This document shows positions 1 to 59,507 of a stretch of 59,507 nucleotides of DNA, piece by piece. The stretch's first letter is position 1. The number at the start of each line of letters is the position of its first letter. The notes under the pieces are model-generated. The model saw only the letters and a program-made list of their open reading frames with translations, was not told the DNA's origin and searched no databases. Made by a program: the position numbers and the translations under genes. This stretch comes from Nanohaloarchaea archaeon B1-Br10_U2g21 (GTDB lineage: Archaea; Nanohalarchaeota; Nanosalinia; Nanosalinales; Nanosalinaceae), in contig LKMP01000005.1 of the NCBI GenBank assembly GCA_001563915.1, forward strand, positions 1 through 59,507, given 5' to 3'.

Positions 1-1
1 C

Positions 2-196
2 GATGCAGTAATAGTCAGGCAAAGAAAAGAATTTCAGAGGCCTGATGGTGTAAGAGTAGCTTTCGAAGATAACGCAGCCGTTCTGATTGAAGAAGAAACA
101 GGTTTGCCAAAAGGAAACCTTACTAGAGGTCCTATTGCAAAAGAAGTAGTTGAAAGATATGGGCCTATCGGAAATATTGCGTCACAGGTGGTGTAA
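2..196 (+). CDS. rpl14: Ribosomal protein uL14 (L14), 3' end only
   Basis: C-terminal 64 residues of large-subunit protein uL14, cut by the window edge. The readable part has the family signature of a Arg-Gln-Arg-Lys segment followed by RPDG, then FEDNAAVLI, and ends with the conserved PKGN...RGPIAKEV and a hydrophobic tail. uL14 sits at the 30S-50S interface (known for the family). It stops four bases before the uL24 start, as expected for the archaeal spc operon order uL14-uL24-eS4-uL5. Start codon and RNA-binding N-terminus are outside the window. Confidence 0.95.
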   Translation, partial: DAVIVRQRKEFQRPDGVRVAFEDNAAVLIEEETGLPKGNLTRGPIAKEVVERYGPIGNIASQVV

Positions 197-199
197 AAA

Positions 200-922
200 A
201 TGGTGCAGAGAACAGAAAACTGGAGCAGAAACTGGAAGTCAAGCAAAAATCCAACAAAACAGCGAAAATACAGAGATAACGCTCCGCTACATATCAAGGA
301 TAAACTGATTTCCGCAAACCTCAATGACATTTTGAGAGATGAGCTAGGCGTAAGAACACTCAGTATCGTTGTGGGAGATCGAGTTAAAATAATGAGGGGA
401 GATGATAAGGGAACAGAAGGAATTGTTTCCAGGATCAATAGGAAAGAAGAAAAAATCTATATTAACAACGTTGATAGGCAGAGAACCGATGGAACGGTAA
501 GAGAAAAGCCTTTCCAGCCTTCAAATCTACAGCTTCAAGCACTAAACCTTTCAGACCCTGAAAGAATAGCGAAATACGATGTTGATGACCTCGCAGTAAT
601 TGAGGTAGAAGATGAAGAGCTAGATGAGCTTGAAGAAGAGGAAGAGAATGAAATGATGCAGAGAATGCAGGCACAGTCAGATGCAGCGGAAGAGGAAGAT
701 GAAGATGAAGACAATGGAGATGAGGACGAGTCAGATGACGAATCCGAGAAACAACAAGACTCTGAATATGACTACAGCGAAGTCGTTCAAGGAACTATAG
801 ATGAAGTAAAAGAAGCAGTAGAAGACGGAGCAGATCCAGAAAAACTACTGGAAGCGGAAGAGAGTTCCAAAGATAGAAAAACCCTTAAAGAATGGCTTGA
901 AAGCCAGCTAGACGAGGAATAA
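200..922 (+). CDS. rpl24: Ribosomal protein uL24 (L24) with long acidic C-terminal extension
   Basis: Residues 1-120 are a normal archaeal uL24: a basic N-terminus (WSRNWKSSKNPTKQRKYRDN), then a KOW motif (VVGDRVKIMRGDDKGTEGIV) that binds 23S rRNA during early 50S assembly. The protein is 240 residues, about twice the usual archaeal length of about 120. Residues 125-185 are almost pure Glu/Asp, and residues 190-240 form a predicted helical hairpin ending in DRKTLKEWLES. The extension is in frame with no sign of frameshift and ends six bases before eS4. Its function is unknown; it may be a protein-contact module fused to the ribosome surface. Confidence 0.95.
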   Translation: MVQRTENWSRNWKSSKNPTKQRKYRDNAPLHIKDKLISANLNDILRDELGVRTLSIVVGDRVKIMRGDDKGTEGIVSRINRKEEKIYINNVDRQRTDGTVREKPFQPSNLQLQALNLSDPERIAKYDVDDLAVIEVEDEELDELEEEEENEMMQRMQAQSDAAEEEDEDEDNGDEDESDDESEKQQDSEYDYSEVVQGTIDEVKEAVEDGADPEKLLEAEESSKDRKTLKEWLESQLDEE

Positions 923-928
923 AAAACA

Positions 929-1582
929 ATGGTACATCAAAAAAGACTTTCAGCACCAGACCACTACCCAGTAAGCAGAAAAGGACTTACATATACTACT
1001 ACCACAAAAGGTTCAAGACCTGCAAGCGAAGGAATTCCAGCAGTAGTATTTCTAAGGGAAGTGACAGGATACGCTGAAACCAAAAAAGAAGCAAAAGAAA
1101 TCATTAGAAAAGGACAACTCCGCAGAAACGGAGACAGAATAAAAGACATTAGAGACACAATAGGGTTATTTGACACAGTGGAGCTGTCTGCAACAGAAGA
1201 AGTTTTCCGAGTACTGCCTCAGAAAAAAGGCCTAAACTTCATGGAAACTGGAGATAACAGGCCAGCAGCAAAAATAACAGGGAAGACTCAAGAAAACGAA
1301 TATTTCGTCTACCATCTTCATAACGGCGAAAATTACAAATCTGAAAACGCATACTCTACAGAATCCACTCTAATCTTTGGAGATAGTATTGAAGAAGCAC
1401 AGATGGAAGAAGGAGAAGAAGTAGTAGTGCTTAGTGGACAACACTCAGGTAAAAAAGCAGTAATTAACGAAATCCACGAAAGAGGAATGGCTGAAGACAC
1501 AGCAACAGTAGAAACCGAAGAATCAGAGTTCGAAATCCAGAAAGATAAACTCTTCGTGATAGGGACCATGGAGGTCAAGTAA
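929..1582 (+). CDS. rps4e: Ribosomal protein eS4 (S4e)
   Basis: Archaeal/eukaryotic small-subunit protein S4e, 217 residues, close to the family length. Visible order: basic N-terminus (residues 1-40), an S4-like RNA-binding segment with the pattern EAKEIIRKGQLRRNGDRIKD (residues 51-70), the central S4e domain, and a C-terminal KOW-like stretch (VVVLSGQHSGKKAVI, about residues 163-177). The ATG lies six bases after the uL24 stop and the stop two bases before uL5, so it is co-transcribed in the spc operon. The place and order in the operon agree with archaeal eS4. Confidence 0.95.
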   Translation: MVHQKRLSAPDHYPVSRKGLTYTTTTKGSRPASEGIPAVVFLREVTGYAETKKEAKEIIRKGQLRRNGDRIKDIRDTIGLFDTVELSATEEVFRVLPQKKGLNFMETGDNRPAAKITGKTQENEYFVYHLHNGENYKSENAYSTESTLIFGDSIEEAQMEEGEEVVVLSGQHSGKKAVINEIHERGMAEDTATVETEESEFEIQKDKLFVIGTMEVK

Positions 1583-1584
1583 AA

Positions 1585-2091
1585 ATGGCAGAAATGAAAA
1601 AGGTACAAATCGGAAAAGTAGTAGTAAACGTGGGAAGTGGGCAAGTAGGACAAGAGGTAGAGAAAGCAGTCCAGCTAGTCGAAAAGCTCACGGGCAGCAA
1701 CGCAGTAAAGACAGAATCCGGAGAAAACGCAAAGACATTCGGTCTTAGATCTGGCTTGAAAATCGGAGCAGCAACAACAATAAGAGGAGAACAGGCAATA
1801 GAGTTCCTAGAAAAAGTAATGCCTGCAGTAGAACAAATAAAGGACTCTCAGTTCGATGGTAACGGAAACTTCTCTTTTGGAATATCCGAATACATCGATG
1901 TACCAGGAATTGACTACGATGCAGATATCGGTATGATGGGTTTCGAAGTAACGGTTACGTTAGAGAGACCGGGTTACAGGCTGAAAAAGAGAGATTACAA
2001 GCCTTCTGAAATAGGAGAAGATCATAGAATAAGTGATGAAGAAGCAATGGACTTCGTCGAAGACCGTTTCGACGTAGAGGTGACGCAATAA
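1585..2091 (+). CDS. rpl5: Ribosomal protein uL5 (L5)
   Basis: Large-subunit protein uL5, 168 residues, which binds 5S rRNA and contacts the P-site region (known for the family). The sequence shows KVVVNVGSGQ at the N-terminus, the central FGLRSGLKIG segment (archaeal form of the basic RNA-contact loop) and the C-terminal FGISEYIDVPGIDYDADIG motif typical of L5. The start is two bases after the eS4 stop and the end is adjacent to uS14, giving tight translational coupling. Nothing unusual apart from the expected halophilic acidity. Confidence 0.96.
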   Translation: MAEMKKVQIGKVVVNVGSGQVGQEVEKAVQLVEKLTGSNAVKTESGENAKTFGLRSGLKIGAATTIRGEQAIEFLEKVMPAVEQIKDSQFDGNGNFSFGISEYIDVPGIDYDADIGMMGFEVTVTLERPGYRLKKRDYKPSEIGEDHRISDEEAMDFVEDRFDVEVTQ

Positions 2092-2092
2092 C

Positions 2093-2317
2093 ATGAGTTA
2101 TGAAGCAGTACTTGAGCAAATCAAGCACAAAGACGGTAAGAGAAGGAAATTCGAGAAAAATAATGCGCCTAAAGAAAGAGATTTCGGAAAATCAAAGAAA
2201 GAGTGTAGGAGATGCGGCAGAACAGGTAGGGGAGTCATCTCAAAATATGAATTAAATTTCTGTCGTCAATGCTTCCGTGAAATTGCGGAAGATCTCGGAT
2301 TCAAGCAGTTAAAGTAG
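2093..2317 (+). CDS. rps14: Ribosomal protein uS14 (S14), zinc-binding type
   Basis: Small-subunit head protein uS14 of the zinc-binding type. Two CxxC pairs are seen (CRRC at about 38-41 and CRQC at about 57-60) surrounding GRTGRGVISKYELNF, the classic archaeal uS14 core. At 74 residues it is about 20 longer than many archaeal uS14 proteins, owing to a charged N-terminal helix (MSYEAVLEQIKHKDGKRRK). The extension is in frame from an ATG directly after the uL5 stop. A shorter product starting internally is not supported, because no later ATG precedes the zinc core. Confidence 0.94.
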   Translation: MSYEAVLEQIKHKDGKRRKFEKNNAPKERDFGKSKKECRRCGRTGRGVISKYELNFCRQCFREIAEDLGFKQLK

Positions 2318-2328
2318 AGGTGTAAAAA

Positions 2329-2715
2329 ATGCAACAAGATACATTAAGCGACGCATTAAGTGCAATAAACAACGCAGCAAGAAACGACAAAGAGCATGCA
2401 GTAATAGCTCCTACAAGCGAGGTTGTTCAGAACGTACTGATAGAACTCCAACAAAAAGGGTATATTGGAGTATTCGAGCTAATTGAAGACGGTAAAGGCG
2501 GCAAATTCAAAGTAGAGGTAAGGAACATTAACAAGTGCCAGCCTGTAAAACCGAACTTCTCTGTCAAAAAAGATGAGTTCGAAGACTGGGCACAAAGATA
2601 TCTCCCGGCAAGAGGATTTGGAGATCTGCTTGTAACAACGTCTCATGGCATCATGACACATGAAAAAGCAAAAGAAGAACAGGTAGGAGGAAAACTCCTG
2701 GGATACGTATACTAG
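2329..2715 (+). CDS. rps8: Ribosomal protein uS8 (S8)
   Basis: Small-subunit primary rRNA-binding protein uS8, 128 residues, the archaeal length. It opens with DTLSDALSAINNAARNDK, the conserved helix 1, and ends with the signature ending in TTSHGIMTHEKAKEEQVGGKLLGYVY, matching the uS8 pattern S-x-G-[IL]-[MLT] for binding helix 21 of 16S rRNA. An AGAGGTG ribosome-binding site lies ahead of the ATG. Position between uS14 and uL6 is the standard archaeal order. Confidence 0.96.
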   Translation: MQQDTLSDALSAINNAARNDKEHAVIAPTSEVVQNVLIELQQKGYIGVFELIEDGKGGKFKVEVRNINKCQPVKPNFSVKKDEFEDWAQRYLPARGFGDLLVTTSHGIMTHEKAKEEQVGGKLLGYVY

Positions 2716-2725
2716 AGGGATAGAA

Positions 2726-3259
2726 ATGACAGAACAGAAATTAAAACTGCCTGAAGGTATTGAAGCTGATTATGAAAAAGGAACTCTAAGAGTCAGTGAT
2801 GGATCCCAAGAACTTGAGAAAAAAATGGATCATGCGTTAGTAGATGTAAATGTTGAGGGAGACGAAATAAAGATCTCGACTGATTCAAAGAAAAGAAACG
2901 TTTTGAGCGTGATAGGCACATACAGGAGCCATGCAGATAATATGGTGAAAGGGATTCAGAAAGACTATGTTTACAAGATGAAAGGTGTATACGCACACTT
3001 CCCGATGAATATCAAGAAACAAGGAGATGAAATCCATATTGAAAACTTCATGGGAGAAAGAAATCCTAGAGTAGTAGACATTATCAAAGGTGTTGAAGTG
3101 CAGGTAGATGGAGATGAACTAGAGGTTACAGGTCCGGATAAAGAAAAAGTAAGCCAGACGGCTGCAAGAATTGAACAGGCCTGTAAAAAAGGAAACAGAG
3201 ATCCAAGAACATTCCAAGACGGGATTTACATTACAGAAAAGAATGGAGGTGGCCAGTAA
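2726..3259 (+). CDS. rpl6: Ribosomal protein uL6 (L6)
   Basis: Large-subunit protein uL6, 177 residues, made of two similar alpha/beta domains that sit near the sarcin-ricin region (family knowledge). N-terminal LPEGIEADYEKGTLRVSDG is the first beta-ribbon motif, and the C-terminal ENFMGERNPRVVDIIKG plus QTAARIEQACKKGNRDPRTFQDGIY match archaeal uL6 closely. The stop TAA directly abuts the eL32 ATG. Confidence 0.96.
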   Translation: MTEQKLKLPEGIEADYEKGTLRVSDGSQELEKKMDHALVDVNVEGDEIKISTDSKKRNVLSVIGTYRSHADNMVKGIQKDYVYKMKGVYAHFPMNIKKQGDEIHIENFMGERNPRVVDIIKGVEVQVDGDELEVTGPDKEKVSQTAARIEQACKKGNRDPRTFQDGIYITEKNGGGQ

Positions 3260-3589
3260 ATGGCTAAAAGACAGAATACTCACAAGAATAAGAGAATAAA
3301 TAAGGCGTGGAGAAAGCCTCGAGGAAAACACAGTAAACAGAGGCGAAAACTGAAAAGCGCACCTCAAATGCCTGAAGCAGGCTTGAGAACAAATAAAGAA
3401 GTCCGAGGAAAACATCCATCAGGATACGAAGATGTGTTAGTACATAGGCCTGAAGATTTAGATGGGCTTAATGTTGAAACAGATGCAGCAAGAATTAGTT
3501 CTAAGGTTGGAGCAAAGAAAAGAGAAATGATAGTTGAAAAAGCTGAAGAACTAGAAATTAAAGTACTGAACTCGGGTGAGCAAGAATGA
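3260..3589 (+). CDS. rpl32e: Ribosomal protein eL32 (L32e)
   Basis: Archaeal/eukaryotic large-subunit protein L32e. The core is recognised by the basic run RINKAWRKPRGKHSKQRRK followed by RTNKEVRGKHPSGYEDVLVH, the usual eL32 rRNA-contact region, and a final domain with DAARISSKVGAKKREMIVEKAEEL. At 109 residues it is on the short side, lacking the variable N-terminal extension found in haloarchaea. The end overlaps the eL19 start by four bases (ATGA), so translation is probably coupled. Confidence 0.93.
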   Translation: MAKRQNTHKNKRINKAWRKPRGKHSKQRRKLKSAPQMPEAGLRTNKEVRGKHPSGYEDVLVHRPEDLDGLNVETDAARISSKVGAKKREMIVEKAEELEIKVLNSGEQE

Positions 3590-4035
3590 ACTTAAAGAGT
3601 CAGAGAAGAATGGCTGCAGAAGTAATGGATATAGGAGAAAACCGGGTATGGTTTGATCCAGAACATACAGAGAAAGTAGCTGAAGCAATCACAAGACAAG
3701 ACATCAGAAATCTTATAGAAGGAGGAGCAATCAGTAAGAAAAAAGTTAAAGGAACTTCAAAGGCTCGAGCTAAAAGAATAAAGCGGCAAAAACAGAAAGG
3801 CCGGCGTAAAGGACAAGGATCTAGGAAAGGGAGTAAAACAGCTAGGAAGCCATCTAAAGAAAGCTGGATGGAAACAGTAAGAGCTCTTAGAAAAAGACTT
3901 AAGGAAATGAGAGATGAGGAAGAAGTAACAAAAGAAGAATACCGCAAGCTCTATGATATGGCTAAAGGAGGGTTCTTCAGGGACGTAAACCACTTAGAAA
4001 ACTATGTAGACAATAAAATGGAGATGAGAGACTAA
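3586..4035 (+). CDS. rpl19e: Ribosomal protein eL19 (L19e)
   Basis: Archaeal/eukaryotic L19e, 149 residues, an elongated helical protein of the 50S surface that reaches towards the small subunit. The N-terminus NLKSQRRMAAEVMDIGENRVWFDP is the strongly conserved eL19 start; the middle is a basic linker rich in KGRRKGQGSRKG, and the C-terminus carries SWMETVRALRKRLKEMRDE and KLYDMAKGGFFRDVNHLENY. It overlaps eL32 at its 5' end and uL18 by one base at its 3' end. Confidence 0.96.
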   Translation: MNLKSQRRMAAEVMDIGENRVWFDPEHTEKVAEAITRQDIRNLIEGGAISKKKVKGTSKARAKRIKRQKQKGRRKGQGSRKGSKTARKPSKESWMETVRALRKRLKEMRDEEEVTKEEYRKLYDMAKGGFFRDVNHLENYVDNKMEMRD

Positions 4036-4541
4036 TGGCAGAGAACTCAAATTACCAAGTACCTCACAAGAGAAGAAGAAAACAGCAGACTAATTACCAG
4101 AGAAGAAGAAAGCTTTTGAAATCGGACAATCCAAGAGTAGTAGTAAGAACGAGCAATAAGCACACTAAAGCACACTTATCATACTACCAAACTGAGGGAG
4201 ATGAAAACAGATACTTCGTATCAACTGAAGAGCTAGAAAAGTACGGATGGGAACATCACACAGGCAATCTGCCAGCAGCTTACCTTGCAGGCTATCTTCT
4301 AGGAGCGAGAGCAGATGAAGATCGAGCAGTACTAGACATAGGGCTAAGACAAACTAAAAAAGGAGGAAGAATGTTTGCTGCTGTAAAAGGAATGAATGAT
4401 GCAGGATTGGATGTTCCAGTAGGAGAAAAAGCACTTCCGCCTGAAGAAAGAATTCGAGGAGAGCATATCGAAGAAATGAAAGATATTGAACTAGTAGAAA
4501 ACTTTGAAGAAGTAAAAGAAAATATCGAAAAGGAGGCCTAA
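4035..4541 (+). CDS. rpl18: Ribosomal protein uL18 (L18)
   Basis: uL18 binds 5S rRNA together with uL5. The 168-residue protein begins with a basic tract (PHKRRRKQQTNYQRRRKLLK), followed by PRVVVRTSNKHTKAHLSYYQ and HTGNLPAAYLAGYLLGARA, which are the archaeal uL18 signatures; the C-terminal helix is acidic. The ATG uses the last base of the eL19 stop (TAATG), implying coupled translation. Length and position fit the family. Confidence 0.95.
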   Translation: MAENSNYQVPHKRRRKQQTNYQRRRKLLKSDNPRVVVRTSNKHTKAHLSYYQTEGDENRYFVSTEELEKYGWEHHTGNLPAAYLAGYLLGARADEDRAVLDIGLRQTKKGGRMFAAVKGMNDAGLDVPVGEKALPPEERIRGEHIEEMKDIELVENFEEVKENIEKEA

Positions 4542-4544
4542 AAG

Positions 4545-5216
4545 ATGGCAGAACAAGAACAAGAACAAGAAATATGGAAGCCGAAGACAAAGCTAGGTAA
4601 ACTAGTGGCAAAAGGCGAAATAAATGATATAGTGGAAGCACTGAAACATGATAGGCCTATAATGGAGCCTGAGATTGTTGATCAACTCGTAGATCTTAAC
4701 GAAGAAGTAATTCTGATAGGAGGAACTCCTGGAAAAGGAGGAGGAATTCGAAGAACTGTCTCAAAGAGAACTGCAAGAATGCACAAGTCTGGAGCTAGAT
4801 ATTCAAGCAACGCAATGTCAGTTCTAGGAGATAGAAACAGAGTAATCGGGTTAGGAACAGGAGTAAGCGAAGACACACGCGCAGCAATTGATGCGGCAAA
4901 CAGAGAAGCTAAACTAAACATGATCCACGTACCTAAAGGTAATGGATCGTGGGAAGACCGTGGAGATGACCGCACATCGATTCCATTCGCTGTTACAGGA
5001 AAGTCTGGCAGTGTTGAAGTCGAGTTAAAACCTGCGCCAAGAGGTACAGGGCTAGCATGCAGTGATGAGGTAAAGAAAGTGCTAGAGCTAGCAGGTATCG
5101 AAAATATCTGGGTCAAAACTCGCGGACAAACACAGACAAGAGAGAATCTTGTGAGAGCAACATTCAATGCATTAAGAAAACTTGAAGAAATGGAACAACC
5201 TGGTGAAGAGCAATGA
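4545..5216 (+). CDS. rps5: Ribosomal protein uS5 (S5)
   Basis: Small-subunit protein uS5, 223 residues, important for decoding fidelity. The dsRNA-binding-like N-domain ends in the mRNA/translocation-related stretch GGIRRTVSKRTARMHKSGAR, and the C-domain has VIGLGTGVSEDTRAAIDAAN, FAVTGKSGSVEVELKPAPRG and GIENIWVKTRGQTQTRENLV, all family hallmarks. The N-terminus has a short Glu/Gln run (MAEQEQEQEI) ahead of the conserved WKPKTKLGKLV. It overlaps uL30 by four bases. Confidence 0.96.
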   Translation: MAEQEQEQEIWKPKTKLGKLVAKGEINDIVEALKHDRPIMEPEIVDQLVDLNEEVILIGGTPGKGGGIRRTVSKRTARMHKSGARYSSNAMSVLGDRNRVIGLGTGVSEDTRAAIDAANREAKLNMIHVPKGNGSWEDRGDDRTSIPFAVTGKSGSVEVELKPAPRGTGLACSDEVKKVLELAGIENIWVKTRGQTQTRENLVRATFNALRKLEEMEQPGEEQ

Positions 5217-5563
5217 TTGCAGCAGTAAAAATAAGAGGAAACGTTGATGTACCACGACCTGTAAAAGACACAATGACAAATCTAGGCCTAGAAAAGAGAA
5301 ACCAGTTAGTCGTTTATGAAGAAAACGATTCAATTCAGGGAATGATGAACAAGGCTAAGGATTACATCACCTATGGAGAGATTTCAGAGGAAATAGTGAA
5401 AGCTCTTGAAGAAAAACATGGTGAAGTAACACATGGTAAAGTTTACAGTCTTTCCCCTCCAAGCAAAGGGTTTAAAGGTACCAAAAGACATGTGAATCAA
5501 GGGGGGAGTCTGGGTAAAAGACAAAAAGAAGAAATGAATAGCCTTGTAAAGAGAATGGTGTAG
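5213..5563 (+). CDS. rpl30: Ribosomal protein uL30 (L30), shortened archaeal form
   Basis: Large-subunit uL30. The N-terminal ferredoxin-like half is clear (AAVKIRGNVDVPRPVKDTMT, then a hydrophobic strand), followed by the helix YITYGEISEEIVKALEEKHG and the archaeal C-terminal LSPPSKGFKGTKRHVNQGGSLG. At 116 residues it is about 35 shorter than the roughly 150-residue archaeal proteins; the missing part is the variable helical insert between the two conserved blocks. The reading frame is intact. ATGA overlap with uS5. Confidence 0.93.
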   Translation: MIAAVKIRGNVDVPRPVKDTMTNLGLEKRNQLVVYEENDSIQGMMNKAKDYITYGEISEEIVKALEEKHGEVTHGKVYSLSPPSKGFKGTKRHVNQGGSLGKRQKEEMNSLVKRMV

Positions 5564-5567
5564 GAAA

Positions 5568-5990
5568 ATGACAAGAAGAAGATCAAAAAAGAACAAGTCA
5601 GGAAGTCACGGCTATGGAAGTAGTAAAAAGAACCGTGGAGCAGGAAACAAAGGAGGCCGAGGAAACGCAGGAACAGGAAAAAAAGCCTCATCTAAAAGAA
5701 TGACAAAAGATGGCGTGGTAAAACTTGGAGAAAGAGGATTCAAATCTCGAAAACCTGATCAAAACGCCATTAACCTAAGAGATATCGATCAAAGACTTGA
5801 CAACTACGTCGAAGAAGGACTAGCTGAAGAAAAAGATGGCAAATACGTCTTAGATATCTCAGACTTAGGCTATGAAAAAGTCTTAGGTCAAGGACAGATT
5901 AACAAAGAAGTCGAAATTACAGCTGAAAACTTTTCCAGTTCTGCCAAATCAAAGATTGAAGAGGCAGGCGGAGAAACAGTAGAGGAATAA
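5568..5990 (+). CDS. rpl15: Ribosomal protein uL15 (L15)
   Basis: uL15, 140 residues, a late-assembling 50S protein. The N-terminal glycine- and lysine-rich arm (RRSKKNKSGSHGYGSSKKNR and AGNKGGRGNAGTGKK) threads into 23S rRNA in known structures, and the C-terminal globular part keeps the conserved YEKVLGQGQINKEVEITAEN block. It starts five bases after uL30. A 62-base spacer with a hairpin separates it from secY, the largest gap inside this operon. Confidence 0.95.
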   Translation: MTRRRSKKNKSGSHGYGSSKKNRGAGNKGGRGNAGTGKKASSKRMTKDGVVKLGERGFKSRKPDQNAINLRDIDQRLDNYVEEGLAEEKDGKYVLDISDLGYEKVLGQGQINKEVEITAENFSSSAKSKIEEAGGETVEE

Positions 5991-6005
5991 ACAATATGAA
6001 CGATA

Positions 6006-6025
6006 TCTGCGAATTTATTCGCAGA
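6006..6025 (+). promoter_or_regulatory. Perfect hairpin between uL15 and secY
   Basis: An 8-bp perfect inverted repeat (TCTGCGAA and TTCGCAGA) with a 4-base loop lies in the uL15-secY spacer. It is not followed by a long T-run, so it does not look like a terminator. It may be an RNA processing or stability element, or an attenuator that lets secY be expressed separately from the ribosomal genes. The hairpin lies inside a 15-codon ATG-to-TAG mini-ORF (5996-6043), which ends nine bases before the secY start. Confidence 0.5.
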
Positions 6026-6052
6026 GAAGTGACGAGGTTTTAGATTAAAACA

Positions 6053-7438
6053 ATGAACTGGGTCCAGATTGCACAGTATCTTCCAACGGTAGAGCAACCG
6101 GATAAAGAGCAGACACTCAAACAGATGATGATCTGGACAGGTATTACATTACTACTCTACTTTTTACTTTCTGAAGTACCACTTTATGCAGCTGACGCAC
6201 AACAAGTCGAACAGGCATTAAGCCAGCTTAGAACGTTTGAAACACTTCTAGGTTCTGAAATAGGAACAATAATCACATTAGGAATTGGACCAATTGTTAC
6301 TGCATCTATTGTACTCCAGATGATGGTAGGCTCAGACTTACTCAAATGGGACACTAATACTAGCCAAGGAAAACAAAAGTTTCAGGCAGCTCAGAAACTA
6401 CTTGCATACTCAGTATGTGTGGTGCAAGCTGCAGGGTTCGTGCTTTCCGGAACCTTTGGAGACGTATCAGGAAACATGCAGCTATTCCTAATTCTTACAG
6501 CACAGATTACGGCGGGAGGATGGCTGATAATCATAATGGATGATTTAGTCCAGAAATGGGGATTCGGAAGCGGAGTAGGTCTCTTTATTGCAGGAGGAGT
6601 ATCAAAAGCAATAATAATTGCATTAATATCTCCTCTTACAGAAGGAGGAAGCCCATTCTGGCTAGAAGGAGGAAATCCGGCAGGAGCACTATTTTCATTT
6701 GCAACAACACTAGAAGCCACTGCGTTAATAACAATGGTTTCGACCATTGGAGTATTCGCAGCTGTGGTATACCTACAATCTATGAGAGTAGAAATACCGC
6801 TAACATTTGGAAATGTACGAGGATTTGGTCAGAAATGGCCGCTTAAATTCTTTTATACAAGCGTAATGCCTGTAATATTTGTAGCAGCGCTAATTGCAAA
6901 CATTCAAATTGTGGGAACTGTAGCAGCAGGACAAGATGGATGTAGTGTTCTAGGATGCTTCAGCGAAGGTCAACCTCAATCAGGGCTAGTACTGTTAGTT
7001 AACCCGCCTACAGAATTTATCTCAAGTCTTGTAGCAGGAGGTTTAGGAGCAGTAGGAACAGGACAACTATTCCATGTACTGTTCTATATCACTATTTACA
7101 CTCTTGGAGCAGTAGTATTCTCTATATTCTGGGCGCGTACTACGGGACAAGATTCTTCGTCAGTTGCAGAACAAATACAGCAAACAGGAATGAAAGTACC
7201 AGGATTCAGGAAAGACAAGAGAGTAATCAAAAAAGTGCTTGACAGATATATTCCAGCTTTAACAGTAGTTTCAGGAGCAGCAGTAGGATTTATCGCAGCA
7301 GCAGCAGATCTTATTCAGGCTGCAGGCGGAGGAATGGGAATTCTCCTTACGGTAATGATCATCTATAGAATGTACGAGCAACTAGCTCAGAAACATATGG
7401 AAGAGCTTCACCCAGCACTCAAAGGCATGTTTGAGTAG
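6053..7438 (+). CDS. secY: Protein translocase subunit SecY
   Basis: Central channel of the Sec61/SecY translocon, 461 residues with about ten membrane helices. The archaeal N-terminus, the plug/helix 2 region (GSEIGTIITLGIGPIVTASIVLQMMVG split over residues 72-100) and the cytosolic loop after helix 6-7 (YLQSMRVEIPLTFGNVRGFG) are all present. The late loop GMKVPGFRKDKRVIKKVLDRYI is the ribosome-binding loop 8/9 characteristic of SecY. It closes the spc operon; the usual downstream adk is absent and RmuC follows instead. It would export the giant proteins found later in the window. Confidence 0.97.
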   Translation: MNWVQIAQYLPTVEQPDKEQTLKQMMIWTGITLLLYFLLSEVPLYAADAQQVEQALSQLRTFETLLGSEIGTIITLGIGPIVTASIVLQMMVGSDLLKWDTNTSQGKQKFQAAQKLLAYSVCVVQAAGFVLSGTFGDVSGNMQLFLILTAQITAGGWLIIIMDDLVQKWGFGSGVGLFIAGGVSKAIIIALISPLTEGGSPFWLEGGNPAGALFSFATTLEATALITMVSTIGVFAAVVYLQSMRVEIPLTFGNVRGFGQKWPLKFFYTSVMPVIFVAALIANIQIVGTVAAGQDGCSVLGCFSEGQPQSGLVLLVNPPTEFISSLVAGGLGAVGTGQLFHVLFYITIYTLGAVVFSIFWARTTGQDSSSVAEQIQQTGMKVPGFRKDKRVIKKVLDRYIPALTVVSGAAVGFIAAAADLIQAAGGGMGILLTVMIIYRMYEQLAQKHMEELHPALKGMFE

Positions 7439-7494
7439 ATAGGGCTGAACGAAGATAAAGGTCAAGAATATACAACTCGCAGTATTTCCATTGA

Positions 7495-7506
7495 CAATTG
7501 TTTTTT
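7495..7506 (+). terminator. Probable T-run terminator after secY
   Basis: A CAATTG palindrome leads directly into six T residues about 60 bases beyond the secY stop. Archaeal termination uses T-runs with little need for a stem, so this is a plausible end for the ribosomal-secY transcript. Support is by position and composition only. Confidence 0.4.
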
Positions 7507-7530
7507 AGCATTAAAGTATAATATAGAGTT

Positions 7531-8400
7531 ATGATAGAACTAGTTCTTCTCTTGATACTTCTTGCATTAATTTCTACAACACTCTATCTTCAGTTAAATG
7601 AAGAAGAACAAGAAATCGAAGTTGACCCGGAAAAAGTCAGAGGAGCTGTCAGTGAGTCCTGGAGAGATTTAGAGCTAGATAAAGAAATTGGGAGTTTAGA
7701 AAACCAAGTATCAGAAATCAAGCGACTTCATACAGATTTAGAAACAATGATGAAAAACCCTAGAGAGAGAGGAGAATTTGGAGAAGTAAAACTAGAAGCC
7801 TTACTTGAAGATCATCTTCCTAGTTCTATGTACGATATTCAAGGAGACGTAGCGGGTAAAAGGCCTGACGCATATATCAACTCAGCTGACGGAAAAATTT
7901 GCATTGATTCTAAGTTTCCCTTAGATAATTTCAAGAAATTGATAGAAGAAGGAGAAGAAACATATCAAACTAAATTTCGTAAAGATGTGGAGAAACAGCT
8001 CGAAGAAATTTCTAAAAAATATGTAAGACCTGATGAAGGAACGGCAGAATACGCCTTTGAGTTTGTACCATCTGAAAGAGTATATTATTATCTTGTAAAA
8101 GAAGAGTATCAGCTTTTAAACAGATATACGCAGCAAGGAGTTCAGATAGTTTCTCCACTGACACTTGGACATAAACTTGAGATTGTTAAGGGAGATGCAA
8201 GAGCTCGAGAGATGTCGGAAAAAGCAGATGAAGTTCTAGAAAAACTCCATGCCTTGAAGAAGAGCCATGACAACTTTGAAGAGTCCTGGAGCACTCTCCA
8301 GAGACACATCATGAGAGCCCATAACAAAGCAGATGAGGTAGATAATAAGTATAGAGGGCTAAAAAACGAGTTTGATTCTGTTGATCAGTTAGAAGATTGA
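7531..8400 (+). CDS. rmuC: RmuC family protein (DNA recombination-limiting factor)
   Basis: 289-residue RmuC homologue. Residues 1-21 form a membrane helix, residues 30-75 a coiled coil, and the rest the nuclease-fold RmuC domain. Family signatures are the GEFGEVKLEALLEDHLPS block (about 83-100), PDAYI and the IDSKFPLDNF motif (about 123-132), the likely PD-(D/E)xK-type active region. The C-terminus returns to a helix. Bacterial RmuC limits inversions and rearrangements at short repeats; its role in archaea is not established. It stands alone with an AT-rich upstream region and no operon partner on the same strand within 100 bases. Confidence 0.85.
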   Translation: MIELVLLLILLALISTTLYLQLNEEEQEIEVDPEKVRGAVSESWRDLELDKEIGSLENQVSEIKRLHTDLETMMKNPRERGEFGEVKLEALLEDHLPSSMYDIQGDVAGKRPDAYINSADGKICIDSKFPLDNFKKLIEEGEETYQTKFRKDVEKQLEEISKKYVRPDEGTAEYAFEFVPSERVYYYLVKEEYQLLNRYTQQGVQIVSPLTLGHKLEIVKGDARAREMSEKADEVLEKLHALKKSHDNFEESWSTLQRHIMRAHNKADEVDNKYRGLKNEFDSVDQLED

Positions 8401-8477
8401 AGCTATAAAATTGCCTTTTAATCACTTTCAAAAATATGGGCTCTAAAAAAGGTTCAAAATCTATGTATGATATCTGA

Positions 8478-8502
8478 TAGAACTGAATTTAAATCAGTTC
8501 TA
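8478..8502. promoter_or_regulatory. Palindromic operator overlapping a TATA box
   Basis: Perfect 9-bp arms (TAGAACTGA and TCAGTTCTA) flank a 7-base A/T centre that reads as an archaeal TATA box (AATTTAAA, centred near 8490). The box sits 23 bases before the first ATG (8513) and 29 before the second (8519) of the next gene, so transcription is probably leaderless. A symmetric site laid over the TATA box is the usual geometry for an archaeal repressor operator. Confidence 0.55.
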
Positions 8503-8512
8503 ATCCAAAGAA

Positions 8513-8725
8513 ATGTTTATGGAGATAACCAAAATCCAGGATGATGGAGAACGTTTCATAATCCATGGAGACCCGCAACTCTATACAGGCCTGAAAAACG
8601 TTTTTGACCAGATGGGTTTAGGTATATCAGTTACCGAATCAGATTCAGGCGTAGCAAATATTCTATACACAGAAAACAACCGTGATATAGTACTTACAGT
8701 ACTCAATGAGAGAACAGAGAAATGA
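8513..8725 (+). CDS. Small acidic protein of unknown function
   Basis: 70 residues, cytoplasmic, with no membrane helix or cysteine. It has the look of a small alpha/beta fold (ITKIQDDGERFIIHGDP, then a helix YTGLKNVFDQMGLG and a strand ending in DIVLTVLNERTEK). I do not recognise the family. The second ATG (8519, giving MEITKIQ) fits the TATA spacing slightly better than the first. It is translationally coupled to the following gene through an ATGA overlap, so the two probably act together. A palindromic operator precedes the pair. Confidence 0.6.
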   Translation: MFMEITKIQDDGERFIIHGDPQLYTGLKNVFDQMGLGISVTESDSGVANILYTENNRDIVLTVLNERTEK

Positions 8726-9129
8726 ATGCGGACCTGGAAAAAGGAGATAAAGTATTATTCAACAATAGAAAAACTCCTTTGAACGTTATTGAGGCCTCAG
8801 AAAAAGTAGTAGTACAGGGACCAAAAGGAGGAAAATATGAGATATTCTGCGATAATGATGCACTTTTAGTAGCAAAGCCGGGAAAAAGAGATTACGCATC
8901 TTACTGCAAGGATTTGAGAAAGGTAGGAGAATGGGTCAGAGAAGAAAATGAGTGGAAACACTCAAAGAGCCAAGCCTATATCAAGATTGAGAAAAAGAGT
9001 AATGGATTTTGGACTCTAAAATCAGATAAGTTTGAGGAAGACTTAGACATTCCTATGTATGGATTTACTGCTAAAGAAGCAGCGGTAGAAGAGGTAGAAA
9101 AATGCATCTCAAAAAACCCTGAAGGTTGA
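8722..9129 (+). CDS. Conserved-looking hypothetical protein, second gene of a two-gene operon
   Basis: 135-residue soluble protein, not recognised. The N-terminal half looks like a beta-rich SH3/KOW-like module (KGDKVLFNNRKTPLNVIEA, then KVVVQGPKGGKYEIF, residues 8-45) of the kind found in small haloarchaeal nucleic-acid-associated proteins. The C-terminal half (WKHSKSQAYIKIEKKSNGFW to YGFTAKEAAVEEVEKCI) forms strands and a helix. Three cysteines are scattered without a zinc pattern. ATGA overlap with the preceding gene implies coupled translation. Confidence 0.6.
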   Translation: MNADLEKGDKVLFNNRKTPLNVIEASEKVVVQGPKGGKYEIFCDNDALLVAKPGKRDYASYCKDLRKVGEWVREENEWKHSKSQAYIKIEKKSNGFWTLKSDKFEEDLDIPMYGFTAKEAAVEEVEKCISKNPEG

Positions 9130-9224
9130 AAAAATTAAGCTGTGCCGGATATTTGGACAGCAAACTGTAGATGGAGAGGCTTAAATGTGTGCTAGGCTAA
9201 TCAAAGATTAGAGAAGTGTTATTA

Positions 9225-9992
9225 ATGAACTTTAATCAAATTACAAAAACGTTTATAGCAATCGCATTCATTGCTATGGTAGCAGGTATTGCTGTAGCAC
9301 AGGATGTTGAGACACAGGAAAATGTTACTGAAAACCTAGATACACAAGTAGAAAATCAGACAGAGCTACCTGAACATGAAGATATCAGGCTCCCAGGGGA
9401 CAGATTTTATGGGATTACACAGGCCTCAGAGAGAATCGAACTAGAGATTTCGAGAGCGCCAGTTATAGGTAGTGAAGATAGAAAAGCCAGAGCTTTGGCT
9501 AATCATGCGGATAGAAGAGTTGCTGAAATAGAAGGTTTAGTAAAAAGGAATGATACTGAAAGAACAGAACAAGCTTTAGACCGATATAGTCAAGGAATTG
9601 AACAAGCGAGTCAGGCAGCTAACTCATCAGGTAATGAAGAAGCATTGCAGAATGTGGATGAATCTGCTGCAAGGCATCAAGAAACTTTGCAAATTGTGAG
9701 CGAACAGCTACCTGAGCAAGCTCAAGAAGGAATTAAGACTGCGATGGAGAACAGCCAAAGAACTAGCCAAGCTCTTGGAGATTCTGAAGGAACAGTTCCA
9801 GATTTATCTGAAGATGTAGAGTCTGAAACTTCTAGAGATGAACAAAATTTGACAGAAGAGGATGTAGCGCAAGGAAAAGCTAATGAATCATATCAAGAAA
9901 ACTATGGAGAAGAACAGTCTGAATACTCCGAAGATATGAATGGGGGACAAAGTAACGAATCTGAATACGCAGGAAATGCAGGAGGACAATAG
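9225..9992 (+). CDS. Secreted DUF5667-like helical protein
   Basis: 255 residues from the ATG; a GTG nine bases upstream (9216) is possible but spoils the signal peptide. A signal peptide (residues 1-25, ending AVA) precedes an acidic linker and a region resembling DUF5667: LPGDRFYGITQASERIELEI (about 56-75), then KARALANHADRRVAEIEGLV, consistent with an extended helical hairpin. The tail (175-255) is a low-complexity acidic, Ser/Asn/Gly-rich stretch. A TATA-like box (CTTAAATG, 9179-9186) and a 6-bp stem (CTAATC/GATTAG, 9197-9211) lie upstream. Extracellular location is likely; function is not known for this family. Confidence 0.7.
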   Translation: MNFNQITKTFIAIAFIAMVAGIAVAQDVETQENVTENLDTQVENQTELPEHEDIRLPGDRFYGITQASERIELEISRAPVIGSEDRKARALANHADRRVAEIEGLVKRNDTERTEQALDRYSQGIEQASQAANSSGNEEALQNVDESAARHQETLQIVSEQLPEQAQEGIKTAMENSQRTSQALGDSEGTVPDLSEDVESETSRDEQNLTEEDVAQGKANESYQENYGEEQSEYSEDMNGGQSNESEYAGNAGGQ

Positions 9993-10021
9993 AAAGTTTC
10001 TCTATAGGAAAGGCTAGTTCA

Positions 10022-10042
10022 TTTTATTTTTTCTTCTTTCTG
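10022..10042. terminator. T-rich terminator between convergent genes
   Basis: The 78-base convergent spacer contains a pyrimidine tract with several T-runs on the + strand just after the DUF5667-like gene, the usual form of an archaeal terminator for that gene. I see no matching stem. Confidence 0.45.
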
Positions 10043-10070
10043 TTATTAGTGTTATCAAGAATTACTAAGT

Positions 10071-13000
10071 TTAGCGGGAGTTATGGCTGAGCGTGCTTGT
10101 ATCAATATCACTATCAGTTGCTAGGTCTGCCATCATGTAAATTTTCATATCTTTCAAAAGTTCAAGATTTGAAGCGGCTACATGATTATTTTTATTCATC
10201 CAGTTGTGAACTTTTTGGAGGCGTCTATAATCTTTTAGTGCCTTATCAGGTTTTTGATTGTCAATATGCCATTTAAAGACTTTGAAATTTGCTTTGAACG
10301 CAAGTGACAGTGAAGCTGAGAGTATTTGTTGTCTGTATACAATTAGTAGTGCTGAACCAGATGTTGCTGTTAAGAACATAAGAATTAGGTGGTAAGGAAG
10401 CGTTTCTTTTTCGAAGTCGTACTCTATCATTTTTGTTGCGGTTTCTCCGTTACATGCGTAAGTAATATTGTTTAGGCCTTTGTGTAGAGAAATATTTTTT
10501 TGGATTTCTTCACCGCTATCTGTTCCAATTAAAGTTTCGTTATGATAGATATCGCAGTTAGACTCTCTATTTAAAGATAGAGTGGAGAAATAATGCTCAT
10601 CGGTTATTTTTTCTTGTTCCGGAGGCGTTTCTAGTTCTAAAGGTTTTTTATCAAAGAAAGCTGCTTCTGGAGAATACCATTCTGATTCATTGCTGTGGAA
10701 AGAGTACTCAAACCTGTCTGAAGAGAAACTAGAGTAATATGTCTCTAATAATTCTTGGTTCTCTTCTGCGTTGTAATCCTTTATTATAAGTCCTGTATCA
10801 GAATCGCACTCGTTTTCTACTTCTAAAAATGTGTTGTTTTCTTCAAATGAGCGGGTTGCAGTTATACATTCTTCTACGCTTCTAAAACTGTATAAACTCT
10901 TATTTGGCATGTGGTCTTCTGTGACATTCAATATGTCAAGGTCGGAGTACACAACATCATCATCTATATCATCTTCCTCATCTTCTATTTCTTCAGGAGG
11001 TGCGCCAGGAGATTCGTCGCTGCCGCTATCACCGTTATCAGAGTCTGGAGTGTCATCTAAAACAGAAACAGTTTCTGAGGAATCTGTTTGATACTCTGCT
11101 GCAGTCCATTCACAGTTGAACTCAGTTTCTCCTGTAGCATTTGAAACAAATTCTTCTGATTCTGTAAGATTTTCTCCAGGGCCTAAATCTCCGAAGAAGT
11201 AACTTTCCTCACGTACTTCAAAAAGATCCGGTACTGAAATTTGTAAGCCTAAATTTTGAAGAGTTATATCATTGCTATTATTCTCTACTTCGCATGTAGC
11301 ATTGGTGCTTTCTCCAATATCTATCTCGTTTTCGGAGAGCTCAATAGAGTCAAACGCATCAACTTCATCATCAAGATCAATTGAGATTAGCAATGAAGAC
11401 TGCCCAAGGTAAGAAAGCATACTTCCTTGTAGCAGGGGGGTTTCGCATGAACCAGTCTCTAAACAATCATAACTATTTCTTTGATCTACTAGCTCATCTA
11501 AACGATTGCGGTACGTAGAATTACCAGTAGTTTCATAGGCCTGTAAAATTAAACCTCCTTGATTAGAATACTCTAAATCCTCGCAGTCATTAATGCAGTC
11601 GACGTCATCTATATAATTAGAGGTTTTGTTATCGGCTGTTTCTTTCCATTCGGTATTACCACTATGTGTATAACTGTTCCAGAAACCTGATGATATTTCG
11701 TAAGAAGTATTCATGTCAGTGCCGCTTTCAGTAAGGTTCTGTGCGATTTGTTTGTATGTGTTGTTGCCTGTTACTTCATATGCTTTCCAGTATCCACTCA
11801 TCATACTCCCTTGCGACTCAGAGCTACGGCACTCAAAATCGTTATCCCATACTTGGCAGTCTTGATCATCAACTACAGAAGTTGAAGCATAGTATTCTCC
11901 AAGTTCCCGAATCGAATTATTACCAGTGATTGAGTATGCTGTGAATAAGGACTCTATCAAAGAGCCTTGCCTTTCGCCTGCAAACACGCCGTCTGAAGAA
12001 TCGCAGCTGTAAGGGGTTACGTCTTCATCTTCTAAGAAGTCCTCGTCAGGAATACACTCAGCCCTGTAACCTTCTTCAGGGTCGTAGTGATAGGGAGGTA
12101 GAGAAAGCTCTTCTATGGTAGATAAGTATTCTTCTCTATATCTTCCGATATAGGCATTTGAAAGACCTATAATGTAGTTAGCTTGGTATCGCTCATCAGA
12201 AACGACGCATCTAGTATCGCCTTCTAAAGGGTTACATGTGGATTCTGAACCTGTATAGATAAGATCTGATACATCATTCCATAAATTATTATTTATTTCG
12301 CTGTAAGGGACAGGCAGTTTTCCTGAGGAAGGATAAGTTAGATCATCTGACTCTAAACTATAATAGTATAGATTTTGTTGCAGGAAATTATGCTCAAATT
12401 CGCAGCTATTCTCTAAAGGATCTAAACTACATCTTTCGATTTCAGAACCATTTATATTCTTCAATACTGCTTCTGGAGAGTCAATTAGACCTGATAGATC
12501 AGTAGTTACTTTTAGGCTGTCGTTAGTGGAAGGATGGCTGAGTATCTGTGAGTTATGGAACTTTTTATCATCAGATCTTTCTGAAGAGTGGCGATTAAAA
12601 GCGGTTTCTGCAGCTACACTCTGTGTTTTAGGATTACTGCAGCTATTATTGTCATCAGAGTAACAGGAAGTTTCAGATTTCTCGCCTTCCAATACGGCAG
12701 TTCGATAGAAGTTATAATCTTCAGTAGCTCTATAGCCTAAAAAACCTGCCCTGCTAAGCTCAAGATGTTCTTTTTCGCCACAATTTGATTCACAAACCTC
12801 TAAGGATTCTCTATAACTTTTTGTAAGATTTTTGCGATATTCTGGAGATTGAGTTAGTAAATACGCTTCAGAAAAACCTTCTACAATGCTAGGATGGATT
12901 TTACTGGTTTTAGACAGGTTCTGTGCGATTTGTTTGTATGTGTTGTTGCCTGTTACTTCGTATGCTTTCCAGTATCCACTCATCATACTCCCCTGATTGT

Positions 13001-13793
13001 TACCAGTTTCACAATCAAAATCTCCTTCCCAAACATCACAGTTATATGCGGAGCCAAGAGTATAATTTTCTGCGAGATCTTTAGTAGTTTCATCTCCAGT
13101 AACTTGATAAACGCTCCAAAGACCATCTATAAGAGATCCTTGTCTCTCGGCTCCTGAAACATTAAACTCTCCGCCTGCGTCAGAATCACAGTCGAAATCA
13201 TCTATTTCGTGCCTACACTCTAAACGCCTATGAGCTTGGCTACCGTACTCCGATGTAGAAAAATTTAAGGCCTTCTCCTTGTGAGAATCTTTCCCGCTTA
13301 TAGAGTAGGCTAAAGCATACTTACTCATCATATGGCCTTGAAAATGTTCGTACTCGCACTGGAAATCCCCTTCCTCGGAACAGTAAGGATCTTCGCTCGG
13401 ACGAGAACCTAGTAACTCTAACGCATTTTCTTCTAATGTTTCATTTTCTAAACCTATTGAAATAGTTCTATGCCCAGTTTTAGGCGCTTTTTCCTCATCT
13501 ATATTGAAGTAATAACTGTAAACACCTTCAGATGAGAAATTACTGCTGTCTAAATCTTTCTGAAATTTTTCTCCAGTTTCCGAAAGGCTAAAGCTTTGTT
13601 CTTGTTCTGAGGGTGAAAAAAGAACTAACTCTATGTCATCCACACTGCTGTTATTAAAGAAATAGAATGTGTGTTCGCTGTCAACGTTTCGATCACCTTC
13701 TATATAGTATGTAAGCTCATGACCTGCTGAAAGATTCAACAGGAATATTGCTCCGAAAAACATTATGATTAGTCTTGATAAACGGAGACCCAT
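10071..13793 (-). CDS. Type I membrane protein with two tandem six-hairpin (alpha/alpha) ectodomains
   Basis: 1240 residues. A signal peptide (1-24) precedes a beta domain (25-130). Two helical domains follow (about 138-400 and 519-800), each built of six hairpins. Most hairpins carry a cysteine pair 6-8 apart and the pattern QG-S/H-M/L-M/I ... AY..TG...Y, so each domain resembles an (alpha/alpha)6 toroid as in many glycosidases, lyases and epimerases. A CARDB-like beta domain (about 805-920), an acidic linker, another beta region, one membrane helix (about 1148-1168) and a cytoplasmic basic tail of about 70 residues follow. Many N-x-S/T sequons suggest glycosylation. It is transcribed divergently from the giant ATPase gene, hinting at a shared role at the surface. 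Catalytic residues cannot be assigned. Confidence 0.85.
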   Translation of the reverse strand: MGLRLSRLIIMFFGAIFLLNLSAGHELTYYIEGDRNVDSEHTFYFFNNSSVDDIELVLFSPSEQEQSFSLSETGEKFQKDLDSSNFSSEGVYSYYFNIDEEKAPKTGHRTISIGLENETLEENALELLGSRPSEDPYCSEEGDFQCEYEHFQGHMMSKYALAYSISGKDSHKEKALNFSTSEYGSQAHRRLECRHEIDDFDCDSDAGGEFNVSGAERQGSLIDGLWSVYQVTGDETTKDLAENYTLGSAYNCDVWEGDFDCETGNNQGSMMSGYWKAYEVTGNNTYKQIAQNLSKTSKIHPSIVEGFSEAYLLTQSPEYRKNLTKSYRESLEVCESNCGEKEHLELSRAGFLGYRATEDYNFYRTAVLEGEKSETSCYSDDNNSCSNPKTQSVAAETAFNRHSSERSDDKKFHNSQILSHPSTNDSLKVTTDLSGLIDSPEAVLKNINGSEIERCSLDPLENSCEFEHNFLQQNLYYYSLESDDLTYPSSGKLPVPYSEINNNLWNDVSDLIYTGSESTCNPLEGDTRCVVSDERYQANYIIGLSNAYIGRYREEYLSTIEELSLPPYHYDPEEGYRAECIPDEDFLEDEDVTPYSCDSSDGVFAGERQGSLIESLFTAYSITGNNSIRELGEYYASTSVVDDQDCQVWDNDFECRSSESQGSMMSGYWKAYEVTGNNTYKQIAQNLTESGTDMNTSYEISSGFWNSYTHSGNTEWKETADNKTSNYIDDVDCINDCEDLEYSNQGGLILQAYETTGNSTYRNRLDELVDQRNSYDCLETGSCETPLLQGSMLSYLGQSSLLISIDLDDEVDAFDSIELSENEIDIGESTNATCEVENNSNDITLQNLGLQISVPDLFEVREESYFFGDLGPGENLTESEEFVSNATGETEFNCEWTAAEYQTDSSETVSVLDDTPDSDNGDSGSDESPGAPPEEIEDEEDDIDDDVVYSDLDILNVTEDHMPNKSLYSFRSVEECITATRSFEENNTFLEVENECDSDTGLIIKDYNAEENQELLETYYSSFSSDRFEYSFHSNESEWYSPEAAFFDKKPLELETPPEQEKITDEHYFSTLSLNRESNCDIYHNETLIGTDSGEEIQKNISLHKGLNNITYACNGETATKMIEYDFEKETLPYHLILMFLTATSGSALLIVYRQQILSASLSLAFKANFKVFKWHIDNQKPDKALKDYRRLQKVHNWMNKNNHVAASNLELLKDMKIYMMADLATDSDIDTSTLSHNSR
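11734..11812 (-). repeat. 79-bp intragenic direct repeat, copy 2
   Basis: Nearly identical (two mismatches in 79 bases by direct reading) to 12916-12994. It encodes hairpin 3 of the second helical domain (residues about 661-687, beginning QGSMMSGYWKAYEVTGNN). Surrounding hairpins of the two domains are far more diverged. Confidence 0.9.
12916..12994 (-). repeat. 79-bp intragenic direct repeat, copy 1
   Basis: Partner of 11734-11812; encodes hairpin 3 of the first helical domain (residues about 267-293). The sharp edges of the identity within diverged domains suggest recent intragenic conversion. Confidence 0.9.
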
Positions 13794-13965
13794 ACATAAT
13801 ATTAGATTGCTGTTAAATAAACAGTGGAGTTATTTTCTATTTTATTGTTACTTAGAAGGGGTTTGCACATGTTTTATATTCCGTTAAATGGTATTATAAT
13901 ATAGTATAAGTTGAATAACTTGTTCCAAATTAGAAGTAATAAAATGGGTCGAGGAAGGCTATAGA
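13794..13965. promoter_or_regulatory. Divergent promoter region between two large surface-protein genes
   Basis: 172 bases of AT-rich DNA. On the minus strand a TATA-like box (TTTATTTA, around 13812-13822) lies about 24-26 bases before the ATG at 13793. On the plus strand TAATAAAA (13937-13944) lies 25 bases before the giant gene ATG at 13966. A second strong AT box (around 13893-13910) could be an alternative promoter with a leader of some 30 bases. Shared control of the two genes is possible. Confidence 0.5.
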
Positions 13966-16900
13966 ATGTCAGAGCTAGAAAAAATCAAAATACTTCCACT
14001 GCTATTAGCAGTATTATTAGCTGTAGCTTTAGTCGGCGCTGACGCCTCAACGTATATACTGGATTCGACTACAGATTTTCAAGTAACTTCTGAAGGTGAA
14101 GACCGAGGAGAGTGGGAAGTATATTTTGTCTCAGATGAACTAGGCCTAGTAGAGTTTCAGTCTCAAGACTCTAATCAACTAGATTTTGAGAGTGTAGACT
14201 ATTATGATGGGTCTTGGAATGAAATTGAGCCAGAGTCTACTGAACCACTATCATTTGAGTGGAACCAATCAGAGGCAGAATACGGGAGAATTGTGTTTGA
14301 ACTCGAAGAGCCTGGAGATTATCAGGGCCAACTTTCATTTGAAGATTCTGAAAGAACAGTAGAGACCACTCATCGATTTGAGCAAGAAAGCAATATTCTT
14401 GACTTAGACTCGTTAACAGTTCCTTATTCTGTATGTAGTTTTTCTGATAACTTTTGGATATGTGATCCGGAAGAGGGAGAACCGGGTTACGAAGGAGAAC
14501 TGATAGAATTAGATCCTGATGAAGAAAAGTCAATTGATGTGCCTTCAGATGCAGAGGTAACTGATTTTTCATTTCTAATTGAATCAGTAGATGACCAAAG
14601 TTTGCAAAATTTTACTGGTAGCCAAGCTGTTTTTGCAGATCTCGGAGATGAGAGTGCTGTAGTGACTAAAAGCGCAGATACAGTAACTGTTTATTCTATA
14701 GAAGGTGAAGAATTATGGAGTCATCAGTCAGAATATGAAATTGATAGTGTTGATACAGGTACAATACAGCACTCTGAAGATACGGCTGAACAGCCAGATG
14801 ATATAGTGATCACAACTGAGAATTCTTTAGAAGTGTTGGATTATGAAGGAACTGAAGTATTCATGCGTTCAGGAGATGAGCATGGTCCTGTTCTTATTGA
14901 GGAATTAATCACAGATAGAGTTACTGATTCTAGAGACACAGGAGACGCTGATCGATCACAGTGTGTTGGATGTGGAGAGGATGCTCTAGAATTCGATATG
15001 GACTTTGAGGTGAATGATACTCAGGAACTGCACTATATTCAGTTAGCTATGAATTATTTTGAAAAAGAAGATGATCTCAATTTAGTAATCGGTGATTCTG
15101 AATACGATATTCCTGTGGAGGCAATTGACACAAGCAGTATAGATACAATAAAATCCGATTCTGATAATATTGACCAAATGTTAGGTCTAGAAGATAACTT
15201 AGTTCTAGAGACTCCTGATGAAGAATTAAACGCGGAAACGGATTATTTCAAACTACCTTTAGCAATTGCTCCTGAAGCCCAAGAGGAATTAGAGATAAAC
15301 ATAGGCCAAGAAGAGTATAGTGTAGCGCCTGAAGATGTAACAGAAGAACTAGATGCTGAAAATTATAATACTGTTGATAATCTAGACGCTCTTACACACT
15401 TAGATAACTCTATTAGTTATACTCCACAAGAACAAGTTTCTGAAGACTCTTCAACATATGTTGAAGTACCTCTTAACAGAAGAGAAGGAGAAGAAACAGA
15501 TCAAATTAGTTTAGAAATTGGAGGGGAACAGTATACTTTGTCCACCTCGGAGTTAGAAGCAACTAATGTTGAAAGATACAGTGATGATGAAGGAGAAGCA
15601 ACTTCAGGTAAAAGACTTTATGGTGATGACGAGCTAACATTTAATCTCCACTATGATATGCCTGAAGAATTTGAGGCAGAAGATCTATATCTTAAGACGG
15701 CATTTTCGCAGGTAGGGGATCACGCCCAAGACATAGACATCGATATTAATGAGGAAACTTATGAGCTAGACTCAGAACAGATAACAACCTCAAGTTCAAC
15801 AGAATATTCTATTAATGACGGCGCACAGAATAACAGTACATGTATAGGCTGTGATGGAGGTCTTAGACCTGAGTTTGATCTCACAGCTCTAGATATAGAG
15901 GATTCTGGAGAAAATACTGAGATCGGTTTCAAAGCATGCCGCGAAGGAGAGGAGAGTGAAGAACTTGAACTAAGAGGATCAGGCCTTGATACTCGGTATG
16001 AGTTCACGCCGGAGGTAGTAGAATGTTCTGAAGGCTTTGAATGGATCAGTTATACAGTAGACGGGAGCGACATTAGAGATGACTATCTTGCTCTTAACTG
16101 TGAAGATTGTGATGATGATAATTACTACAATTTGGCGGCAGATGATTCAACAGGAGGAGAGTATTCGAGAATATTTAATCAATCTGAGAGTTCCACTATA
16201 ACAGACCTTGGCTATGACTATATGATTAACGCCAGTACAGATACAGCCCTCGACTTTGATTTGGCCAAACTACCTGTAGATAAAGAAGATATAGAACAAG
16301 ACGCTGAAGTGACTTATAGCTGTCAAGACTGTACTGATGAAGAACACTACAGACTTATGCTTGATGACTCAACTTCAGGAAACACTTTTTACAGTGAAGA
16401 ACAGGTAGAGGCTGAAGGAGATGCAATAACAAGAGTATGGACGAATACGTCTTTAGATTATGAGAATGTAAGGACTAGAGTAGATTCTGAAGATCTTGCA
16501 GAAGAAACAGAAATAGATATAACGTGTAATACATGTGATGAAGGGTATAATATACTTAGTGAGGATTCTGAAGGAGAAACTAGAGACGGAGAGGACTTAC
16601 TAAGCACTGAGATCGGTATTAACATTATCGAAAAACCTGTTGTTTATGAATGGGTAGAAATTCCTACTGAAGGGCAAGAATATTTAGAGAATGATGCTGA
16701 AATTAGCTGTGAAGGCTGTGAAGATGAATATTATGTTGGACTGGACTCCGGATCCGATCTTGAGTCATACAGAGACTCTGAAGATCTTCCACAAAACTTT
16801 GGAGGCAGTACATTTAGATTATGGACTAATAGTAGCTTAGAACATGATTTCATCAGAGTTCCGGTTGATGAAGAAGATATAGAAGAGGAAGATAGAGGAA

Positions 16901-19900
16901 GAATAGAGTGTGATGATTGTAATCAACCTTCATATAATGTAATGGTTGATGAGGACTCAACTCTTGACTCTTGGGAAATACAAGGAGGAGAGGAGGAAGA
17001 GCTTTCAGGCGGATTAATGGCTCGCCTAGAATCTTTTGGCACAAATTTAGGTAATGAAATAGTAGTCAGCAGGTCTCCGTCAACCCTAGAAGTATACAAC
17101 AGCACAGGGAGTATAGTGTGGGAAGAAACAGTAGAAAACACAATCTATGATCTAGTTACTGGTCAGGTCGAAGAAAGTGAGACTGGAGAAGAAATAATAG
17201 TTGCAACAAGAGAAGACGTTAGGGTATACTCGTCTTCTTCTGAAGAACTTATACGAAGTTATCCGGAAACTGGGGAAGAATGGGTAAGGAAAGTCGAAAC
17301 AATTGATGCCACAGGCGATGGAACAGAAGAGATAGTGGTAGGTACTGACAGCGGAGAACTTATTGCAATAGATGAAGATAATGAAGAAGTATGGTCTAAA
17401 GACTTAGGAAGTAGAGTTAGAGGTTTAACAAAGGGAGAGGTAATTAGAAATGAGGAAAAATCTCTTGTAGCAGGTCTAAATGATGGTACAGTTGATGTAA
17501 TCTCTTCTGACGGTCAGAGAATTCTGGATTATGAGGGAGAAGAGCCTGTTGTATCAATTGATGCCGAAGATGTAATTTCAAGAGAAGGGGATGAAGTAGG
17601 AGTCTCAAGAGAGGATACTAATGTGTTTAACATGTATTATTCTCCAGAAGACGTAGTCTTTGGAGTTAACTCGGAACAAGCTTTCGAGTTAGAAGGAGTT
17701 TTGAGAGGAAGTGATCAAGTTGAAGACTCAGAAATCACTAATGCTATTAATGAGTATCTTGATGCCTGTGAAGATGAAGTCTGTTCAGTACCTTTAGCTA
17801 TTGAAGCCTCAGAAGATGGAGCAGCTCAGATTTCAAATTTGGAAGTAGATTTTGATTATGACGTAAGCGAGGTTATAGATAGTCAAGATGAAGTTATAGA
17901 ATGGGCAGAAACTGAAGAAATTGAAGCGGGGGAAGAAATAAGGTTCAACGCTCTCGATATCTTTTACCAAACAAGTCCTGCTATTCCTCTAAGAGTAACA
18001 CAATTTAGATCAGATGGTATTACAGACCACCTTGCAGGAGGCGATTTTGACGGCAATGTTATCTTCAATGACTTGACACTGTCAATTGACGCTGAAACAT
18101 CCACTATTGATTTAAGAGATAGTAATAAGTCATTCTGGCTATTTGGAGATGGAGAAGAGAGACAATCTGATAGAACATGGTACCGTAGCGATGAAGCCGA
18201 GTCCCCTGTAGAGATTAACTCTACAGAGTTTGAAACAGTAGATGGATTTGACCAGAAAAATGCCACAGTGTTTAGGAATACGGAAAGAACCGAAGATTCA
18301 TTCCATAATGTTACAGTAGGGATGAGTTTGGATGAAGAAGAAATCAGGGGGGAAAGATTTGTAGAAGTAGAGATAAACGGATCTTGGAAAGACATAACTC
18401 CTGAAGTAGAGGGATGCGAAATATACAATGAGAAAGAGATAGACGAAGAAGTGTTCAAGAGCTGTATGGAAGACAGTAACGGATCTGGAACGATAGACAG
18501 AGTTGAAGTAGTACAACCTGAAGTAGGAGCCCAAGAATCAGAGACAGAATACAGAGTAGGAGGAAGTTCTAATCTGCCTCCAGAGATAACAAATCTCTCA
18601 GTTTCCCCAACAGAAGAAGTTTGGGGTACTGAACACAATGTAGTAGCAGAATTCGAGAACGAAGAAGAAGATAATATCGATGCAAAACTCTGGGTAGACT
18701 CAGAAGAAGGTTGGCAAAAACAGGATGAAAGCATTATTTCTGGCTACGAAAATCAAGTAGAGCTTGAATTTAATACAGAGAGAGAAATGATCGGTTCCAG
18801 AGACCTAAAAATAGAATACGTGGATCTTGATGAAAATGAAGAGCCTATCAGGCCTCCTGTAAACAGTACGGATATAGAAAATCCGCAAATTGAAACAGTT
18901 GACGTATCTGAAAGGCCTATAAGTTTAGATATAACTGATTCGGGAGAGCAAGAGATTGACAGAATAGGTCAAGAAAACAGCGTTGAACTTGCGGTTTTAG
19001 ATGATATAGATGATGTAACAGTAGATAGCAATGATGCCTTCTGTTTCTTATGGGCGGATAATGGCGCCACAACTCTAGTTGACACAACTTTTACTTCCGA
19101 TACAGGAATTTGCCAGCTTGATTTAGAGAATTTGGATGATTTGGATGTGGGTGAAAGAAATTGGTGGATCGAAGTAGACGGACAAGATTTCTACATGGAT
19201 AATCAGACTGAAACTCAGAATATTAATCTAAAAGGTAACATGGAGTTCGATTTAGAGTTTGAAGATAAGAAAGCATTTTTAGAGAATGAACATGATCTTC
19301 CTGAAGAAGCCGAGTATGATATATCTAATGTATTGGATTTAACAGGAGAGGATAGGGAACCTGAAAGTGTAGACATTACGTTTGATGGCCGTAATTATCC
19401 TGAAAGTCCTACTGAGGAAGATGACTATCAAGGAGAACTAAGACCTGAAATATATCAAGATACTCCTGAACCAGGAGAAGTAGAAGTTAGCTTCATATTA
19501 GAAAAAGAAGCCTTCAATGATGCGGAACAAGAAATTAACTTTACAGTAAAAGACTCCTTTGAGTCAGTTTTATCAACTTCTGAAGATGCTATCGATCAGA
19601 GCGAGGCAGTTAATCTTACAGCTGATTTTGAAAGATCAGGAGAAGAAGTAAATCCTGAGAATGTAACATTTGATACAGAAGCCGATGGGTTCTGTCAAGA
19701 AATATGGGATGATGGGTCTACGGTAACATGCGAGTTTGCTGCTAGTTCAAGTCTATCCAGCGGAAATTATAATTGGAGTGTTGATGCTGAGAAAGATTAT
19801 AACGAACATGTGCAAGGACAGGACAGCTTTGATGTAGTGGGAGACATAACAGCAGAAATAGATATTGAAGATGATGAAGTTTATAGAAACCCGGATTCAG

Positions 19901-22900
19901 AAGAGTCTAACCGGTTGTCATACAACATACAGGATATTGAAGATGAGGAAGGAGCTAGTATAACTGACGCAGATTACTATCTAGAAGTTCAGAACGAAGA
20001 CGGAGAGTTTGAAGAATTAGACTCAGGAAACACTGGTAATAGCAACTCAGCTCAAGAAGAATACACAATAGATAGCGAAAAAGAAGTAGGAGGAACCAAC
20101 TTTAGAGTAATAGTTGATACAGGAGATAATGAAGTTACAGAAGTTAAAGAAGTAGACGTATTTGGTACTTTAGAGGCTGAAACTACTGAAACTGAGGATG
20201 TGTATATTCCAACAACAGAGACGCTGACTGATGATGACTTCTCGACCACTACCGATCTACAAATTCAAGTAGAAGATGAACTGGAAAATACTGTAGCTGA
20301 TTTTGAAACAGAATTTAATAGGCCTGAAGGATCTTGTAGTGAAGAAAATGGAAACTGTGAGTACTCTCCAAGTTCAAATCTTCAAGCAGGACAATATGAC
20401 TGGAACGCTACTGTAGAAAAAGAATTCTATGAAACCGCACAAACAGAAAACGAAGAAGTCGTAGTCAAGGACGTTTTAACTTTAGAACTGCCGTCAGGAG
20501 ATGAAGGAGTAGTAGAATCAAGCTTTGAGGACGAAGTAACACAGACATTCTTTTTAGAAAACTCAAGAGGAGACAGAATAGATGCTACAGGTTTTGAAGC
20601 AAGTTTAGAAGATGAAACTGCAGCATTTACCGATGAGCAAGCCCAATTAGAATGGGGTGTGGCGTGCGAAGCCTACAATCGGGGAGAACAAACGTTAACC
20701 GCACAACTAGTGGAAGAAGATCCGAACAATCTGTACAGTATTTTTGACGATTCACAAGAGTTAGAACTGGTCGTCAATAATACTCTGGACGTCAATATTG
20801 GATCTCCTTTAGACGTAGAAGATGAAGATGCTGAGGCATATACTCAAGGAGATAACATAAACTTGGAAACAAACGTTACGGGCGAATGTGGAGAAGAAAC
20901 AGAAGAGTTCGATGATGACATCGTATGGAGTGCTGAGATGATTGAAACAGAAGAGTCAGATACAATTGGAAGTGGTGCTGAATCAACGTGGAGCATACAA
21001 GATGAATTTTCAGGATTTACTGAAATTCAGGCAGAAGTAGACGATGATTATCTAGAAGAAAACACTGACTCTGTAGAAATTGCAATAGATGATGTAATCA
21101 CATTGAATATGACTGAGACGCAAGAAGAAGTTATTAGGGAGTTTGGAGAGGAAGAATGGAATGGGAGTTATGAAGCCTCAGTCTATACAGGAGAGGAAGA
21201 ACCAGCAAACGAGTCCGAAATAGATGAGGACTGGGAGAACTTTGAGGTAACATGGTACTTACAAGGCGAAGAAATAGATTCTGCAGAAACTAATGAAGAT
21301 GGAGTGGTAGAATTTGAGGTAGAATATGGGGAAGAATATGAGCCAGGAGAAGTAGAGTTAACAGTAGTTTTAGAGCCCATAGATGAAGAAGAACTTTCAA
21401 CTGCGATTATAGCTCCAGAACAAACAGAAGATATAGATGTATTAGATGAATCCAGAACCACGATATTAGAAGCTCCGGAAGAAGTTTTATTCCAAGATGA
21501 AGTAGATCTTGAAATGGAGTATGAGATAGCTTCAGGAGAGGAAAATAAAGACACACTTGATCCTAGCTTTGAATGGAGATATGAAAGGCCTGAAGACAGT
21601 GTTTCAATAGGTATAAGTTCCGATAAACAACCTGAGTGGGCAATATCTAGCTCGATATACAGAGAAGGTCTGATAAATGCTACCACTGAGGATGATTTGA
21701 TAACTTCATCTTCAGATAACCAGACGCTTATCGGTAATAGGGAAGCAAACATAGAGACATGGGATCCTCAACCAAATATTCCTAGAGATGAAGTAACAGA
21801 ATTTTCTGCAGAGGTTGATACGCCTGGCCTTTCAGATCCTTCAGGTTATGAGGTGAACTTTTCAGTATTCAATCCTGATGAAGAAGATGACAGAGAAGTT
21901 GTAGATGTGGCTGAACTCGATCAAGATGGAGTAGCAACCATTAACTGGGATGCATCCGAGTATGATCCTGGACAGTACACTACTTTCTTAGAAATTGATG
22001 ATGACGAAGAATTGTTTATAGAGGCAAGCGAACAGAATGAAGAAGAACGCCAAATAAGTATTGCTGATGATGTAGAAGTAACCGCATATTTCAAAGATAA
22101 TTTAGAACCAGTTCCAGGTACTAGAGATGAAGACAACATTCATGGCACTCGTTTCGATAACCTCCCTACAAACGTAGTTTATAGAGACCCTGGACCATGG
22201 CAACATCCTACTGAGATGTATTTCGGTGTAAATCTGACCGCACCTTTAGCAAACGAGCCTGGCGAGGCATTAGTTGATGAGGCAGATGCCATATTTGAGA
22301 TAGAGCACAATGAAACATCTGAAACTCATGAGGTACAAACCTGCGAGATAGATGCTGAAGATCCAGAGACAACATCTGAAGACTTCTTTGATTTTTATGG
22401 ATGCGAAACTATCTGGGATGCTTCAGAAATGGGGAGTGATCTTGAGGTAGGAGCTTATACGCTTAACATCAGAGTAGATCCGCCTTCTGAGGATTGGACT
22501 GTCCAAGAAGAAACCGGGCTAGATTTAGAGGTCAGAGGCCAGCTACAGACCGAAATTGTGAGCCATAATACTGAAGACGGAAATATTGAACAATACATAA
22601 TGGGAGAAAATAATACTATAGACCTTGAGGCTGAAGTAACTGATTTAACGACAGAAGAAACCTTGGACGCTGAAGATCTAGATGATGTAAGATGGAGGTT
22701 GATGGATAGTAGCTCTGGAAGTAGTGCAAGAACAATAACCTGGGACGACCATGACAGCGGGTCACAAAATGAGCTCGAAACATGGATTGATCTTTTCGAT
22801 CCCGGAGATGATTGGAGAATGAGGTCTAGCTCACAGTACATTGGAATTTATGTTGAAAAAGAGTATTATGAACCAACTAGAAATACTCACAGAAGAAATC

Positions 22901-25900
22901 ATAGAAACAGCGGGTTACAAGATAGAAGAAATGCTTTCAGACAGTGGGAGGGAGAAGAGGCTAGAGGAGAAGTAACAGGAGCGCCGGCATTTAGAGGATA
23001 TGTGAATGAAAACGTAATGGACAGAATAAATTATAGAATTCCTCTAGAGCTTGAGCTAGCATTTCCTGAAGAAATAACAGATACAGATGAAGATGATAGA
23101 TTTGAGATAAGAGTGGATGCTAACCGAAAAGGCACAGACACAAGTTTCAACAGTTTTAGAGGAGACTATGAATTGACATGTCTCAACTGTTCTGAAAATA
23201 CTGATACTCATGTGCAAGATGCTGAAGACGAATCAGGACGCTCTACAGGAGAGTGGGAGTTTGACTTTTCGGAAGAAGAGTATAATGAATACTATGAATT
23301 TGAAATAGTGGCTGATTCATCTAGAGATGGACACATAACTGAGAATGATGATTCAGACGATCCGGCCGCAATTAAGCAGACGGTTAGAGTAGTTAGAGAT
23401 TTAGGAGCGGGAGAAGGAGACTGTGAAGGAGATTCTAATAATACTGAGCCTGGAGAAAATGTGGAGGTCTGTCCTAATGAATATGGTTTCGAAGATCTGC
23501 CTCAAAGTTACTGGCTAAATGAGACTGCGACAAATCTAGAAGATACTATTGATGATATGGAAGGGCCTGAAAATCCAGAAGATTTCGATGAAGAAGAACA
23601 TGACTTTAGATGGAAGCAATACCAGCAGTTTGCAAATGAGTCAAATGAGGAATACTATGAACCTGATGTGAGATGGTATGGTGAGCACAGTGAATATGAT
23701 GAGTTGGATGCAGGAGGTTGTAATTTTAATGGAGAGACTGAAGGCGAAGATGAATTCTTTGAATCTAGGGAATCATGTACTGATTGGGCAATAACTGCTG
23801 AACCTCCTGAATTCGAATCTATAGAAGTTGATACAGGATATTACAGACAGGATAATCAGGAGCCTGTCCAAGAAGTTGAAGCCGTAGTAGATTATCCAAC
23901 TCTAGACTACTTTGAATTCCAGTATGAAAATCCTGAAGGATCTAGAACGGCTCTGAGTCCGGAAGGTGAGGATGATAGTTATCCTCATACATACATTTTC
24001 GATGTTTATCCTGAAGAGTTTGAAGGAACATTTGATATTGAGTTAATTGCAGATACTGATGAGAGTGAGAGAACGACAGAAACAGTCACTATTTACGAAG
24101 ATGAAGAAGAAATAACCATAGACGATATTGAAGTCGATGATCCAGTAAATGAAGAAGAGCCTGACACACAGATGGATATAGAACTTGATCTAAGCGGCGT
24201 CACCATAGATTCAGATGGAGTGGAAAAGGTAGGCATAGATTCAGATGAGGACGGGAATTATGATGATGCAGGAGTCAATTTAATTTTTGACGAATCTGAT
24301 GAATCTTATACAATAGAAGATGTAGACTTCACCGCTGAAGATGACACAGTAGATGTTAAAATTTTCCATAAATCGGGTCTGGAATCAGATTCTGAAAATG
24401 CAGTCTTCACCTTCAACGAACATGATCCTGAAGTCGATACTTTCGAAATACTAGAGGAAGAAGATGAGCCGTTTAAAGAAGGAAATGTAATCAACTTTGA
24501 TATTGAGATAAGTGATGAGGATGAAGAGTTAGATTATGCAGAACTAACTAATCCTGATGGCAACCAGATATGTGAAGAAGAACTGGACGACTTAGAAAAC
24601 GGCCAAGAAGTCGAAGAGATTTCATGTGAATATGAGATAGAAACAACACAGACAGGCGATGATTTAGAGTTTGACTTAGAGGTCTTTGATACCGCAGGCA
24701 GGATGGGGGACGAAACACTCCAGCTTGAAATCGATAATGATGAACCTGATATTGAGAATATTGAAATTGATCCAGAAGATGGGATTATAGCTCCTGAGGA
24801 GGAAGTAGATATACAGGCCGATATATCAGATCAGTTAGACAATATTGCGGATACATCAGTTGAAGATAGCGAAGGAAGCGAAGTATGTTCGGCTGGAGAA
24901 TTCTCCAATGAGGGCGGCGATACTTATGAGTGTACTGCGATTGAAGGTAGCGATTTTGAGGGGTCAACGACTTTAGAAATACTTGCAAATGATGAAGCAG
25001 GTAATGAGAATAATGAAACGGTTGAGCCAGAGATATTAGTAGCAGCTAATGACCCTGAAATCACTATAAAGAGGCCTGATGCTGGGGCCTTAGTTAGTGG
25101 AGAAGATGTTCTTATTGAGGCTAATGTGACAGATGAGGATGGCTTGCTAGATGAAGACGAAGTAGAAGTCGAGCTAGATGATGGTACAGAGGCATTTACG
25201 GCAGATATGGATGGGTCTGGAGGGTCTGGAGGAGAGTTTACATACAATCTAGATACTGAAGAATTATCTGATGGAGAATATTCTTTAACTGTATACGCAG
25301 AAGATTTAGCAGGCCTTGATAACTCTGAAACTCTTTCTGAAGACATTGAAATAGATAATACGCCTCCAGAAATATCTATCGCAGCAATAAATGATCCAAT
25401 AACAGGAGACTACACATTCGAAGCCGATATTGAAGATGAAAATGATAACTTGGATGAAGATGCTTTAACTTATGAAATTGAAGATGCAGAGGGTAGCATC
25501 AGTCAGGGAGATCTAGAAGGATCAGGGACTGAATTTGATACAGGTGATGTTGACACAACCGAGTTTAGTGAAGGAGACGCAACTATAACTATTGAGGCAG
25601 AAGATTTAGCAGGAAATGATAATGATGAAACAAGTGATCCATTTAATATCAATAACGAGCCTCCGGAAGTAAATATAATAGAGCCAACAGGAGATTCAGA
25701 CGAGTTTTTCAACGAAGAAGTGACTGTAGAAACCAATATTGAAGATGAAGCAGGTAACGAAGATGAAGACAGTTATTCGGCTCAAATCTTAGATGAAGGA
25801 ATTGATGATAACGATCCTGAAATTAATGGAGACTCAGTCGAGTTCGAACTAGATGTCAGTTCACTAGATACTGGAGAATACACTGTTGAAGTAGAAGCAG

Positions 25901-28900
25901 ATGACACAGAGAACACAGGGCCTACTCAAGAAACACAGAACATTAATGTTGACACAGATTTCCCAATAATAACTAGCGTCTCAATACCAGCAGAAAATGA
26001 AGTCGTAAAACCTGAAACAGAAATAGAAATAACGGTTCAAGCTGAAGTAGAAGAGGATGAAAGCAGCGATATAGACTTAGTTGAGGCCTCATTTGAATCA
26101 GGTTCCAGCACCGTTCTAAGTCTAGAAAGTGGAGATCCTGATGATGGAGTATGGGAAGGTAATTTAGAAGCCCCAGATGCAGAAAGCGTGCATGATATTC
26201 AAATAGAGGCGACTGATTTAGCAGGTAACACGGAAGAAGACTCTGATACTGAAGTAGAAGTAGATGATACTCCTCCTTCAGTCGCTGATTTTGGATCTGA
26301 CGCTGAAGAAAATGAGGATGGTGAAGCAGTAACTTCTAGCGATGATGATGTAGAATTTGCTGTAGATGCAACAGACAGTAATGATAATCTCGATGAGGTC
26401 AGAATAGAAGACTCAGATGAAGCAGTACTAGATATTTTCGCCGAGAATTTAGAAGGAGAAAGCGGCGGAGAATATACTATAACTACTAGTGCAGAAGATC
26501 TAGGTCTTTCAGGAGGAGAAAACCAGTTGACAGCTGTAGGAGAAGATCTTGCTGGAAATACAGGCTCTGACAATTACGTAGTTAATGTTCAAGACGAAGA
26601 TCCTGAAATAGAGGACTTTTATCTTGATGATGATGTTGTCCAGTCGGATACAAATATAACCGCCACTGCCGAAATCTCATCGAAATGGCTAGATATAGTA
26701 GAGTTTAGCCACAGAGGTGACACAATAGAAATAGATGATGAAGAAATAGAGCAGGGAGATGACGGTACACAGACATTTGAAATCGAAATTGATTCAGACG
26801 GAGACCATGAAGAAGAAGTTGATGTAGAAGTCTATGCAGAAGATTTAGCAGGAAACAATAATGAGGACACAATATCCTATGAAATAAATGATGAAAATCC
26901 GACAATCGAAGAAGAATTGGAGGTAGAAGGAAGTGATGAAGAAATTAGCCGGTCTGACAACAGTTTATACTTTGCTCTTGAAGCTACAGATGATTTTGAA
27001 GTAGATAGAGTTGAACTACATGGTCCTAGTGAGGACTCGATAATGGATGAAGATGGAGACTTGTATGAGCTCGATATCACACCAGCACAAATAGGGTGTA
27101 ATGTTGACGTAGACTTTGAACCATGCGAAATAAATGCAGATGTATACGATAATGCAGAAAATATGGAGACATCTAGGACAGTAACTGTAAATGTTGATGA
27201 TGAAGAGCCAGATGTATCTGATTTCACAGTCGATCAAGATGCAGTACAAACGGATACGGATGTAGAATTTTCAGCAAATATAGATGATGGAGACCCAGAA
27301 TTAGAAACTACAGAAGTTAGAGATTCTGGAGACACGATATGCGGTCTTGAAAATGGAAATGAGTATTCATGCATTGAATCATTTAGCGAAGAAGGAGAAT
27401 ACACTCTAGACGCTTACACTGAAGATCGTGCAGGAAATGTAAACGACGATGAGGCAGTAGAACTCATAGTCACTGATGCTTCTCCAAATATAGGTAACAT
27501 AAATGATGACGCTAACACAAACCTCGATGATGTAGGAGTAACAAGATCAGACGAAGAAGTAAGATTTGAAGCAACTGTGACTGATCCTGACGATCTTCTG
27601 GTAGAGGAAGAAGTAAGAATTGAAGGTCAGCAAATGGAGTCTGATGAAAATCAGCCGGATGTATTTTATCTTGAGGAGCTACCTTCTAATCTTGGGTGTG
27701 TGCAAACAGATCACAGTGAGTGCGATCTAGAAATAACTGCAGAGGATGAAGCAGGTAATCAGGAACAGAGAGAACATACAATAATAGTAGATGATGAACC
27801 TGCGGAAATTGAAGAAGTAGAAATGGAGGAGGAAGTCCTAACTTCAGGAAGTACCACAGAAGTAACAGTCCGGCTAGAAGAAAATGAAGGGGAAGAAACA
27901 GTTAACTATGTGGAAGTAGAGCCTTCAGTCAGCAATAATAACAATTTAACATGGAATGGGGAAGAATGGACAGGAAACATAGAGATAGAAAGTACTGAGG
28001 CCTCAGAAAGTTCAGAAGATTTAGAAGTTAGATCTGTAGACTTTGCACAGAATACTGATGAAGACACCGAACAAAGCTATATTCTAGACGACGAAGATCC
28101 TGAAGTTACTAATTTCGCGTCAGATGCAGCTACAAATGATGAGGGCGAAGATATAGCTCAGTCAGATACAGATCTCACGTTTGATGTAACTATAGCTGAT
28201 AACGTTGATATTGACAAAGTAGAAATAGGCAAACCTGATGATAAAACGGTTGTTGGTGAGGATTTAGGAGAAGAAGAAACAGATGTAGAGGATAGATCAG
28301 TTACGGAGTCAATAACTATTTCTTCTGGAGATTTAGGATGTACAGACACAGATTTTGAAACTTGTGAGTTAAAAGCAACAGTGACAGATCTAGCAGGAAA
28401 TACAGGAACTGATACTTATGAGGTTATAATAGATGATGAACCTCCTGCTCTTGAAGAAATAGAGTTAAGTGACAACATAGTACAACCTAATACTGAGGTC
28501 GAAGTATTCTTAGATACTGATGAAGAGTCAGACAGACGCATAGAAACTATTGAGACACAAGGAGATGCTGAAGAAACCGATCTTGAATGGGATGAAGAAG
28601 ATGGAAATTGGTCGGCGACGGTCGAACTTGATGACACAGAAGGCCAGGACCGCGAACTAGAAATATTTGCAGAAGATTGGGCAGGAAACACGAATGATGA
28701 GAGCAAAATATATACTGTAGACGATACGCCACCAACTATCGAAGATTTGAGAACTAACTCTACAAACGACATTGAAAGAAGCGATGCTATATTAGAGTTT
28801 TCAGTAGAGGCTGAAAACCAATTTGAGGAACTAGAATCTGTGGACGTAGAAGGTATGGAAATGGAGAGGCAGACTGAAGAAACTTTCGCAGTTGACGCAG

Positions 28901-31900
28901 CAGCCGAAGAACTAGGATGCGAACCTGTTGAAGATGAACTCGATGCTGATACAGAAGAAGCTACGTGCCTGATAAATGCTACAGCAATAGATCAAGCAGG
29001 AAATGATGAATCAACAGGCTATGAACTCGTAATCCAAAATAATCCTCCAGAAATAGTTGAAGATTCATATGAACTGGATGGTGTTATTGAGGGTGATCCT
29101 CACGATTCAGCACTTCCTGATGAAGATCTAGACTTGTCTATAGAATCCGATAATCCTATTTCAGATACAGAAGCAGATTTAACAGCTATCGAACAAGAAA
29201 CAGGGAATATTGAAGGAGGCCCTGTATCTCTTAATGATGATCCGTCCGGGGAAGACAACTATAATAAGACTTTTGCTACTCAAGATTTAGGAATTACAAG
29301 CGGTCTAATTGATTTCACAGTGAACATCACTGATGAAGCAGGAAATACTGCTGAAGACATATACACATTAGACCTGGATACTGTTCCTCCTGTCATTGAA
29401 GACGTCTATGTAAATAATACACAGCCAGAAACAACTAGAGATACAGTTGAGATTAAAGCAAATATTTCCCATCCATTTAACGTAAAAGAAGGAATGGAAG
29501 GCGCCTACATCAATGTTACTGCTCAAAACAATGAATCCTTCAAAGAACAGATAAATCTAGAAAATATTGAAGACGAACGAGAATCCCCAGATATTAACTC
29601 AGGAAACTTCTCAGCAGACTTTATTCCGCCAGATACAGACACGTACGATGTAAAAGTATTCGCAGAAGATGAGTTCGATGAACCAGAAGATGAGCTTTTT
29701 GAAGAAGTTTTCACTTCTATTGGTGAAGCAAATCTTGAAGTAAGTATGAGTCCAGAAACTATTGAATTTGATAATATATCTGTAGATAATCAAGATCAAT
29801 ATCAGCTTGAAACAGTCTTAGAAAATACAGGTGAAGCTTCAGCGTATGATATACTACTTCAGCCTTCAAATATTGTTACAGGAATTGAATCAAATATAAG
29901 TGATAGAGACTGCGGTATCTTGGAGCCCGGAGAAGAGTGCTCGGTAATATCAGAGATTAATGTAACTGCTGATGCAGGAGCAGGCGATAGAACAATTTCA
30001 TCAAATGCGTTCTGGGAAAATCCCGACAGAACTTCAGGTTCAGCAGCTGAAGCAAGTAGTGTGGTAATAGATCCAAATCCAGTTCTTGACATAACGTCCG
30101 AAAGTCATGAAGAAGAAATAATAAGAGGAGAAACAGGCTCTCTCGAAATAGAACTTTTAAACAGAGGGAATATGATTTTACAAGGCATAGATGCTAGCAT
30201 AGATTCAACAGGAGGACAAATACTCGGAAGTAATGATTATGAATTTGACGAAGTAGAAAGCATAGAGATAGGCGAATCTAAGACTCAAGAAATACAACTA
30301 ACAGACAATCTTGAAGACAAAGGAGAATATCCAACGACATTCCTATTTGAAACAGAAGATCCTTCAGAAGAATGCGACGAAGATTGCGAATCAACAGCAG
30401 ATTCGAATATTACAGTCTTCCACCAAGCATCAATAGGAGTAGATCAAGAAGATAAAACGGTAGATAGAGAAGAAGGAAAAACAGTTGATATAAATGGTGA
30501 AGTAATTGACGATGAAGATGTGCCTGTAGAGAATTACAGTGTGCAGTATATTGTGGATCAAGAAGAACCTGATATAGATGAAGCTAAAATAAATGAAACT
30601 CTTGAAACTAGTTCCTCAGGAGAGATATCAGAGCAGATAGACCTTAGAGAAGATGGTTTTGCGCCAGGAGAATATAATGTTAGATTAGAAATAAGCGAAA
30701 ATAGTTCAAGGTTCTACAGAACTGATCAAGAAGTTGATGAATTCTCTTTAGAAGTAAGAGATGAGCTAAATGTTGAACAAGACCTTGTAAGCAATTCGAC
30801 ATTATGGTATACTGACGTAGATGATCCGATAATAGCAGAATACACTGCAACAGACAGAGAGGGAGAGCCTGTGGAAGGTGCTGAAGTACAGTTCCGAAGT
30901 AATTCTACACAAGGAGTAGAAGACCTAGAAGATGTAGATGATGAAAACATAAACTCTACCTGTCCTACAAATAGCGAAGGAGTGTGTGATATTGAATATA
31001 GGCCTGATAGATCTTCACAGGCATTTGCAACAATTGAAAGCATAATATCGAAGAACGAATACTATGATTTCTCGCCTGTAGACCTACAAGATGATATAGA
31101 AATAGAAGGAGATTTCTCTGTCGTCATAACTACGCCTGAAGAAGAGGAAGGACTCTTAAGAGGGAATGAGTATGATATTCAGGCAGTCGTACTCGACAGT
31201 GAAGGAAATCCGATAGAAGCTGAAAGCTTAGAAAGTATTGACTGGAGAATAAACAATTCGGACGGCGAAACAATTAAAGAGCCGGGAGAAGACACCGCGA
31301 ATGAGACAACTTGGGACATACCATCAGACAAATCTACTGGAGAATATACTATAGATATACGTGCTGAAGATGATGATAATCAGCCTCCGGCTACAGATGA
31401 GGTATCAATAAATGTGTATGAACCAGTTACAATAGATAATACATCTGTAGAGACAGAAGTTGCTGAGAGAAAGAATTCTGAAATAGAATTTGATTTAACA
31501 GTTCAAGACTCCAATGATGAGGCTTTAGAAAACTATGAAATCTGTCAACTGTTTGTTGAAGGAGAAGAAAGAGATAATACTACTTCAGGTTCGGAAGGAG
31601 AATGCGAACTACTATGGGAAACGACTCAAAATGATGAGGTAGGTCCAAATACTGCAATAGTAGAAATAACAGAGTTCAGAGACGATGATAAATGGTACCT
31701 GCCGGATCCAGAAGGCCTGACGGAAGAAGAGTTTAGTATAGAACTTGAAGAAGACATAAATCTAACAGTTTCACAGCCTTCAACAGATGTGTACAGGGTA
31801 GACCCAGTCCCACTACAAGCTAATACTACAGATGCATTTGATAGATTCCTAGATACAGATATAGAGTGGCGATTAGAAGAATCAGATCAGATAATAGAAT

Positions 31901-34900
31901 CCGAAGAATTAGAATCCGAATTTAATGCATCCGATTTAGAATTAGGAGAAGAGCTTCTAAATATCACTGCTGAGAAAGGAGAGTATAATTCAGCATTTCA
32001 AGAGAATGATTTGACTCTGTTTGGACGAGCACAACATGAATTTGAAGTCAGTGATGAATACTTTAGAGGAGACAAAGTTGATTTAACAACCCAAGTGAAA
32101 GATGCTAACACAACCGATACAATCGAAGATGCAGAAGTAAACTTCTATGAAAATGAAGAAAAATTAGGAACTGCATCTACTAATAGTACAGGATGGGCAA
32201 ATCTTACGTGGGATACTGAAGAGTCCGATATTGGTAACAATAATATAACTGCAGAACTTGAAGATCAACAGGACATTTACTACAACCAGACAACAGGAAA
32301 CATAACTAATGAAGTATTCTTAGGTGGAGAAATTGAAACCGAGGTAACAGATATATCCGATAAAGAAATCTATAGAGACGAGTTTGCAGAACCATTACAA
32401 ACTGTATTTGAAATAAATACTACCGATGATCTTGGTGATCAACTAGAAAATGCAGATCAGGAAATTATAGTAGATGAAACAACAATAGGCAACTGTACAA
32501 CAGGAGAGTCAGGAACTTGCAGCTTTGAATGGGATCCAAGCAATGAAACAAGAATAGGGGAACTTACAGGAAAAGTAAACACAACTGCTGAAGATTACTT
32601 CCCGGCCCAGTCAGAAGAATTTAACTTGACTGTGCAGACTGCAGCAAGACCGGGGCTAGAAATCGAAGAAGAAATAGGATATAATTTCTCTGAATCCCAA
32701 GGAGCATCAATAAATTCCACAGTACTTGAAAGCTTCACAGGGCGTCCGATAGCAGATTATGACTTTGAACTTGGATGGGGTCAAAGAGATCAGCCTTATG
32801 AAGCAAGCATGAATCACGAAGATTGGGATTCTGAAGGAGAGATAAACAGCACAGAAATGGGTTTGGAAATTAACGAAACTAGCCTAGAGAAAGAAATCGA
32901 TTTGGAAAGAATTGATTTAGCTGAAATAAGCCTGAACAATCCTGAAAACGCCAATTGGAGTCTAGAAATTGGTAATGAGGAAGAGATATATGAGATAGAT
33001 TCAAATAGCACATCTGAAGAATTAGAGTTAGAGAATAACACGGTTACTGAATTAGACTTTGAAACAGATGGAAAACTTGTATTAGAGGAGTTAGTACTTT
33101 CAACACTTCAACTTGATGAGAGAAGAGAATTAAAATATTCTGAATTATGGGGTTCAGAGACTGGTAGAGAGTCAGATTCCGGAGAGTTCACTAATGCTAC
33201 AGTATCAGACAGTAATCAGCTGGAAGAAGAGATAGATGATCCTGATGAAACCCCTCAAGGATGGTACTATGAAGAGACAGACTATATAGATACTGAGATA
33301 GGGCCTGGAATTTTTGGCACTCAGGGATTAGTTGTTAATGCGACAGAAATGCCTGGAAATGAAAGTGCAACAATTATGAGAGACTATTCAGAGTTCTCTG
33401 GAACCTCAGTGTACGAAGAGTTTACAACTGTAGAATTTTGGATGAATTCGGAACTTAACGGAACACTAAACATGCAAGGAAGTGCCTGTCAAGAGAACTA
33501 CTCATTTGAAGGACTTGAATGGAGTCCTACTCAAATAGACATTAATTCATACCATGAAAATTGTGGGGAAGACGTGGAAAGAATAGAAGTAGAATTTGAG
33601 AACACCTTGGAAGACGAACTGGATACTGAAATAACTTTAGATATGTTCAACCGCTATAGGCCTTCGGACACAACTGAAGACAAGAAAAAAGAGTTAAAGT
33701 GGCTTCCTCCAGCCGCAGGTAACTATACCTTCAAACTCGAAATCGAAGAAGAAGAATACTACAACACAACAGAACAAATAGAAATAGTAGATATAGAGGT
33801 TATTTCAACTGGAGGAGGTCAGACTCCAGAAGATGATGAAGATGAAGTGCCAGAACAAATAGGTCCTATAGAATCATTTGAACTCGAACAAAATACAATA
33901 AACCAGACTGTTGGAGCAGAAACCTATGGGGACTTAACGCCGATAGGTGTTGCTAATGATGACCAACAAGCTATAAACATAAGCTCTTCAACTGTAGAAG
34001 GAGAAGAGTTTTTGGAAGCTCCAGATGACATAGAAATACAGGAAAATGGAGTTGAAAATATAGAGATTGGATATACTAGCCAAGAACCCGGGAATTATTC
34101 AGGAACTGTTGCTGTATTCAACTCTGAAACTTCTGAGAGAGATGATATAGAAGTAAACTTGGAAGTAGTGCCGGTAGAAATGGAGTTACTAGATATTGGA
34201 GCAGAACAAGGCACTGAAAATGTAACAGAGGGAGATAAAATATACACGACTGCAGAAGTAGCAGCTGACGAAGAGCCTGTAACAGAAGACATTGACTGGA
34301 ATGCTAGCGTAGAAGAGGAAACCTGCGATAATACTAATGCCGACTCTAACAGTACTACAGGCATATGGAACATAACATGTGAAGCGCCAAGTGTAGAATT
34401 TAATCCTATAGAAACAGAGTTCGAGCTGATTGCAGAATATCAAGAACTTGAGCTAAGAGACAATACAGAATTAGAGTACCGGGATGTAACACCCCCATTT
34501 GTCACATCTAAAGATGCAGAAAACGTAGAGCAAACTCAAGAAACAACAATTGAAATCGAGGCCTGGGATAACGTAGAAGTAGATAGAGTTGAAGGACATG
34601 TCGAATATATTGAAAACGAGACCGATATGGGAGAAATCCAGTTCCAGAACACAGAAGATGACTGGTATCGGGCAGAATTTGACAATACATCTTATGAAGG
34701 GGACTATGATGCTGTAGTAGAGCTAGAAGATGTTAATGGTAATGAGAAAACTGCAAGAGTTCCATTCTCAGTTCACCCATATGTAGACTTATCAGGAACA
34801 AGTACAGAAGGAACTTCGTTTGAGTTCAGAAGGCCGGGAACGGAATCAGTCTTAGAAAGATACGAGCTTGAAGAGGAAGAATTCAATGTAACAGCCCAGA

Positions 34901-37524
34901 GAAGAGACTACGATTTCGGAATAGAAACTGATGTGGAGCTAGAAGAATTAAACACGTTCCAGGCCCTAAACGCTGGAGATTCTCATAGGCAAGGTGTTGA
35001 ATTCTATGGTATTAGCTTGATTAATAACACTAGAGATCCTGTAAATGTTTCAGGAGGGTATATTGGAGAAACCGTTCCTTTCGAAAGACCTGAAGATACT
35101 ACAGGATACACATTCTCATCGCTATCCTATAATACTAGTTTTGAGTATGAGGAGTCTGAAGTTACATTAGACTATTCAGATACTGGAGAAAGTCCGGATG
35201 AGATACCGGAAGAGCAGCTCAACATATATTGGTGTGAGTCGAGCCAAATCTCTGAATGTTCAAGCACTGACTGGTTAGAACTTGATACAGAAGTAAATAC
35301 TACAACAAAGACTGCTGTTGCGGAGTCTCAGACATCATCCTCGTACATCCTTGAAAGAGAAGATGCTGGGGATGACGATGATGACGGAGCAGATGATGAC
35401 GATGGTCAAGAGGATGGGCCTGAAGATGGAGGAGAGGATGAAGATGATGATACAGGGGGAGCAGGACCATTGCCAGATGATGAAGATGATGATGACGGAG
35501 AAGCCGATGGTGATGAAGGAGTAATGGAGTTGCTTGAAGGTATGCTCGGTGAACAACTAGATGACTTCAGCGATGAAGAACTAGAGGAATTAACAGAAGA
35601 ACTAGAAGAGGAAGATATAGAAGGAATGTCTGATGAAGAATTAGAGGCTATTCTAGAAGGTATGATGGATGAGTTAGGAGAAGATGAAATAGAAGGAGAA
35701 GATCCATTTATGATTACTCCAAGAATATACCATCCGGTAATGCAACAGGGCGAAACTAGAACCTTTTTCATGGAGATAACAAATAACCAAGCAGAAGAAA
35801 TAGATGTGGACTTAGATGTTTCTGGAGATATAGAAGAAATATTATCGTTTACAGATGACTCTGTAGAAATACCTGCAGGAGAGTCAATGATCTCAGAAAT
35901 GACTGTAGCAGTTCCTGATGACGCAGAACCAGGCAGTTACAGCGGAGAACTGAACGCAGAATACGAAGACTTCAATAGAACTAGCTCTCACCAGATTTTA
36001 GTGACTAGAGAAGGAATGGATACGGTAGAATTAGATGTCCAAGCTCTTACATCAACAGTGCCTCCGGGCAATAACCTGACGGTTGGCCTGCAAATAGGAG
36101 ATGCAGAAATAACTACGCCATTTGATGCAGAGCTAGACTACTTAGTCAGGGAGAGTGAAACCGATCGTATAGTTTACAATCAATCAGAATCCAGGTTTGT
36201 AGATGAAGGAGAGACATTCCAGAGAGTAATGGATGTTCGGGATGAAGAAACAGGATCATATTATGTACAAGTCATGATGCAAGGATCTAATGTTACAGTA
36301 TCCGATTCAGATACATTTACAATAGATGAGCTATTCTGGACTCCGTTTAGAAGACAGGCAGCACTACTAATACTGCTAACATTATTAATCAGCATAGTAG
36401 GGTGGAAGGGATACGCATACTATTGGACTAGAAAGGAGGAGGGTGCTCGTTATGTGTTCCCTGTTGATTACAGTAGACTGCCTGTTGAAGATGACGAAAA
36501 TTACTGGGTCGGAAAGGTTGCTGAGACTCAAAAGAGCGCATTCGTTGATCCAAGCGATTTAACGACTCACGCAATAGTTTCAGGATCTACTGGTTCTGGT
36601 AAGTCTGTTACAGCGTCTGTGATTGTTGAAGAGGCGTTAGAAAAAGATGTGCCTGTTGTAGTATTCGATCCTACTGCACAATGGACAGGGTTTGTGAAAG
36701 AACTCCGAGATGACAACCTTCTCGAACACTACTCCCGATTTGATATGAATGAGGAGAATGATCCTCATCCATATCGTGGAATTATCCAAGAAATTAAGAC
36801 AGAAGACCCAGATTTAGACTTCGATGAGCTCAGAAGCCCTGGAGAAATCACTGTGTTCACATTGAATCAGTTGACGACTGAAGAATTCGATCAAGCAGTT
36901 AGAAAGATTATTGGCCAAATATTTGAGAAAGAATGGGAAGAAAGCCCTGACTTAGAATTATTAATTGTGTTCGACGAAGTCCACCGTCTACTTGAAGAGT
37001 ATGGTGGTCAGGGAGGATATCATGCATTAGAGAAAGGAGCAAGAGAGTTCCGTAAATGGGGTATCGGATTAATGATGTGTTCTCAGGTTACAGCAGACTT
37101 TAAACAGGCGGTATCAGGAAACATAATGACTGAAATCCAGATGCAAACTAAATCTATGGAAGATATAGAGCGTGTCGAAAAGAAATATGGGGATCAGTTC
37201 GCTAAAAGAATATCTTCATCTGACGTAGGAGTAGGAATGATTCAGAATTCAAACTATAATGATGGAGATCCATGGTTTGTTGATTTCCGTCCGACTTATC
37301 ACAATCCGCATAAAATACCGGATAAAGAGCTTGAAAAGTATCATAAGCTATCTAAAGAGCTATCGGAGCTTAAAGACAAGCTCGCTGAAAAAGAGGAGAG
37401 CGGCGAAGATGTCCGAGATAAGGACTTAGAGCTTCAATTAGCAGAAAATAAGTTGAAAGAAGGAAGATTCAAAATGGCTAAGATGTACATAGACAGCCTA
37501 AAAGACGAGATGAACATGTCATGA
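13966..37524 (+). CDS. Giant surface adhesin fused to a cytoplasmic HerA/DUF87-type ATPase
   Basis: 7852 residues, one uninterrupted frame. Order: signal peptide (1-27); beta domain; two beta-propeller blades (about 213-310); seven CxxC motifs at 333, 626, 712, 786, 854, 915 and 982, the last five in 61-74-residue repeats; more FG-GAP/PQQ-like blades (about 1010-1205, including DATGDGTEEIVVGTDSGEL); long Ig/CARDB-like region; about sixteen Ig-like repeats with AEDLAGN-type signatures (3575-5150); further Ig and invasin-like modules; a jelly-roll-like segment (about 6430-6570); Asp/Glu-rich stalk (7133-7246); two beta domains; one membrane helix (7465-7484); ATPase (7487-7852) with Walker A GSTGSGKS (7540-7547), Walker B LLIVFDEVH (D7670-E7671) and a sensor-like MMCSQVTADFKQAV. 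Hence the ectodomain is outside and the ATPase inside. The four-base ATGA overlap couples it to a minimal paralogue. Likely role is contact-dependent attachment linked to an energised pore or translocase; that is inference. Confidence 0.9.
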   Translation: MSELEKIKILPLLLAVLLAVALVGADASTYILDSTTDFQVTSEGEDRGEWEVYFVSDELGLVEFQSQDSNQLDFESVDYYDGSWNEIEPESTEPLSFEWNQSEAEYGRIVFELEEPGDYQGQLSFEDSERTVETTHRFEQESNILDLDSLTVPYSVCSFSDNFWICDPEEGEPGYEGELIELDPDEEKSIDVPSDAEVTDFSFLIESVDDQSLQNFTGSQAVFADLGDESAVVTKSADTVTVYSIEGEELWSHQSEYEIDSVDTGTIQHSEDTAEQPDDIVITTENSLEVLDYEGTEVFMRSGDEHGPVLIEELITDRVTDSRDTGDADRSQCVGCGEDALEFDMDFEVNDTQELHYIQLAMNYFEKEDDLNLVIGDSEYDIPVEAIDTSSIDTIKSDSDNIDQMLGLEDNLVLETPDEELNAETDYFKLPLAIAPEAQEELEINIGQEEYSVAPEDVTEELDAENYNTVDNLDALTHLDNSISYTPQEQVSEDSSTYVEVPLNRREGEETDQISLEIGGEQYTLSTSELEATNVERYSDDEGEATSGKRLYGDDELTFNLHYDMPEEFEAEDLYLKTAFSQVGDHAQDIDIDINEETYELDSEQITTSSSTEYSINDGAQNNSTCIGCDGGLRPEFDLTALDIEDSGENTEIGFKACREGEESEELELRGSGLDTRYEFTPEVVECSEGFEWISYTVDGSDIRDDYLALNCEDCDDDNYYNLAADDSTGGEYSRIFNQSESSTITDLGYDYMINASTDTALDFDLAKLPVDKEDIEQDAEVTYSCQDCTDEEHYRLMLDDSTSGNTFYSEEQVEAEGDAITRVWTNTSLDYENVRTRVDSEDLAEETEIDITCNTCDEGYNILSEDSEGETRDGEDLLSTEIGINIIEKPVVYEWVEIPTEGQEYLENDAEISCEGCEDEYYVGLDSGSDLESYRDSEDLPQNFGGSTFRLWTNSSLEHDFIRVPVDEEDIEEEDRGRIECDDCNQPSYNVMVDEDSTLDSWEIQGGEEEELSGGLMARLESFGTNLGNEIVVSRSPSTLEVYNSTGSIVWEETVENTIYDLVTGQVEESETGEEIIVATREDVRVYSSSSEELIRSYPETGEEWVRKVETIDATGDGTEEIVVGTDSGELIAIDEDNEEVWSKDLGSRVRGLTKGEVIRNEEKSLVAGLNDGTVDVISSDGQRILDYEGEEPVVSIDAEDVISREGDEVGVSREDTNVFNMYYSPEDVVFGVNSEQAFELEGVLRGSDQVEDSEITNAINEYLDACEDEVCSVPLAIEASEDGAAQISNLEVDFDYDVSEVIDSQDEVIEWAETEEIEAGEEIRFNALDIFYQTSPAIPLRVTQFRSDGITDHLAGGDFDGNVIFNDLTLSIDAETSTIDLRDSNKSFWLFGDGEERQSDRTWYRSDEAESPVEINSTEFETVDGFDQKNATVFRNTERTEDSFHNVTVGMSLDEEEIRGERFVEVEINGSWKDITPEVEGCEIYNEKEIDEEVFKSCMEDSNGSGTIDRVEVVQPEVGAQESETEYRVGGSSNLPPEITNLSVSPTEEVWGTEHNVVAEFENEEEDNIDAKLWVDSEEGWQKQDESIISGYENQVELEFNTEREMIGSRDLKIEYVDLDENEEPIRPPVNSTDIENPQIETVDVSERPISLDITDSGEQEIDRIGQENSVELAVLDDIDDVTVDSNDAFCFLWADNGATTLVDTTFTSDTGICQLDLENLDDLDVGERNWWIEVDGQDFYMDNQTETQNINLKGNMEFDLEFEDKKAFLENEHDLPEEAEYDISNVLDLTGEDREPESVDITFDGRNYPESPTEEDDYQGELRPEIYQDTPEPGEVEVSFILEKEAFNDAEQEINFTVKDSFESVLSTSEDAIDQSEAVNLTADFERSGEEVNPENVTFDTEADGFCQEIWDDGSTVTCEFAASSSLSSGNYNWSVDAEKDYNEHVQGQDSFDVVGDITAEIDIEDDEVYRNPDSEESNRLSYNIQDIEDEEGASITDADYYLEVQNEDGEFEELDSGNTGNSNSAQEEYTIDSEKEVGGTNFRVIVDTGDNEVTEVKEVDVFGTLEAETTETEDVYIPTTETLTDDDFSTTTDLQIQVEDELENTVADFETEFNRPEGSCSEENGNCEYSPSSNLQAGQYDWNATVEKEFYETAQTENEEVVVKDVLTLELPSGDEGVVESSFEDEVTQTFFLENSRGDRIDATGFEASLEDETAAFTDEQAQLEWGVACEAYNRGEQTLTAQLVEEDPNNLYSIFDDSQELELVVNNTLDVNIGSPLDVEDEDAEAYTQGDNINLETNVTGECGEETEEFDDDIVWSAEMIETEESDTIGSGAESTWSIQDEFSGFTEIQAEVDDDYLEENTDSVEIAIDDVITLNMTETQEEVIREFGEEEWNGSYEASVYTGEEEPANESEIDEDWENFEVTWYLQGEEIDSAETNEDGVVEFEVEYGEEYEPGEVELTVVLEPIDEEELSTAIIAPEQTEDIDVLDESRTTILEAPEEVLFQDEVDLEMEYEIASGEENKDTLDPSFEWRYERPEDSVSIGISSDKQPEWAISSSIYREGLINATTEDDLITSSSDNQTLIGNREANIETWDPQPNIPRDEVTEFSAEVDTPGLSDPSGYEVNFSVFNPDEEDDREVVDVAELDQDGVATINWDASEYDPGQYTTFLEIDDDEELFIEASEQNEEERQISIADDVEVTAYFKDNLEPVPGTRDEDNIHGTRFDNLPTNVVYRDPGPWQHPTEMYFGVNLTAPLANEPGEALVDEADAIFEIEHNETSETHEVQTCEIDAEDPETTSEDFFDFYGCETIWDASEMGSDLEVGAYTLNIRVDPPSEDWTVQEETGLDLEVRGQLQTEIVSHNTEDGNIEQYIMGENNTIDLEAEVTDLTTEETLDAEDLDDVRWRLMDSSSGSSARTITWDDHDSGSQNELETWIDLFDPGDDWRMRSSSQYIGIYVEKEYYEPTRNTHRRNHRNSGLQDRRNAFRQWEGEEARGEVTGAPAFRGYVNENVMDRINYRIPLELELAFPEEITDTDEDDRFEIRVDANRKGTDTSFNSFRGDYELTCLNCSENTDTHVQDAEDESGRSTGEWEFDFSEEEYNEYYEFEIVADSSRDGHITENDDSDDPAAIKQTVRVVRDLGAGEGDCEGDSNNTEPGENVEVCPNEYGFEDLPQSYWLNETATNLEDTIDDMEGPENPEDFDEEEHDFRWKQYQQFANESNEEYYEPDVRWYGEHSEYDELDAGGCNFNGETEGEDEFFESRESCTDWAITAEPPEFESIEVDTGYYRQDNQEPVQEVEAVVDYPTLDYFEFQYENPEGSRTALSPEGEDDSYPHTYIFDVYPEEFEGTFDIELIADTDESERTTETVTIYEDEEEITIDDIEVDDPVNEEEPDTQMDIELDLSGVTIDSDGVEKVGIDSDEDGNYDDAGVNLIFDESDESYTIEDVDFTAEDDTVDVKIFHKSGLESDSENAVFTFNEHDPEVDTFEILEEEDEPFKEGNVINFDIEISDEDEELDYAELTNPDGNQICEEELDDLENGQEVEEISCEYEIETTQTGDDLEFDLEVFDTAGRMGDETLQLEIDNDEPDIENIEIDPEDGIIAPEEEVDIQADISDQLDNIADTSVEDSEGSEVCSAGEFSNEGGDTYECTAIEGSDFEGSTTLEILANDEAGNENNETVEPEILVAANDPEITIKRPDAGALVSGEDVLIEANVTDEDGLLDEDEVEVELDDGTEAFTADMDGSGGSGGEFTYNLDTEELSDGEYSLTVYAEDLAGLDNSETLSEDIEIDNTPPEISIAAINDPITGDYTFEADIEDENDNLDEDALTYEIEDAEGSISQGDLEGSGTEFDTGDVDTTEFSEGDATITIEAEDLAGNDNDETSDPFNINNEPPEVNIIEPTGDSDEFFNEEVTVETNIEDEAGNEDEDSYSAQILDEGIDDNDPEINGDSVEFELDVSSLDTGEYTVEVEADDTENTGPTQETQNINVDTDFPIITSVSIPAENEVVKPETEIEITVQAEVEEDESSDIDLVEASFESGSSTVLSLESGDPDDGVWEGNLEAPDAESVHDIQIEATDLAGNTEEDSDTEVEVDDTPPSVADFGSDAEENEDGEAVTSSDDDVEFAVDATDSNDNLDEVRIEDSDEAVLDIFAENLEGESGGEYTITTSAEDLGLSGGENQLTAVGEDLAGNTGSDNYVVNVQDEDPEIEDFYLDDDVVQSDTNITATAEISSKWLDIVEFSHRGDTIEIDDEEIEQGDDGTQTFEIEIDSDGDHEEEVDVEVYAEDLAGNNNEDTISYEINDENPTIEEELEVEGSDEEISRSDNSLYFALEATDDFEVDRVELHGPSEDSIMDEDGDLYELDITPAQIGCNVDVDFEPCEINADVYDNAENMETSRTVTVNVDDEEPDVSDFTVDQDAVQTDTDVEFSANIDDGDPELETTEVRDSGDTICGLENGNEYSCIESFSEEGEYTLDAYTEDRAGNVNDDEAVELIVTDASPNIGNINDDANTNLDDVGVTRSDEEVRFEATVTDPDDLLVEEEVRIEGQQMESDENQPDVFYLEELPSNLGCVQTDHSECDLEITAEDEAGNQEQREHTIIVDDEPAEIEEVEMEEEVLTSGSTTEVTVRLEENEGEETVNYVEVEPSVSNNNNLTWNGEEWTGNIEIESTEASESSEDLEVRSVDFAQNTDEDTEQSYILDDEDPEVTNFASDAATNDEGEDIAQSDTDLTFDVTIADNVDIDKVEIGKPDDKTVVGEDLGEEETDVEDRSVTESITISSGDLGCTDTDFETCELKATVTDLAGNTGTDTYEVIIDDEPPALEEIELSDNIVQPNTEVEVFLDTDEESDRRIETIETQGDAEETDLEWDEEDGNWSATVELDDTEGQDRELEIFAEDWAGNTNDESKIYTVDDTPPTIEDLRTNSTNDIERSDAILEFSVEAENQFEELESVDVEGMEMERQTEETFAVDAAAEELGCEPVEDELDADTEEATCLINATAIDQAGNDESTGYELVIQNNPPEIVEDSYELDGVIEGDPHDSALPDEDLDLSIESDNPISDTEADLTAIEQETGNIEGGPVSLNDDPSGEDNYNKTFATQDLGITSGLIDFTVNITDEAGNTAEDIYTLDLDTVPPVIEDVYVNNTQPETTRDTVEIKANISHPFNVKEGMEGAYINVTAQNNESFKEQINLENIEDERESPDINSGNFSADFIPPDTDTYDVKVFAEDEFDEPEDELFEEVFTSIGEANLEVSMSPETIEFDNISVDNQDQYQLETVLENTGEASAYDILLQPSNIVTGIESNISDRDCGILEPGEECSVISEINVTADAGAGDRTISSNAFWENPDRTSGSAAEASSVVIDPNPVLDITSESHEEEIIRGETGSLEIELLNRGNMILQGIDASIDSTGGQILGSNDYEFDEVESIEIGESKTQEIQLTDNLEDKGEYPTTFLFETEDPSEECDEDCESTADSNITVFHQASIGVDQEDKTVDREEGKTVDINGEVIDDEDVPVENYSVQYIVDQEEPDIDEAKINETLETSSSGEISEQIDLREDGFAPGEYNVRLEISENSSRFYRTDQEVDEFSLEVRDELNVEQDLVSNSTLWYTDVDDPIIAEYTATDREGEPVEGAEVQFRSNSTQGVEDLEDVDDENINSTCPTNSEGVCDIEYRPDRSSQAFATIESIISKNEYYDFSPVDLQDDIEIEGDFSVVITTPEEEEGLLRGNEYDIQAVVLDSEGNPIEAESLESIDWRINNSDGETIKEPGEDTANETTWDIPSDKSTGEYTIDIRAEDDDNQPPATDEVSINVYEPVTIDNTSVETEVAERKNSEIEFDLTVQDSNDEALENYEICQLFVEGEERDNTTSGSEGECELLWETTQNDEVGPNTAIVEITEFRDDDKWYLPDPEGLTEEEFSIELEEDINLTVSQPSTDVYRVDPVPLQANTTDAFDRFLDTDIEWRLEESDQIIESEELESEFNASDLELGEELLNITAEKGEYNSAFQENDLTLFGRAQHEFEVSDEYFRGDKVDLTTQVKDANTTDTIEDAEVNFYENEEKLGTASTNSTGWANLTWDTEESDIGNNNITAELEDQQDIYYNQTTGNITNEVFLGGEIETEVTDISDKEIYRDEFAEPLQTVFEINTTDDLGDQLENADQEIIVDETTIGNCTTGESGTCSFEWDPSNETRIGELTGKVNTTAEDYFPAQSEEFNLTVQTAARPGLEIEEEIGYNFSESQGASINSTVLESFTGRPIADYDFELGWGQRDQPYEASMNHEDWDSEGEINSTEMGLEINETSLEKEIDLERIDLAEISLNNPENANWSLEIGNEEEIYEIDSNSTSEELELENNTVTELDFETDGKLVLEELVLSTLQLDERRELKYSELWGSETGRESDSGEFTNATVSDSNQLEEEIDDPDETPQGWYYEETDYIDTEIGPGIFGTQGLVVNATEMPGNESATIMRDYSEFSGTSVYEEFTTVEFWMNSELNGTLNMQGSACQENYSFEGLEWSPTQIDINSYHENCGEDVERIEVEFENTLEDELDTEITLDMFNRYRPSDTTEDKKKELKWLPPAAGNYTFKLEIEEEEYYNTTEQIEIVDIEVISTGGGQTPEDDEDEVPEQIGPIESFELEQNTINQTVGAETYGDLTPIGVANDDQQAINISSSTVEGEEFLEAPDDIEIQENGVENIEIGYTSQEPGNYSGTVAVFNSETSERDDIEVNLEVVPVEMELLDIGAEQGTENVTEGDKIYTTAEVAADEEPVTEDIDWNASVEEETCDNTNADSNSTTGIWNITCEAPSVEFNPIETEFELIAEYQELELRDNTELEYRDVTPPFVTSKDAENVEQTQETTIEIEAWDNVEVDRVEGHVEYIENETDMGEIQFQNTEDDWYRAEFDNTSYEGDYDAVVELEDVNGNEKTARVPFSVHPYVDLSGTSTEGTSFEFRRPGTESVLERYELEEEEFNVTAQRRDYDFGIETDVELEELNTFQALNAGDSHRQGVEFYGISLINNTRDPVNVSGGYIGETVPFERPEDTTGYTFSSLSYNTSFEYEESEVTLDYSDTGESPDEIPEEQLNIYWCESSQISECSSTDWLELDTEVNTTTKTAVAESQTSSSYILEREDAGDDDDDGADDDDGQEDGPEDGGEDEDDDTGGAGPLPDDEDDDDGEADGDEGVMELLEGMLGEQLDDFSDEELEELTEELEEEDIEGMSDEELEAILEGMMDELGEDEIEGEDPFMITPRIYHPVMQQGETRTFFMEITNNQAEEIDVDLDVSGDIEEILSFTDDSVEIPAGESMISEMTVAVPDDAEPGSYSGELNAEYEDFNRTSSHQILVTREGMDTVELDVQALTSTVPPGNNLTVGLQIGDAEITTPFDAELDYLVRESETDRIVYNQSESRFVDEGETFQRVMDVRDEETGSYYVQVMMQGSNVTVSDSDTFTIDELFWTPFRRQAALLILLTLLISIVGWKGYAYYWTRKEEGARYVFPVDYSRLPVEDDENYWVGKVAETQKSAFVDPSDLTTHAIVSGSTGSGKSVTASVIVEEALEKDVPVVVFDPTAQWTGFVKELRDDNLLEHYSRFDMNEENDPHPYRGIIQEIKTEDPDLDFDELRSPGEITVFTLNQLTTEEFDQAVRKIIGQIFEKEWEESPDLELLIVFDEVHRLLEEYGGQGGYHALEKGAREFRKWGIGLMMCSQVTADFKQAVSGNIMTEIQMQTKSMEDIERVEKKYGDQFAKRISSSDVGVGMIQNSNYNDGDPWFVDFRPTYHNPHKIPDKELEKYHKLSKELSELKDKLAEKEESGEDVRDKDLELQLAENKLKEGRFKMAKMYIDSLKDEMNMS
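36424..37524 (+). repeat. Duplicated ATPase module, copy in the giant gene
   Basis: Pairs with 38295-39395. The first 38 bases are identical; after that the two copies differ at many third codon positions, but only about 12 of roughly 365 encoded residues differ. This marks a domain-level duplication maintained at the protein level. Confidence 0.92.
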
Positions 37525-39395
37525 AGAGGCTGGTGATTACAGTTATGTTGGTTGTATTACTTGTTCAGGGAGCTTCAGCAGATTTTAGCCAAGAGAATGA
37601 TATACCTACATTGAATGTTGTATTCTCTGAACAGCCTCAAATCTATGAAATAACTCTAGAGAATGAACTTGATCAACAACAAACTATAGCTATCAGAGCT
37701 GAAGGTGATGCGACAGAGATATTAGATGTGCAGGCTGAAGCCGCTGTGCCTGCAGAATCTACGAAAACTATATCTGTAGAAATAGCTGTTCCTGACTTAG
37801 ATCAATCTGAATTTTATTCAGGAACTGTTGTTTTAGAAGGGGAAACAACTACTGAAAATATTCCTCTAGCCGTTAGAGGTACGGAGGAGGAACTAAGAGG
37901 AGTTCATATGATGATCGATCCAACTAGTTCTACTATAAGACCTCATGATAGAATAGGAATACTTACAATTATGAGCGGTCCTGAAGAAGCTGAAATGGAG
38001 GTAGTATATGAGTTAAGAGAGTCACAAACGGGAGAAGTAATAGAGAATAGTACTGAAGTAGTGAATGTCACTGGGACTGAGTCTTTTAGACATGATATGG
38101 ATGTATTAGGGGATTTAGAGTTAGGGGATTATTATGTACAGGCACATACATCACAAGACAATGAGACTCTTACAGCAACTTCAACTGTATCCGTTACAGA
38201 TCCTTTTTGGACAGCGCCCCGTATGAGGATACTGCTGTTCATGATAGTGGGAGGTATTATTATCGGAGGAGGAATCTATACGCAGAGATGGTACTGGACT
38301 AGAAAGGAGGAGGGTGCTCGTTATGTGTTCCCGGTGGATTACAGCCGGCTGCCGGTTGAGGATGAAGAGAACTATTGGGTTGGTAAGGTTGCTGAGACTC
38401 AGAAAAGTGCGTTTGTGGATCCAAGCGATTTAACCACGCACGCTATTGTTTCAGGATCTACAGGATCCGGAAAATCTGTTACAGCGTCAGTTATTGTTGA
38501 AGAAGCATTAGAAAACGATGTACCGGTAGTAGTATTTGATCCTACGGCTCAGTGGACAGGATTTGTAAAAGAACTCCGAGATGATAACTTATTAGAGCAC
38601 TACTCCAGATTTGATCTAAATGAAGAAAATGATCCTCATCCATACCGGGGAATTATCCAGGAAATTAAGACTGAAGATCCGGATTTAGACTTTGACGAGC
38701 TCAGAAGCCCTGGTGAGATAACAGTATTTACATTGAATCAGTTGACAACAGAAGAGTTTGATCAGGCAGTAAGAAAAATTATTGACCAGATCTTTGAGAA
38801 AGAATGGGAAGAAAGTCCGGACCTAGAGCTATTGATTGTATTCGACGAGGTCCATCGTCTACTCGAAGAGTACGGTGGCCAGGGAGGATATCATGCATTA
38901 GAGAAAGGTGCTCGTGAGTTCCGTAAATGGGGTATCGGGTTAATGATGTGTTCACAGGTTACAGCAGACTTCAAACAGGCGGTATCAGGTAACATTATGA
39001 CTGAGATCCAGATGCAGACTAAGTCAATGGAAGATATTGAGCGTGTGGAGAAGAAGTATGGTGAGCAGTTTGCTAAGAGGATTTCTTCAGAGGACGTAGG
39101 AGTCGGAATGATCCAGAACTCGAACTACAACGACGGAGATCCATGGTTCGTTGATTTCCGTCCGACATACCATAATCCACATAAGATACCAGATAAAGAG
39201 CTTGAGAAATACCACGAACTATCTCAGGAACTCTCTAAACTTAGAGATAAGCTTTCTGAGAAGGAAGAAGGCGGGGAAGATGTCCGTGATAAGGATTTAG
39301 AGCTACAGCTAGCAGAAAACAAGCTCAAAGAAGGAAGATTCAAAATGGCCAAAATGTATATAGACAGCCTAAAAGACGAGATGAACATGTCTTAA
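37521..39395 (+). CDS. Minimal paralogue: small ectodomain, membrane helix, HerA/DUF87-type ATPase
   Basis: 624 residues. Signal peptide (1-20), two short beta-sandwich domains (about 25-115 and 120-228), a membrane helix (237-253), the same TRKEEGARYVFP junction as the giant, then the ATPase with Walker A GSTGSGKS (312-319) and Walker B VFDEVH (D442-E443). The architecture equals the last 620 residues of the giant without its ectodomain. About 12 substitutions separate the two ATPase domains. The simplest reading is a mixed ring in which few giant subunits join many minimal ones, as HerA/FtsK-type ATPases are hexameric. It overlaps the giant gene by four bases. Confidence 0.9.
   Translation: MKRLVITVMLVVLLVQGASADFSQENDIPTLNVVFSEQPQIYEITLENELDQQQTIAIRAEGDATEILDVQAEAAVPAESTKTISVEIAVPDLDQSEFYSGTVVLEGETTTENIPLAVRGTEEELRGVHMMIDPTSSTIRPHDRIGILTIMSGPEEAEMEVVYELRESQTGEVIENSTEVVNVTGTESFRHDMDVLGDLELGDYYVQAHTSQDNETLTATSTVSVTDPFWTAPRMRILLFMIVGGIIIGGGIYTQRWYWTRKEEGARYVFPVDYSRLPVEDEENYWVGKVAETQKSAFVDPSDLTTHAIVSGSTGSGKSVTASVIVEEALENDVPVVVFDPTAQWTGFVKELRDDNLLEHYSRFDLNEENDPHPYRGIIQEIKTEDPDLDFDELRSPGEITVFTLNQLTTEEFDQAVRKIIDQIFEKEWEESPDLELLIVFDEVHRLLEEYGGQGGYHALEKGAREFRKWGIGLMMCSQVTADFKQAVSGNIMTEIQMQTKSMEDIERVEKKYGEQFAKRISSEDVGVGMIQNSNYNDGDPWFVDFRPTYHNPHKIPDKELEKYHELSQELSKLRDKLSEKEEGGEDVRDKDLELQLAENKLKEGRFKMAKMYIDSLKDEMNMS
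38295..39395 (+). repeat. Duplicated ATPase module, copy in the minimal paralogue
   Basis: Partner of 36424-37524. Both copies end with the same residues (YIDSLKDEMNMS), but use different stop codons (TGA and TAA). Confidence 0.92.
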
Positions 39396-39398
39396 ATA
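39391..39398 (+). promoter_or_regulatory. TATA box embedded in the upstream stop codon
   Basis: CTTAAATA spans the TAA stop of the minimal ATPase gene and is centred 26-27 bases before the ATG at 39421, ideal for a leaderless transcript. The coiled-coil and zinc-ribbon genes may therefore also be expressed independently of the giant gene. Confidence 0.5.
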
Positions 39399-39420
39399 CC
39401 GTCAAAGCTAAAAACTATGT

Positions 39421-41016
39421 ATGTCTCTTAGAGATAAAATATCTGGTCTGAGATCTCAAAAAAATGAAGGCTCTGGAGAAGAAAAAGAAACACAAAATGA
39501 TCCTTCTGAAGATTCAGATGATGCTGTAGCGAAAAAAGAACAATCTGATGAATCTAACGCCTCAGAAGAGTCTCAAGAAGATGAAGAAAATTCTCAAGGA
39601 CTAGATACTAATGAGGATGAAAAACTCCAAAAAGAAGATGGACAAGAGAAGGATGAACTATCTGAAGAATTAGAGGATGGAGAAGAGCCTGACTTGGAGT
39701 CTGAAGAGGAATATAAGGATTCTGAAGACTCGGACGGAGAAGAACCGGAAGATGAACCGGAAGATGAACCGGAAGATGAACCGGAAGATGAACCGGAAGA
39801 TGAAGCAGGAGATGAAGCAGGAGATGAAGCAGGAGATGAAGCAGGAGATGAAGCAGGAGATGAAGCAGGAGATGAACCGGAAGATGAACCAGAAGAATCC
39901 CAGACTGTTGGACAAATAGCAAGGGAAGACCAAGATATAGACTATGATCCTGAAGCAGAAGATGTTGAAGAAGAGGAAGAGCAACTTAAATTACAAGACT
40001 TATTCCAGCAGCTAGAGAAACTTGAAGGGCGTTTTGAAGGACTACAGGGCAGTCAAGATCAATTAAATGAGCGTCTTAGCAACAGTTCCGAAAAAATCGG
40101 AGAATTACGTTCGATGGTTCTGGAGCAAGAGAAGCAGATAGATGATATCTCACAAGGATACCGGAAGATAGAAGACATATACCACGAAATGGATCCTGAA
40201 AAAATTCTTCGCAGGTTTGAAAAAGTAGAAGGAAGCGTAGAAGAAATAGATGCAAAAACCTCACAGACAAGCGAAGTAATGTCCAATTTGAAGAAGCGTA
40301 TAGGAGAAGTAGAAGATCAAGTAGAGAAAATAGAAGACTTCGATAATTTAGCGGAAATGCATCAATCTCTCCAAAAGAAAATGGACCGTATGGAACAAAT
40401 GAAGCGAGAGGTATCAGCAAAAGAGTCAAAAGTTCAGTCTATGTTTGGGGAATTGAATAAGAGGTTGCCTGAGCTTGACTCAGTTAAAGGAAAAACAGAA
40501 ACACACGAAGAAATAATACAAGATCAAATGAAAGATATAGACAGTCTAAAAGTCCAAGTGGATAAAAGAATTGAAGAGGATAGTCTGAATGAGAAATTAA
40601 AGGAGATTATGGAGGATGAAGAAAAAGAAATAGAGGGTATAGCAACTGTTGACAAGGTAGAAGAAGTAGAAGAGATACAACAAAATATACTCGATAAAGT
40701 TGATTCAATAACAGAAACTATAGAAGAATCTGAAGAAGATTATCCGGATTTATTAGAATTATCTACAGATATCAAGAAGCTTGCAGAAACTCAGAAAAAG
40801 ATAAAAGAACAGCATAAAGAAGAGGTCAATCAGTTAAAAAGCAAAATGCAGGGACTTGAAGAAAATATGGCTGGAGACGAGCGCTTAGAAAGCTTGTTAA
40901 CAGCATACAGTACGGCCAAATCAGATCCGAATGAGCAGGTAGACTCTCAGAGCTTAGAAAAAAAGGTCGAAGAACTATCCAATATCGTATTACAGCTTGC
41001 TAAAGAAAGACAATGA
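39421..41016 (+). CDS. Acidic cytoplasmic coiled-coil protein
   Basis: 531 residues without signal peptide or membrane helix. Residues 1-165 are hyperacidic and contain a tetrapeptide repeat array (EPED x5, EAGD x6, EPED, EPEE). Residues about 185-520 have heptad-like leucine/isoleucine spacing with the first strong segment around LKLQDLFQQLEKLEGRFEGL, so a long parallel or antiparallel coiled coil is expected. The family is not recognised. Position directly behind two membrane ATPases and ATGA overlap with a zinc-ribbon membrane protein suggest a cytosolic scaffold for that machine. Confidence 0.8.
   Translation: MSLRDKISGLRSQKNEGSGEEKETQNDPSEDSDDAVAKKEQSDESNASEESQEDEENSQGLDTNEDEKLQKEDGQEKDELSEELEDGEEPDLESEEEYKDSEDSDGEEPEDEPEDEPEDEPEDEPEDEAGDEAGDEAGDEAGDEAGDEAGDEPEDEPEESQTVGQIAREDQDIDYDPEAEDVEEEEEQLKLQDLFQQLEKLEGRFEGLQGSQDQLNERLSNSSEKIGELRSMVLEQEKQIDDISQGYRKIEDIYHEMDPEKILRRFEKVEGSVEEIDAKTSQTSEVMSNLKKRIGEVEDQVEKIEDFDNLAEMHQSLQKKMDRMEQMKREVSAKESKVQSMFGELNKRLPELDSVKGKTETHEEIIQDQMKDIDSLKVQVDKRIEEDSLNEKLKEIMEDEEKEIEGIATVDKVEEVEEIQQNILDKVDSITETIEESEEDYPDLLELSTDIKKLAETQKKIKEQHKEEVNQLKSKMQGLEENMAGDERLESLLTAYSTAKSDPNEQVDSQSLEKKVEELSNIVLQLAKERQ
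39742..39897 (+). repeat. 12-bp tandem repeat (coding minisatellite)
   Basis: Thirteen 12-bp units in frame: GAACCGGAAGAT five times (39742-39801), GAAGCAGGAGAT six times (39802-39873), then one GAACCGGAAGAT and one variant. Units within each block are identical at base level, so recent slippage or unequal exchange is likely and copy number may vary between strains. Confidence 0.95.
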
Positions 41017-41342
41017 ATGACGCATATGAGAATGTAGAATGTAATAGGTGCGGTCACAAATGGTGGTCAACTAAATATGAAGAACACTTAATTGTCCCCG
41101 AATACTGTCCTAAATGTTATAGAAAATCTGTCCAAAAAATTCCTGAACCTCCTACAAGGATAGAGATTGTGGCTGAAAAAGCTAAAGAGAAAAAAAAGCA
41201 AGTACCTGTAGTTGCTAAGGAGAAAAAGCATGAATTAGTTCTAATAATCGAAAACAATCGAATGATGATAAGTATGGCGGCTACGGGAACAATAATAACG
41301 CTAATAATTGCAAGCATGATATATTTACTGTTCTTCATATAG
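41013..41342 (+). CDS. Zinc-ribbon protein with C-terminal membrane anchor
   Basis: 109 residues. N-terminal CNRC ... CPKC (about residues 10-13 and 32-35) with GHKWWST between them forms a rubredoxin-like zinc ribbon. A basic, Lys-rich linker (about 50-75) is followed by a C-terminal membrane helix (about 85-108, ending IYLLFFI). It is therefore tail-anchored with the ribbon in the cytoplasm. It overlaps the coiled-coil gene by four bases and is the last gene of the giant-ATPase cluster; a T-rich stretch follows at 41378-41386. Confidence 0.8.
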   Translation: MNDAYENVECNRCGHKWWSTKYEEHLIVPEYCPKCYRKSVQKIPEPPTRIEIVAEKAKEKKKQVPVVAKEKKHELVLIIENNRMMISMAATGTIITLIIASMIYLLFFI

Positions 41343-41426
41343 ACAGAGAGTTTCTGCTCTGGAAGCAGGGTTGCTTATTTTTTATTAATTCGAAATTATC
41401 TTAAAAATTGGCAGATAGTGATAGGT

Positions 41427-41780
41427 ATGACAAAAGGAAAAACAGTAAAGAATTCGGTCCTAGGCGTAATACTTACTATTTCCTTGTATTTAGTTCCAGG
41501 AGTTAATTTTCTTGCGCCATTGATTGGGGGTGCGGCAGCTGGATACTCTCAGAGAGAAGGTATGAATGGGGGTCTTAAGGTAGGTATTATAATTGGCATT
41601 CTGATGATTCTTCCAGGCCTACTTATTTCTCTGACAGTTACACAAATACTGCCGGAGATAGGTATCATTGCAGGGATAGGTACTATGTTTTTAACCATGG
41701 TGATAACAGGCCATTCCATACTTCTAGGCATATTAGGAGGGGTTTTTGGAGGCCTAATCTCTGAAAGAGAGAAGATATAG
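41427..41780 (+). CDS. DUF5518-like small membrane protein
   Basis: 117 residues with about four membrane helices. The segment PGVNFLAPLIGGAAAGYSQR followed by a Gly-rich helix (LKVGIIIGILMILPG) matches the haloarchaeal DUF5518 pattern as I remember it. The ATG at 41427 is preferred to a GTG nine bases upstream because a TATA-like box (41398-41407) is centred about 25 bases before it. Function is unknown for the family. Confidence 0.65.
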   Translation: MTKGKTVKNSVLGVILTISLYLVPGVNFLAPLIGGAAAGYSQREGMNGGLKVGIIIGILMILPGLLISLTVTQILPEIGIIAGIGTMFLTMVITGHSILLGILGGVFGGLISEREKI

Positions 41781-41932
41781 GAAAACTGGAGAACGTAACA
41801 TAACGTACAGAGCTTTTCGAAGTAAAAAGTGTTTTTAGTGTATTTGGGAGGAGGGGTTTTTGTTTTCTCTAGCTGAAGATTTAGATTATTATGATAAGGT
41901 GGCGAGTTCTTTGAAGAGAGTGTAAGGAGATT

Positions 41933-42349
41933 TTAGGTTCGGTAGGGTTTTTTCCTTTGGGATAGGGTTTCGAACTTTACTAATGTGCCGACAATAAATA
42001 CTGCGGCAACTACATGTGTTAGTCCTAAAATATTTGCTTCGGCCATACCGGCTTCAGGTAAGTTTAGAGCTATGTGGCCTATAGGTCCAAACGAGGCAAT
42101 AAGTACTAGGCCGGAGATATAGAAGAAGTACTCTATCGGGTTATCAGTATATTTTTTCAAAAGCTGGAGTGTGAAGTATGCTCCTAAAGCAGATAATATG
42201 GTTACAAAACCTATAGATGTGTAAGTTAGTGGTTCAAACTGAGGAGATATATCTGCAGTTCTCCTTGAAAATGCTATAACTCCAGTGTTAGCTGCTAGAG
42301 AGAGTATGATTACGGCAGCAAGTTTTTTTATTTCGACTAAGTAGTCCAT
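41933..42349 (-). CDS. Four-helix membrane protein, possibly DUF6069-like
   Basis: 138 residues with four predicted membrane helices (about 8-27, 43-65, 75-94, 103-122) and a basic C-terminus. The layout of a helix followed by FEPLTYTSIGFVTILSALGA and a later GPIGHIAL resembles DUF6069, but I hold this only loosely. It converges on the DUF5518-like gene; the 152-base spacer between them has T-rich tracts (around 41860-41877) that could terminate the + strand gene. Confidence 0.6.
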   Translation of the reverse strand: MDYLVEIKKLAAVIILSLAANTGVIAFSRRTADISPQFEPLTYTSIGFVTILSALGAYFTLQLLKKYTDNPIEYFFYISGLVLIASFGPIGHIALNLPEAGMAEANILGLTHVVAAVFIVGTLVKFETLSQRKKPYRT

Positions 42350-42437
42350 GACATGTCTATAGGCCTTATTTTAAAATCAGTAACGGTATTAATGTGGTGA
42401 TGTACAAGCGGCAGGAGAACTCTCGAGGTATAATGTA

Positions 42438-42812
42438 ATGAGTTATTGGAAAAGTTTAGCGGAAGATCTTGAAGAGGATGAGGTATTCAGGTACTCTCCA
42501 CATAAATCTTATAATGGGATAATATCAGCCTCAGGATATAGGAGTGATTCTGGAGGCGAACTTGTAATAAATCATGTTGATGATATGGAAATGGAGTTTA
42601 AAGTTGATTCTGAGGCCTTGAAAGAGTTACAGGCTGAGCTATATGATTATGTGATTGATCGAGATGTGTGGAGTAGGGAAATAGATTTTCGGCTCGATGA
42701 GTTTACGGTAAGACATCCTGGAGATAGGGAAGATGTGAGAGCAGTGTCGGTATTAGAAGAGTGGAATGTTCATATTACAGACCTTCTTTATAGTTTTCTA
42801 GCCCCAGACTAG
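42438..42812 (+). CDS. Acidic cytoplasmic protein of unknown function
   Basis: 124 residues, no signal or membrane helix, rich in Asp/Glu. Visible elements are an N-terminal helix (SYWKSLAEDLEEDEVFRYSP), a central strand pair ending in MEMEFKVDSEALKELQAELY, and a C-terminal amphipathic helix. No family recognised. A GAGGT ribosome-binding site lies eight bases upstream of the ATG and a TATA-like TTATTTTAAAATC at 42364-42376, giving a leader of some 40 bases; leadered genes are the exception in this window. Confidence 0.6.
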   Translation: MSYWKSLAEDLEEDEVFRYSPHKSYNGIISASGYRSDSGGELVINHVDDMEMEFKVDSEALKELQAELYDYVIDRDVWSREIDFRLDEFTVRHPGDREDVRAVSVLEEWNVHITDLLYSFLAPD

Positions 42813-42882
42813 GCCATTTTTTAGAGTTTTTTGCTGAGAATTAGATATACCTTTTTAAATAATAGGATAAAAGTGTTTAGAT

Positions 42883-43620
42883 ATGGAGTTTCACGAGAAT
42901 AAGAATGCGTTCTCTCTTATTTTGATAATGTTCGTGATTTTAACCAGTGGCTGTATTTCTGCACAGGTTGATACCCATGTAACGAGTGATGCAGAAATCG
43001 ATAAGATGGAAATTGAGCTAGGTCTTGACTCGTCCATGTATAATTTGATGGATATGGAGTCAGATGAGCCTCTTTCAGAAGAGCTTACAGAAGACGTTGA
43101 AGAAGACGCACTGGAAGACGCAGATTATTCAGAAGTAGAAGTTTCTGAAGAGGAAAGAGATGGAACTCACTATTTCACTTACGTCTATCATGATATAGAG
43201 CCAGGAGAAGATAGTAATATACAGGTATACGAAGAAGATGGCTACGTAGTTTATGAGGAGGTTGACTTAGAGGAATCTTTAGGTGGAGACTCAGGTTTTG
43301 AAGATCCTGTTGAAGAGGAACCTCTTCCTCAAGAGCCAACCGAAGAGGAGGATCAATTTGAGGAACAATTTGAAGATGAGTTCGAAGACGAGTCAGAAAC
43401 TCTCCCTTCAACATATGATGAAGAGGACTTTGAGACAGACTTTGAGACAGAGCTTGAAGAAGAATCTCAAGATAGTGAAAGTCCAGAAGAATTTGATACG
43501 GAATTCGAAGATGATGCGGTAGTGCAAGATGAAGAGATGGATATGGGCATGGAGGATGATTTATTTGGAGATGATGAAGAAATAGATGAAATGGTTGGAG
43601 AAATGTTTGATGTAGAGTAA
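42883..43620 (+). CDS. LppM-like lipoprotein, interrupted by an in-frame stop
   Basis: 245 residues. Signal peptide with lipobox LTSGC (lipidated Cys24) directs it to the outer face of the membrane. Residues 28-125 look like the first half of an LppM-like domain (VDTHVTSDAEIDKMEIEL ... GTHYFTYVYHDIEPG). Residues 135-240 are an unusually long acidic low-complexity insert rich in Glu, Asp and Phe. The TAA at 43618 is followed in the same frame by 43630-43797, which encodes the missing C-terminal part of the domain. TATA box TTTTAAATA is centred 26 bases before the ATG, so the mRNA is leaderless. Confidence 0.75.
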   Translation: MEFHENKNAFSLILIMFVILTSGCISAQVDTHVTSDAEIDKMEIELGLDSSMYNLMDMESDEPLSEELTEDVEEDALEDADYSEVEVSEEERDGTHYFTYVYHDIEPGEDSNIQVYEEDGYVVYEEVDLEESLGGDSGFEDPVEEEPLPQEPTEEEDQFEEQFEDEFEDESETLPSTYDEEDFETDFETELEEESQDSESPEEFDTEFEDDAVVQDEEMDMGMEDDLFGDDEEIDEMVGEMFDVE

Positions 43621-43629
43621 AATGTACAC

Positions 43630-43797
43630 ATGCCAGGTCAGATAGTTGAAACAAATGGAGCTATAGTGGATGAAACAACAGCTCATTATAATACTTCAAA
43701 AATAATGGAGCTTGAAGATGAAGAAATATATGTTAGAAGTGAAGCCGGAGAAAGCACGTTTTCGAGCATGTTCAGCTTTTTCACAGATCTTTTCTAG
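43630..43797 (+). pseudogene. Detached C-terminal part of the LppM-like lipoprotein
   Basis: 55 codons from ATG to TAG in the same frame as the preceding lipoprotein, separated from it by one TAA and three codons. The segment MPGQIVETNGAIVDETTAHY followed by EIYVRSEAG has the pattern of the last strand set of LppM-type domains (MPG..V..TNG..VD..T). It lacks the membrane helix expected after the domain. It could be made by reinitiation at the ATG ten bases after the stop, by readthrough, or not at all. Confidence 0.6.
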
Positions 43798-43842
43798 TCT
43801 TTAAGGCTTAGACTTAAATTCTACTGAGTATAATGAGTTTCC

Positions 43843-44082
43843 ATGAATTCAGAAAGATATCTTGTGGTATCAGGGCTAATGTTTCTAGTGATGCTGAAAT
43901 CTTTTGAAATCGCGGCAATGGTTGCTCCAGCAACAGTTAAGACGTGTGCATTAGGGCCGAGATTCATGTATTCGCTTTTACTGTCTACTTTTGTGGTAGC
44001 AACTGTTACAGCTTTTGCATTCTCAGTATACTATCTGTATAGATTTAAGGAAGAGTATTGTAAGGAAATGCCTGGTTTATGA
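43843..44082 (+). CDS. Small two-helix membrane protein
   Basis: 79 residues with two membrane helices (about 7-30 and 43-67) and a short charged C-terminus (YRFKEEYCKEMPGL). Two cysteines lie outside the helices. Not recognised. TATA box CTTAAATT is centred 26-27 bases before the ATG, an ideal leaderless promoter, which supports it being a real gene. Confidence 0.55.
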   Translation: MNSERYLVVSGLMFLVMLKSFEIAAMVAPATVKTCALGPRFMYSLLLSTFVVATVTAFAFSVYYLYRFKEEYCKEMPGL

Positions 44083-44194
44083 GAATTTATTGAGCTCGGG
44101 TGTAACAAACTGTAAACCTATCCGGCCAAAAAAGTACTGTTAAGGGTAAGTGCTCTTACAGAAAAGAGTATATTTGAGGGGAGGGTGGCTAGAG

Positions 44195-45112
44195 ATGGGA
44201 GATGAAATGAATCTGTTGTGTCTGAAATACAGTATCCCAGTGTTTATGTTTGCATCTTTAGCTGCAATAATATTCTTAGCAGTTCAATCCGCGCCGGTAT
44301 TTCCATGGCTGGAGCTTTTATTCATATACATCGTGGTTTCGGCTGCTGTAGCGGTAGCAGTCTTTGCACTTAGAACAGCTGTTCATGGATTTAAGACTAC
44401 TTTAAATATTTTTGAGCTTGGTATTGCGGGTCTTTCAGCTTCAGGCATGTCTTTACTAATAGCTATTCTGGGATTGTTTCTCAGTGGAATAATAGATTAT
44501 TTGGGGGGTGAAAAATGGACTAGAGATTTAGAAAGTCCTGAACAGGAGATACAGAGACTTGTATCTGAATTAGGTATGTCTGAAGAGGTATACAATAGTT
44601 CTATTGAGTTGTATGAGAAGATTTCGGATTTTGGGTTGTTGAAAGGCCGTAGTATTTCAGAAATAGTTCCAGCAATAATATATATCGCAGGAAGAGATAA
44701 TAATGAGCCTAGAACGCTTGAAGAGGTTTCAGAGGCTTCCAGAGCATCTAAAAAGGAAATTGGTCGTGCTTACAGGTACATAGGCCGTAATACGGAGATT
44801 CCTATAAGGCCATCTCATCCGGCGGATTTTTTAGATGATTTTGCGTCAAAAATGAGTCTCAGTGATGATGTGAAAGAGAGTGCAGAAAATATAGTTGAAG
44901 AAGCCGTTGAAAGCGATGTTGTATCAGGAAAGTCTCCAGCAGGAATTGCTGTAAGCGCATTATATTTAGCAGCTCATATTGAAGGGGAAAGAAGGAGTAT
45001 GAACGATATGTCTCGCACTCTAGGCATAACAACTGTCACTATTAGGAATAGGAGTAAGGATTTGGTGGATGAACTTGGGATAAAAGAATATCCTGAACAC
45101 TTAGAGGCATAA
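44195..45112 (+). CDS. Membrane-anchored TFIIB-like protein (two cyclin repeats)
   Basis: 305 residues from ATG 44195; a GTG at 44150 would add 15 residues and is less likely. Residues 13-31, 38-60 and 76-101 are three membrane helices. Residues 118-208 and 212-300 are two cyclin repeats of the TFIIB/TFB type: GLLKGRSISEIVPAIIYIAG and PRTLEEVSEASRASKKEIGR in the first, VVSGKSPAGIAVSALYLAAH and GITTVTIRNRSKDLVDELGI in the second. The N-terminal zinc ribbon and B-reader that recruit RNA polymerase in TFB are missing. The protein would hold a promoter/TBP-binding core at the membrane, so it may be a dormant or signal-released transcription factor. Confidence 0.85.
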   Translation: MGDEMNLLCLKYSIPVFMFASLAAIIFLAVQSAPVFPWLELLFIYIVVSAAVAVAVFALRTAVHGFKTTLNIFELGIAGLSASGMSLLIAILGLFLSGIIDYLGGEKWTRDLESPEQEIQRLVSELGMSEEVYNSSIELYEKISDFGLLKGRSISEIVPAIIYIAGRDNNEPRTLEEVSEASRASKKEIGRAYRYIGRNTEIPIRPSHPADFLDDFASKMSLSDDVKESAENIVEEAVESDVVSGKSPAGIAVSALYLAAHIEGERRSMNDMSRTLGITTVTIRNRSKDLVDELGIKEYPEHLEA

Positions 45113-45187
45113 GAATCTGGATTTTTTGTCAATAAATAGCCAGCATTTGCAGAATGATACAGTCAGACTGCATATCTAGACTTGATA

Positions 45188-46921
45188 CTACATAAGATCT
45201 ACTTCTTGTATACACAAAATATCTAGTACCTCTTGCATAACTTCTATGTAGGCCTTTGTTAGTGCAAGTCGTTGTTTTCTTATTTCAGCTTCAGCATCTA
45301 ATACAGGGCAGTTATGATAAAAACTGTTGAAGTCTTTTGCGAGATCATAACCGTAGTTAGCGATTACTGAAGGATCATATTTTTCTTCTGCTTCAGAGAG
45401 CTTCAAAGGCAGCTTGGAAAACGTTCCTATAAGTCTTAACTCTTCTTTTGAGAGGTTTCCAAGACTAAAATCTTCTGTGTCTACTTTTGAGTCCCTAACT
45501 ATTTTCTTAGCTCTTGTAAGAGAATATAGTAGATAAGGGCCAGTTTCTCCATTAAAATCTAGTGCTTTTTCTTTATCGAATTCAAAATCTCTCTTGCGCG
45601 AATACTTGAGAGTTTCAAATCTTAGTGCTGCAAGTCCTATTCGCTCTGCAGTTTCATTTTTTTCTTTTTCTTCTAGTTCAGGATTATTTTCTTCAACTAA
45701 TTCTTTTGCTTTACTCCTAGCCTCTTCAATAACTTGTCTGGCAGTAATGATTGTGCCTTTTCTAGTAGACATGCTTCCTTCTGGAAGACTAATCATGCCA
45801 TAACTGACGTGGGTGAAGTTGTAGTCTAAACCTATGAGTTTAGCCGCCTCAAAAATTTCTTCAAAGTATTTATCTTGTTCGCTAGCGACAACATACATAA
45901 TGTGTTCAGGATCCCATCGTTCCTTGCGATAAAGAATAGTTGCCAAATCTCGCGTAGAGTATAACGTGCTGCCGTCTGACTTTAATATGACTAATTCGGG
46001 TTTTTCACCGGTTTCAGGATCAGGTTCCCCGACTTCAATAACTACTGAGCCATCTTCTTTTCTTTCTGCTACATTTTGATCAAGAGCCATCTGAACGACT
46101 TTATCAGTATAACCTTCCTGTACGTAGAAGGCCTCACCAATCCATTCGTCGAACTCCACATCTAGAATGTTATAAGTTTCTTTGAATCGCGTAATACTGA
46201 CGTCTCTGAACTTTTCCCATAATTCTTGGGCTTCCTCTTCACCTTCTTCAAGTCTGCTGAACCACTTTCGACCCTTATCACGCAGTTCTTCTTGTTCTTC
46301 GCCTTTAAGCTTTGCTTCAAGCTGCCCAAACTTTTGGTATAGTTCTAGTAGGTGTTCTATTGGTTGTTCTTCTAGTTTGTTTTTGTTGCCCCATTGGTCG
46401 AATGCGTACATGAGGTTTCCGAATTGTCCGCCCCAATCACCTAAATGATTGTCAGCTATGACTTCATAGCCTGTACGTTCTAGAACTTCATTTAATGATG
46501 CGGAAAGCAAAGTATTTCTTAGATGCCCAATATGCATTGGTTTTGCGACATTAGGAGATGACTCATCAATCACTGCGAGCCCGTTATCTAGATCTAAGAT
46601 GGTTTTCTTTTGAGTATGGGCAAGTAAATCTTTTCCAAAAGATTCTCCATTAATAAATATGTTTAAATATCCTGATTCAATTTCTGTAGAACTAATATGG
46701 GAATTGCTGAACTCAAAATCCTTTAAAAATTCTTTCAATGCATTTTCAGGAGATTTGCCTAATTCAGAGGCTAGTTTGAACCCTAACGGCAGTGCTATAA
46801 ACCCTTTTTTATCACTGTCAAGATTGTTTATCTCAATTTTTACCTCTGTTTTTACTCCAAGTTCTTTCAGACGTTCCGTAACGTCTTGCTTTACATCAGA
46901 TCTGAGCTCTTCTACTAACAC
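45188..46921 (-). CDS. argS: Arginyl-tRNA synthetase, copy 1
   Basis: Class I synthetase that charges tRNA-Arg. From the GTG at 46921 it is 577 residues and aligns end to end with copy 2; an upstream TTG would overlap the regulator gene. Elements: Add-1-like N-domain (about 1-110), SPNVAKPMHIGHLRN with the HIGH motif at 130-133, the NHLGDWGGQFGN block, the KMSKS-equivalent MSTRKG, and a DALR-type anticodon-binding domain with YDPSVIANYGYDLAKDFNSFYH at the C-terminus. It contains a 122-bp tract identical to copy 2. It lies downstream of the winged-helix gene and may be co-transcribed with it. Confidence 0.93.
   Translation of the reverse strand: MLVEELRSDVKQDVTERLKELGVKTEVKIEINNLDSDKKGFIALPLGFKLASELGKSPENALKEFLKDFEFSNSHISSTEIESGYLNIFINGESFGKDLLAHTQKKTILDLDNGLAVIDESSPNVAKPMHIGHLRNTLLSASLNEVLERTGYEVIADNHLGDWGGQFGNLMYAFDQWGNKNKLEEQPIEHLLELYQKFGQLEAKLKGEEQEELRDKGRKWFSRLEEGEEEAQELWEKFRDVSITRFKETYNILDVEFDEWIGEAFYVQEGYTDKVVQMALDQNVAERKEDGSVVIEVGEPDPETGEKPELVILKSDGSTLYSTRDLATILYRKERWDPEHIMYVVASEQDKYFEEIFEAAKLIGLDYNFTHVSYGMISLPEGSMSTRKGTIITARQVIEEARSKAKELVEENNPELEEKEKNETAERIGLAALRFETLKYSRKRDFEFDKEKALDFNGETGPYLLYSLTRAKKIVRDSKVDTEDFSLGNLSKEELRLIGTFSKLPLKLSEAEEKYDPSVIANYGYDLAKDFNSFYHNCPVLDAEAEIRKQRLALTKAYIEVMQEVLDILCIQEVDLM
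46332..46453 (-). repeat. 122-bp tract identical to the second ArgRS gene
   Basis: Every base matches 54025-54146 in my direct comparison. It encodes 40 residues running from the NHLGDWGGQFGN block through KLEEQPIEHLLELYQK. The flanks diverge at once, which indicates gene conversion between paralogues. Confidence 0.95.
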
Positions 46922-46955
46922 AGTATAAACATCTCTATTTGAATCTTTTTTACCA

Positions 46956-47264
46956 TTACTGTTCCAGATTTTCTGCCATTTCGGATAATAGATTATTTTC
47001 GAGGTTTTGGTCAAAATAATTCTCTACTAAAAATTTTCTACCTTTATCTGTCAAGTTATACGTTCTTGAAACTCCTGAACCTTCTGCTGACAACAATCCT
47101 GTTTGTTCCAGGTCAGATATCTGTCTATTAATTTGTTTGAAGGTGTAATCGGTGGTGAGGCGTAAATCTCCTACTGTATCTGCAGCTTCTGTTAAAAGGT
47201 TGGTTATGACGAACATATCATAATGCGGGTCTTCTATTAACTCTGCTGCGGCGTTATAGTCCAT
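46956..47264 (-). CDS. Winged-helix (ArsR-like) transcriptional regulator
   Basis: 102 residues with a typical wHTH: helices FVITNLLTEAADTVGDLR, then TFKQINRQISDLEQTGLL as the recognition region, and a wing GSGVSRTYNLTDKGRKFL. A cytoplasmic repressor or activator of small size. It is divergent from the arginine decarboxylase gene and upstream of ArgRS copy 1 on the same strand, so it is a good candidate regulator of the arginine cluster. The effector is unknown. Confidence 0.8.
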   Translation of the reverse strand: MDYNAAAELIEDPHYDMFVITNLLTEAADTVGDLRLTTDYTFKQINRQISDLEQTGLLSAEGSGVSRTYNLTDKGRKFLVENYFDQNLENNLLSEMAENLEQ

Positions 47265-47325
47265 AGAAATGAAACATGTTCAATATATTAAACAGTATCG
47301 GATAAAAGCACTTTAGAGAGTCATT
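47265..47325. promoter_or_regulatory. Divergent promoter with AACATGTT palindrome
   Basis: 61 bases between the regulator and pdaD. The 8-bp palindrome AACATGTT (47273-47280) sits between the minus-strand TATA-like AATATATTA (47282-47290) and the regulator ATG at 47264, and GATAAAAG (47301-47308) is the likely TATA of pdaD. The geometry fits an autoregulated switch. Confidence 0.55.
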
Positions 47326-47814
47326 ATGTGGGAGGAAGCAGATAAACTTTACTTTACTGAAGGAAAAGCACAGGCTTTTAATGAGCTTGTCGCTTTTGAC
47401 GCAGCCTTACAAGAGGCAGGCATTCATGAGGCAAATATCATTAATATTTCCAGTGTGGTGCCTCAGGGAGCAGAACTAATTCAAACTAATGAGAGGATAT
47501 TAGAAGATAAAATAACCGAAGGAGAGTTCTGTCCAACGGTAGTAAGCAAACAAATAAGTTCTAAACCTGATGAAAAAATTTATGCTGCGGTAGCCGGATG
47601 CAAATTTGGATCAGGATATGGAATAAACGTTGAGGCTCACGGCACGTCAAAAGACAAGGATAGTGTCTTCACAGAGTGCAAGAAGATGCTTAGAGATATG
47701 GCGGACCGAAGAGGAGAAGAAATAGTATCTGATATAACGTATAGATACACGTCTATGACTGTTCCTGAAACAGGTGCAGCATGTGTTATTGCCGCTATAG
47801 TATACAAAAACTAG
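47326..47814 (+). CDS. pdaD: Pyruvoyl-dependent arginine decarboxylase
   Basis: 162 residues, the length of archaeal PdaD. It converts arginine to agmatine, needed for agmatidine in tRNA-Ile and for polyamines. The proenzyme self-cleaves at a Ser-Ser pair; here IINISSVVPQGAEL places it at Ser42-Ser43, giving the pyruvoyl group on the beta-to-alpha junction. Other signatures are AAVAGCKFGSGYGINVEAHG and the C-terminal VPETGAACVIAAIVY. Its stop overlaps the argH stop by four bases in convergent orientation. A divergent wHTH gene lies upstream. Confidence 0.9.
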   Translation: MWEEADKLYFTEGKAQAFNELVAFDAALQEAGIHEANIINISSVVPQGAELIQTNERILEDKITEGEFCPTVVSKQISSKPDEKIYAAVAGCKFGSGYGINVEAHGTSKDKDSVFTECKKMLRDMADRRGEEIVSDITYRYTSMTVPETGAACVIAAIVYKN

Positions 47815-49133
47815 TTAAGGAGACTAGTTTTCACTTCTTTGAATCTCTCTCTTTCATTTCTCCAGAATGCATCGGTTTCTTCTAATTTACCAGAAATATT
47901 AGATAGGCCAAGATCGGATGGGGAGCCTAATGAGCCCTCAGACTCAAAAATCTTTGATTCATCAAACTCAAACTCTTCTTCTTTGATCTTTCTGTAAGCC
48001 TCTCTAAAAGGGATCCCGTCCTCCACCATTTCATTTGATTTATGTGCAGAAAATATGTCGTTTGTCATAATTTCTTTGCATTGCGTTTTGTTAATTTCTA
48101 GTCCTTTAATCATGAGGAGGAATACTTCCAATATTTCGCTAAAGTCCTCAATGTAGTCCATTAAAATCATTTTTGTTTCCTGTGTGTCTCTATTATAGCC
48201 AGAAATGTTGTTGGTAAGAATAGAGGATAGTTGGATGCTTTTGGATATCAGCCGGTTAGTTCGTCCTTTAAGTACTTCAGCAGTATCAGGATTGTTTTTC
48301 TGAGGCATTATGCTACTTCCCGTTGTTAAATCGCTGTCAAGGCTGACTAGTCGGAATTCTTGTGTGTTAAAGAGAGTTATATCTGTGCAAAAGCGATTGA
48401 TGTCGAGCAAAAAGTTGTTTAATGAATTTAGCAGCATATACTCTGTTTTTCCTCGACTGGAAATAGTGTAAGTACTATTAACCTGAGTTGAATCAAATCC
48501 TAGTCTCTGAGTCGTATAATCCCGATCTATGGGTAAATTAGTACCGTAGCCAGCTGCAGCGCCGAGAGGATTACTGTTAATGACTGGGTAAAGACCTTCA
48601 AGGACTTTCAAATCATCAACAAAGGCTTCTGCAATTGATGAAAACCAGAGTCCTCCTGTTGAGGGCATAGCTTGTTGATAATGCGTATATCCGGGCATCA
48701 AGAGGTTTTCATAATTTTCAGATTTCTCTAGCAATTTCACCACTATTTCTGAAGCTTGCTCTGATATCTGCAGAACGTGATCTTTCATATAGAGCCTAGT
48801 ATCTAGCAGTACTTGATCATTCCTTGAGCGGGCTGTATGTATCTTTTTACCGGCCTCTGTTTTCTGAGTCACAAGATTTTCGATTTTAGTATGTATATCC
48901 TCTTCATCAGGCCTTATTTCTATCTTTTTTTTTCTTATGTCCTGTAGCGCATTTTTTACATCCTCAAATTCACTTTGGGATATTATTCCGGTTTCTTTTA
49001 GCATTTCTACGTGCGCGAGATTTCCTAGTATGTCATAATGTACTAAGTCTTGGTCTTTCTCAGTGTCTTTACCGGCTAAAAAGTCTTCTATAACTTTATC
49101 TTTCTTTTTATCTTCTGTTTCCCACAGCTTCAT
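47811..49133 (-). CDS. argH: Argininosuccinate lyase
   Basis: Splits argininosuccinate to arginine and fumarate. The 440-residue protein has the superfamily C3 signature GSSIMPQKNNPD (272-283) on the flexible catalytic loop, HTARSRNDQV (99-108) and GYTHYQQAMPST (148-159) holding catalytic His and Thr. Length is near the family average, slightly short at the C-terminus. It follows the amidinohydrolase and argG on the minus strand (gaps of 28 and about 60 bases), so the three may form an operon, although AT-rich boxes before each gene also allow separate promoters. Confidence 0.95.
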   Translation of the reverse strand: MKLWETEDKKKDKVIEDFLAGKDTEKDQDLVHYDILGNLAHVEMLKETGIISQSEFEDVKNALQDIRKKKIEIRPDEEDIHTKIENLVTQKTEAGKKIHTARSRNDQVLLDTRLYMKDHVLQISEQASEIVVKLLEKSENYENLLMPGYTHYQQAMPSTGGLWFSSIAEAFVDDLKVLEGLYPVINSNPLGAAAGYGTNLPIDRDYTTQRLGFDSTQVNSTYTISSRGKTEYMLLNSLNNFLLDINRFCTDITLFNTQEFRLVSLDSDLTTGSSIMPQKNNPDTAEVLKGRTNRLISKSIQLSSILTNNISGYNRDTQETKMILMDYIEDFSEILEVFLLMIKGLEINKTQCKEIMTNDIFSAHKSNEMVEDGIPFREAYRKIKEEEFEFDESKIFESEGSLGSPSDLGLSNISGKLEETDAFWRNERERFKEVKTSLLN

Positions 49134-49161
49134 GTCTTAGTCTTTGTTCCACAGCTTTTAG

Positions 49162-50052
49162 TTAATTAAGGGAAGGAATCATCATCTTCATGCAGAAAAC
49201 AGAGCCTCCAGCTTTCATGAACTCAGAAGTATCTGTTTCAACTACTTTAAATCCGTGGCTTTCCAGGAGTTCTTCTGTCTGCGTGTTTCCTTCTTGTATT
49301 ATTACGGACTCTTTGTCTGGGCAGTGTGCGTTACAGGCAAAACTCTCTGCAGCCTCGTTGATAGGGGCCTCGATTACGGTAGGCCATAGTCTGTGAATTT
49401 TAGCCAAAGATTCTTTACTGAACGCATCAGGAGCTATTAATACGGTTTTAGAGTCTAAAACTGTGAAGCATGTATCTAAATGGTAAAAACGATTATTATC
49501 TATCTTCAAAGTTACTATTTTAGATCTAGTATAGTTATTGAGAGCTTTATAGGCGTCTACGCTAGTTCTTATGCCGTGACCGCCCCATATAAGATCTTTG
49601 GAAGGATGCTTAATGGCATCACCCATGCCCTCAAATATTTTGTTTCTATCTATTCTTCTTATCTTAAACTCTGATTTTTTGTACCAGTCGTTTAATTGTT
49701 CTACTTCATTCTGTCGATGTTTTGAGGCCATATTACTCAGTACTACTTCTCTATGTCCATTATGGAAATAAGGAAAGCTCTGATTGGCCGTGAATACAAG
49801 ATCTGGTAGGCCTTCTACAGGTTCTAGTACATGTACATTATAGCCTAGAGACTCGTAGATTGACTTCAAATTTTCCCATTGTTTGAAAGCCTCTTGATTG
49901 TTAACCTTGTTCGAAGAGTCCATGTAAGGGTTAATCTCATATTTTACATCAAAGTACTCTGGATGAGCCATTAAAACGTCAAAATCTCTTTCCCGGTTTG
50001 TTACATCGGATAAATCAAAGTCAAGAGAGTTTAGTGAAGTGTAGACGGTCAT
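49162..50052 (-). CDS. Amidinohydrolase of the DDAH/arginine-dihydrolase type
   Basis: 296-residue member of the pentein fold (COG1834-like). The Cys-His-Glu set is visible: FEGMGD with Glu141, FYHLDTCF with His191, and KAGGSVFCM with Cys287. DLVFTANQ (84-91) and FACNA (238-242) are the usual substrate-site blocks. Candidate reactions are arginine to ornithine (ArgZ-type dihydrolase), dimethylarginine to citrulline (DDAH), or a related guanidino hydrolysis; the sequence alone does not decide. Its place between argG and argH favours arginine or citrulline chemistry. An AT-rich box at 50075-50081 is placed for leaderless transcription. Confidence 0.8.
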   Translation of the reverse strand: MTVYTSLNSLDFDLSDVTNRERDFDVLMAHPEYFDVKYEINPYMDSSNKVNNQEAFKQWENLKSIYESLGYNVHVLEPVEGLPDLVFTANQSFPYFHNGHREVVLSNMASKHRQNEVEQLNDWYKKSEFKIRRIDRNKIFEGMGDAIKHPSKDLIWGGHGIRTSVDAYKALNNYTRSKIVTLKIDNNRFYHLDTCFTVLDSKTVLIAPDAFSKESLAKIHRLWPTVIEAPINEAAESFACNAHCPDKESVIIQEGNTQTEELLESHGFKVVETDTSEFMKAGGSVFCMKMMIPSLN

Positions 50053-50113
50053 AATTCTAGTTTAGAGATAGAGAAATAAAAAATAGAAAGAAAAAAGTAT
50101 GGAGAAATAGTGA

Positions 50114-51352
50114 TTATTTCTCATCTATATGGTTAGCCATGCGGCTCTGTAGCCCCCATAGTTCGATAAATCCTGGTGAAGCCTCTTGATTGAAGGTTTC
50201 TCCTTCTTTATATGTTGCAAGATTGTGGTCATATAATGCGTTAGGAGATTCTCTTCCTACTACCTTTGCTTCTCCTTTGTAGAGTTTCAGTCTTACTGTT
50301 CCGTCTACTTTCTGGTTAGAATTTTCTTGGAAGCTCTCAATATTATCCATTAATGGATCATTCCAGAGTCCTTGATAGGCCATTTCAGCCCATTTCTGGT
50401 CGAGAGATGGCTTGAAAGAGTTTTGGTGAGTGGTGGATACAAATTTTTCCAAGTCGTGATGCGCGTTTATGATGGTGATTGCAGCAGGGCACTCGTAGAT
50501 TTCTCTTGACTTTAGACCCACTACGCGGTCTTCAGTCATATCAATGATGCCTACTCCGTGTTTTCCAGCTATATCATTTAGCTCGGATATCAGCGAGGTT
50601 AGAGGCTGCTTCTCTCCATTTAACGCTATGGGTACGCCTTTCTCAAACTCCAGAGTTATGTATTCTGGTTCTTCGGGAGCATCTTCAGGTACTTGAACTA
50701 GTTCGAAGATATCATTAGGATACTCTTCTTCAGGATGCTCTAGTATTCCACATTCGATACTTCGTCCCCACAGATTTTCATCCGTAGAATAAGGAGAGTC
50801 TACATCGTTAGGAACAGGGATGCCGTTTTCCTCTGCGTACTCTAGCTCTTTATCTCTTGTCATTTCCATTGCTCGTACGGGGGCGACTACTGTAAGATCG
50901 GGGTCAAGAGACTGCATAGATACTTCGAAACGCACTTGGTCGTTACCTTTACCTGTGCTACCGTGAGCGACTGCATCCGCTCCAGTTTCTTTAGCTACTT
51001 CTACAGCAATTTCTGACTTTAAAGGTCTGGCTATGGCTGTGCTTAAAGGATACTGGCCTTGATACATTGCATTAGCTTTGATTGCTTTCGAAATGTATTT
51101 TTCTGCGAACTCTTCCTTTGCGTCGACTGCTACTGCGTCCACTGCTCCAAGTTCTAAGGCCTTTTCTTTAACCTCATCAAGTCTCGCATCTGGCTGACCG
51201 ATATCGATTGTAAGTGCTACGACTTCCGCATCGTAGTAGTCTTGCATCCATTTTACGAGTATAGATGTGTCTAGTCCTCCGGAGTAGAGAAGCACTATTT
51301 TGTCTATATTGGGTTTTTCATGCGTAGTTTCCGTGTTGTTGAGTAGTTCCAT
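50114..51352 (-). CDS. argG: Argininosuccinate synthase
   Basis: Joins citrulline and aspartate with ATP. 412 residues; N-type ATP pyrophosphatase loop SGGLDTS (24-30), GQYPLSTAIARPLKSEIAVE, AHGSTGKGNDQVRFE and the citrulline/aspartate-site block SPYSTDENLWGRSIECGILE are intact. N-terminal residues 1-16 form a short variable extension. First of three minus-strand genes with argH and the amidinohydrolase. The 206-base upstream region contains an inverted AGGACTGAT pair. No argF or carbamoyl-phosphate synthase is in the window, so citrulline must come from arginine deiminase or outside. Confidence 0.96.
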   Translation of the reverse strand: MELLNNTETTHEKPNIDKIVLLYSGGLDTSILVKWMQDYYDAEVVALTIDIGQPDARLDEVKEKALELGAVDAVAVDAKEEFAEKYISKAIKANAMYQGQYPLSTAIARPLKSEIAVEVAKETGADAVAHGSTGKGNDQVRFEVSMQSLDPDLTVVAPVRAMEMTRDKELEYAEENGIPVPNDVDSPYSTDENLWGRSIECGILEHPEEEYPNDIFELVQVPEDAPEEPEYITLEFEKGVPIALNGEKQPLTSLISELNDIAGKHGVGIIDMTEDRVVGLKSREIYECPAAITIINAHHDLEKFVSTTHQNSFKPSLDQKWAEMAYQGLWNDPLMDNIESFQENSNQKVDGTVRLKLYKGEAKVVGRESPNALYDHNLATYKEGETFNQEASPGFIELWGLQSRMANHIDEK

Positions 51353-51558
51353 GTTTTAGTTGTACACCTCAAAAAAAATACGGGCCATCAGTCCTGTTTT
51401 TTAACAAAAAGTCTTCTGTATAATAGGAAAAAACTAGTTAGAAGGACTGATAACCGATTTATCTGCGCCTAGCCCTATTCAAAGCTAATTTTACAAGTCT
51501 TGTGCTTTGAAGGTCTAGTAATCGCATATTGCTAAATCAACCTTGTTTCTTTTTAAAC
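51353..51558. promoter_or_regulatory. Intergenic region upstream of argG with an inverted 9-mer pair
   Basis: 206 bases without a credible ORF. ATCAGTCCT (51387-51395) and its exact complement AGGACTGAT (51443-51451) are 47 bases apart. The left copy lies next to an A/T tract (51371-51380) suitably placed as the argG TATA box, so the pair may be half-sites for a looping regulator. A C+T-rich segment near 51541-51556 may terminate + strand read-in; nothing else was seen. Confidence 0.45.
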
Positions 51559-52824
51559 CTACTCCCTGTTTATTGGAGTAGTCATACAGTGAACGCCTCC
51601 ATAACCATTTGTTAGGTTGTCAAGTTCAAGGCCTATGCCATCAGGTACAATCTCGACTCCGAAGTCTCTCATTCCTTCAATAGTTTCATTCAGTTCGGGA
51701 TCATACTCTCCATCCTCTCCTGCTTCATAAATTGGCATGACTTTATGGTCGTCCAGAGTGAGGAAGTTCGCACCGTTAGGAAGTTCATGTGCTGGTATAT
51801 CAACCCATTCATAACCTTGATCTTCTAAATATTCGGTTAATGATACTTCTCTGATAGGGTCATCAGTGTAGCCGCTTTCTTCTCGTTCGTATATATGAAC
51901 TAGCGCATCAGAAGCTAGTTCTTCATTCATTACGGCAAGCCCCTCTCCTGCAATATTAAACCAGGTGTCAAGATGCATGATGTTCATGTCAGCTTCGCCA
52001 TTTGCCAACATTTCTGCCTGTTTTTCTGCTGTTTCTTTAGGAGCGTGGACAAGACCTACTTCGTCATATGAAACGGCTCCGCTATCTAGCACCTCTTTTC
52101 CTGCATCATAAGTTGTTCTTAGTACGTCTCCATTTTCTGCTTCAACGCCTATCAGTGCAAAATTTCCGGCTGGGATGAACTCGCCACCTTCTATTGATTC
52201 GCTAGCTGAGATGGGGTCGTATACATCAGCATCTAGTGCGTTCCAGGCTTGTTTTGTAATCGGTACTTCAGATTGTCTTGTTGGGTACTTCATGTTACAC
52301 ATTATTGGTCCATTATCGCCGACCATTTGTTGATCTCGCTGGAAGAACATGTTTGTGATAGGATTTTCTAGGGTCATTGAGATCTCATCCGCTCTATCGT
52401 CTTTTATGGCGCCTCCATCAGTTTGGTGTTTTGGAGGATGTCTTGTTAGGTTAGGCTTCATAAGGATGGTCTGTAGTTGCTGCCTAGGTGAGAGATCTGC
52501 CCAGTTATCTCTTATTTCATCGTAAACTGGTTGCTGCCTATCTGCTGGAAGGTTATCGACATCTATATCTGAGTGTGAGTCAATTAGTTCTTCCATAGGT
52601 TCGCCTGCGAGGTCGTCGTAAAGTTGTCTTACTTCTACGCCGTTTTCTTCTAGGACGTTTACCATTTTTTGGTGTTCTCTTTGAGCTTTTTCAAGCGAAA
52701 ATGAGTCGAGAAATAAGTTTGCTTCAGGATCCATTGAACCAATAAGTGCTTCAACGCCCGGTGTTAGAACTCTTACTTGTTTTAAAGTGTCGTATTCTGC
52801 TTCAACAGTAGTATTAGAGTTCAT
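51559..52824 (-). CDS. arcA: Arginine deiminase
   Basis: Hydrolyses arginine to citrulline and ammonia. 421 residues with the pentein catalytic set: FFQRDQQ, IEGGEFI, MHLDTWFN with the catalytic His, and the C-terminal GGVHCMTTP with Cys413. The N-terminal block EYDTLKQVRVLTPGVEALIG and ILMKPNLTRHPPKH are typical of archaeal/haloarchaeal ArcA. No ornithine carbamoyltransferase (arcB) or carbamate kinase (arcC) accompanies it, so the classic ATP-yielding pathway cannot be completed from this window. It lies between argG and ArgRS copy 2. Confidence 0.94.
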   Translation of the reverse strand: MNSNTTVEAEYDTLKQVRVLTPGVEALIGSMDPEANLFLDSFSLEKAQREHQKMVNVLEENGVEVRQLYDDLAGEPMEELIDSHSDIDVDNLPADRQQPVYDEIRDNWADLSPRQQLQTILMKPNLTRHPPKHQTDGGAIKDDRADEISMTLENPITNMFFQRDQQMVGDNGPIMCNMKYPTRQSEVPITKQAWNALDADVYDPISASESIEGGEFIPAGNFALIGVEAENGDVLRTTYDAGKEVLDSGAVSYDEVGLVHAPKETAEKQAEMLANGEADMNIMHLDTWFNIAGEGLAVMNEELASDALVHIYEREESGYTDDPIREVSLTEYLEDQGYEWVDIPAHELPNGANFLTLDDHKVMPIYEAGEDGEYDPELNETIEGMRDFGVEIVPDGIGLELDNLTNGYGGVHCMTTPINRE

Positions 52825-52877
52825 TTTTACAACAAGCTCTATTTACTACTTGTATGTTAAAGTTTATATACATTTTC

Positions 52878-54620
52878 CTACATTTTATCTACGGTATTAA
52901 TACCTAAGACGCCTAGGCCGTTATTAAGCACTTCATGAGTTGCATCAGTTAAGGCTAACCTCTCCTTTTCTGTTTCAGAACCTAGTACTCTGTTTTCATG
53001 ATAAAAACTGTTGAAATCTTGTGATAAATCAAACAGATAATGTGCTACAGGCGCAGGATCATAACTCTCTTCTGCCCTCTCTAGAGCAAGAGGGTAGACT
53101 GCAAGAGATCTTGCAAGCTGAGTATCATTCTCGTCCAAGACAGGGTGGTCGGGCATTGATGCTAAGTCATCTGCATCTTCAAGTATAGACTCTGCTCTTC
53201 TAGCAGCGTATTGAATGTAAGGCCCGGAATTCTCGTTGAAAGAAGTCGCTTGATCCATATCAAATGTGATATTCTTGTCTCTACTAACTTTCACGTTCTC
53301 ATATTTGACAGCTCCTAATGCAATTTCTTCAGCAATCTCTGCTGCGACATCATTCTCAAGTTCAGGGTTATTCTCATTTACGATATCCAGAGCTTTTTCA
53401 TAAGTTTCATCTAATACTTCTCGAGCTGTGATTATTTGACCTCTTCTAGTCGACATACTTCCTTCGGGCAGGCTTATCATACCATAACTAATGTGTTCAA
53501 GCGAGTCGGAGTCATAGCCCATGAGACCTGCCGCCTCAAAGAGGTCCTGAAAGTATTCGTCTTGCTCACTCGCCACCACATAAAGCGCCTCATCTTGTCC
53601 GAATTCCTCCTCTCTGAAATCAATTGCTGCTAAATCTCTGGTAGGGTATAGAGTTGTGCCTTCAGAAGTAAGTATTACAAATTCATTACTGTCTTCTCCA
53701 TGATTAGGCTCCAAATCAATTATGACTGACCCATTATCTCCTTTTCTAGCTACTCCGTCTTCTAAAGCCTCTTCTACGATTTCATCAGTCCATCCATTCA
53801 TTACGTAAAATGATTCTCCAATCCATTCGTCAAACTCTACTCCAAGCCGATTATATGTTTCCTCAAATCTTTCTATACTCACATCTCTGAACTTTTCCCA
53901 TAGTTCTGTAGCTCTTTCATCTCCTTCTTCAAGTCTGCTGAACCATTCTCTGCCTTTCCCTCTTAATGCCTCAAGTTCCTCTTCGCTTCCTTGGTCTTGG
54001 AGTTCTGCTTCCTTCTGTCCGACTTTTTGGTATAGTTCTAGTAGGTGTTCTATTGGTTGTTCTTCTAGTTTGTTTTTGTTGCCCCATTGGTCGAATGCGT
54101 ACATGAGGTTTCCGAATTGTCCGCCCCAATCACCTAAATGATTGTCTTTAATAACTTCGTTTCCTCTGTGTTCGAGTACGTTTGAAAGCGCATCGCCCAT
54201 AACAGTGTTTCTAAGATGTCCGATATGCAGAGGTTTGGCGATGTTTGGTGAAGAGACGTCTTCAACAATTAAACGGTCTGAGTCTCCGGATCCATATTCT
54301 TCACGACTTTCTTGAATATGGTCTACTGTGTGTTTGGCAAAATGAGGTTCATCTAGGTGGAAATTTACGTAAGGTCCGTCAGCAGAAACGCTGTCTAGAA
54401 GAGGGTGATTGAATTCTTGTGCTGATAGCTCTTCCGATATTTCGTTCGGAGCTCTCTCGGCTATTTGCGCTGCTTGAAATGCCAGGGGCGTAGATAGATC
54501 TCCGCGTTCTTCACTAGGGTGAGTGTTGACATCTAAAGAGTGGTCTATATCATTTAAGTCTATCTCGGAAAGAGCCACATCAAGTTGTTCTTCTAGATCG
54601 GAACGGACTTCTTGGAACAT
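52878..54620 (-). CDS. argS: Arginyl-tRNA synthetase, copy 2
   Basis: Second complete ArgRS, 580 residues from the ATG at 54620 (an earlier ATG at 54683 adds 21 residues that copy 1 lacks, and the TATA box lies inside that stretch). HIGH at 132-135 in SPNIAKPLHIGHLRN, the KMSKS-equivalent MSTRRG, and a DALR-type C-domain are intact. The N-terminal domain and anticodon domain differ clearly from copy 1 (for example GDLSTPLAFQAAQ versus GFIALPLGFKLAS), but a 122-bp core tract is identical. The TATA box (around 54641-54652) gives a leaderless mRNA. Both copies look functional. Confidence 0.93.
   Translation of the reverse strand: MFQEVRSDLEEQLDVALSEIDLNDIDHSLDVNTHPSEERGDLSTPLAFQAAQIAERAPNEISEELSAQEFNHPLLDSVSADGPYVNFHLDEPHFAKHTVDHIQESREEYGSGDSDRLIVEDVSSPNIAKPLHIGHLRNTVMGDALSNVLEHRGNEVIKDNHLGDWGGQFGNLMYAFDQWGNKNKLEEQPIEHLLELYQKVGQKEAELQDQGSEEELEALRGKGREWFSRLEEGDERATELWEKFRDVSIERFEETYNRLGVEFDEWIGESFYVMNGWTDEIVEEALEDGVARKGDNGSVIIDLEPNHGEDSNEFVILTSEGTTLYPTRDLAAIDFREEEFGQDEALYVVASEQDEYFQDLFEAAGLMGYDSDSLEHISYGMISLPEGSMSTRRGQIITAREVLDETYEKALDIVNENNPELENDVAAEIAEEIALGAVKYENVKVSRDKNITFDMDQATSFNENSGPYIQYAARRAESILEDADDLASMPDHPVLDENDTQLARSLAVYPLALERAEESYDPAPVAHYLFDLSQDFNSFYHENRVLGSETEKERLALTDATHEVLNNGLGVLGINTVDKM
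54025..54146 (-). repeat. 122-bp tract identical to the first ArgRS gene
   Basis: Partner of 46332-46453, 7.7 kb away and in the same orientation. Direct repeats this close could also recombine and delete the argH-argG-arcA block between them. Confidence 0.95.
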
Positions 54621-54753
54621 AATATGTCTTATATATTCTCTAAAATATTTATAACTTCTCAATGATTGCGCATGGGCGCTCAAGCTCTGAAAATATCTTC
54701 CAAAATCTTGGAACGCTTAAGGATATATAAATTAACGAGAACTAACACCAGCT
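54621..54753. promoter_or_regulatory. Divergent leaderless promoters
   Basis: Minus strand: ATAAATATTTTA (54641-54652) is about 26 bases before the ArgRS copy 2 ATG. Plus strand: TATATAAA (54724-54731) is centred 26-27 bases before the ATG at 54754. Both are textbook archaeal TATA positions for leaderless transcripts. Confidence 0.65.
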
Positions 54754-55464
54754 ATGTCCATTGGAATCGCAAATGCTATTAAGAACGGTGTAAGTAATGC
54801 TGTTTCAAAAAATGGAGCAATATTTGTAGCATTATTTACCGCAATTTATCTGTTATATGATATAGCACTAGACACAATTTTAGCAGGTTTAGGCGAACCT
54901 CAAACTGGACTAGCTATAACAGCAAATGTAGGTTTAGGAGTTTCCCTTGCCGTAATGTATCTAATATCAATGATATACGTTACTTTAGTCCTACTAAGGA
55001 CTTTTGCGGCTGAAGAAACAAGTCATGTGCCGGAATCTATTTACAAGGAAAATCTTCTGTTACCGGCCATAAACCTTACAGTAGCTTCTATAATCTTCAC
55101 TCTGTTAGTGGGTATCGGAGCCTTAATGCTGGTAATACCAGGAATATTTTTGCTTGTAGCATTGTATTTCTACTCTTTTGAAGTCGCAGTACGAGATAAA
55201 AACTCTATACAGGCCTTGAAAGGTAGTTACGGATTAACAAAAGGTAATAGAATCGAACTCTTTGCCTTAGGAGTAACAGTAGTCTTAGCCTCGTTTGTTA
55301 TAGGATTGTTTACGTTACCGTTCCTAATATTTGCTGAACTGGGCGGCACAGGAGTGGCTTTAGTATCAATGATAGTACATAATCTGTTCCTCGCTATACT
55401 AATAGTAGGAGGATTTTCTATTGCAGCACAAGCTTACAATCAACTACTTGCAATGGAAGAGTAA
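54754..55464 (+). CDS. Multi-pass membrane protein, DUF4013/DUF975-like
   Basis: 236 residues with about six membrane helices. The segment VIPGIFLLVALYFYSFEVAV followed by SIQALKGSYGLTKGNRIELF is the hallmark arrangement of the DUF975/YciC/DUF4013-type integral membrane proteins (proline-glycine helix, charged loop, amphipathic ALK.S helix, KGN). Molecular function is not known. A strong leaderless promoter precedes it. Confidence 0.7.
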   Translation: MSIGIANAIKNGVSNAVSKNGAIFVALFTAIYLLYDIALDTILAGLGEPQTGLAITANVGLGVSLAVMYLISMIYVTLVLLRTFAAEETSHVPESIYKENLLLPAINLTVASIIFTLLVGIGALMLVIPGIFLLVALYFYSFEVAVRDKNSIQALKGSYGLTKGNRIELFALGVTVVLASFVIGLFTLPFLIFAELGGTGVALVSMIVHNLFLAILIVGGFSIAAQAYNQLLAMEE

Positions 55465-55569
55465 GGTTTTGTCAAAAAGATTTTTTTAGTTTCAATCAGA
55501 TGACTTAGTTAGAACTCAATCTAATCTCTATAAATTTCGTTAAAAATCTGAAAAGCTACTAACAAGAGT

Positions 55570-55773
55570 ATGGCAGATACTGAGAATTATGTAGACAGGG
55601 AAGATCAGGCCTGGAGATTAGTGCTTATACTACTTGGCGCAGTTTCAGGAACTGCATCTATAGCTATACTCACAGGTTTCTGGCAAGAAGACATGATACT
55701 ATCGCCTATATTAGGAGTAATATCGATTTTATTGCTCACAGCTGGAGGCATTATAGGGAGAGAATCAGACTAG
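55570..55773 (+). CDS. Small two-helix membrane protein
   Basis: 67 residues with two membrane helices (about 16-37 and 45-62) and acidic ends. Not recognised. A TATA-like GTTAAAAAT (55539-55547) is centred 27 bases before the ATG. A T-rich tract (55782-55797) after the stop could terminate transcription. Confidence 0.5.
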   Translation: MADTENYVDREDQAWRLVLILLGAVSGTASIAILTGFWQEDMILSPILGVISILLLTAGGIIGRESD

Positions 55774-56011
55774 TTAGAAGATTTTTCTTTTTTCTCTTAT
55801 TAGGAAATATAATTATTATCCATCTTTTTCCTCAATTTTGAAAAGTACTTCTTCAGTCATAGCAGAACTCTTTGGATTGTAAAGATAAATGTCCTTTTGT
55901 TATGAGAGCACTTGCTTAGATTTGCTGAAATGTGTTAAAATGGTTGATAAATGACTATACTATAAAATGCCTAAAATAGATTAAAATCTGAAGAACCATA
56001 TTGCAACTACA
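55774..56011. other. Intergenic region, 238 bases
   Basis: The largest gene-free stretch. It holds a T-rich terminator-like tract at its start (55782-55797) and, at its end, ATTAAAAT (55980-55987) positioned 28 bases before the rhomboid GTG. I see no RNA gene, repeat or credible short ORF in it. Confidence 0.5.
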
Positions 56012-56641
56012 GTGGAACGCGGAACTGTTTTAGCAAACCCTGCGGTAAACTTGAGTCTGCTTTTAGTTGCTGCATTTTTTATCCAGATTTATGCGAACTC
56101 GCTGGGTGCGATGGAAAACATTTTCTTACTCCAGATGCCGCTAGAGGAGAATCCATGGACAATATTAGCCAGTAACTTTGCTCATGTAGATGCTGCTCAT
56201 CTTTTCTCTAACTTGATTGCACTCCTTATTGTGGGTTTGCCTGTAGCAATGAAGGCATCTGAAATCAGGTTTTATCTGTTCTTTGTAGTGGTAGGTTCTA
56301 TGGCGGGAGCATCACAGATAATGGCTTTCTACTGGATGGGGCAGCTTGGAGTGATTGATGCCGGAACAGTAGGGGTTATGGGTGCAAGTGGAGGAATATT
56401 TGGGATAATAGGTTATCTTATTACCTCTAACCGAGTTTCTGCTTTATCATCTAAGTTTATGCCTCTCCCAAGCAAGATTAGGTATGCAGCATATTTAATT
56501 GTGGCAATATGGATAACTGCGGCGACAGCAAGCCCTCAGGCGGCGCTCGTGGGGCATTTCACAGGATTAGTATTAGGGCTGGTTGCAGGCAGAAGAAATT
56601 TGTTGAGAAGAAAGAAACAGATATCTACTTTGTCCTCCTAA
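56012..56641 (+). CDS. Rhomboid family intramembrane serine protease
   Basis: 209 residues with six membrane helices. The catalytic dyad is clear: Ser126 in GASGG (helix 4) and His182 in VGHFTGLVLG (helix 6). The HxxxHLxxN motif of helix 2 is present as His58...His63-Leu-Phe-Ser-Asn67. The GTG start is favoured by the TATA-like box 28 bases upstream and because it keeps the first helix whole. Rhomboids cut single-pass membrane proteins near the outer face; possible local substrates are the single-pass giant ATPase and its partners, which is speculation. It overlaps the convergent downstream gene by 17 bases. Confidence 0.9.
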   Translation: MERGTVLANPAVNLSLLLVAAFFIQIYANSLGAMENIFLLQMPLEENPWTILASNFAHVDAAHLFSNLIALLIVGLPVAMKASEIRFYLFFVVVGSMAGASQIMAFYWMGQLGVIDAGTVGVMGASGGIFGIIGYLITSNRVSALSSKFMPLPSKIRYAAYLIVAIWITAATASPQAALVGHFTGLVLGLVAGRRNLLRRKKQISTLSS

Positions 56642-57437
56642 AATTCATATATGATATTGCTGAAGCCAGTAAAAAAGTAGCTCCTATGAGTTCAAGACTT
56701 TCTTCAATAAAATGATCTGTGAACATAAATGCTAGATCATCCCAGTCAGTACCATGCACGTCTATAATTCTCTGTTCAGCTGCGTTATAGGCTTCTTGAA
56801 GTTCTTCGCCGCCAATAGCAACAGTAGCGTTAAGTCCGACATCGCCTAGGTATGAAACGCCGAAGGAGTGTCCTGGTCCTGAAATTGTTACGGCTAATCC
56901 ATAGAATAGTCCTCCTAAAACTAGGAGAATCAGGGTTCTTCTATGATTTCTGATTTTTTCACCGTATCTTAAAAATGCGTATCCAGGTATTGCTGCTAGG
57001 GATCCAAAGTAGATTGTCTCAGCGATGTTGATTTGCTGCCAAGGAAGGTCAAGTATGTCTCTAAATAATGTGTGTCTTGGGTTTAGAGCATCTTCTATCA
57101 GCATTAGGGCTGCTGTAACTGCGAGGAGAGCCCAAAACTTTGTGTTTGCTCTGTCTTTTCTGTTAGAAGATTCTTTGTAGAGTCTGTAAGATGCAATTAT
57201 TAGGCCTGTTAGCAAGGTCCACTGGATTAGTTCAATAGGCGCTCGTTCCGCGAATAATGTGTTCCAGTAGAAAGGTACTATTCCTCCAGGTAATCCGCGT
57301 AAACCGAAAATATTCAAGATATCAACTAGTAAAACTAGCAAATAAGAAATTCCTAGAACTCCGAAGCCTGTCGCTAAAACGTGTCTATGCGTTACTTTAA
57401 CTGAAAGTGTTTTTTCCCGGATTTTTTCTAAGCTCAT
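56625..57437 (-). CDS. Polytopic membrane protein of unknown function
   Basis: 270 residues with about six or seven membrane helices. Charged residues in or beside helices stand out: LMLIEDALNPRHTLFRDILD (about 115-134) and HFIEESLELIGATFLL near the C-terminus. Repeated acidic/His positions in membrane segments could bind a metal or a proton, but I recognise no family. A perfect 16-bp palindrome covers the TATA-box position of its promoter. The 3' end overlaps the rhomboid gene tail to tail. Confidence 0.65.
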   Translation of the reverse strand: MSLEKIREKTLSVKVTHRHVLATGFGVLGISYLLVLLVDILNIFGLRGLPGGIVPFYWNTLFAERAPIELIQWTLLTGLIIASYRLYKESSNRKDRANTKFWALLAVTAALMLIEDALNPRHTLFRDILDLPWQQINIAETIYFGSLAAIPGYAFLRYGEKIRNHRRTLILLVLGGLFYGLAVTISGPGHSFGVSYLGDVGLNATVAIGGEELQEAYNAAEQRIIDVHGTDWDDLAFMFTDHFIEESLELIGATFLLASAISYMNFRRTK

Positions 57438-57454
57438 ATATTGTGGTGAGGTCT

Positions 57455-57470
57455 GCCAAAAATTTTTGGC
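57455..57470. promoter_or_regulatory. Perfect 16-bp palindrome over a TATA position
   Basis: GCCAAAAATTTTTGGC is its own reverse complement and is centred 25 bases upstream of the ATG at 57437, exactly where a leaderless TATA box is expected. A related AACTTTTTTGGC half-site follows a few bases away. It is a strong operator candidate for the polytopic membrane protein. Confidence 0.6.
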
Positions 57471-57508
57471 GAAAAAACTTTTTTGGCGGTTAGTTCTTTT
57501 TTCAAAAG

Positions 57509-57772
57509 TTATTTGATTGACAGGCCTTCATTAGATTCCTGTCTATTGCGTTTCCATTCGATTTCAAGTTCTAGGCTTTCTTCGCCATTCTCTTCCTCTA
57601 CCTTTATTTCGAACTCTGCAGGCCTATCTGTTTCTAGCTCTACTTTTTGGCTCTCTGATTCCAGAGTTATTGGTTCTCCGGACTCTATTTTTTCAGCTAT
57701 TGCTCTAAGTTTTCCTGCGATCTCTGCACCGTTCATTTCTTTTTCTATCTCGAAAAGAACTTTTTCAACCAT
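57509..57772 (-). CDS. Amphi-Trp domain protein
   Basis: 87 residues. The order VLFEIEKEMNGAEIAGKLRA, then KIESGEPITLES, VELETDRPAEFEIKVEEE and a final ELEIEWKR matches the small amphi-Trp family (strand, helix with L..IA..L..G, and a closing beta strand with a conserved Trp). It is cytoplasmic with no membrane helix. The biochemical role of the family is unknown. A TATA-like CTTATTTATC (57794-57803) is about 26 bases before the ATG. Confidence 0.8.
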   Translation of the reverse strand: MVEKVLFEIEKEMNGAEIAGKLRAIAEKIESGEPITLESESQKVELETDRPAEFEIKVEEENGEESLELEIEWKRNRQESNEGLSIK

Positions 57773-57941
57773 ACTTGCCTTTGATAGTTAAGCGATAAAT
57801 AAGTTGAGGTCGGCCAGTATAACAATATTTTTTGTTTTTGACTTTCTTGATAGGCCTGATTTGGCTGTTTGAGATATTGTTTACTGTGAAAAATTGTGTT
57901 GAAGGCCTAAGATTTTTATTCAGTCTAGTTAAATTCTTCTT

Positions 57942-58640
57942 ATGGTATATGAAGCCATTGCAGCATCGGGCAGTAGCCCTTACATTTGGGCATATATAAT
58001 AACTGCCTTTTTGAGCGGTTTGGCCTTCCTATACCTCAGCAGAATATGGGATAACGTGCCTAGAAGATTCCCGATAGTCCACTTCTTTATTGTGACTTGG
58101 TCGGGGCTTATGTACCTTAACTTCGTTGAGGGACAGACTTTGATAAGCGATTATGCGTGGTACGTTGACTGGATGATATCTACTCCGTTGATTGTGCTAG
58201 CATTAGCTATGACAGCTACGTACAAGTCGGAGAAGAATCACTATGATCTGATAGCCGCTTTGATGGGGCTACAGTTCATGCTTATCGTCACAGGAATTAT
58301 CTCTCAGGAAGCTGCAGCCTCAACAGCTTACGCGTTTTGGATTGGCTGTGGTTTACTGGCTGGAGTAGCGTACCTTCTATGGGTGCCGTTCCGAAAAATT
58401 GCTGAGGAGACATCAGACGTACTCGCTAAGAAGTACAAGCTACTAGCAGGATACATCACAGTATTCTTTGCGCTGTATCCGGCAGCGTGGTACTTAAGCG
58501 AAGTAGTCTATCCTGAAGGCCCGGCAATGCTAGGCGCCTTTGAGACATCTCTGGCTTTCGTAATCCTGCCGTTCTTCTGTAAGCAGGTCTACGGATTCCT
58601 AGATATGTATCTGATCCAGAAAGCTGGAGAGGAAATCTAG
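57942..58640 (+). CDS. Xenorhodopsin (light-driven inward proton pump)
   Basis: 232-residue seven-helix retinal protein. Retinal lysine is Lys214 in PFFCKQVYGFLD. The residue four before it is Pro210 where bacteriorhodopsin has Asp212, a hallmark of xenorhodopsins. Helix C reads WYVDWMISTPL with Asp76; His47 and Asp221 match the cytoplasmic His-Asp proton-acceptor pair of the Nanosalina enzyme. Sequence, length and positions agree with the Nanosalina xenorhodopsin as I remember it, which takes protons into the cell. ATTTTTAT (57912-57919) is placed as a leaderless TATA box. Retinal-synthesis genes are not in the window. A Kef-type antiporter gene follows 85 bases downstream. Confidence 0.93.
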   Translation: MVYEAIAASGSSPYIWAYIITAFLSGLAFLYLSRIWDNVPRRFPIVHFFIVTWSGLMYLNFVEGQTLISDYAWYVDWMISTPLIVLALAMTATYKSEKNHYDLIAALMGLQFMLIVTGIISQEAAASTAYAFWIGCGLLAGVAYLLWVPFRKIAEETSDVLAKKYKLLAGYITVFFALYPAAWYLSEVVYPEGPAMLGAFETSLAFVILPFFCKQVYGFLDMYLIQKAGEEI

Positions 58641-58670
58641 AACCGCTACAACAAAAAAACCTCTAACACT

Positions 58671-58690
58671 TTTTCTTTCTTTTTATTTAT
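58671..58690 (+). terminator. T-rich terminator after xenorhodopsin
   Basis: A run of T-rich clusters follows the rhodopsin stop by about 30 bases, and no clear TATA box precedes the antiporter. Termination may therefore be partial, with read-through into the antiporter. Confidence 0.4.
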
Positions 58691-58725
58691 CTGATAACAA
58701 AAACATTATTGAGGACGAAAACTAG

Positions 58726-59507
58726 ATGATAATAGGCAGCTTTGAATTAACAATTCTATTGTCTGCTGCAACCGTTCTCGGAATAACCGCATATTATCTG
58801 AAACAGCCAACACTCGTAGCATACCTATTTGCAGGGATAATTATCGGGCCTTCCGCGCTAGGGTTAACTGACACAACACCTCTTACTGAAACCGCCGCCG
58901 AATTAGGGCTCGCATTTCTACTTTTCCTTATAGGCCTTGAACTAAACTTTAATGAGATAAAACACATTTTAAGGCCTGTAACAAAAATTTCCGTTGGCGT
59001 GATGGCCTCTCTATGTATTTTAACTACTTTAACAGGAGTCTTAATAGGCCTGACCGTGTTTCAATCATTTTTACTAGGCTTAGCGTTTATGTATAGCTCT
59101 ACAGCCATTGTAGAAAAGTTTTTGTCCGATATGCATCTTGTGGATGAGACGTTCGGAGAACTTAATACAGGAAACCTTATTATACAGGATCTGGCGGTCG
59201 TACTGCTAATGGTTATAATTACGTCAACGAGTGGTGGAGAAGGCATAATAGATAGTTTAGCTTATGCATCGGTCTTTCTTGTCTCAGCTATTGGTTTAAC
59301 TCTGATCGCTTCCAAAATACTTCTTCCCCGGCTAATGTCTTATATGGCTTCCAGAAATCTTCCCATATTTATAACGGGCATGGCTTGGCTATTTCTATTT
59401 TTAATAGCTGCAGAAATATCGGGTATGAGTGTTGAAATTGGTGCATTCATCGCAGGTTTAGGGCTCGGCCAACTAAATTTCTCTGAAGAGATTAAACACG
59501 ACATCAA
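58726..59507 (+). CDS. Kef-type cation/H+ antiporter (CPA2), 5' part
   Basis: First 260 residues, running off the window. Repeated membrane helices include LVAYLFAGIIIGPSALGL (about 30-48), LGLAFLLFLIGLELN and NLIIQDLAVVLLMVIITSTS, the latter with the conserved Gln-Asp of the ion-binding helix in CPA2/KefB-KefC proteins. SGMSVEIGAFIAGLGLGQ is a further family block. It should exchange K+ or Na+ for H+ across the membrane. Any C-terminal RCK/TrkA-N nucleotide domain lies outside the window. Confidence 0.9.
   Translation, partial: MIIGSFELTILLSAATVLGITAYYLKQPTLVAYLFAGIIIGPSALGLTDTTPLTETAAELGLAFLLFLIGLELNFNEIKHILRPVTKISVGVMASLCILTTLTGVLIGLTVFQSFLLGLAFMYSSTAIVEKFLSDMHLVDETFGELNTGNLIIQDLAVVLLMVIITSTSGGEGIIDSLAYASVFLVSAIGLTLIASKILLPRLMSYMASRNLPIFITGMAWLFLFLIAAEISGMSVEIGAFIAGLGLGQLNFSEEIKHDI

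Follow-up and report, generated by a model that had tools for sequence, protein, structure and literature searches.

Giant surface proteins that end in an intracellular ATPase were first described in nanohaloarchaea as SPEARE proteins, and similar intracellular regions were noted in other DPANN archaea (Hamm 2019, PMC6642349). The same design, together with a downstream ATPase gene, was reported again in 2023, giving rise to the idea of a 'secretion straw' (PMC10266531). The proteins concerned are very long (9,409 aa for SVXNc_0300, 8,880 aa for BNXNv_0298, 8,553 aa for SG9 and 5,998 aa for Nha. antarcticus), and no cultivated archaeon was said to have a larger protein than the one of 9,409 aa (PMC10266531). 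The SPEARE ectodomain of Nha. antarcticus has been detected by proteomics, whereas the cytoplasmic part was confined to gel fractions below 315 kDa, which suggests that motor and ectodomain may be cleaved apart (PMC6642349). A more distant point of comparison is CedD of the Sulfolobales, a membrane-anchored HerA/VirB4-like ATPase that forms part of the Ced DNA-import system and is required for DNA import in Saccharolobus; it contains a domain resembling the VirB4 NTD, and CedA-type channels and Ups pili are its working partners (PMC11868833). Cytoplasmic bridges of up to 11 nm have been reported with Ca. N. occultus (PMC11001535).

The giant protein and its reading frame

The window (the whole stretch of 59,507 nucleotides that was analysed, from Nanohaloarchaea archaeon B1-Br10_U2g21) carries a further member of this published giant–transmembrane (TM)–ATPase architecture (PMC6642349, PMC10266531), with the following parts outside the motor:

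13966–37524, + strand: giant TM–HerA adhesin gene, 7,852 aa, member of the SPEARE family
13966–14043, + strand: signal peptide, about residues 1–26 with a hydrophobic core at 7–25 (hydropathy, sequence)
14044–36330, + strand: ectodomain, residues 27–7455, acidic (pI 4.05) and Ig-rich
15841–16920, + strand: six CxxC motifs at residues 626–985, in the ectodomain's head region
36346–36402, + strand: single TM helix, residues 7461–7479 (hydropathy, AF2 model)

In an open reading frame scan of the window, positions 13966–37524 read through 7,852 codons uninterrupted, the other two forward frames of the same stretch contain 697 and 1,108 stops, and GC by codon position (0.57/0.34/0.27) is typical of real coding sequence; the single frame claimed in the original prediction is thus intact. 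Near-identical ATPase copies lying side by side, as they do here, are a classical cause of misassembly, and this favours reading the giant as an assembly or annotation artefact, that is, a chimeric frame or an ATPase produced only separately. However, the DNA of the two ATPases is only 85% identical across 1,100 bases, so the adjacent copy is not an assembler duplicate. Moreover, within the same family, the one-contig complete genomes G004 (SG9), G007 and G011 encode giant frames of 8,592, 9,433 and 8,891 aa that are colinear with the window giant, can be aligned with it along nearly their full length, share its C-terminal end and are each followed by a stub ATPase gene. These three relatives and the window giant are about 25–35% identical over the ectodomain, rising to 80% over the ATPase. 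Because these genomes carry homologous giants, the assembly artefact that the original prediction had warned of has next to no probability and is in practice excluded. An extra C-terminal product from an internal start may be made and would be compatible with the sequence.

The whole chain has just two hydrophobic segments, the signal peptide core and the TM segment, in line with the single membrane crossing predicted earlier; the AF2 model places the TM segment within a helix of 34 residues, and the positively charged KGYAYYWTRK comes after it. The ectodomain has 113 sequons for N-glycosylation, and its 68 cysteines are nearly all closely paired, compared with one cysteine in the ATPase part; together with the low pI of the ectodomain, these features are what one would expect if the ectodomain lies outside the cell and the ATPase in the cytoplasm. 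Hydropathy and composition thereby show a type I topology, with signal peptide, one TM helix and cytoplasmic ATPase. Like the described SPEARE proteins and giants, the protein has a signal peptide, a propeller- and Ig-rich ectodomain that makes up most of a very long chain, one TM helix near the C terminus, a cytoplasmic ATPase and a short ATPase gene downstream; it differs from them in its length of 7,852 aa and in belonging to another genus. Homology to SG9 SPEARE 1 extends from the colinear ectodomain to the P-loop region (81% identity).

Within the ectodomain, a stretch at about residues 1046–1189 matches PQQ/beta-propeller domains weakly, and Pfam identifies Ig-like/MG2 domains between about residues 3697 and 5807. 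The six CxxC motifs of the head region are evenly spaced, with around 60–90 residues between them, and may be sites for metal binding or disulfides. Laminin-G, serine-protease or toxin-like domains have been reported in SPEARE proteins (PMC6642349); a later re-analysis found such domains not to be defining and disputed the enzymatic ones (PMC10266531). In the giant described here, no Pfam match to any of the three was found at E 0.01, a threshold that diverged domains could escape.

A HerA-like motor and its stub paralogue

The C-terminal part of the giant and the gene that follows it comprise:

36424–37521, + strand: HerA-family ATPase and C-terminal helices, residues 7487–7852 (Pfam, fold, model)
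36583–36606, + strand: Walker A, GSTGSGKS, residues 7540–7547, conserved in relatives
36973–36978, + strand: Walker B Asp-Glu, D7670–E7671, invariant in 51 sequences
37521–39395, + strand: stub paralogue, 624 aa, with signal peptide, short Ig-like ectodomain, TM helix and near-identical ATPase

The original prediction had named a complete C-terminal HerA-type ATPase with Walker A at 7540–7547 and Walker B at D7670–E7671, and both motifs lie exactly there. Pfam DUF87 matches the giant with 46 bits (curated cut-off 23.2), DUF87 and HerA_C match 15 of 15 family members, and the closest PDB structure by sequence is HerA 4d2i (E 5e-16). Among NCBIfam profiles, HerA and CedD are the best named relatives; CedD is the top match for the window protein and is found in all 15 members, although its 46.3 bits fall far under the 600-bit cut-off of the equivalog, a distant likeness that would count against a DNA-import reading. 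A fold search with an alignment-based AF2 model of the Ig–TM–ATPase module (pLDDT 88, pTM 0.67) returned HerA structures at all of ranks 1–30 and the first conjugation coupling protein at rank 31; a model of the stub alone, made without an alignment (pLDDT 38), was set aside. Across 51 sequences, the catalytic set (Walker A, DE, REFRKWG and SQ) is either conserved or invariant, which shows an intact and strongly constrained ATPase.

The likeness to HerA (DUF87) thus covers the fold, the Walker motifs, REFRKWG (REGRKFG in HerA) and the SQ motifs. Unlike HerA, the module is membrane-bound, carries an ectodomain and comes without NurA or the HAS-barrel, the N-terminal domain of classical soluble HerA; the giant has no space for this barrel because its TM helix stops about 60 residues before Walker A. 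Unlike CedD, the ATPase is fused to a giant ectodomain, and no channel was found. The same genome also encodes a separate soluble HerA-like protein of 616 aa (L001:1201-3051), so the giant's ATPase is not the sole HerA of the cell.

These assignments bear on the published proposal for SVXNc_0300 and BNXNv_0298, in which the giant is an extracellular conduit through which a VirB4/TraG-like motor injects effectors into the host (PMC10266531). VirB4, TraG and VirD4 ATPases of type IV secretion systems (T4SS) belong to the same superfamily as the ATPase described here, and TraC and VirB4-like profiles do match it weakly. However, in the comparison with HerA and VirB4 that the original prediction had proposed, the HerA and CedD profiles scored above those of VirB4 and T4SS. 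The downstream ATPase gene has been said to carry the VirB4 N-terminal domain PF03135 (PMC10266531), but this domain was detected in none of nine genomes (the window genome, G004, G007, G011, G005, G021, G031, G041 and G040) by a search that gave a positive result in Caulobacter, and VirB4 membership through PF03135 was dropped. The frame lengths of G007 and G011 suggest that these are the two published strains; if so, the absence of PF03135 covers those strains. The VirB6/TrbL channel (PF04610) was likewise found in none of the nine, a search that diverged archaeal CedA-like channels would escape, and no T4SS channel component was detected. A chain of Ig domains, moreover, is expected to form a fibre rather than a tube. 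We therefore consider injection through a hollow giant unlikely; by profile and model, the ATPase is HerA/CedD-like, not VirB4.

The original SPEARE study proposed instead that the intracellular region is a type III restriction enzyme domain that digests incoming DNA (PMC6642349). Pfam ResIII does match the giant, but the match is limited to the generic P-loop core, DUF87 and HerA fit better, and no nuclease domain was seen in the module, leaving nucleic-acid degradation a very improbable function.

The start codon of the stub gene and the stop codon of the giant share bases (ATGA). The original prediction had overlooked this neighbour, which already provides a short, separate form of the TM–ATPase. 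The two ATPases share 95–97% protein identity, with 12 of 365 residues differing, six of them clustered in the C-terminal helices, and their divergence is largely synonymous (dS about 1.5, dN 0.036, dN/dS 0.023). Giant and stub ATPases of the relatives are 78–85% identical to each other, and the ATPase of SG9 (L063) is 80–81% identical to that of the window. In the tree, the giants of G004 and G007 and the stubs of G004, G007 and G011 form separate groups, whereas the window's giant and stub group together (support 0.999). The simplest reading is that an old giant–stub pair was gene-converted in this lineage and would have been kept near-identical by selection, as expected if both ATPases occupy one ring. 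In several lineages, the position held here by the ATPase stub is taken by a small type I membrane protein (Ig and TM, 233–315 aa) directly after the giant. A stub gene in Nha. antarcticus, if there is one, could also explain the ATPase signal at the lower mass.

Distribution and the coiled-coil partner

A profile scan of named genomes returned 282 related stretches, and the best 78 of these lie mainly in Aenigmatarchaeota and Nanohaloarchaeota, with others in Woese-, Pace-, Micr- and Altiarchaeota and one in a Hydrothermarchaeum. In nearly all intact relatives, about 71–93 residues separate a TM helix from Walker A, the C-tail is about 310 residues long and the ectodomain has hundreds to thousands of residues. 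The proposed survey of other DPANN thus found the fusion in several phyla; the original prediction had presented it as a new type of fusion, which does not hold, as the SPEARE/giant-protein family was already published and the TM–HerA core with a large ectodomain is, judged by these matches, widespread in DPANN. The family occurs in 46 of 115 sampled Aenigmatarchaeota genomes and in 15 of 28 Nanohaloarchaeota genomes; the 13 genomes that lack it include several that are near-complete, so it is not required for an episymbiotic lifestyle. Two Aenigmatarchaeota frames of 11,262 and 11,249 aa, longer than the 9,409-aa record, also end in the TM–HerA module:

G060:C2, match 63938–65074 (loci L141/L142): 11-thousand-residue member
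G090:C12, match 80705–81841: 11-thousand-residue member

In Hydrothermarchaeum profundi JdFR-18 (L095), the module comprises a giant TM–HerA protein, a small Ig–TM protein and a coiled-coil partner, an occurrence that may reflect binning contamination. To our knowledge, Hydrothermarchaeum is not known as an episymbiont, and the role of the module therefore need not be symbiosis-specific.

Two further genes follow the stub in the window:

39421–41016, + strand: coiled-coil partner, 531 aa, core at 39958–40563, next gene after the stub
41013–41342, + strand: zinc-ribbon protein with C-terminal TM helix, 109 aa

The core of the partner spans about 200 residues and has a recognisable motif (nERIs.LsEeIGELRS...). 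A homologue was present downstream of the ATPase gene in every first-compared related locus that reached far enough. A separate collection of partner sequences drew on preselected adjacent charged ORFs and is not counted as independent evidence, which comes from unselected neighbour clustering and whole-genome searches. Clustering of all neighbours placed the partner at 64 of the 78 loci, with the next cluster at 12; besides the partner, it yielded small Ig–TM proteins, rarely, and no conserved channel gene beside the ATPase at these 78 loci. Whole-genome searches found the partner in 14 of 15 ATPase-positive but 0 of 13 negative Nanohaloarchaeota, in 3 of 3 positive but 0 of 25 negative genomes of a third phylum, and in 40 of 46 positive but 2 of 69 negative Aenigmatarchaeota, the last figure depending on a cut below which weak hits (E 1e-11 to 1e-20), likely to reflect coiled coils in general, were not counted. 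In Aenigmatarchaeota, 53 of 61 ATPase genes have the partner no more than 5 kb downstream, and the two ATPase loci of G004 each have their own partner gene. The formal significance of this co-occurrence is inflated by shared ancestry; the patchy losses and matching copy numbers nevertheless make a functional link between partner and ATPase likely. The genome comparisons show two genes that, by this pattern, have been gained and lost together in three phyla.

No enzymatic domain was recognised in the partner by Pfam, and PDB searches gave generic coiled-coil matches only. A by-eye resemblance to the archaellum protein FlaC was rejected, with no such Pfam match in 21 members. The N-terminal part of the partner contains an acidic tandem repeat of EDEP/EAGD units (about 39745–39905). 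At the position of the zinc-ribbon protein, a counterpart occurs only in the compared nanohaloarchaeal relatives G004, G007, G011 and G027.

Upstream of the giant, a ribosomal-protein operon ending in secY (200–7438) places the system in a core chromosomal region with no obvious mobile element. Between them, a divergent gene (10071–13793, − strand) encodes a secreted membrane protein of 1,240 aa that has GH127-like and C5-epimerase-like matches and may bind glycans; a relative of it lies near the partner gene in G027.

Proposed grip and exchange at cell contact

A coiled-coil partner with no recognised enzymatic domain, one TM helix per subunit and the lack of a channel are all consistent with an adhesin whose ATPase senses force or contact: the HerA ring would cluster fibres and signal through the partner to the cytoplasm or cytoskeleton, with no translocation, and an ATPase in an adhesin could serve just such clustering or signalling. 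The invariant catalytic set and the very low dN/dS, on the other hand, suggest more than anchoring, and the well-studied members of the HerA/FtsK superfamily are polymer translocases. Sensing without transport is a serious rival, although we hold it to be somewhat doubtful.

The reading we prefer, while granting it rather less than an even chance, is a contact device in which the giant adhesin is anchored by and fused to a HerA ring ATPase that translocates a polymer on contact. In this device, a very long surface adhesin would be joined directly to a ring ATPase at the inner membrane face; the ATPases would form hexamers, which in the family of the window would probably combine a few giant subunits with several stub subunits in one ring, and the coiled-coil protein would serve as a scaffold or as an adaptor for cargo. 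Once cells touch, the ring would move a polymer across the symbiont membrane. The likeness to HerA and CedD points to nucleic acid, and CedD/HerA-like import of nucleic acid from the partner cell would be more likely than protein as cargo. The TM helices of the ring, or an unlinked CedA-like protein, could provide the channel. Against transport stand the absence of a channel gene nearby and of TrbL; because no channel was found next to the ATPase, and neither the VirB4 N-domain nor TrbL/VirB6 in the genome, any transfer, be it of DNA, RNA or protein, is still an inference.

Somewhat more tentatively, we propose that the family forms a self-contained, DPANN-wide machine for contact and exchange that is distinct from T4SS and has been acquired and lost as one unit in different phyla. 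In such a machine, one polypeptide would provide the grip, through its giant ectodomain, as well as the membrane anchor and the HerA motor; a short co-subunit in the membrane, either ATPase stub or Ig–TM protein, would set the stoichiometry of the ring, and the coiled-coil adaptor would be obligatory.

Judged by the searchable literature, novelty lies in the partner gene and its co-occurrence with the ATPase, in the assignment to HerA/CedD rather than VirB4, in what the stub is and in the members of 11 thousand residues; no mention of the partner was found in the main text of PMC10266531. These findings bear on the question of how tiny archaea attach to other cells and trade material with them despite their reduced genomes. 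Earlier knowledge of the giant-plus-ATPase design came from a few halophiles, where it was interpreted as a secretion straw; at its conserved core lies a HerA motor, anchored in the membrane, with a consistently co-occurring coiled-coil partner, found across Nanohaloarchaeota, Aenigmatarchaeota and other lineages. This turns a curiosity into a defined two-gene module with testable handles on grip and exchange, the small expressible parts of which (stub ATPase and partner) permit biochemistry without the protein of about 870 kDa.
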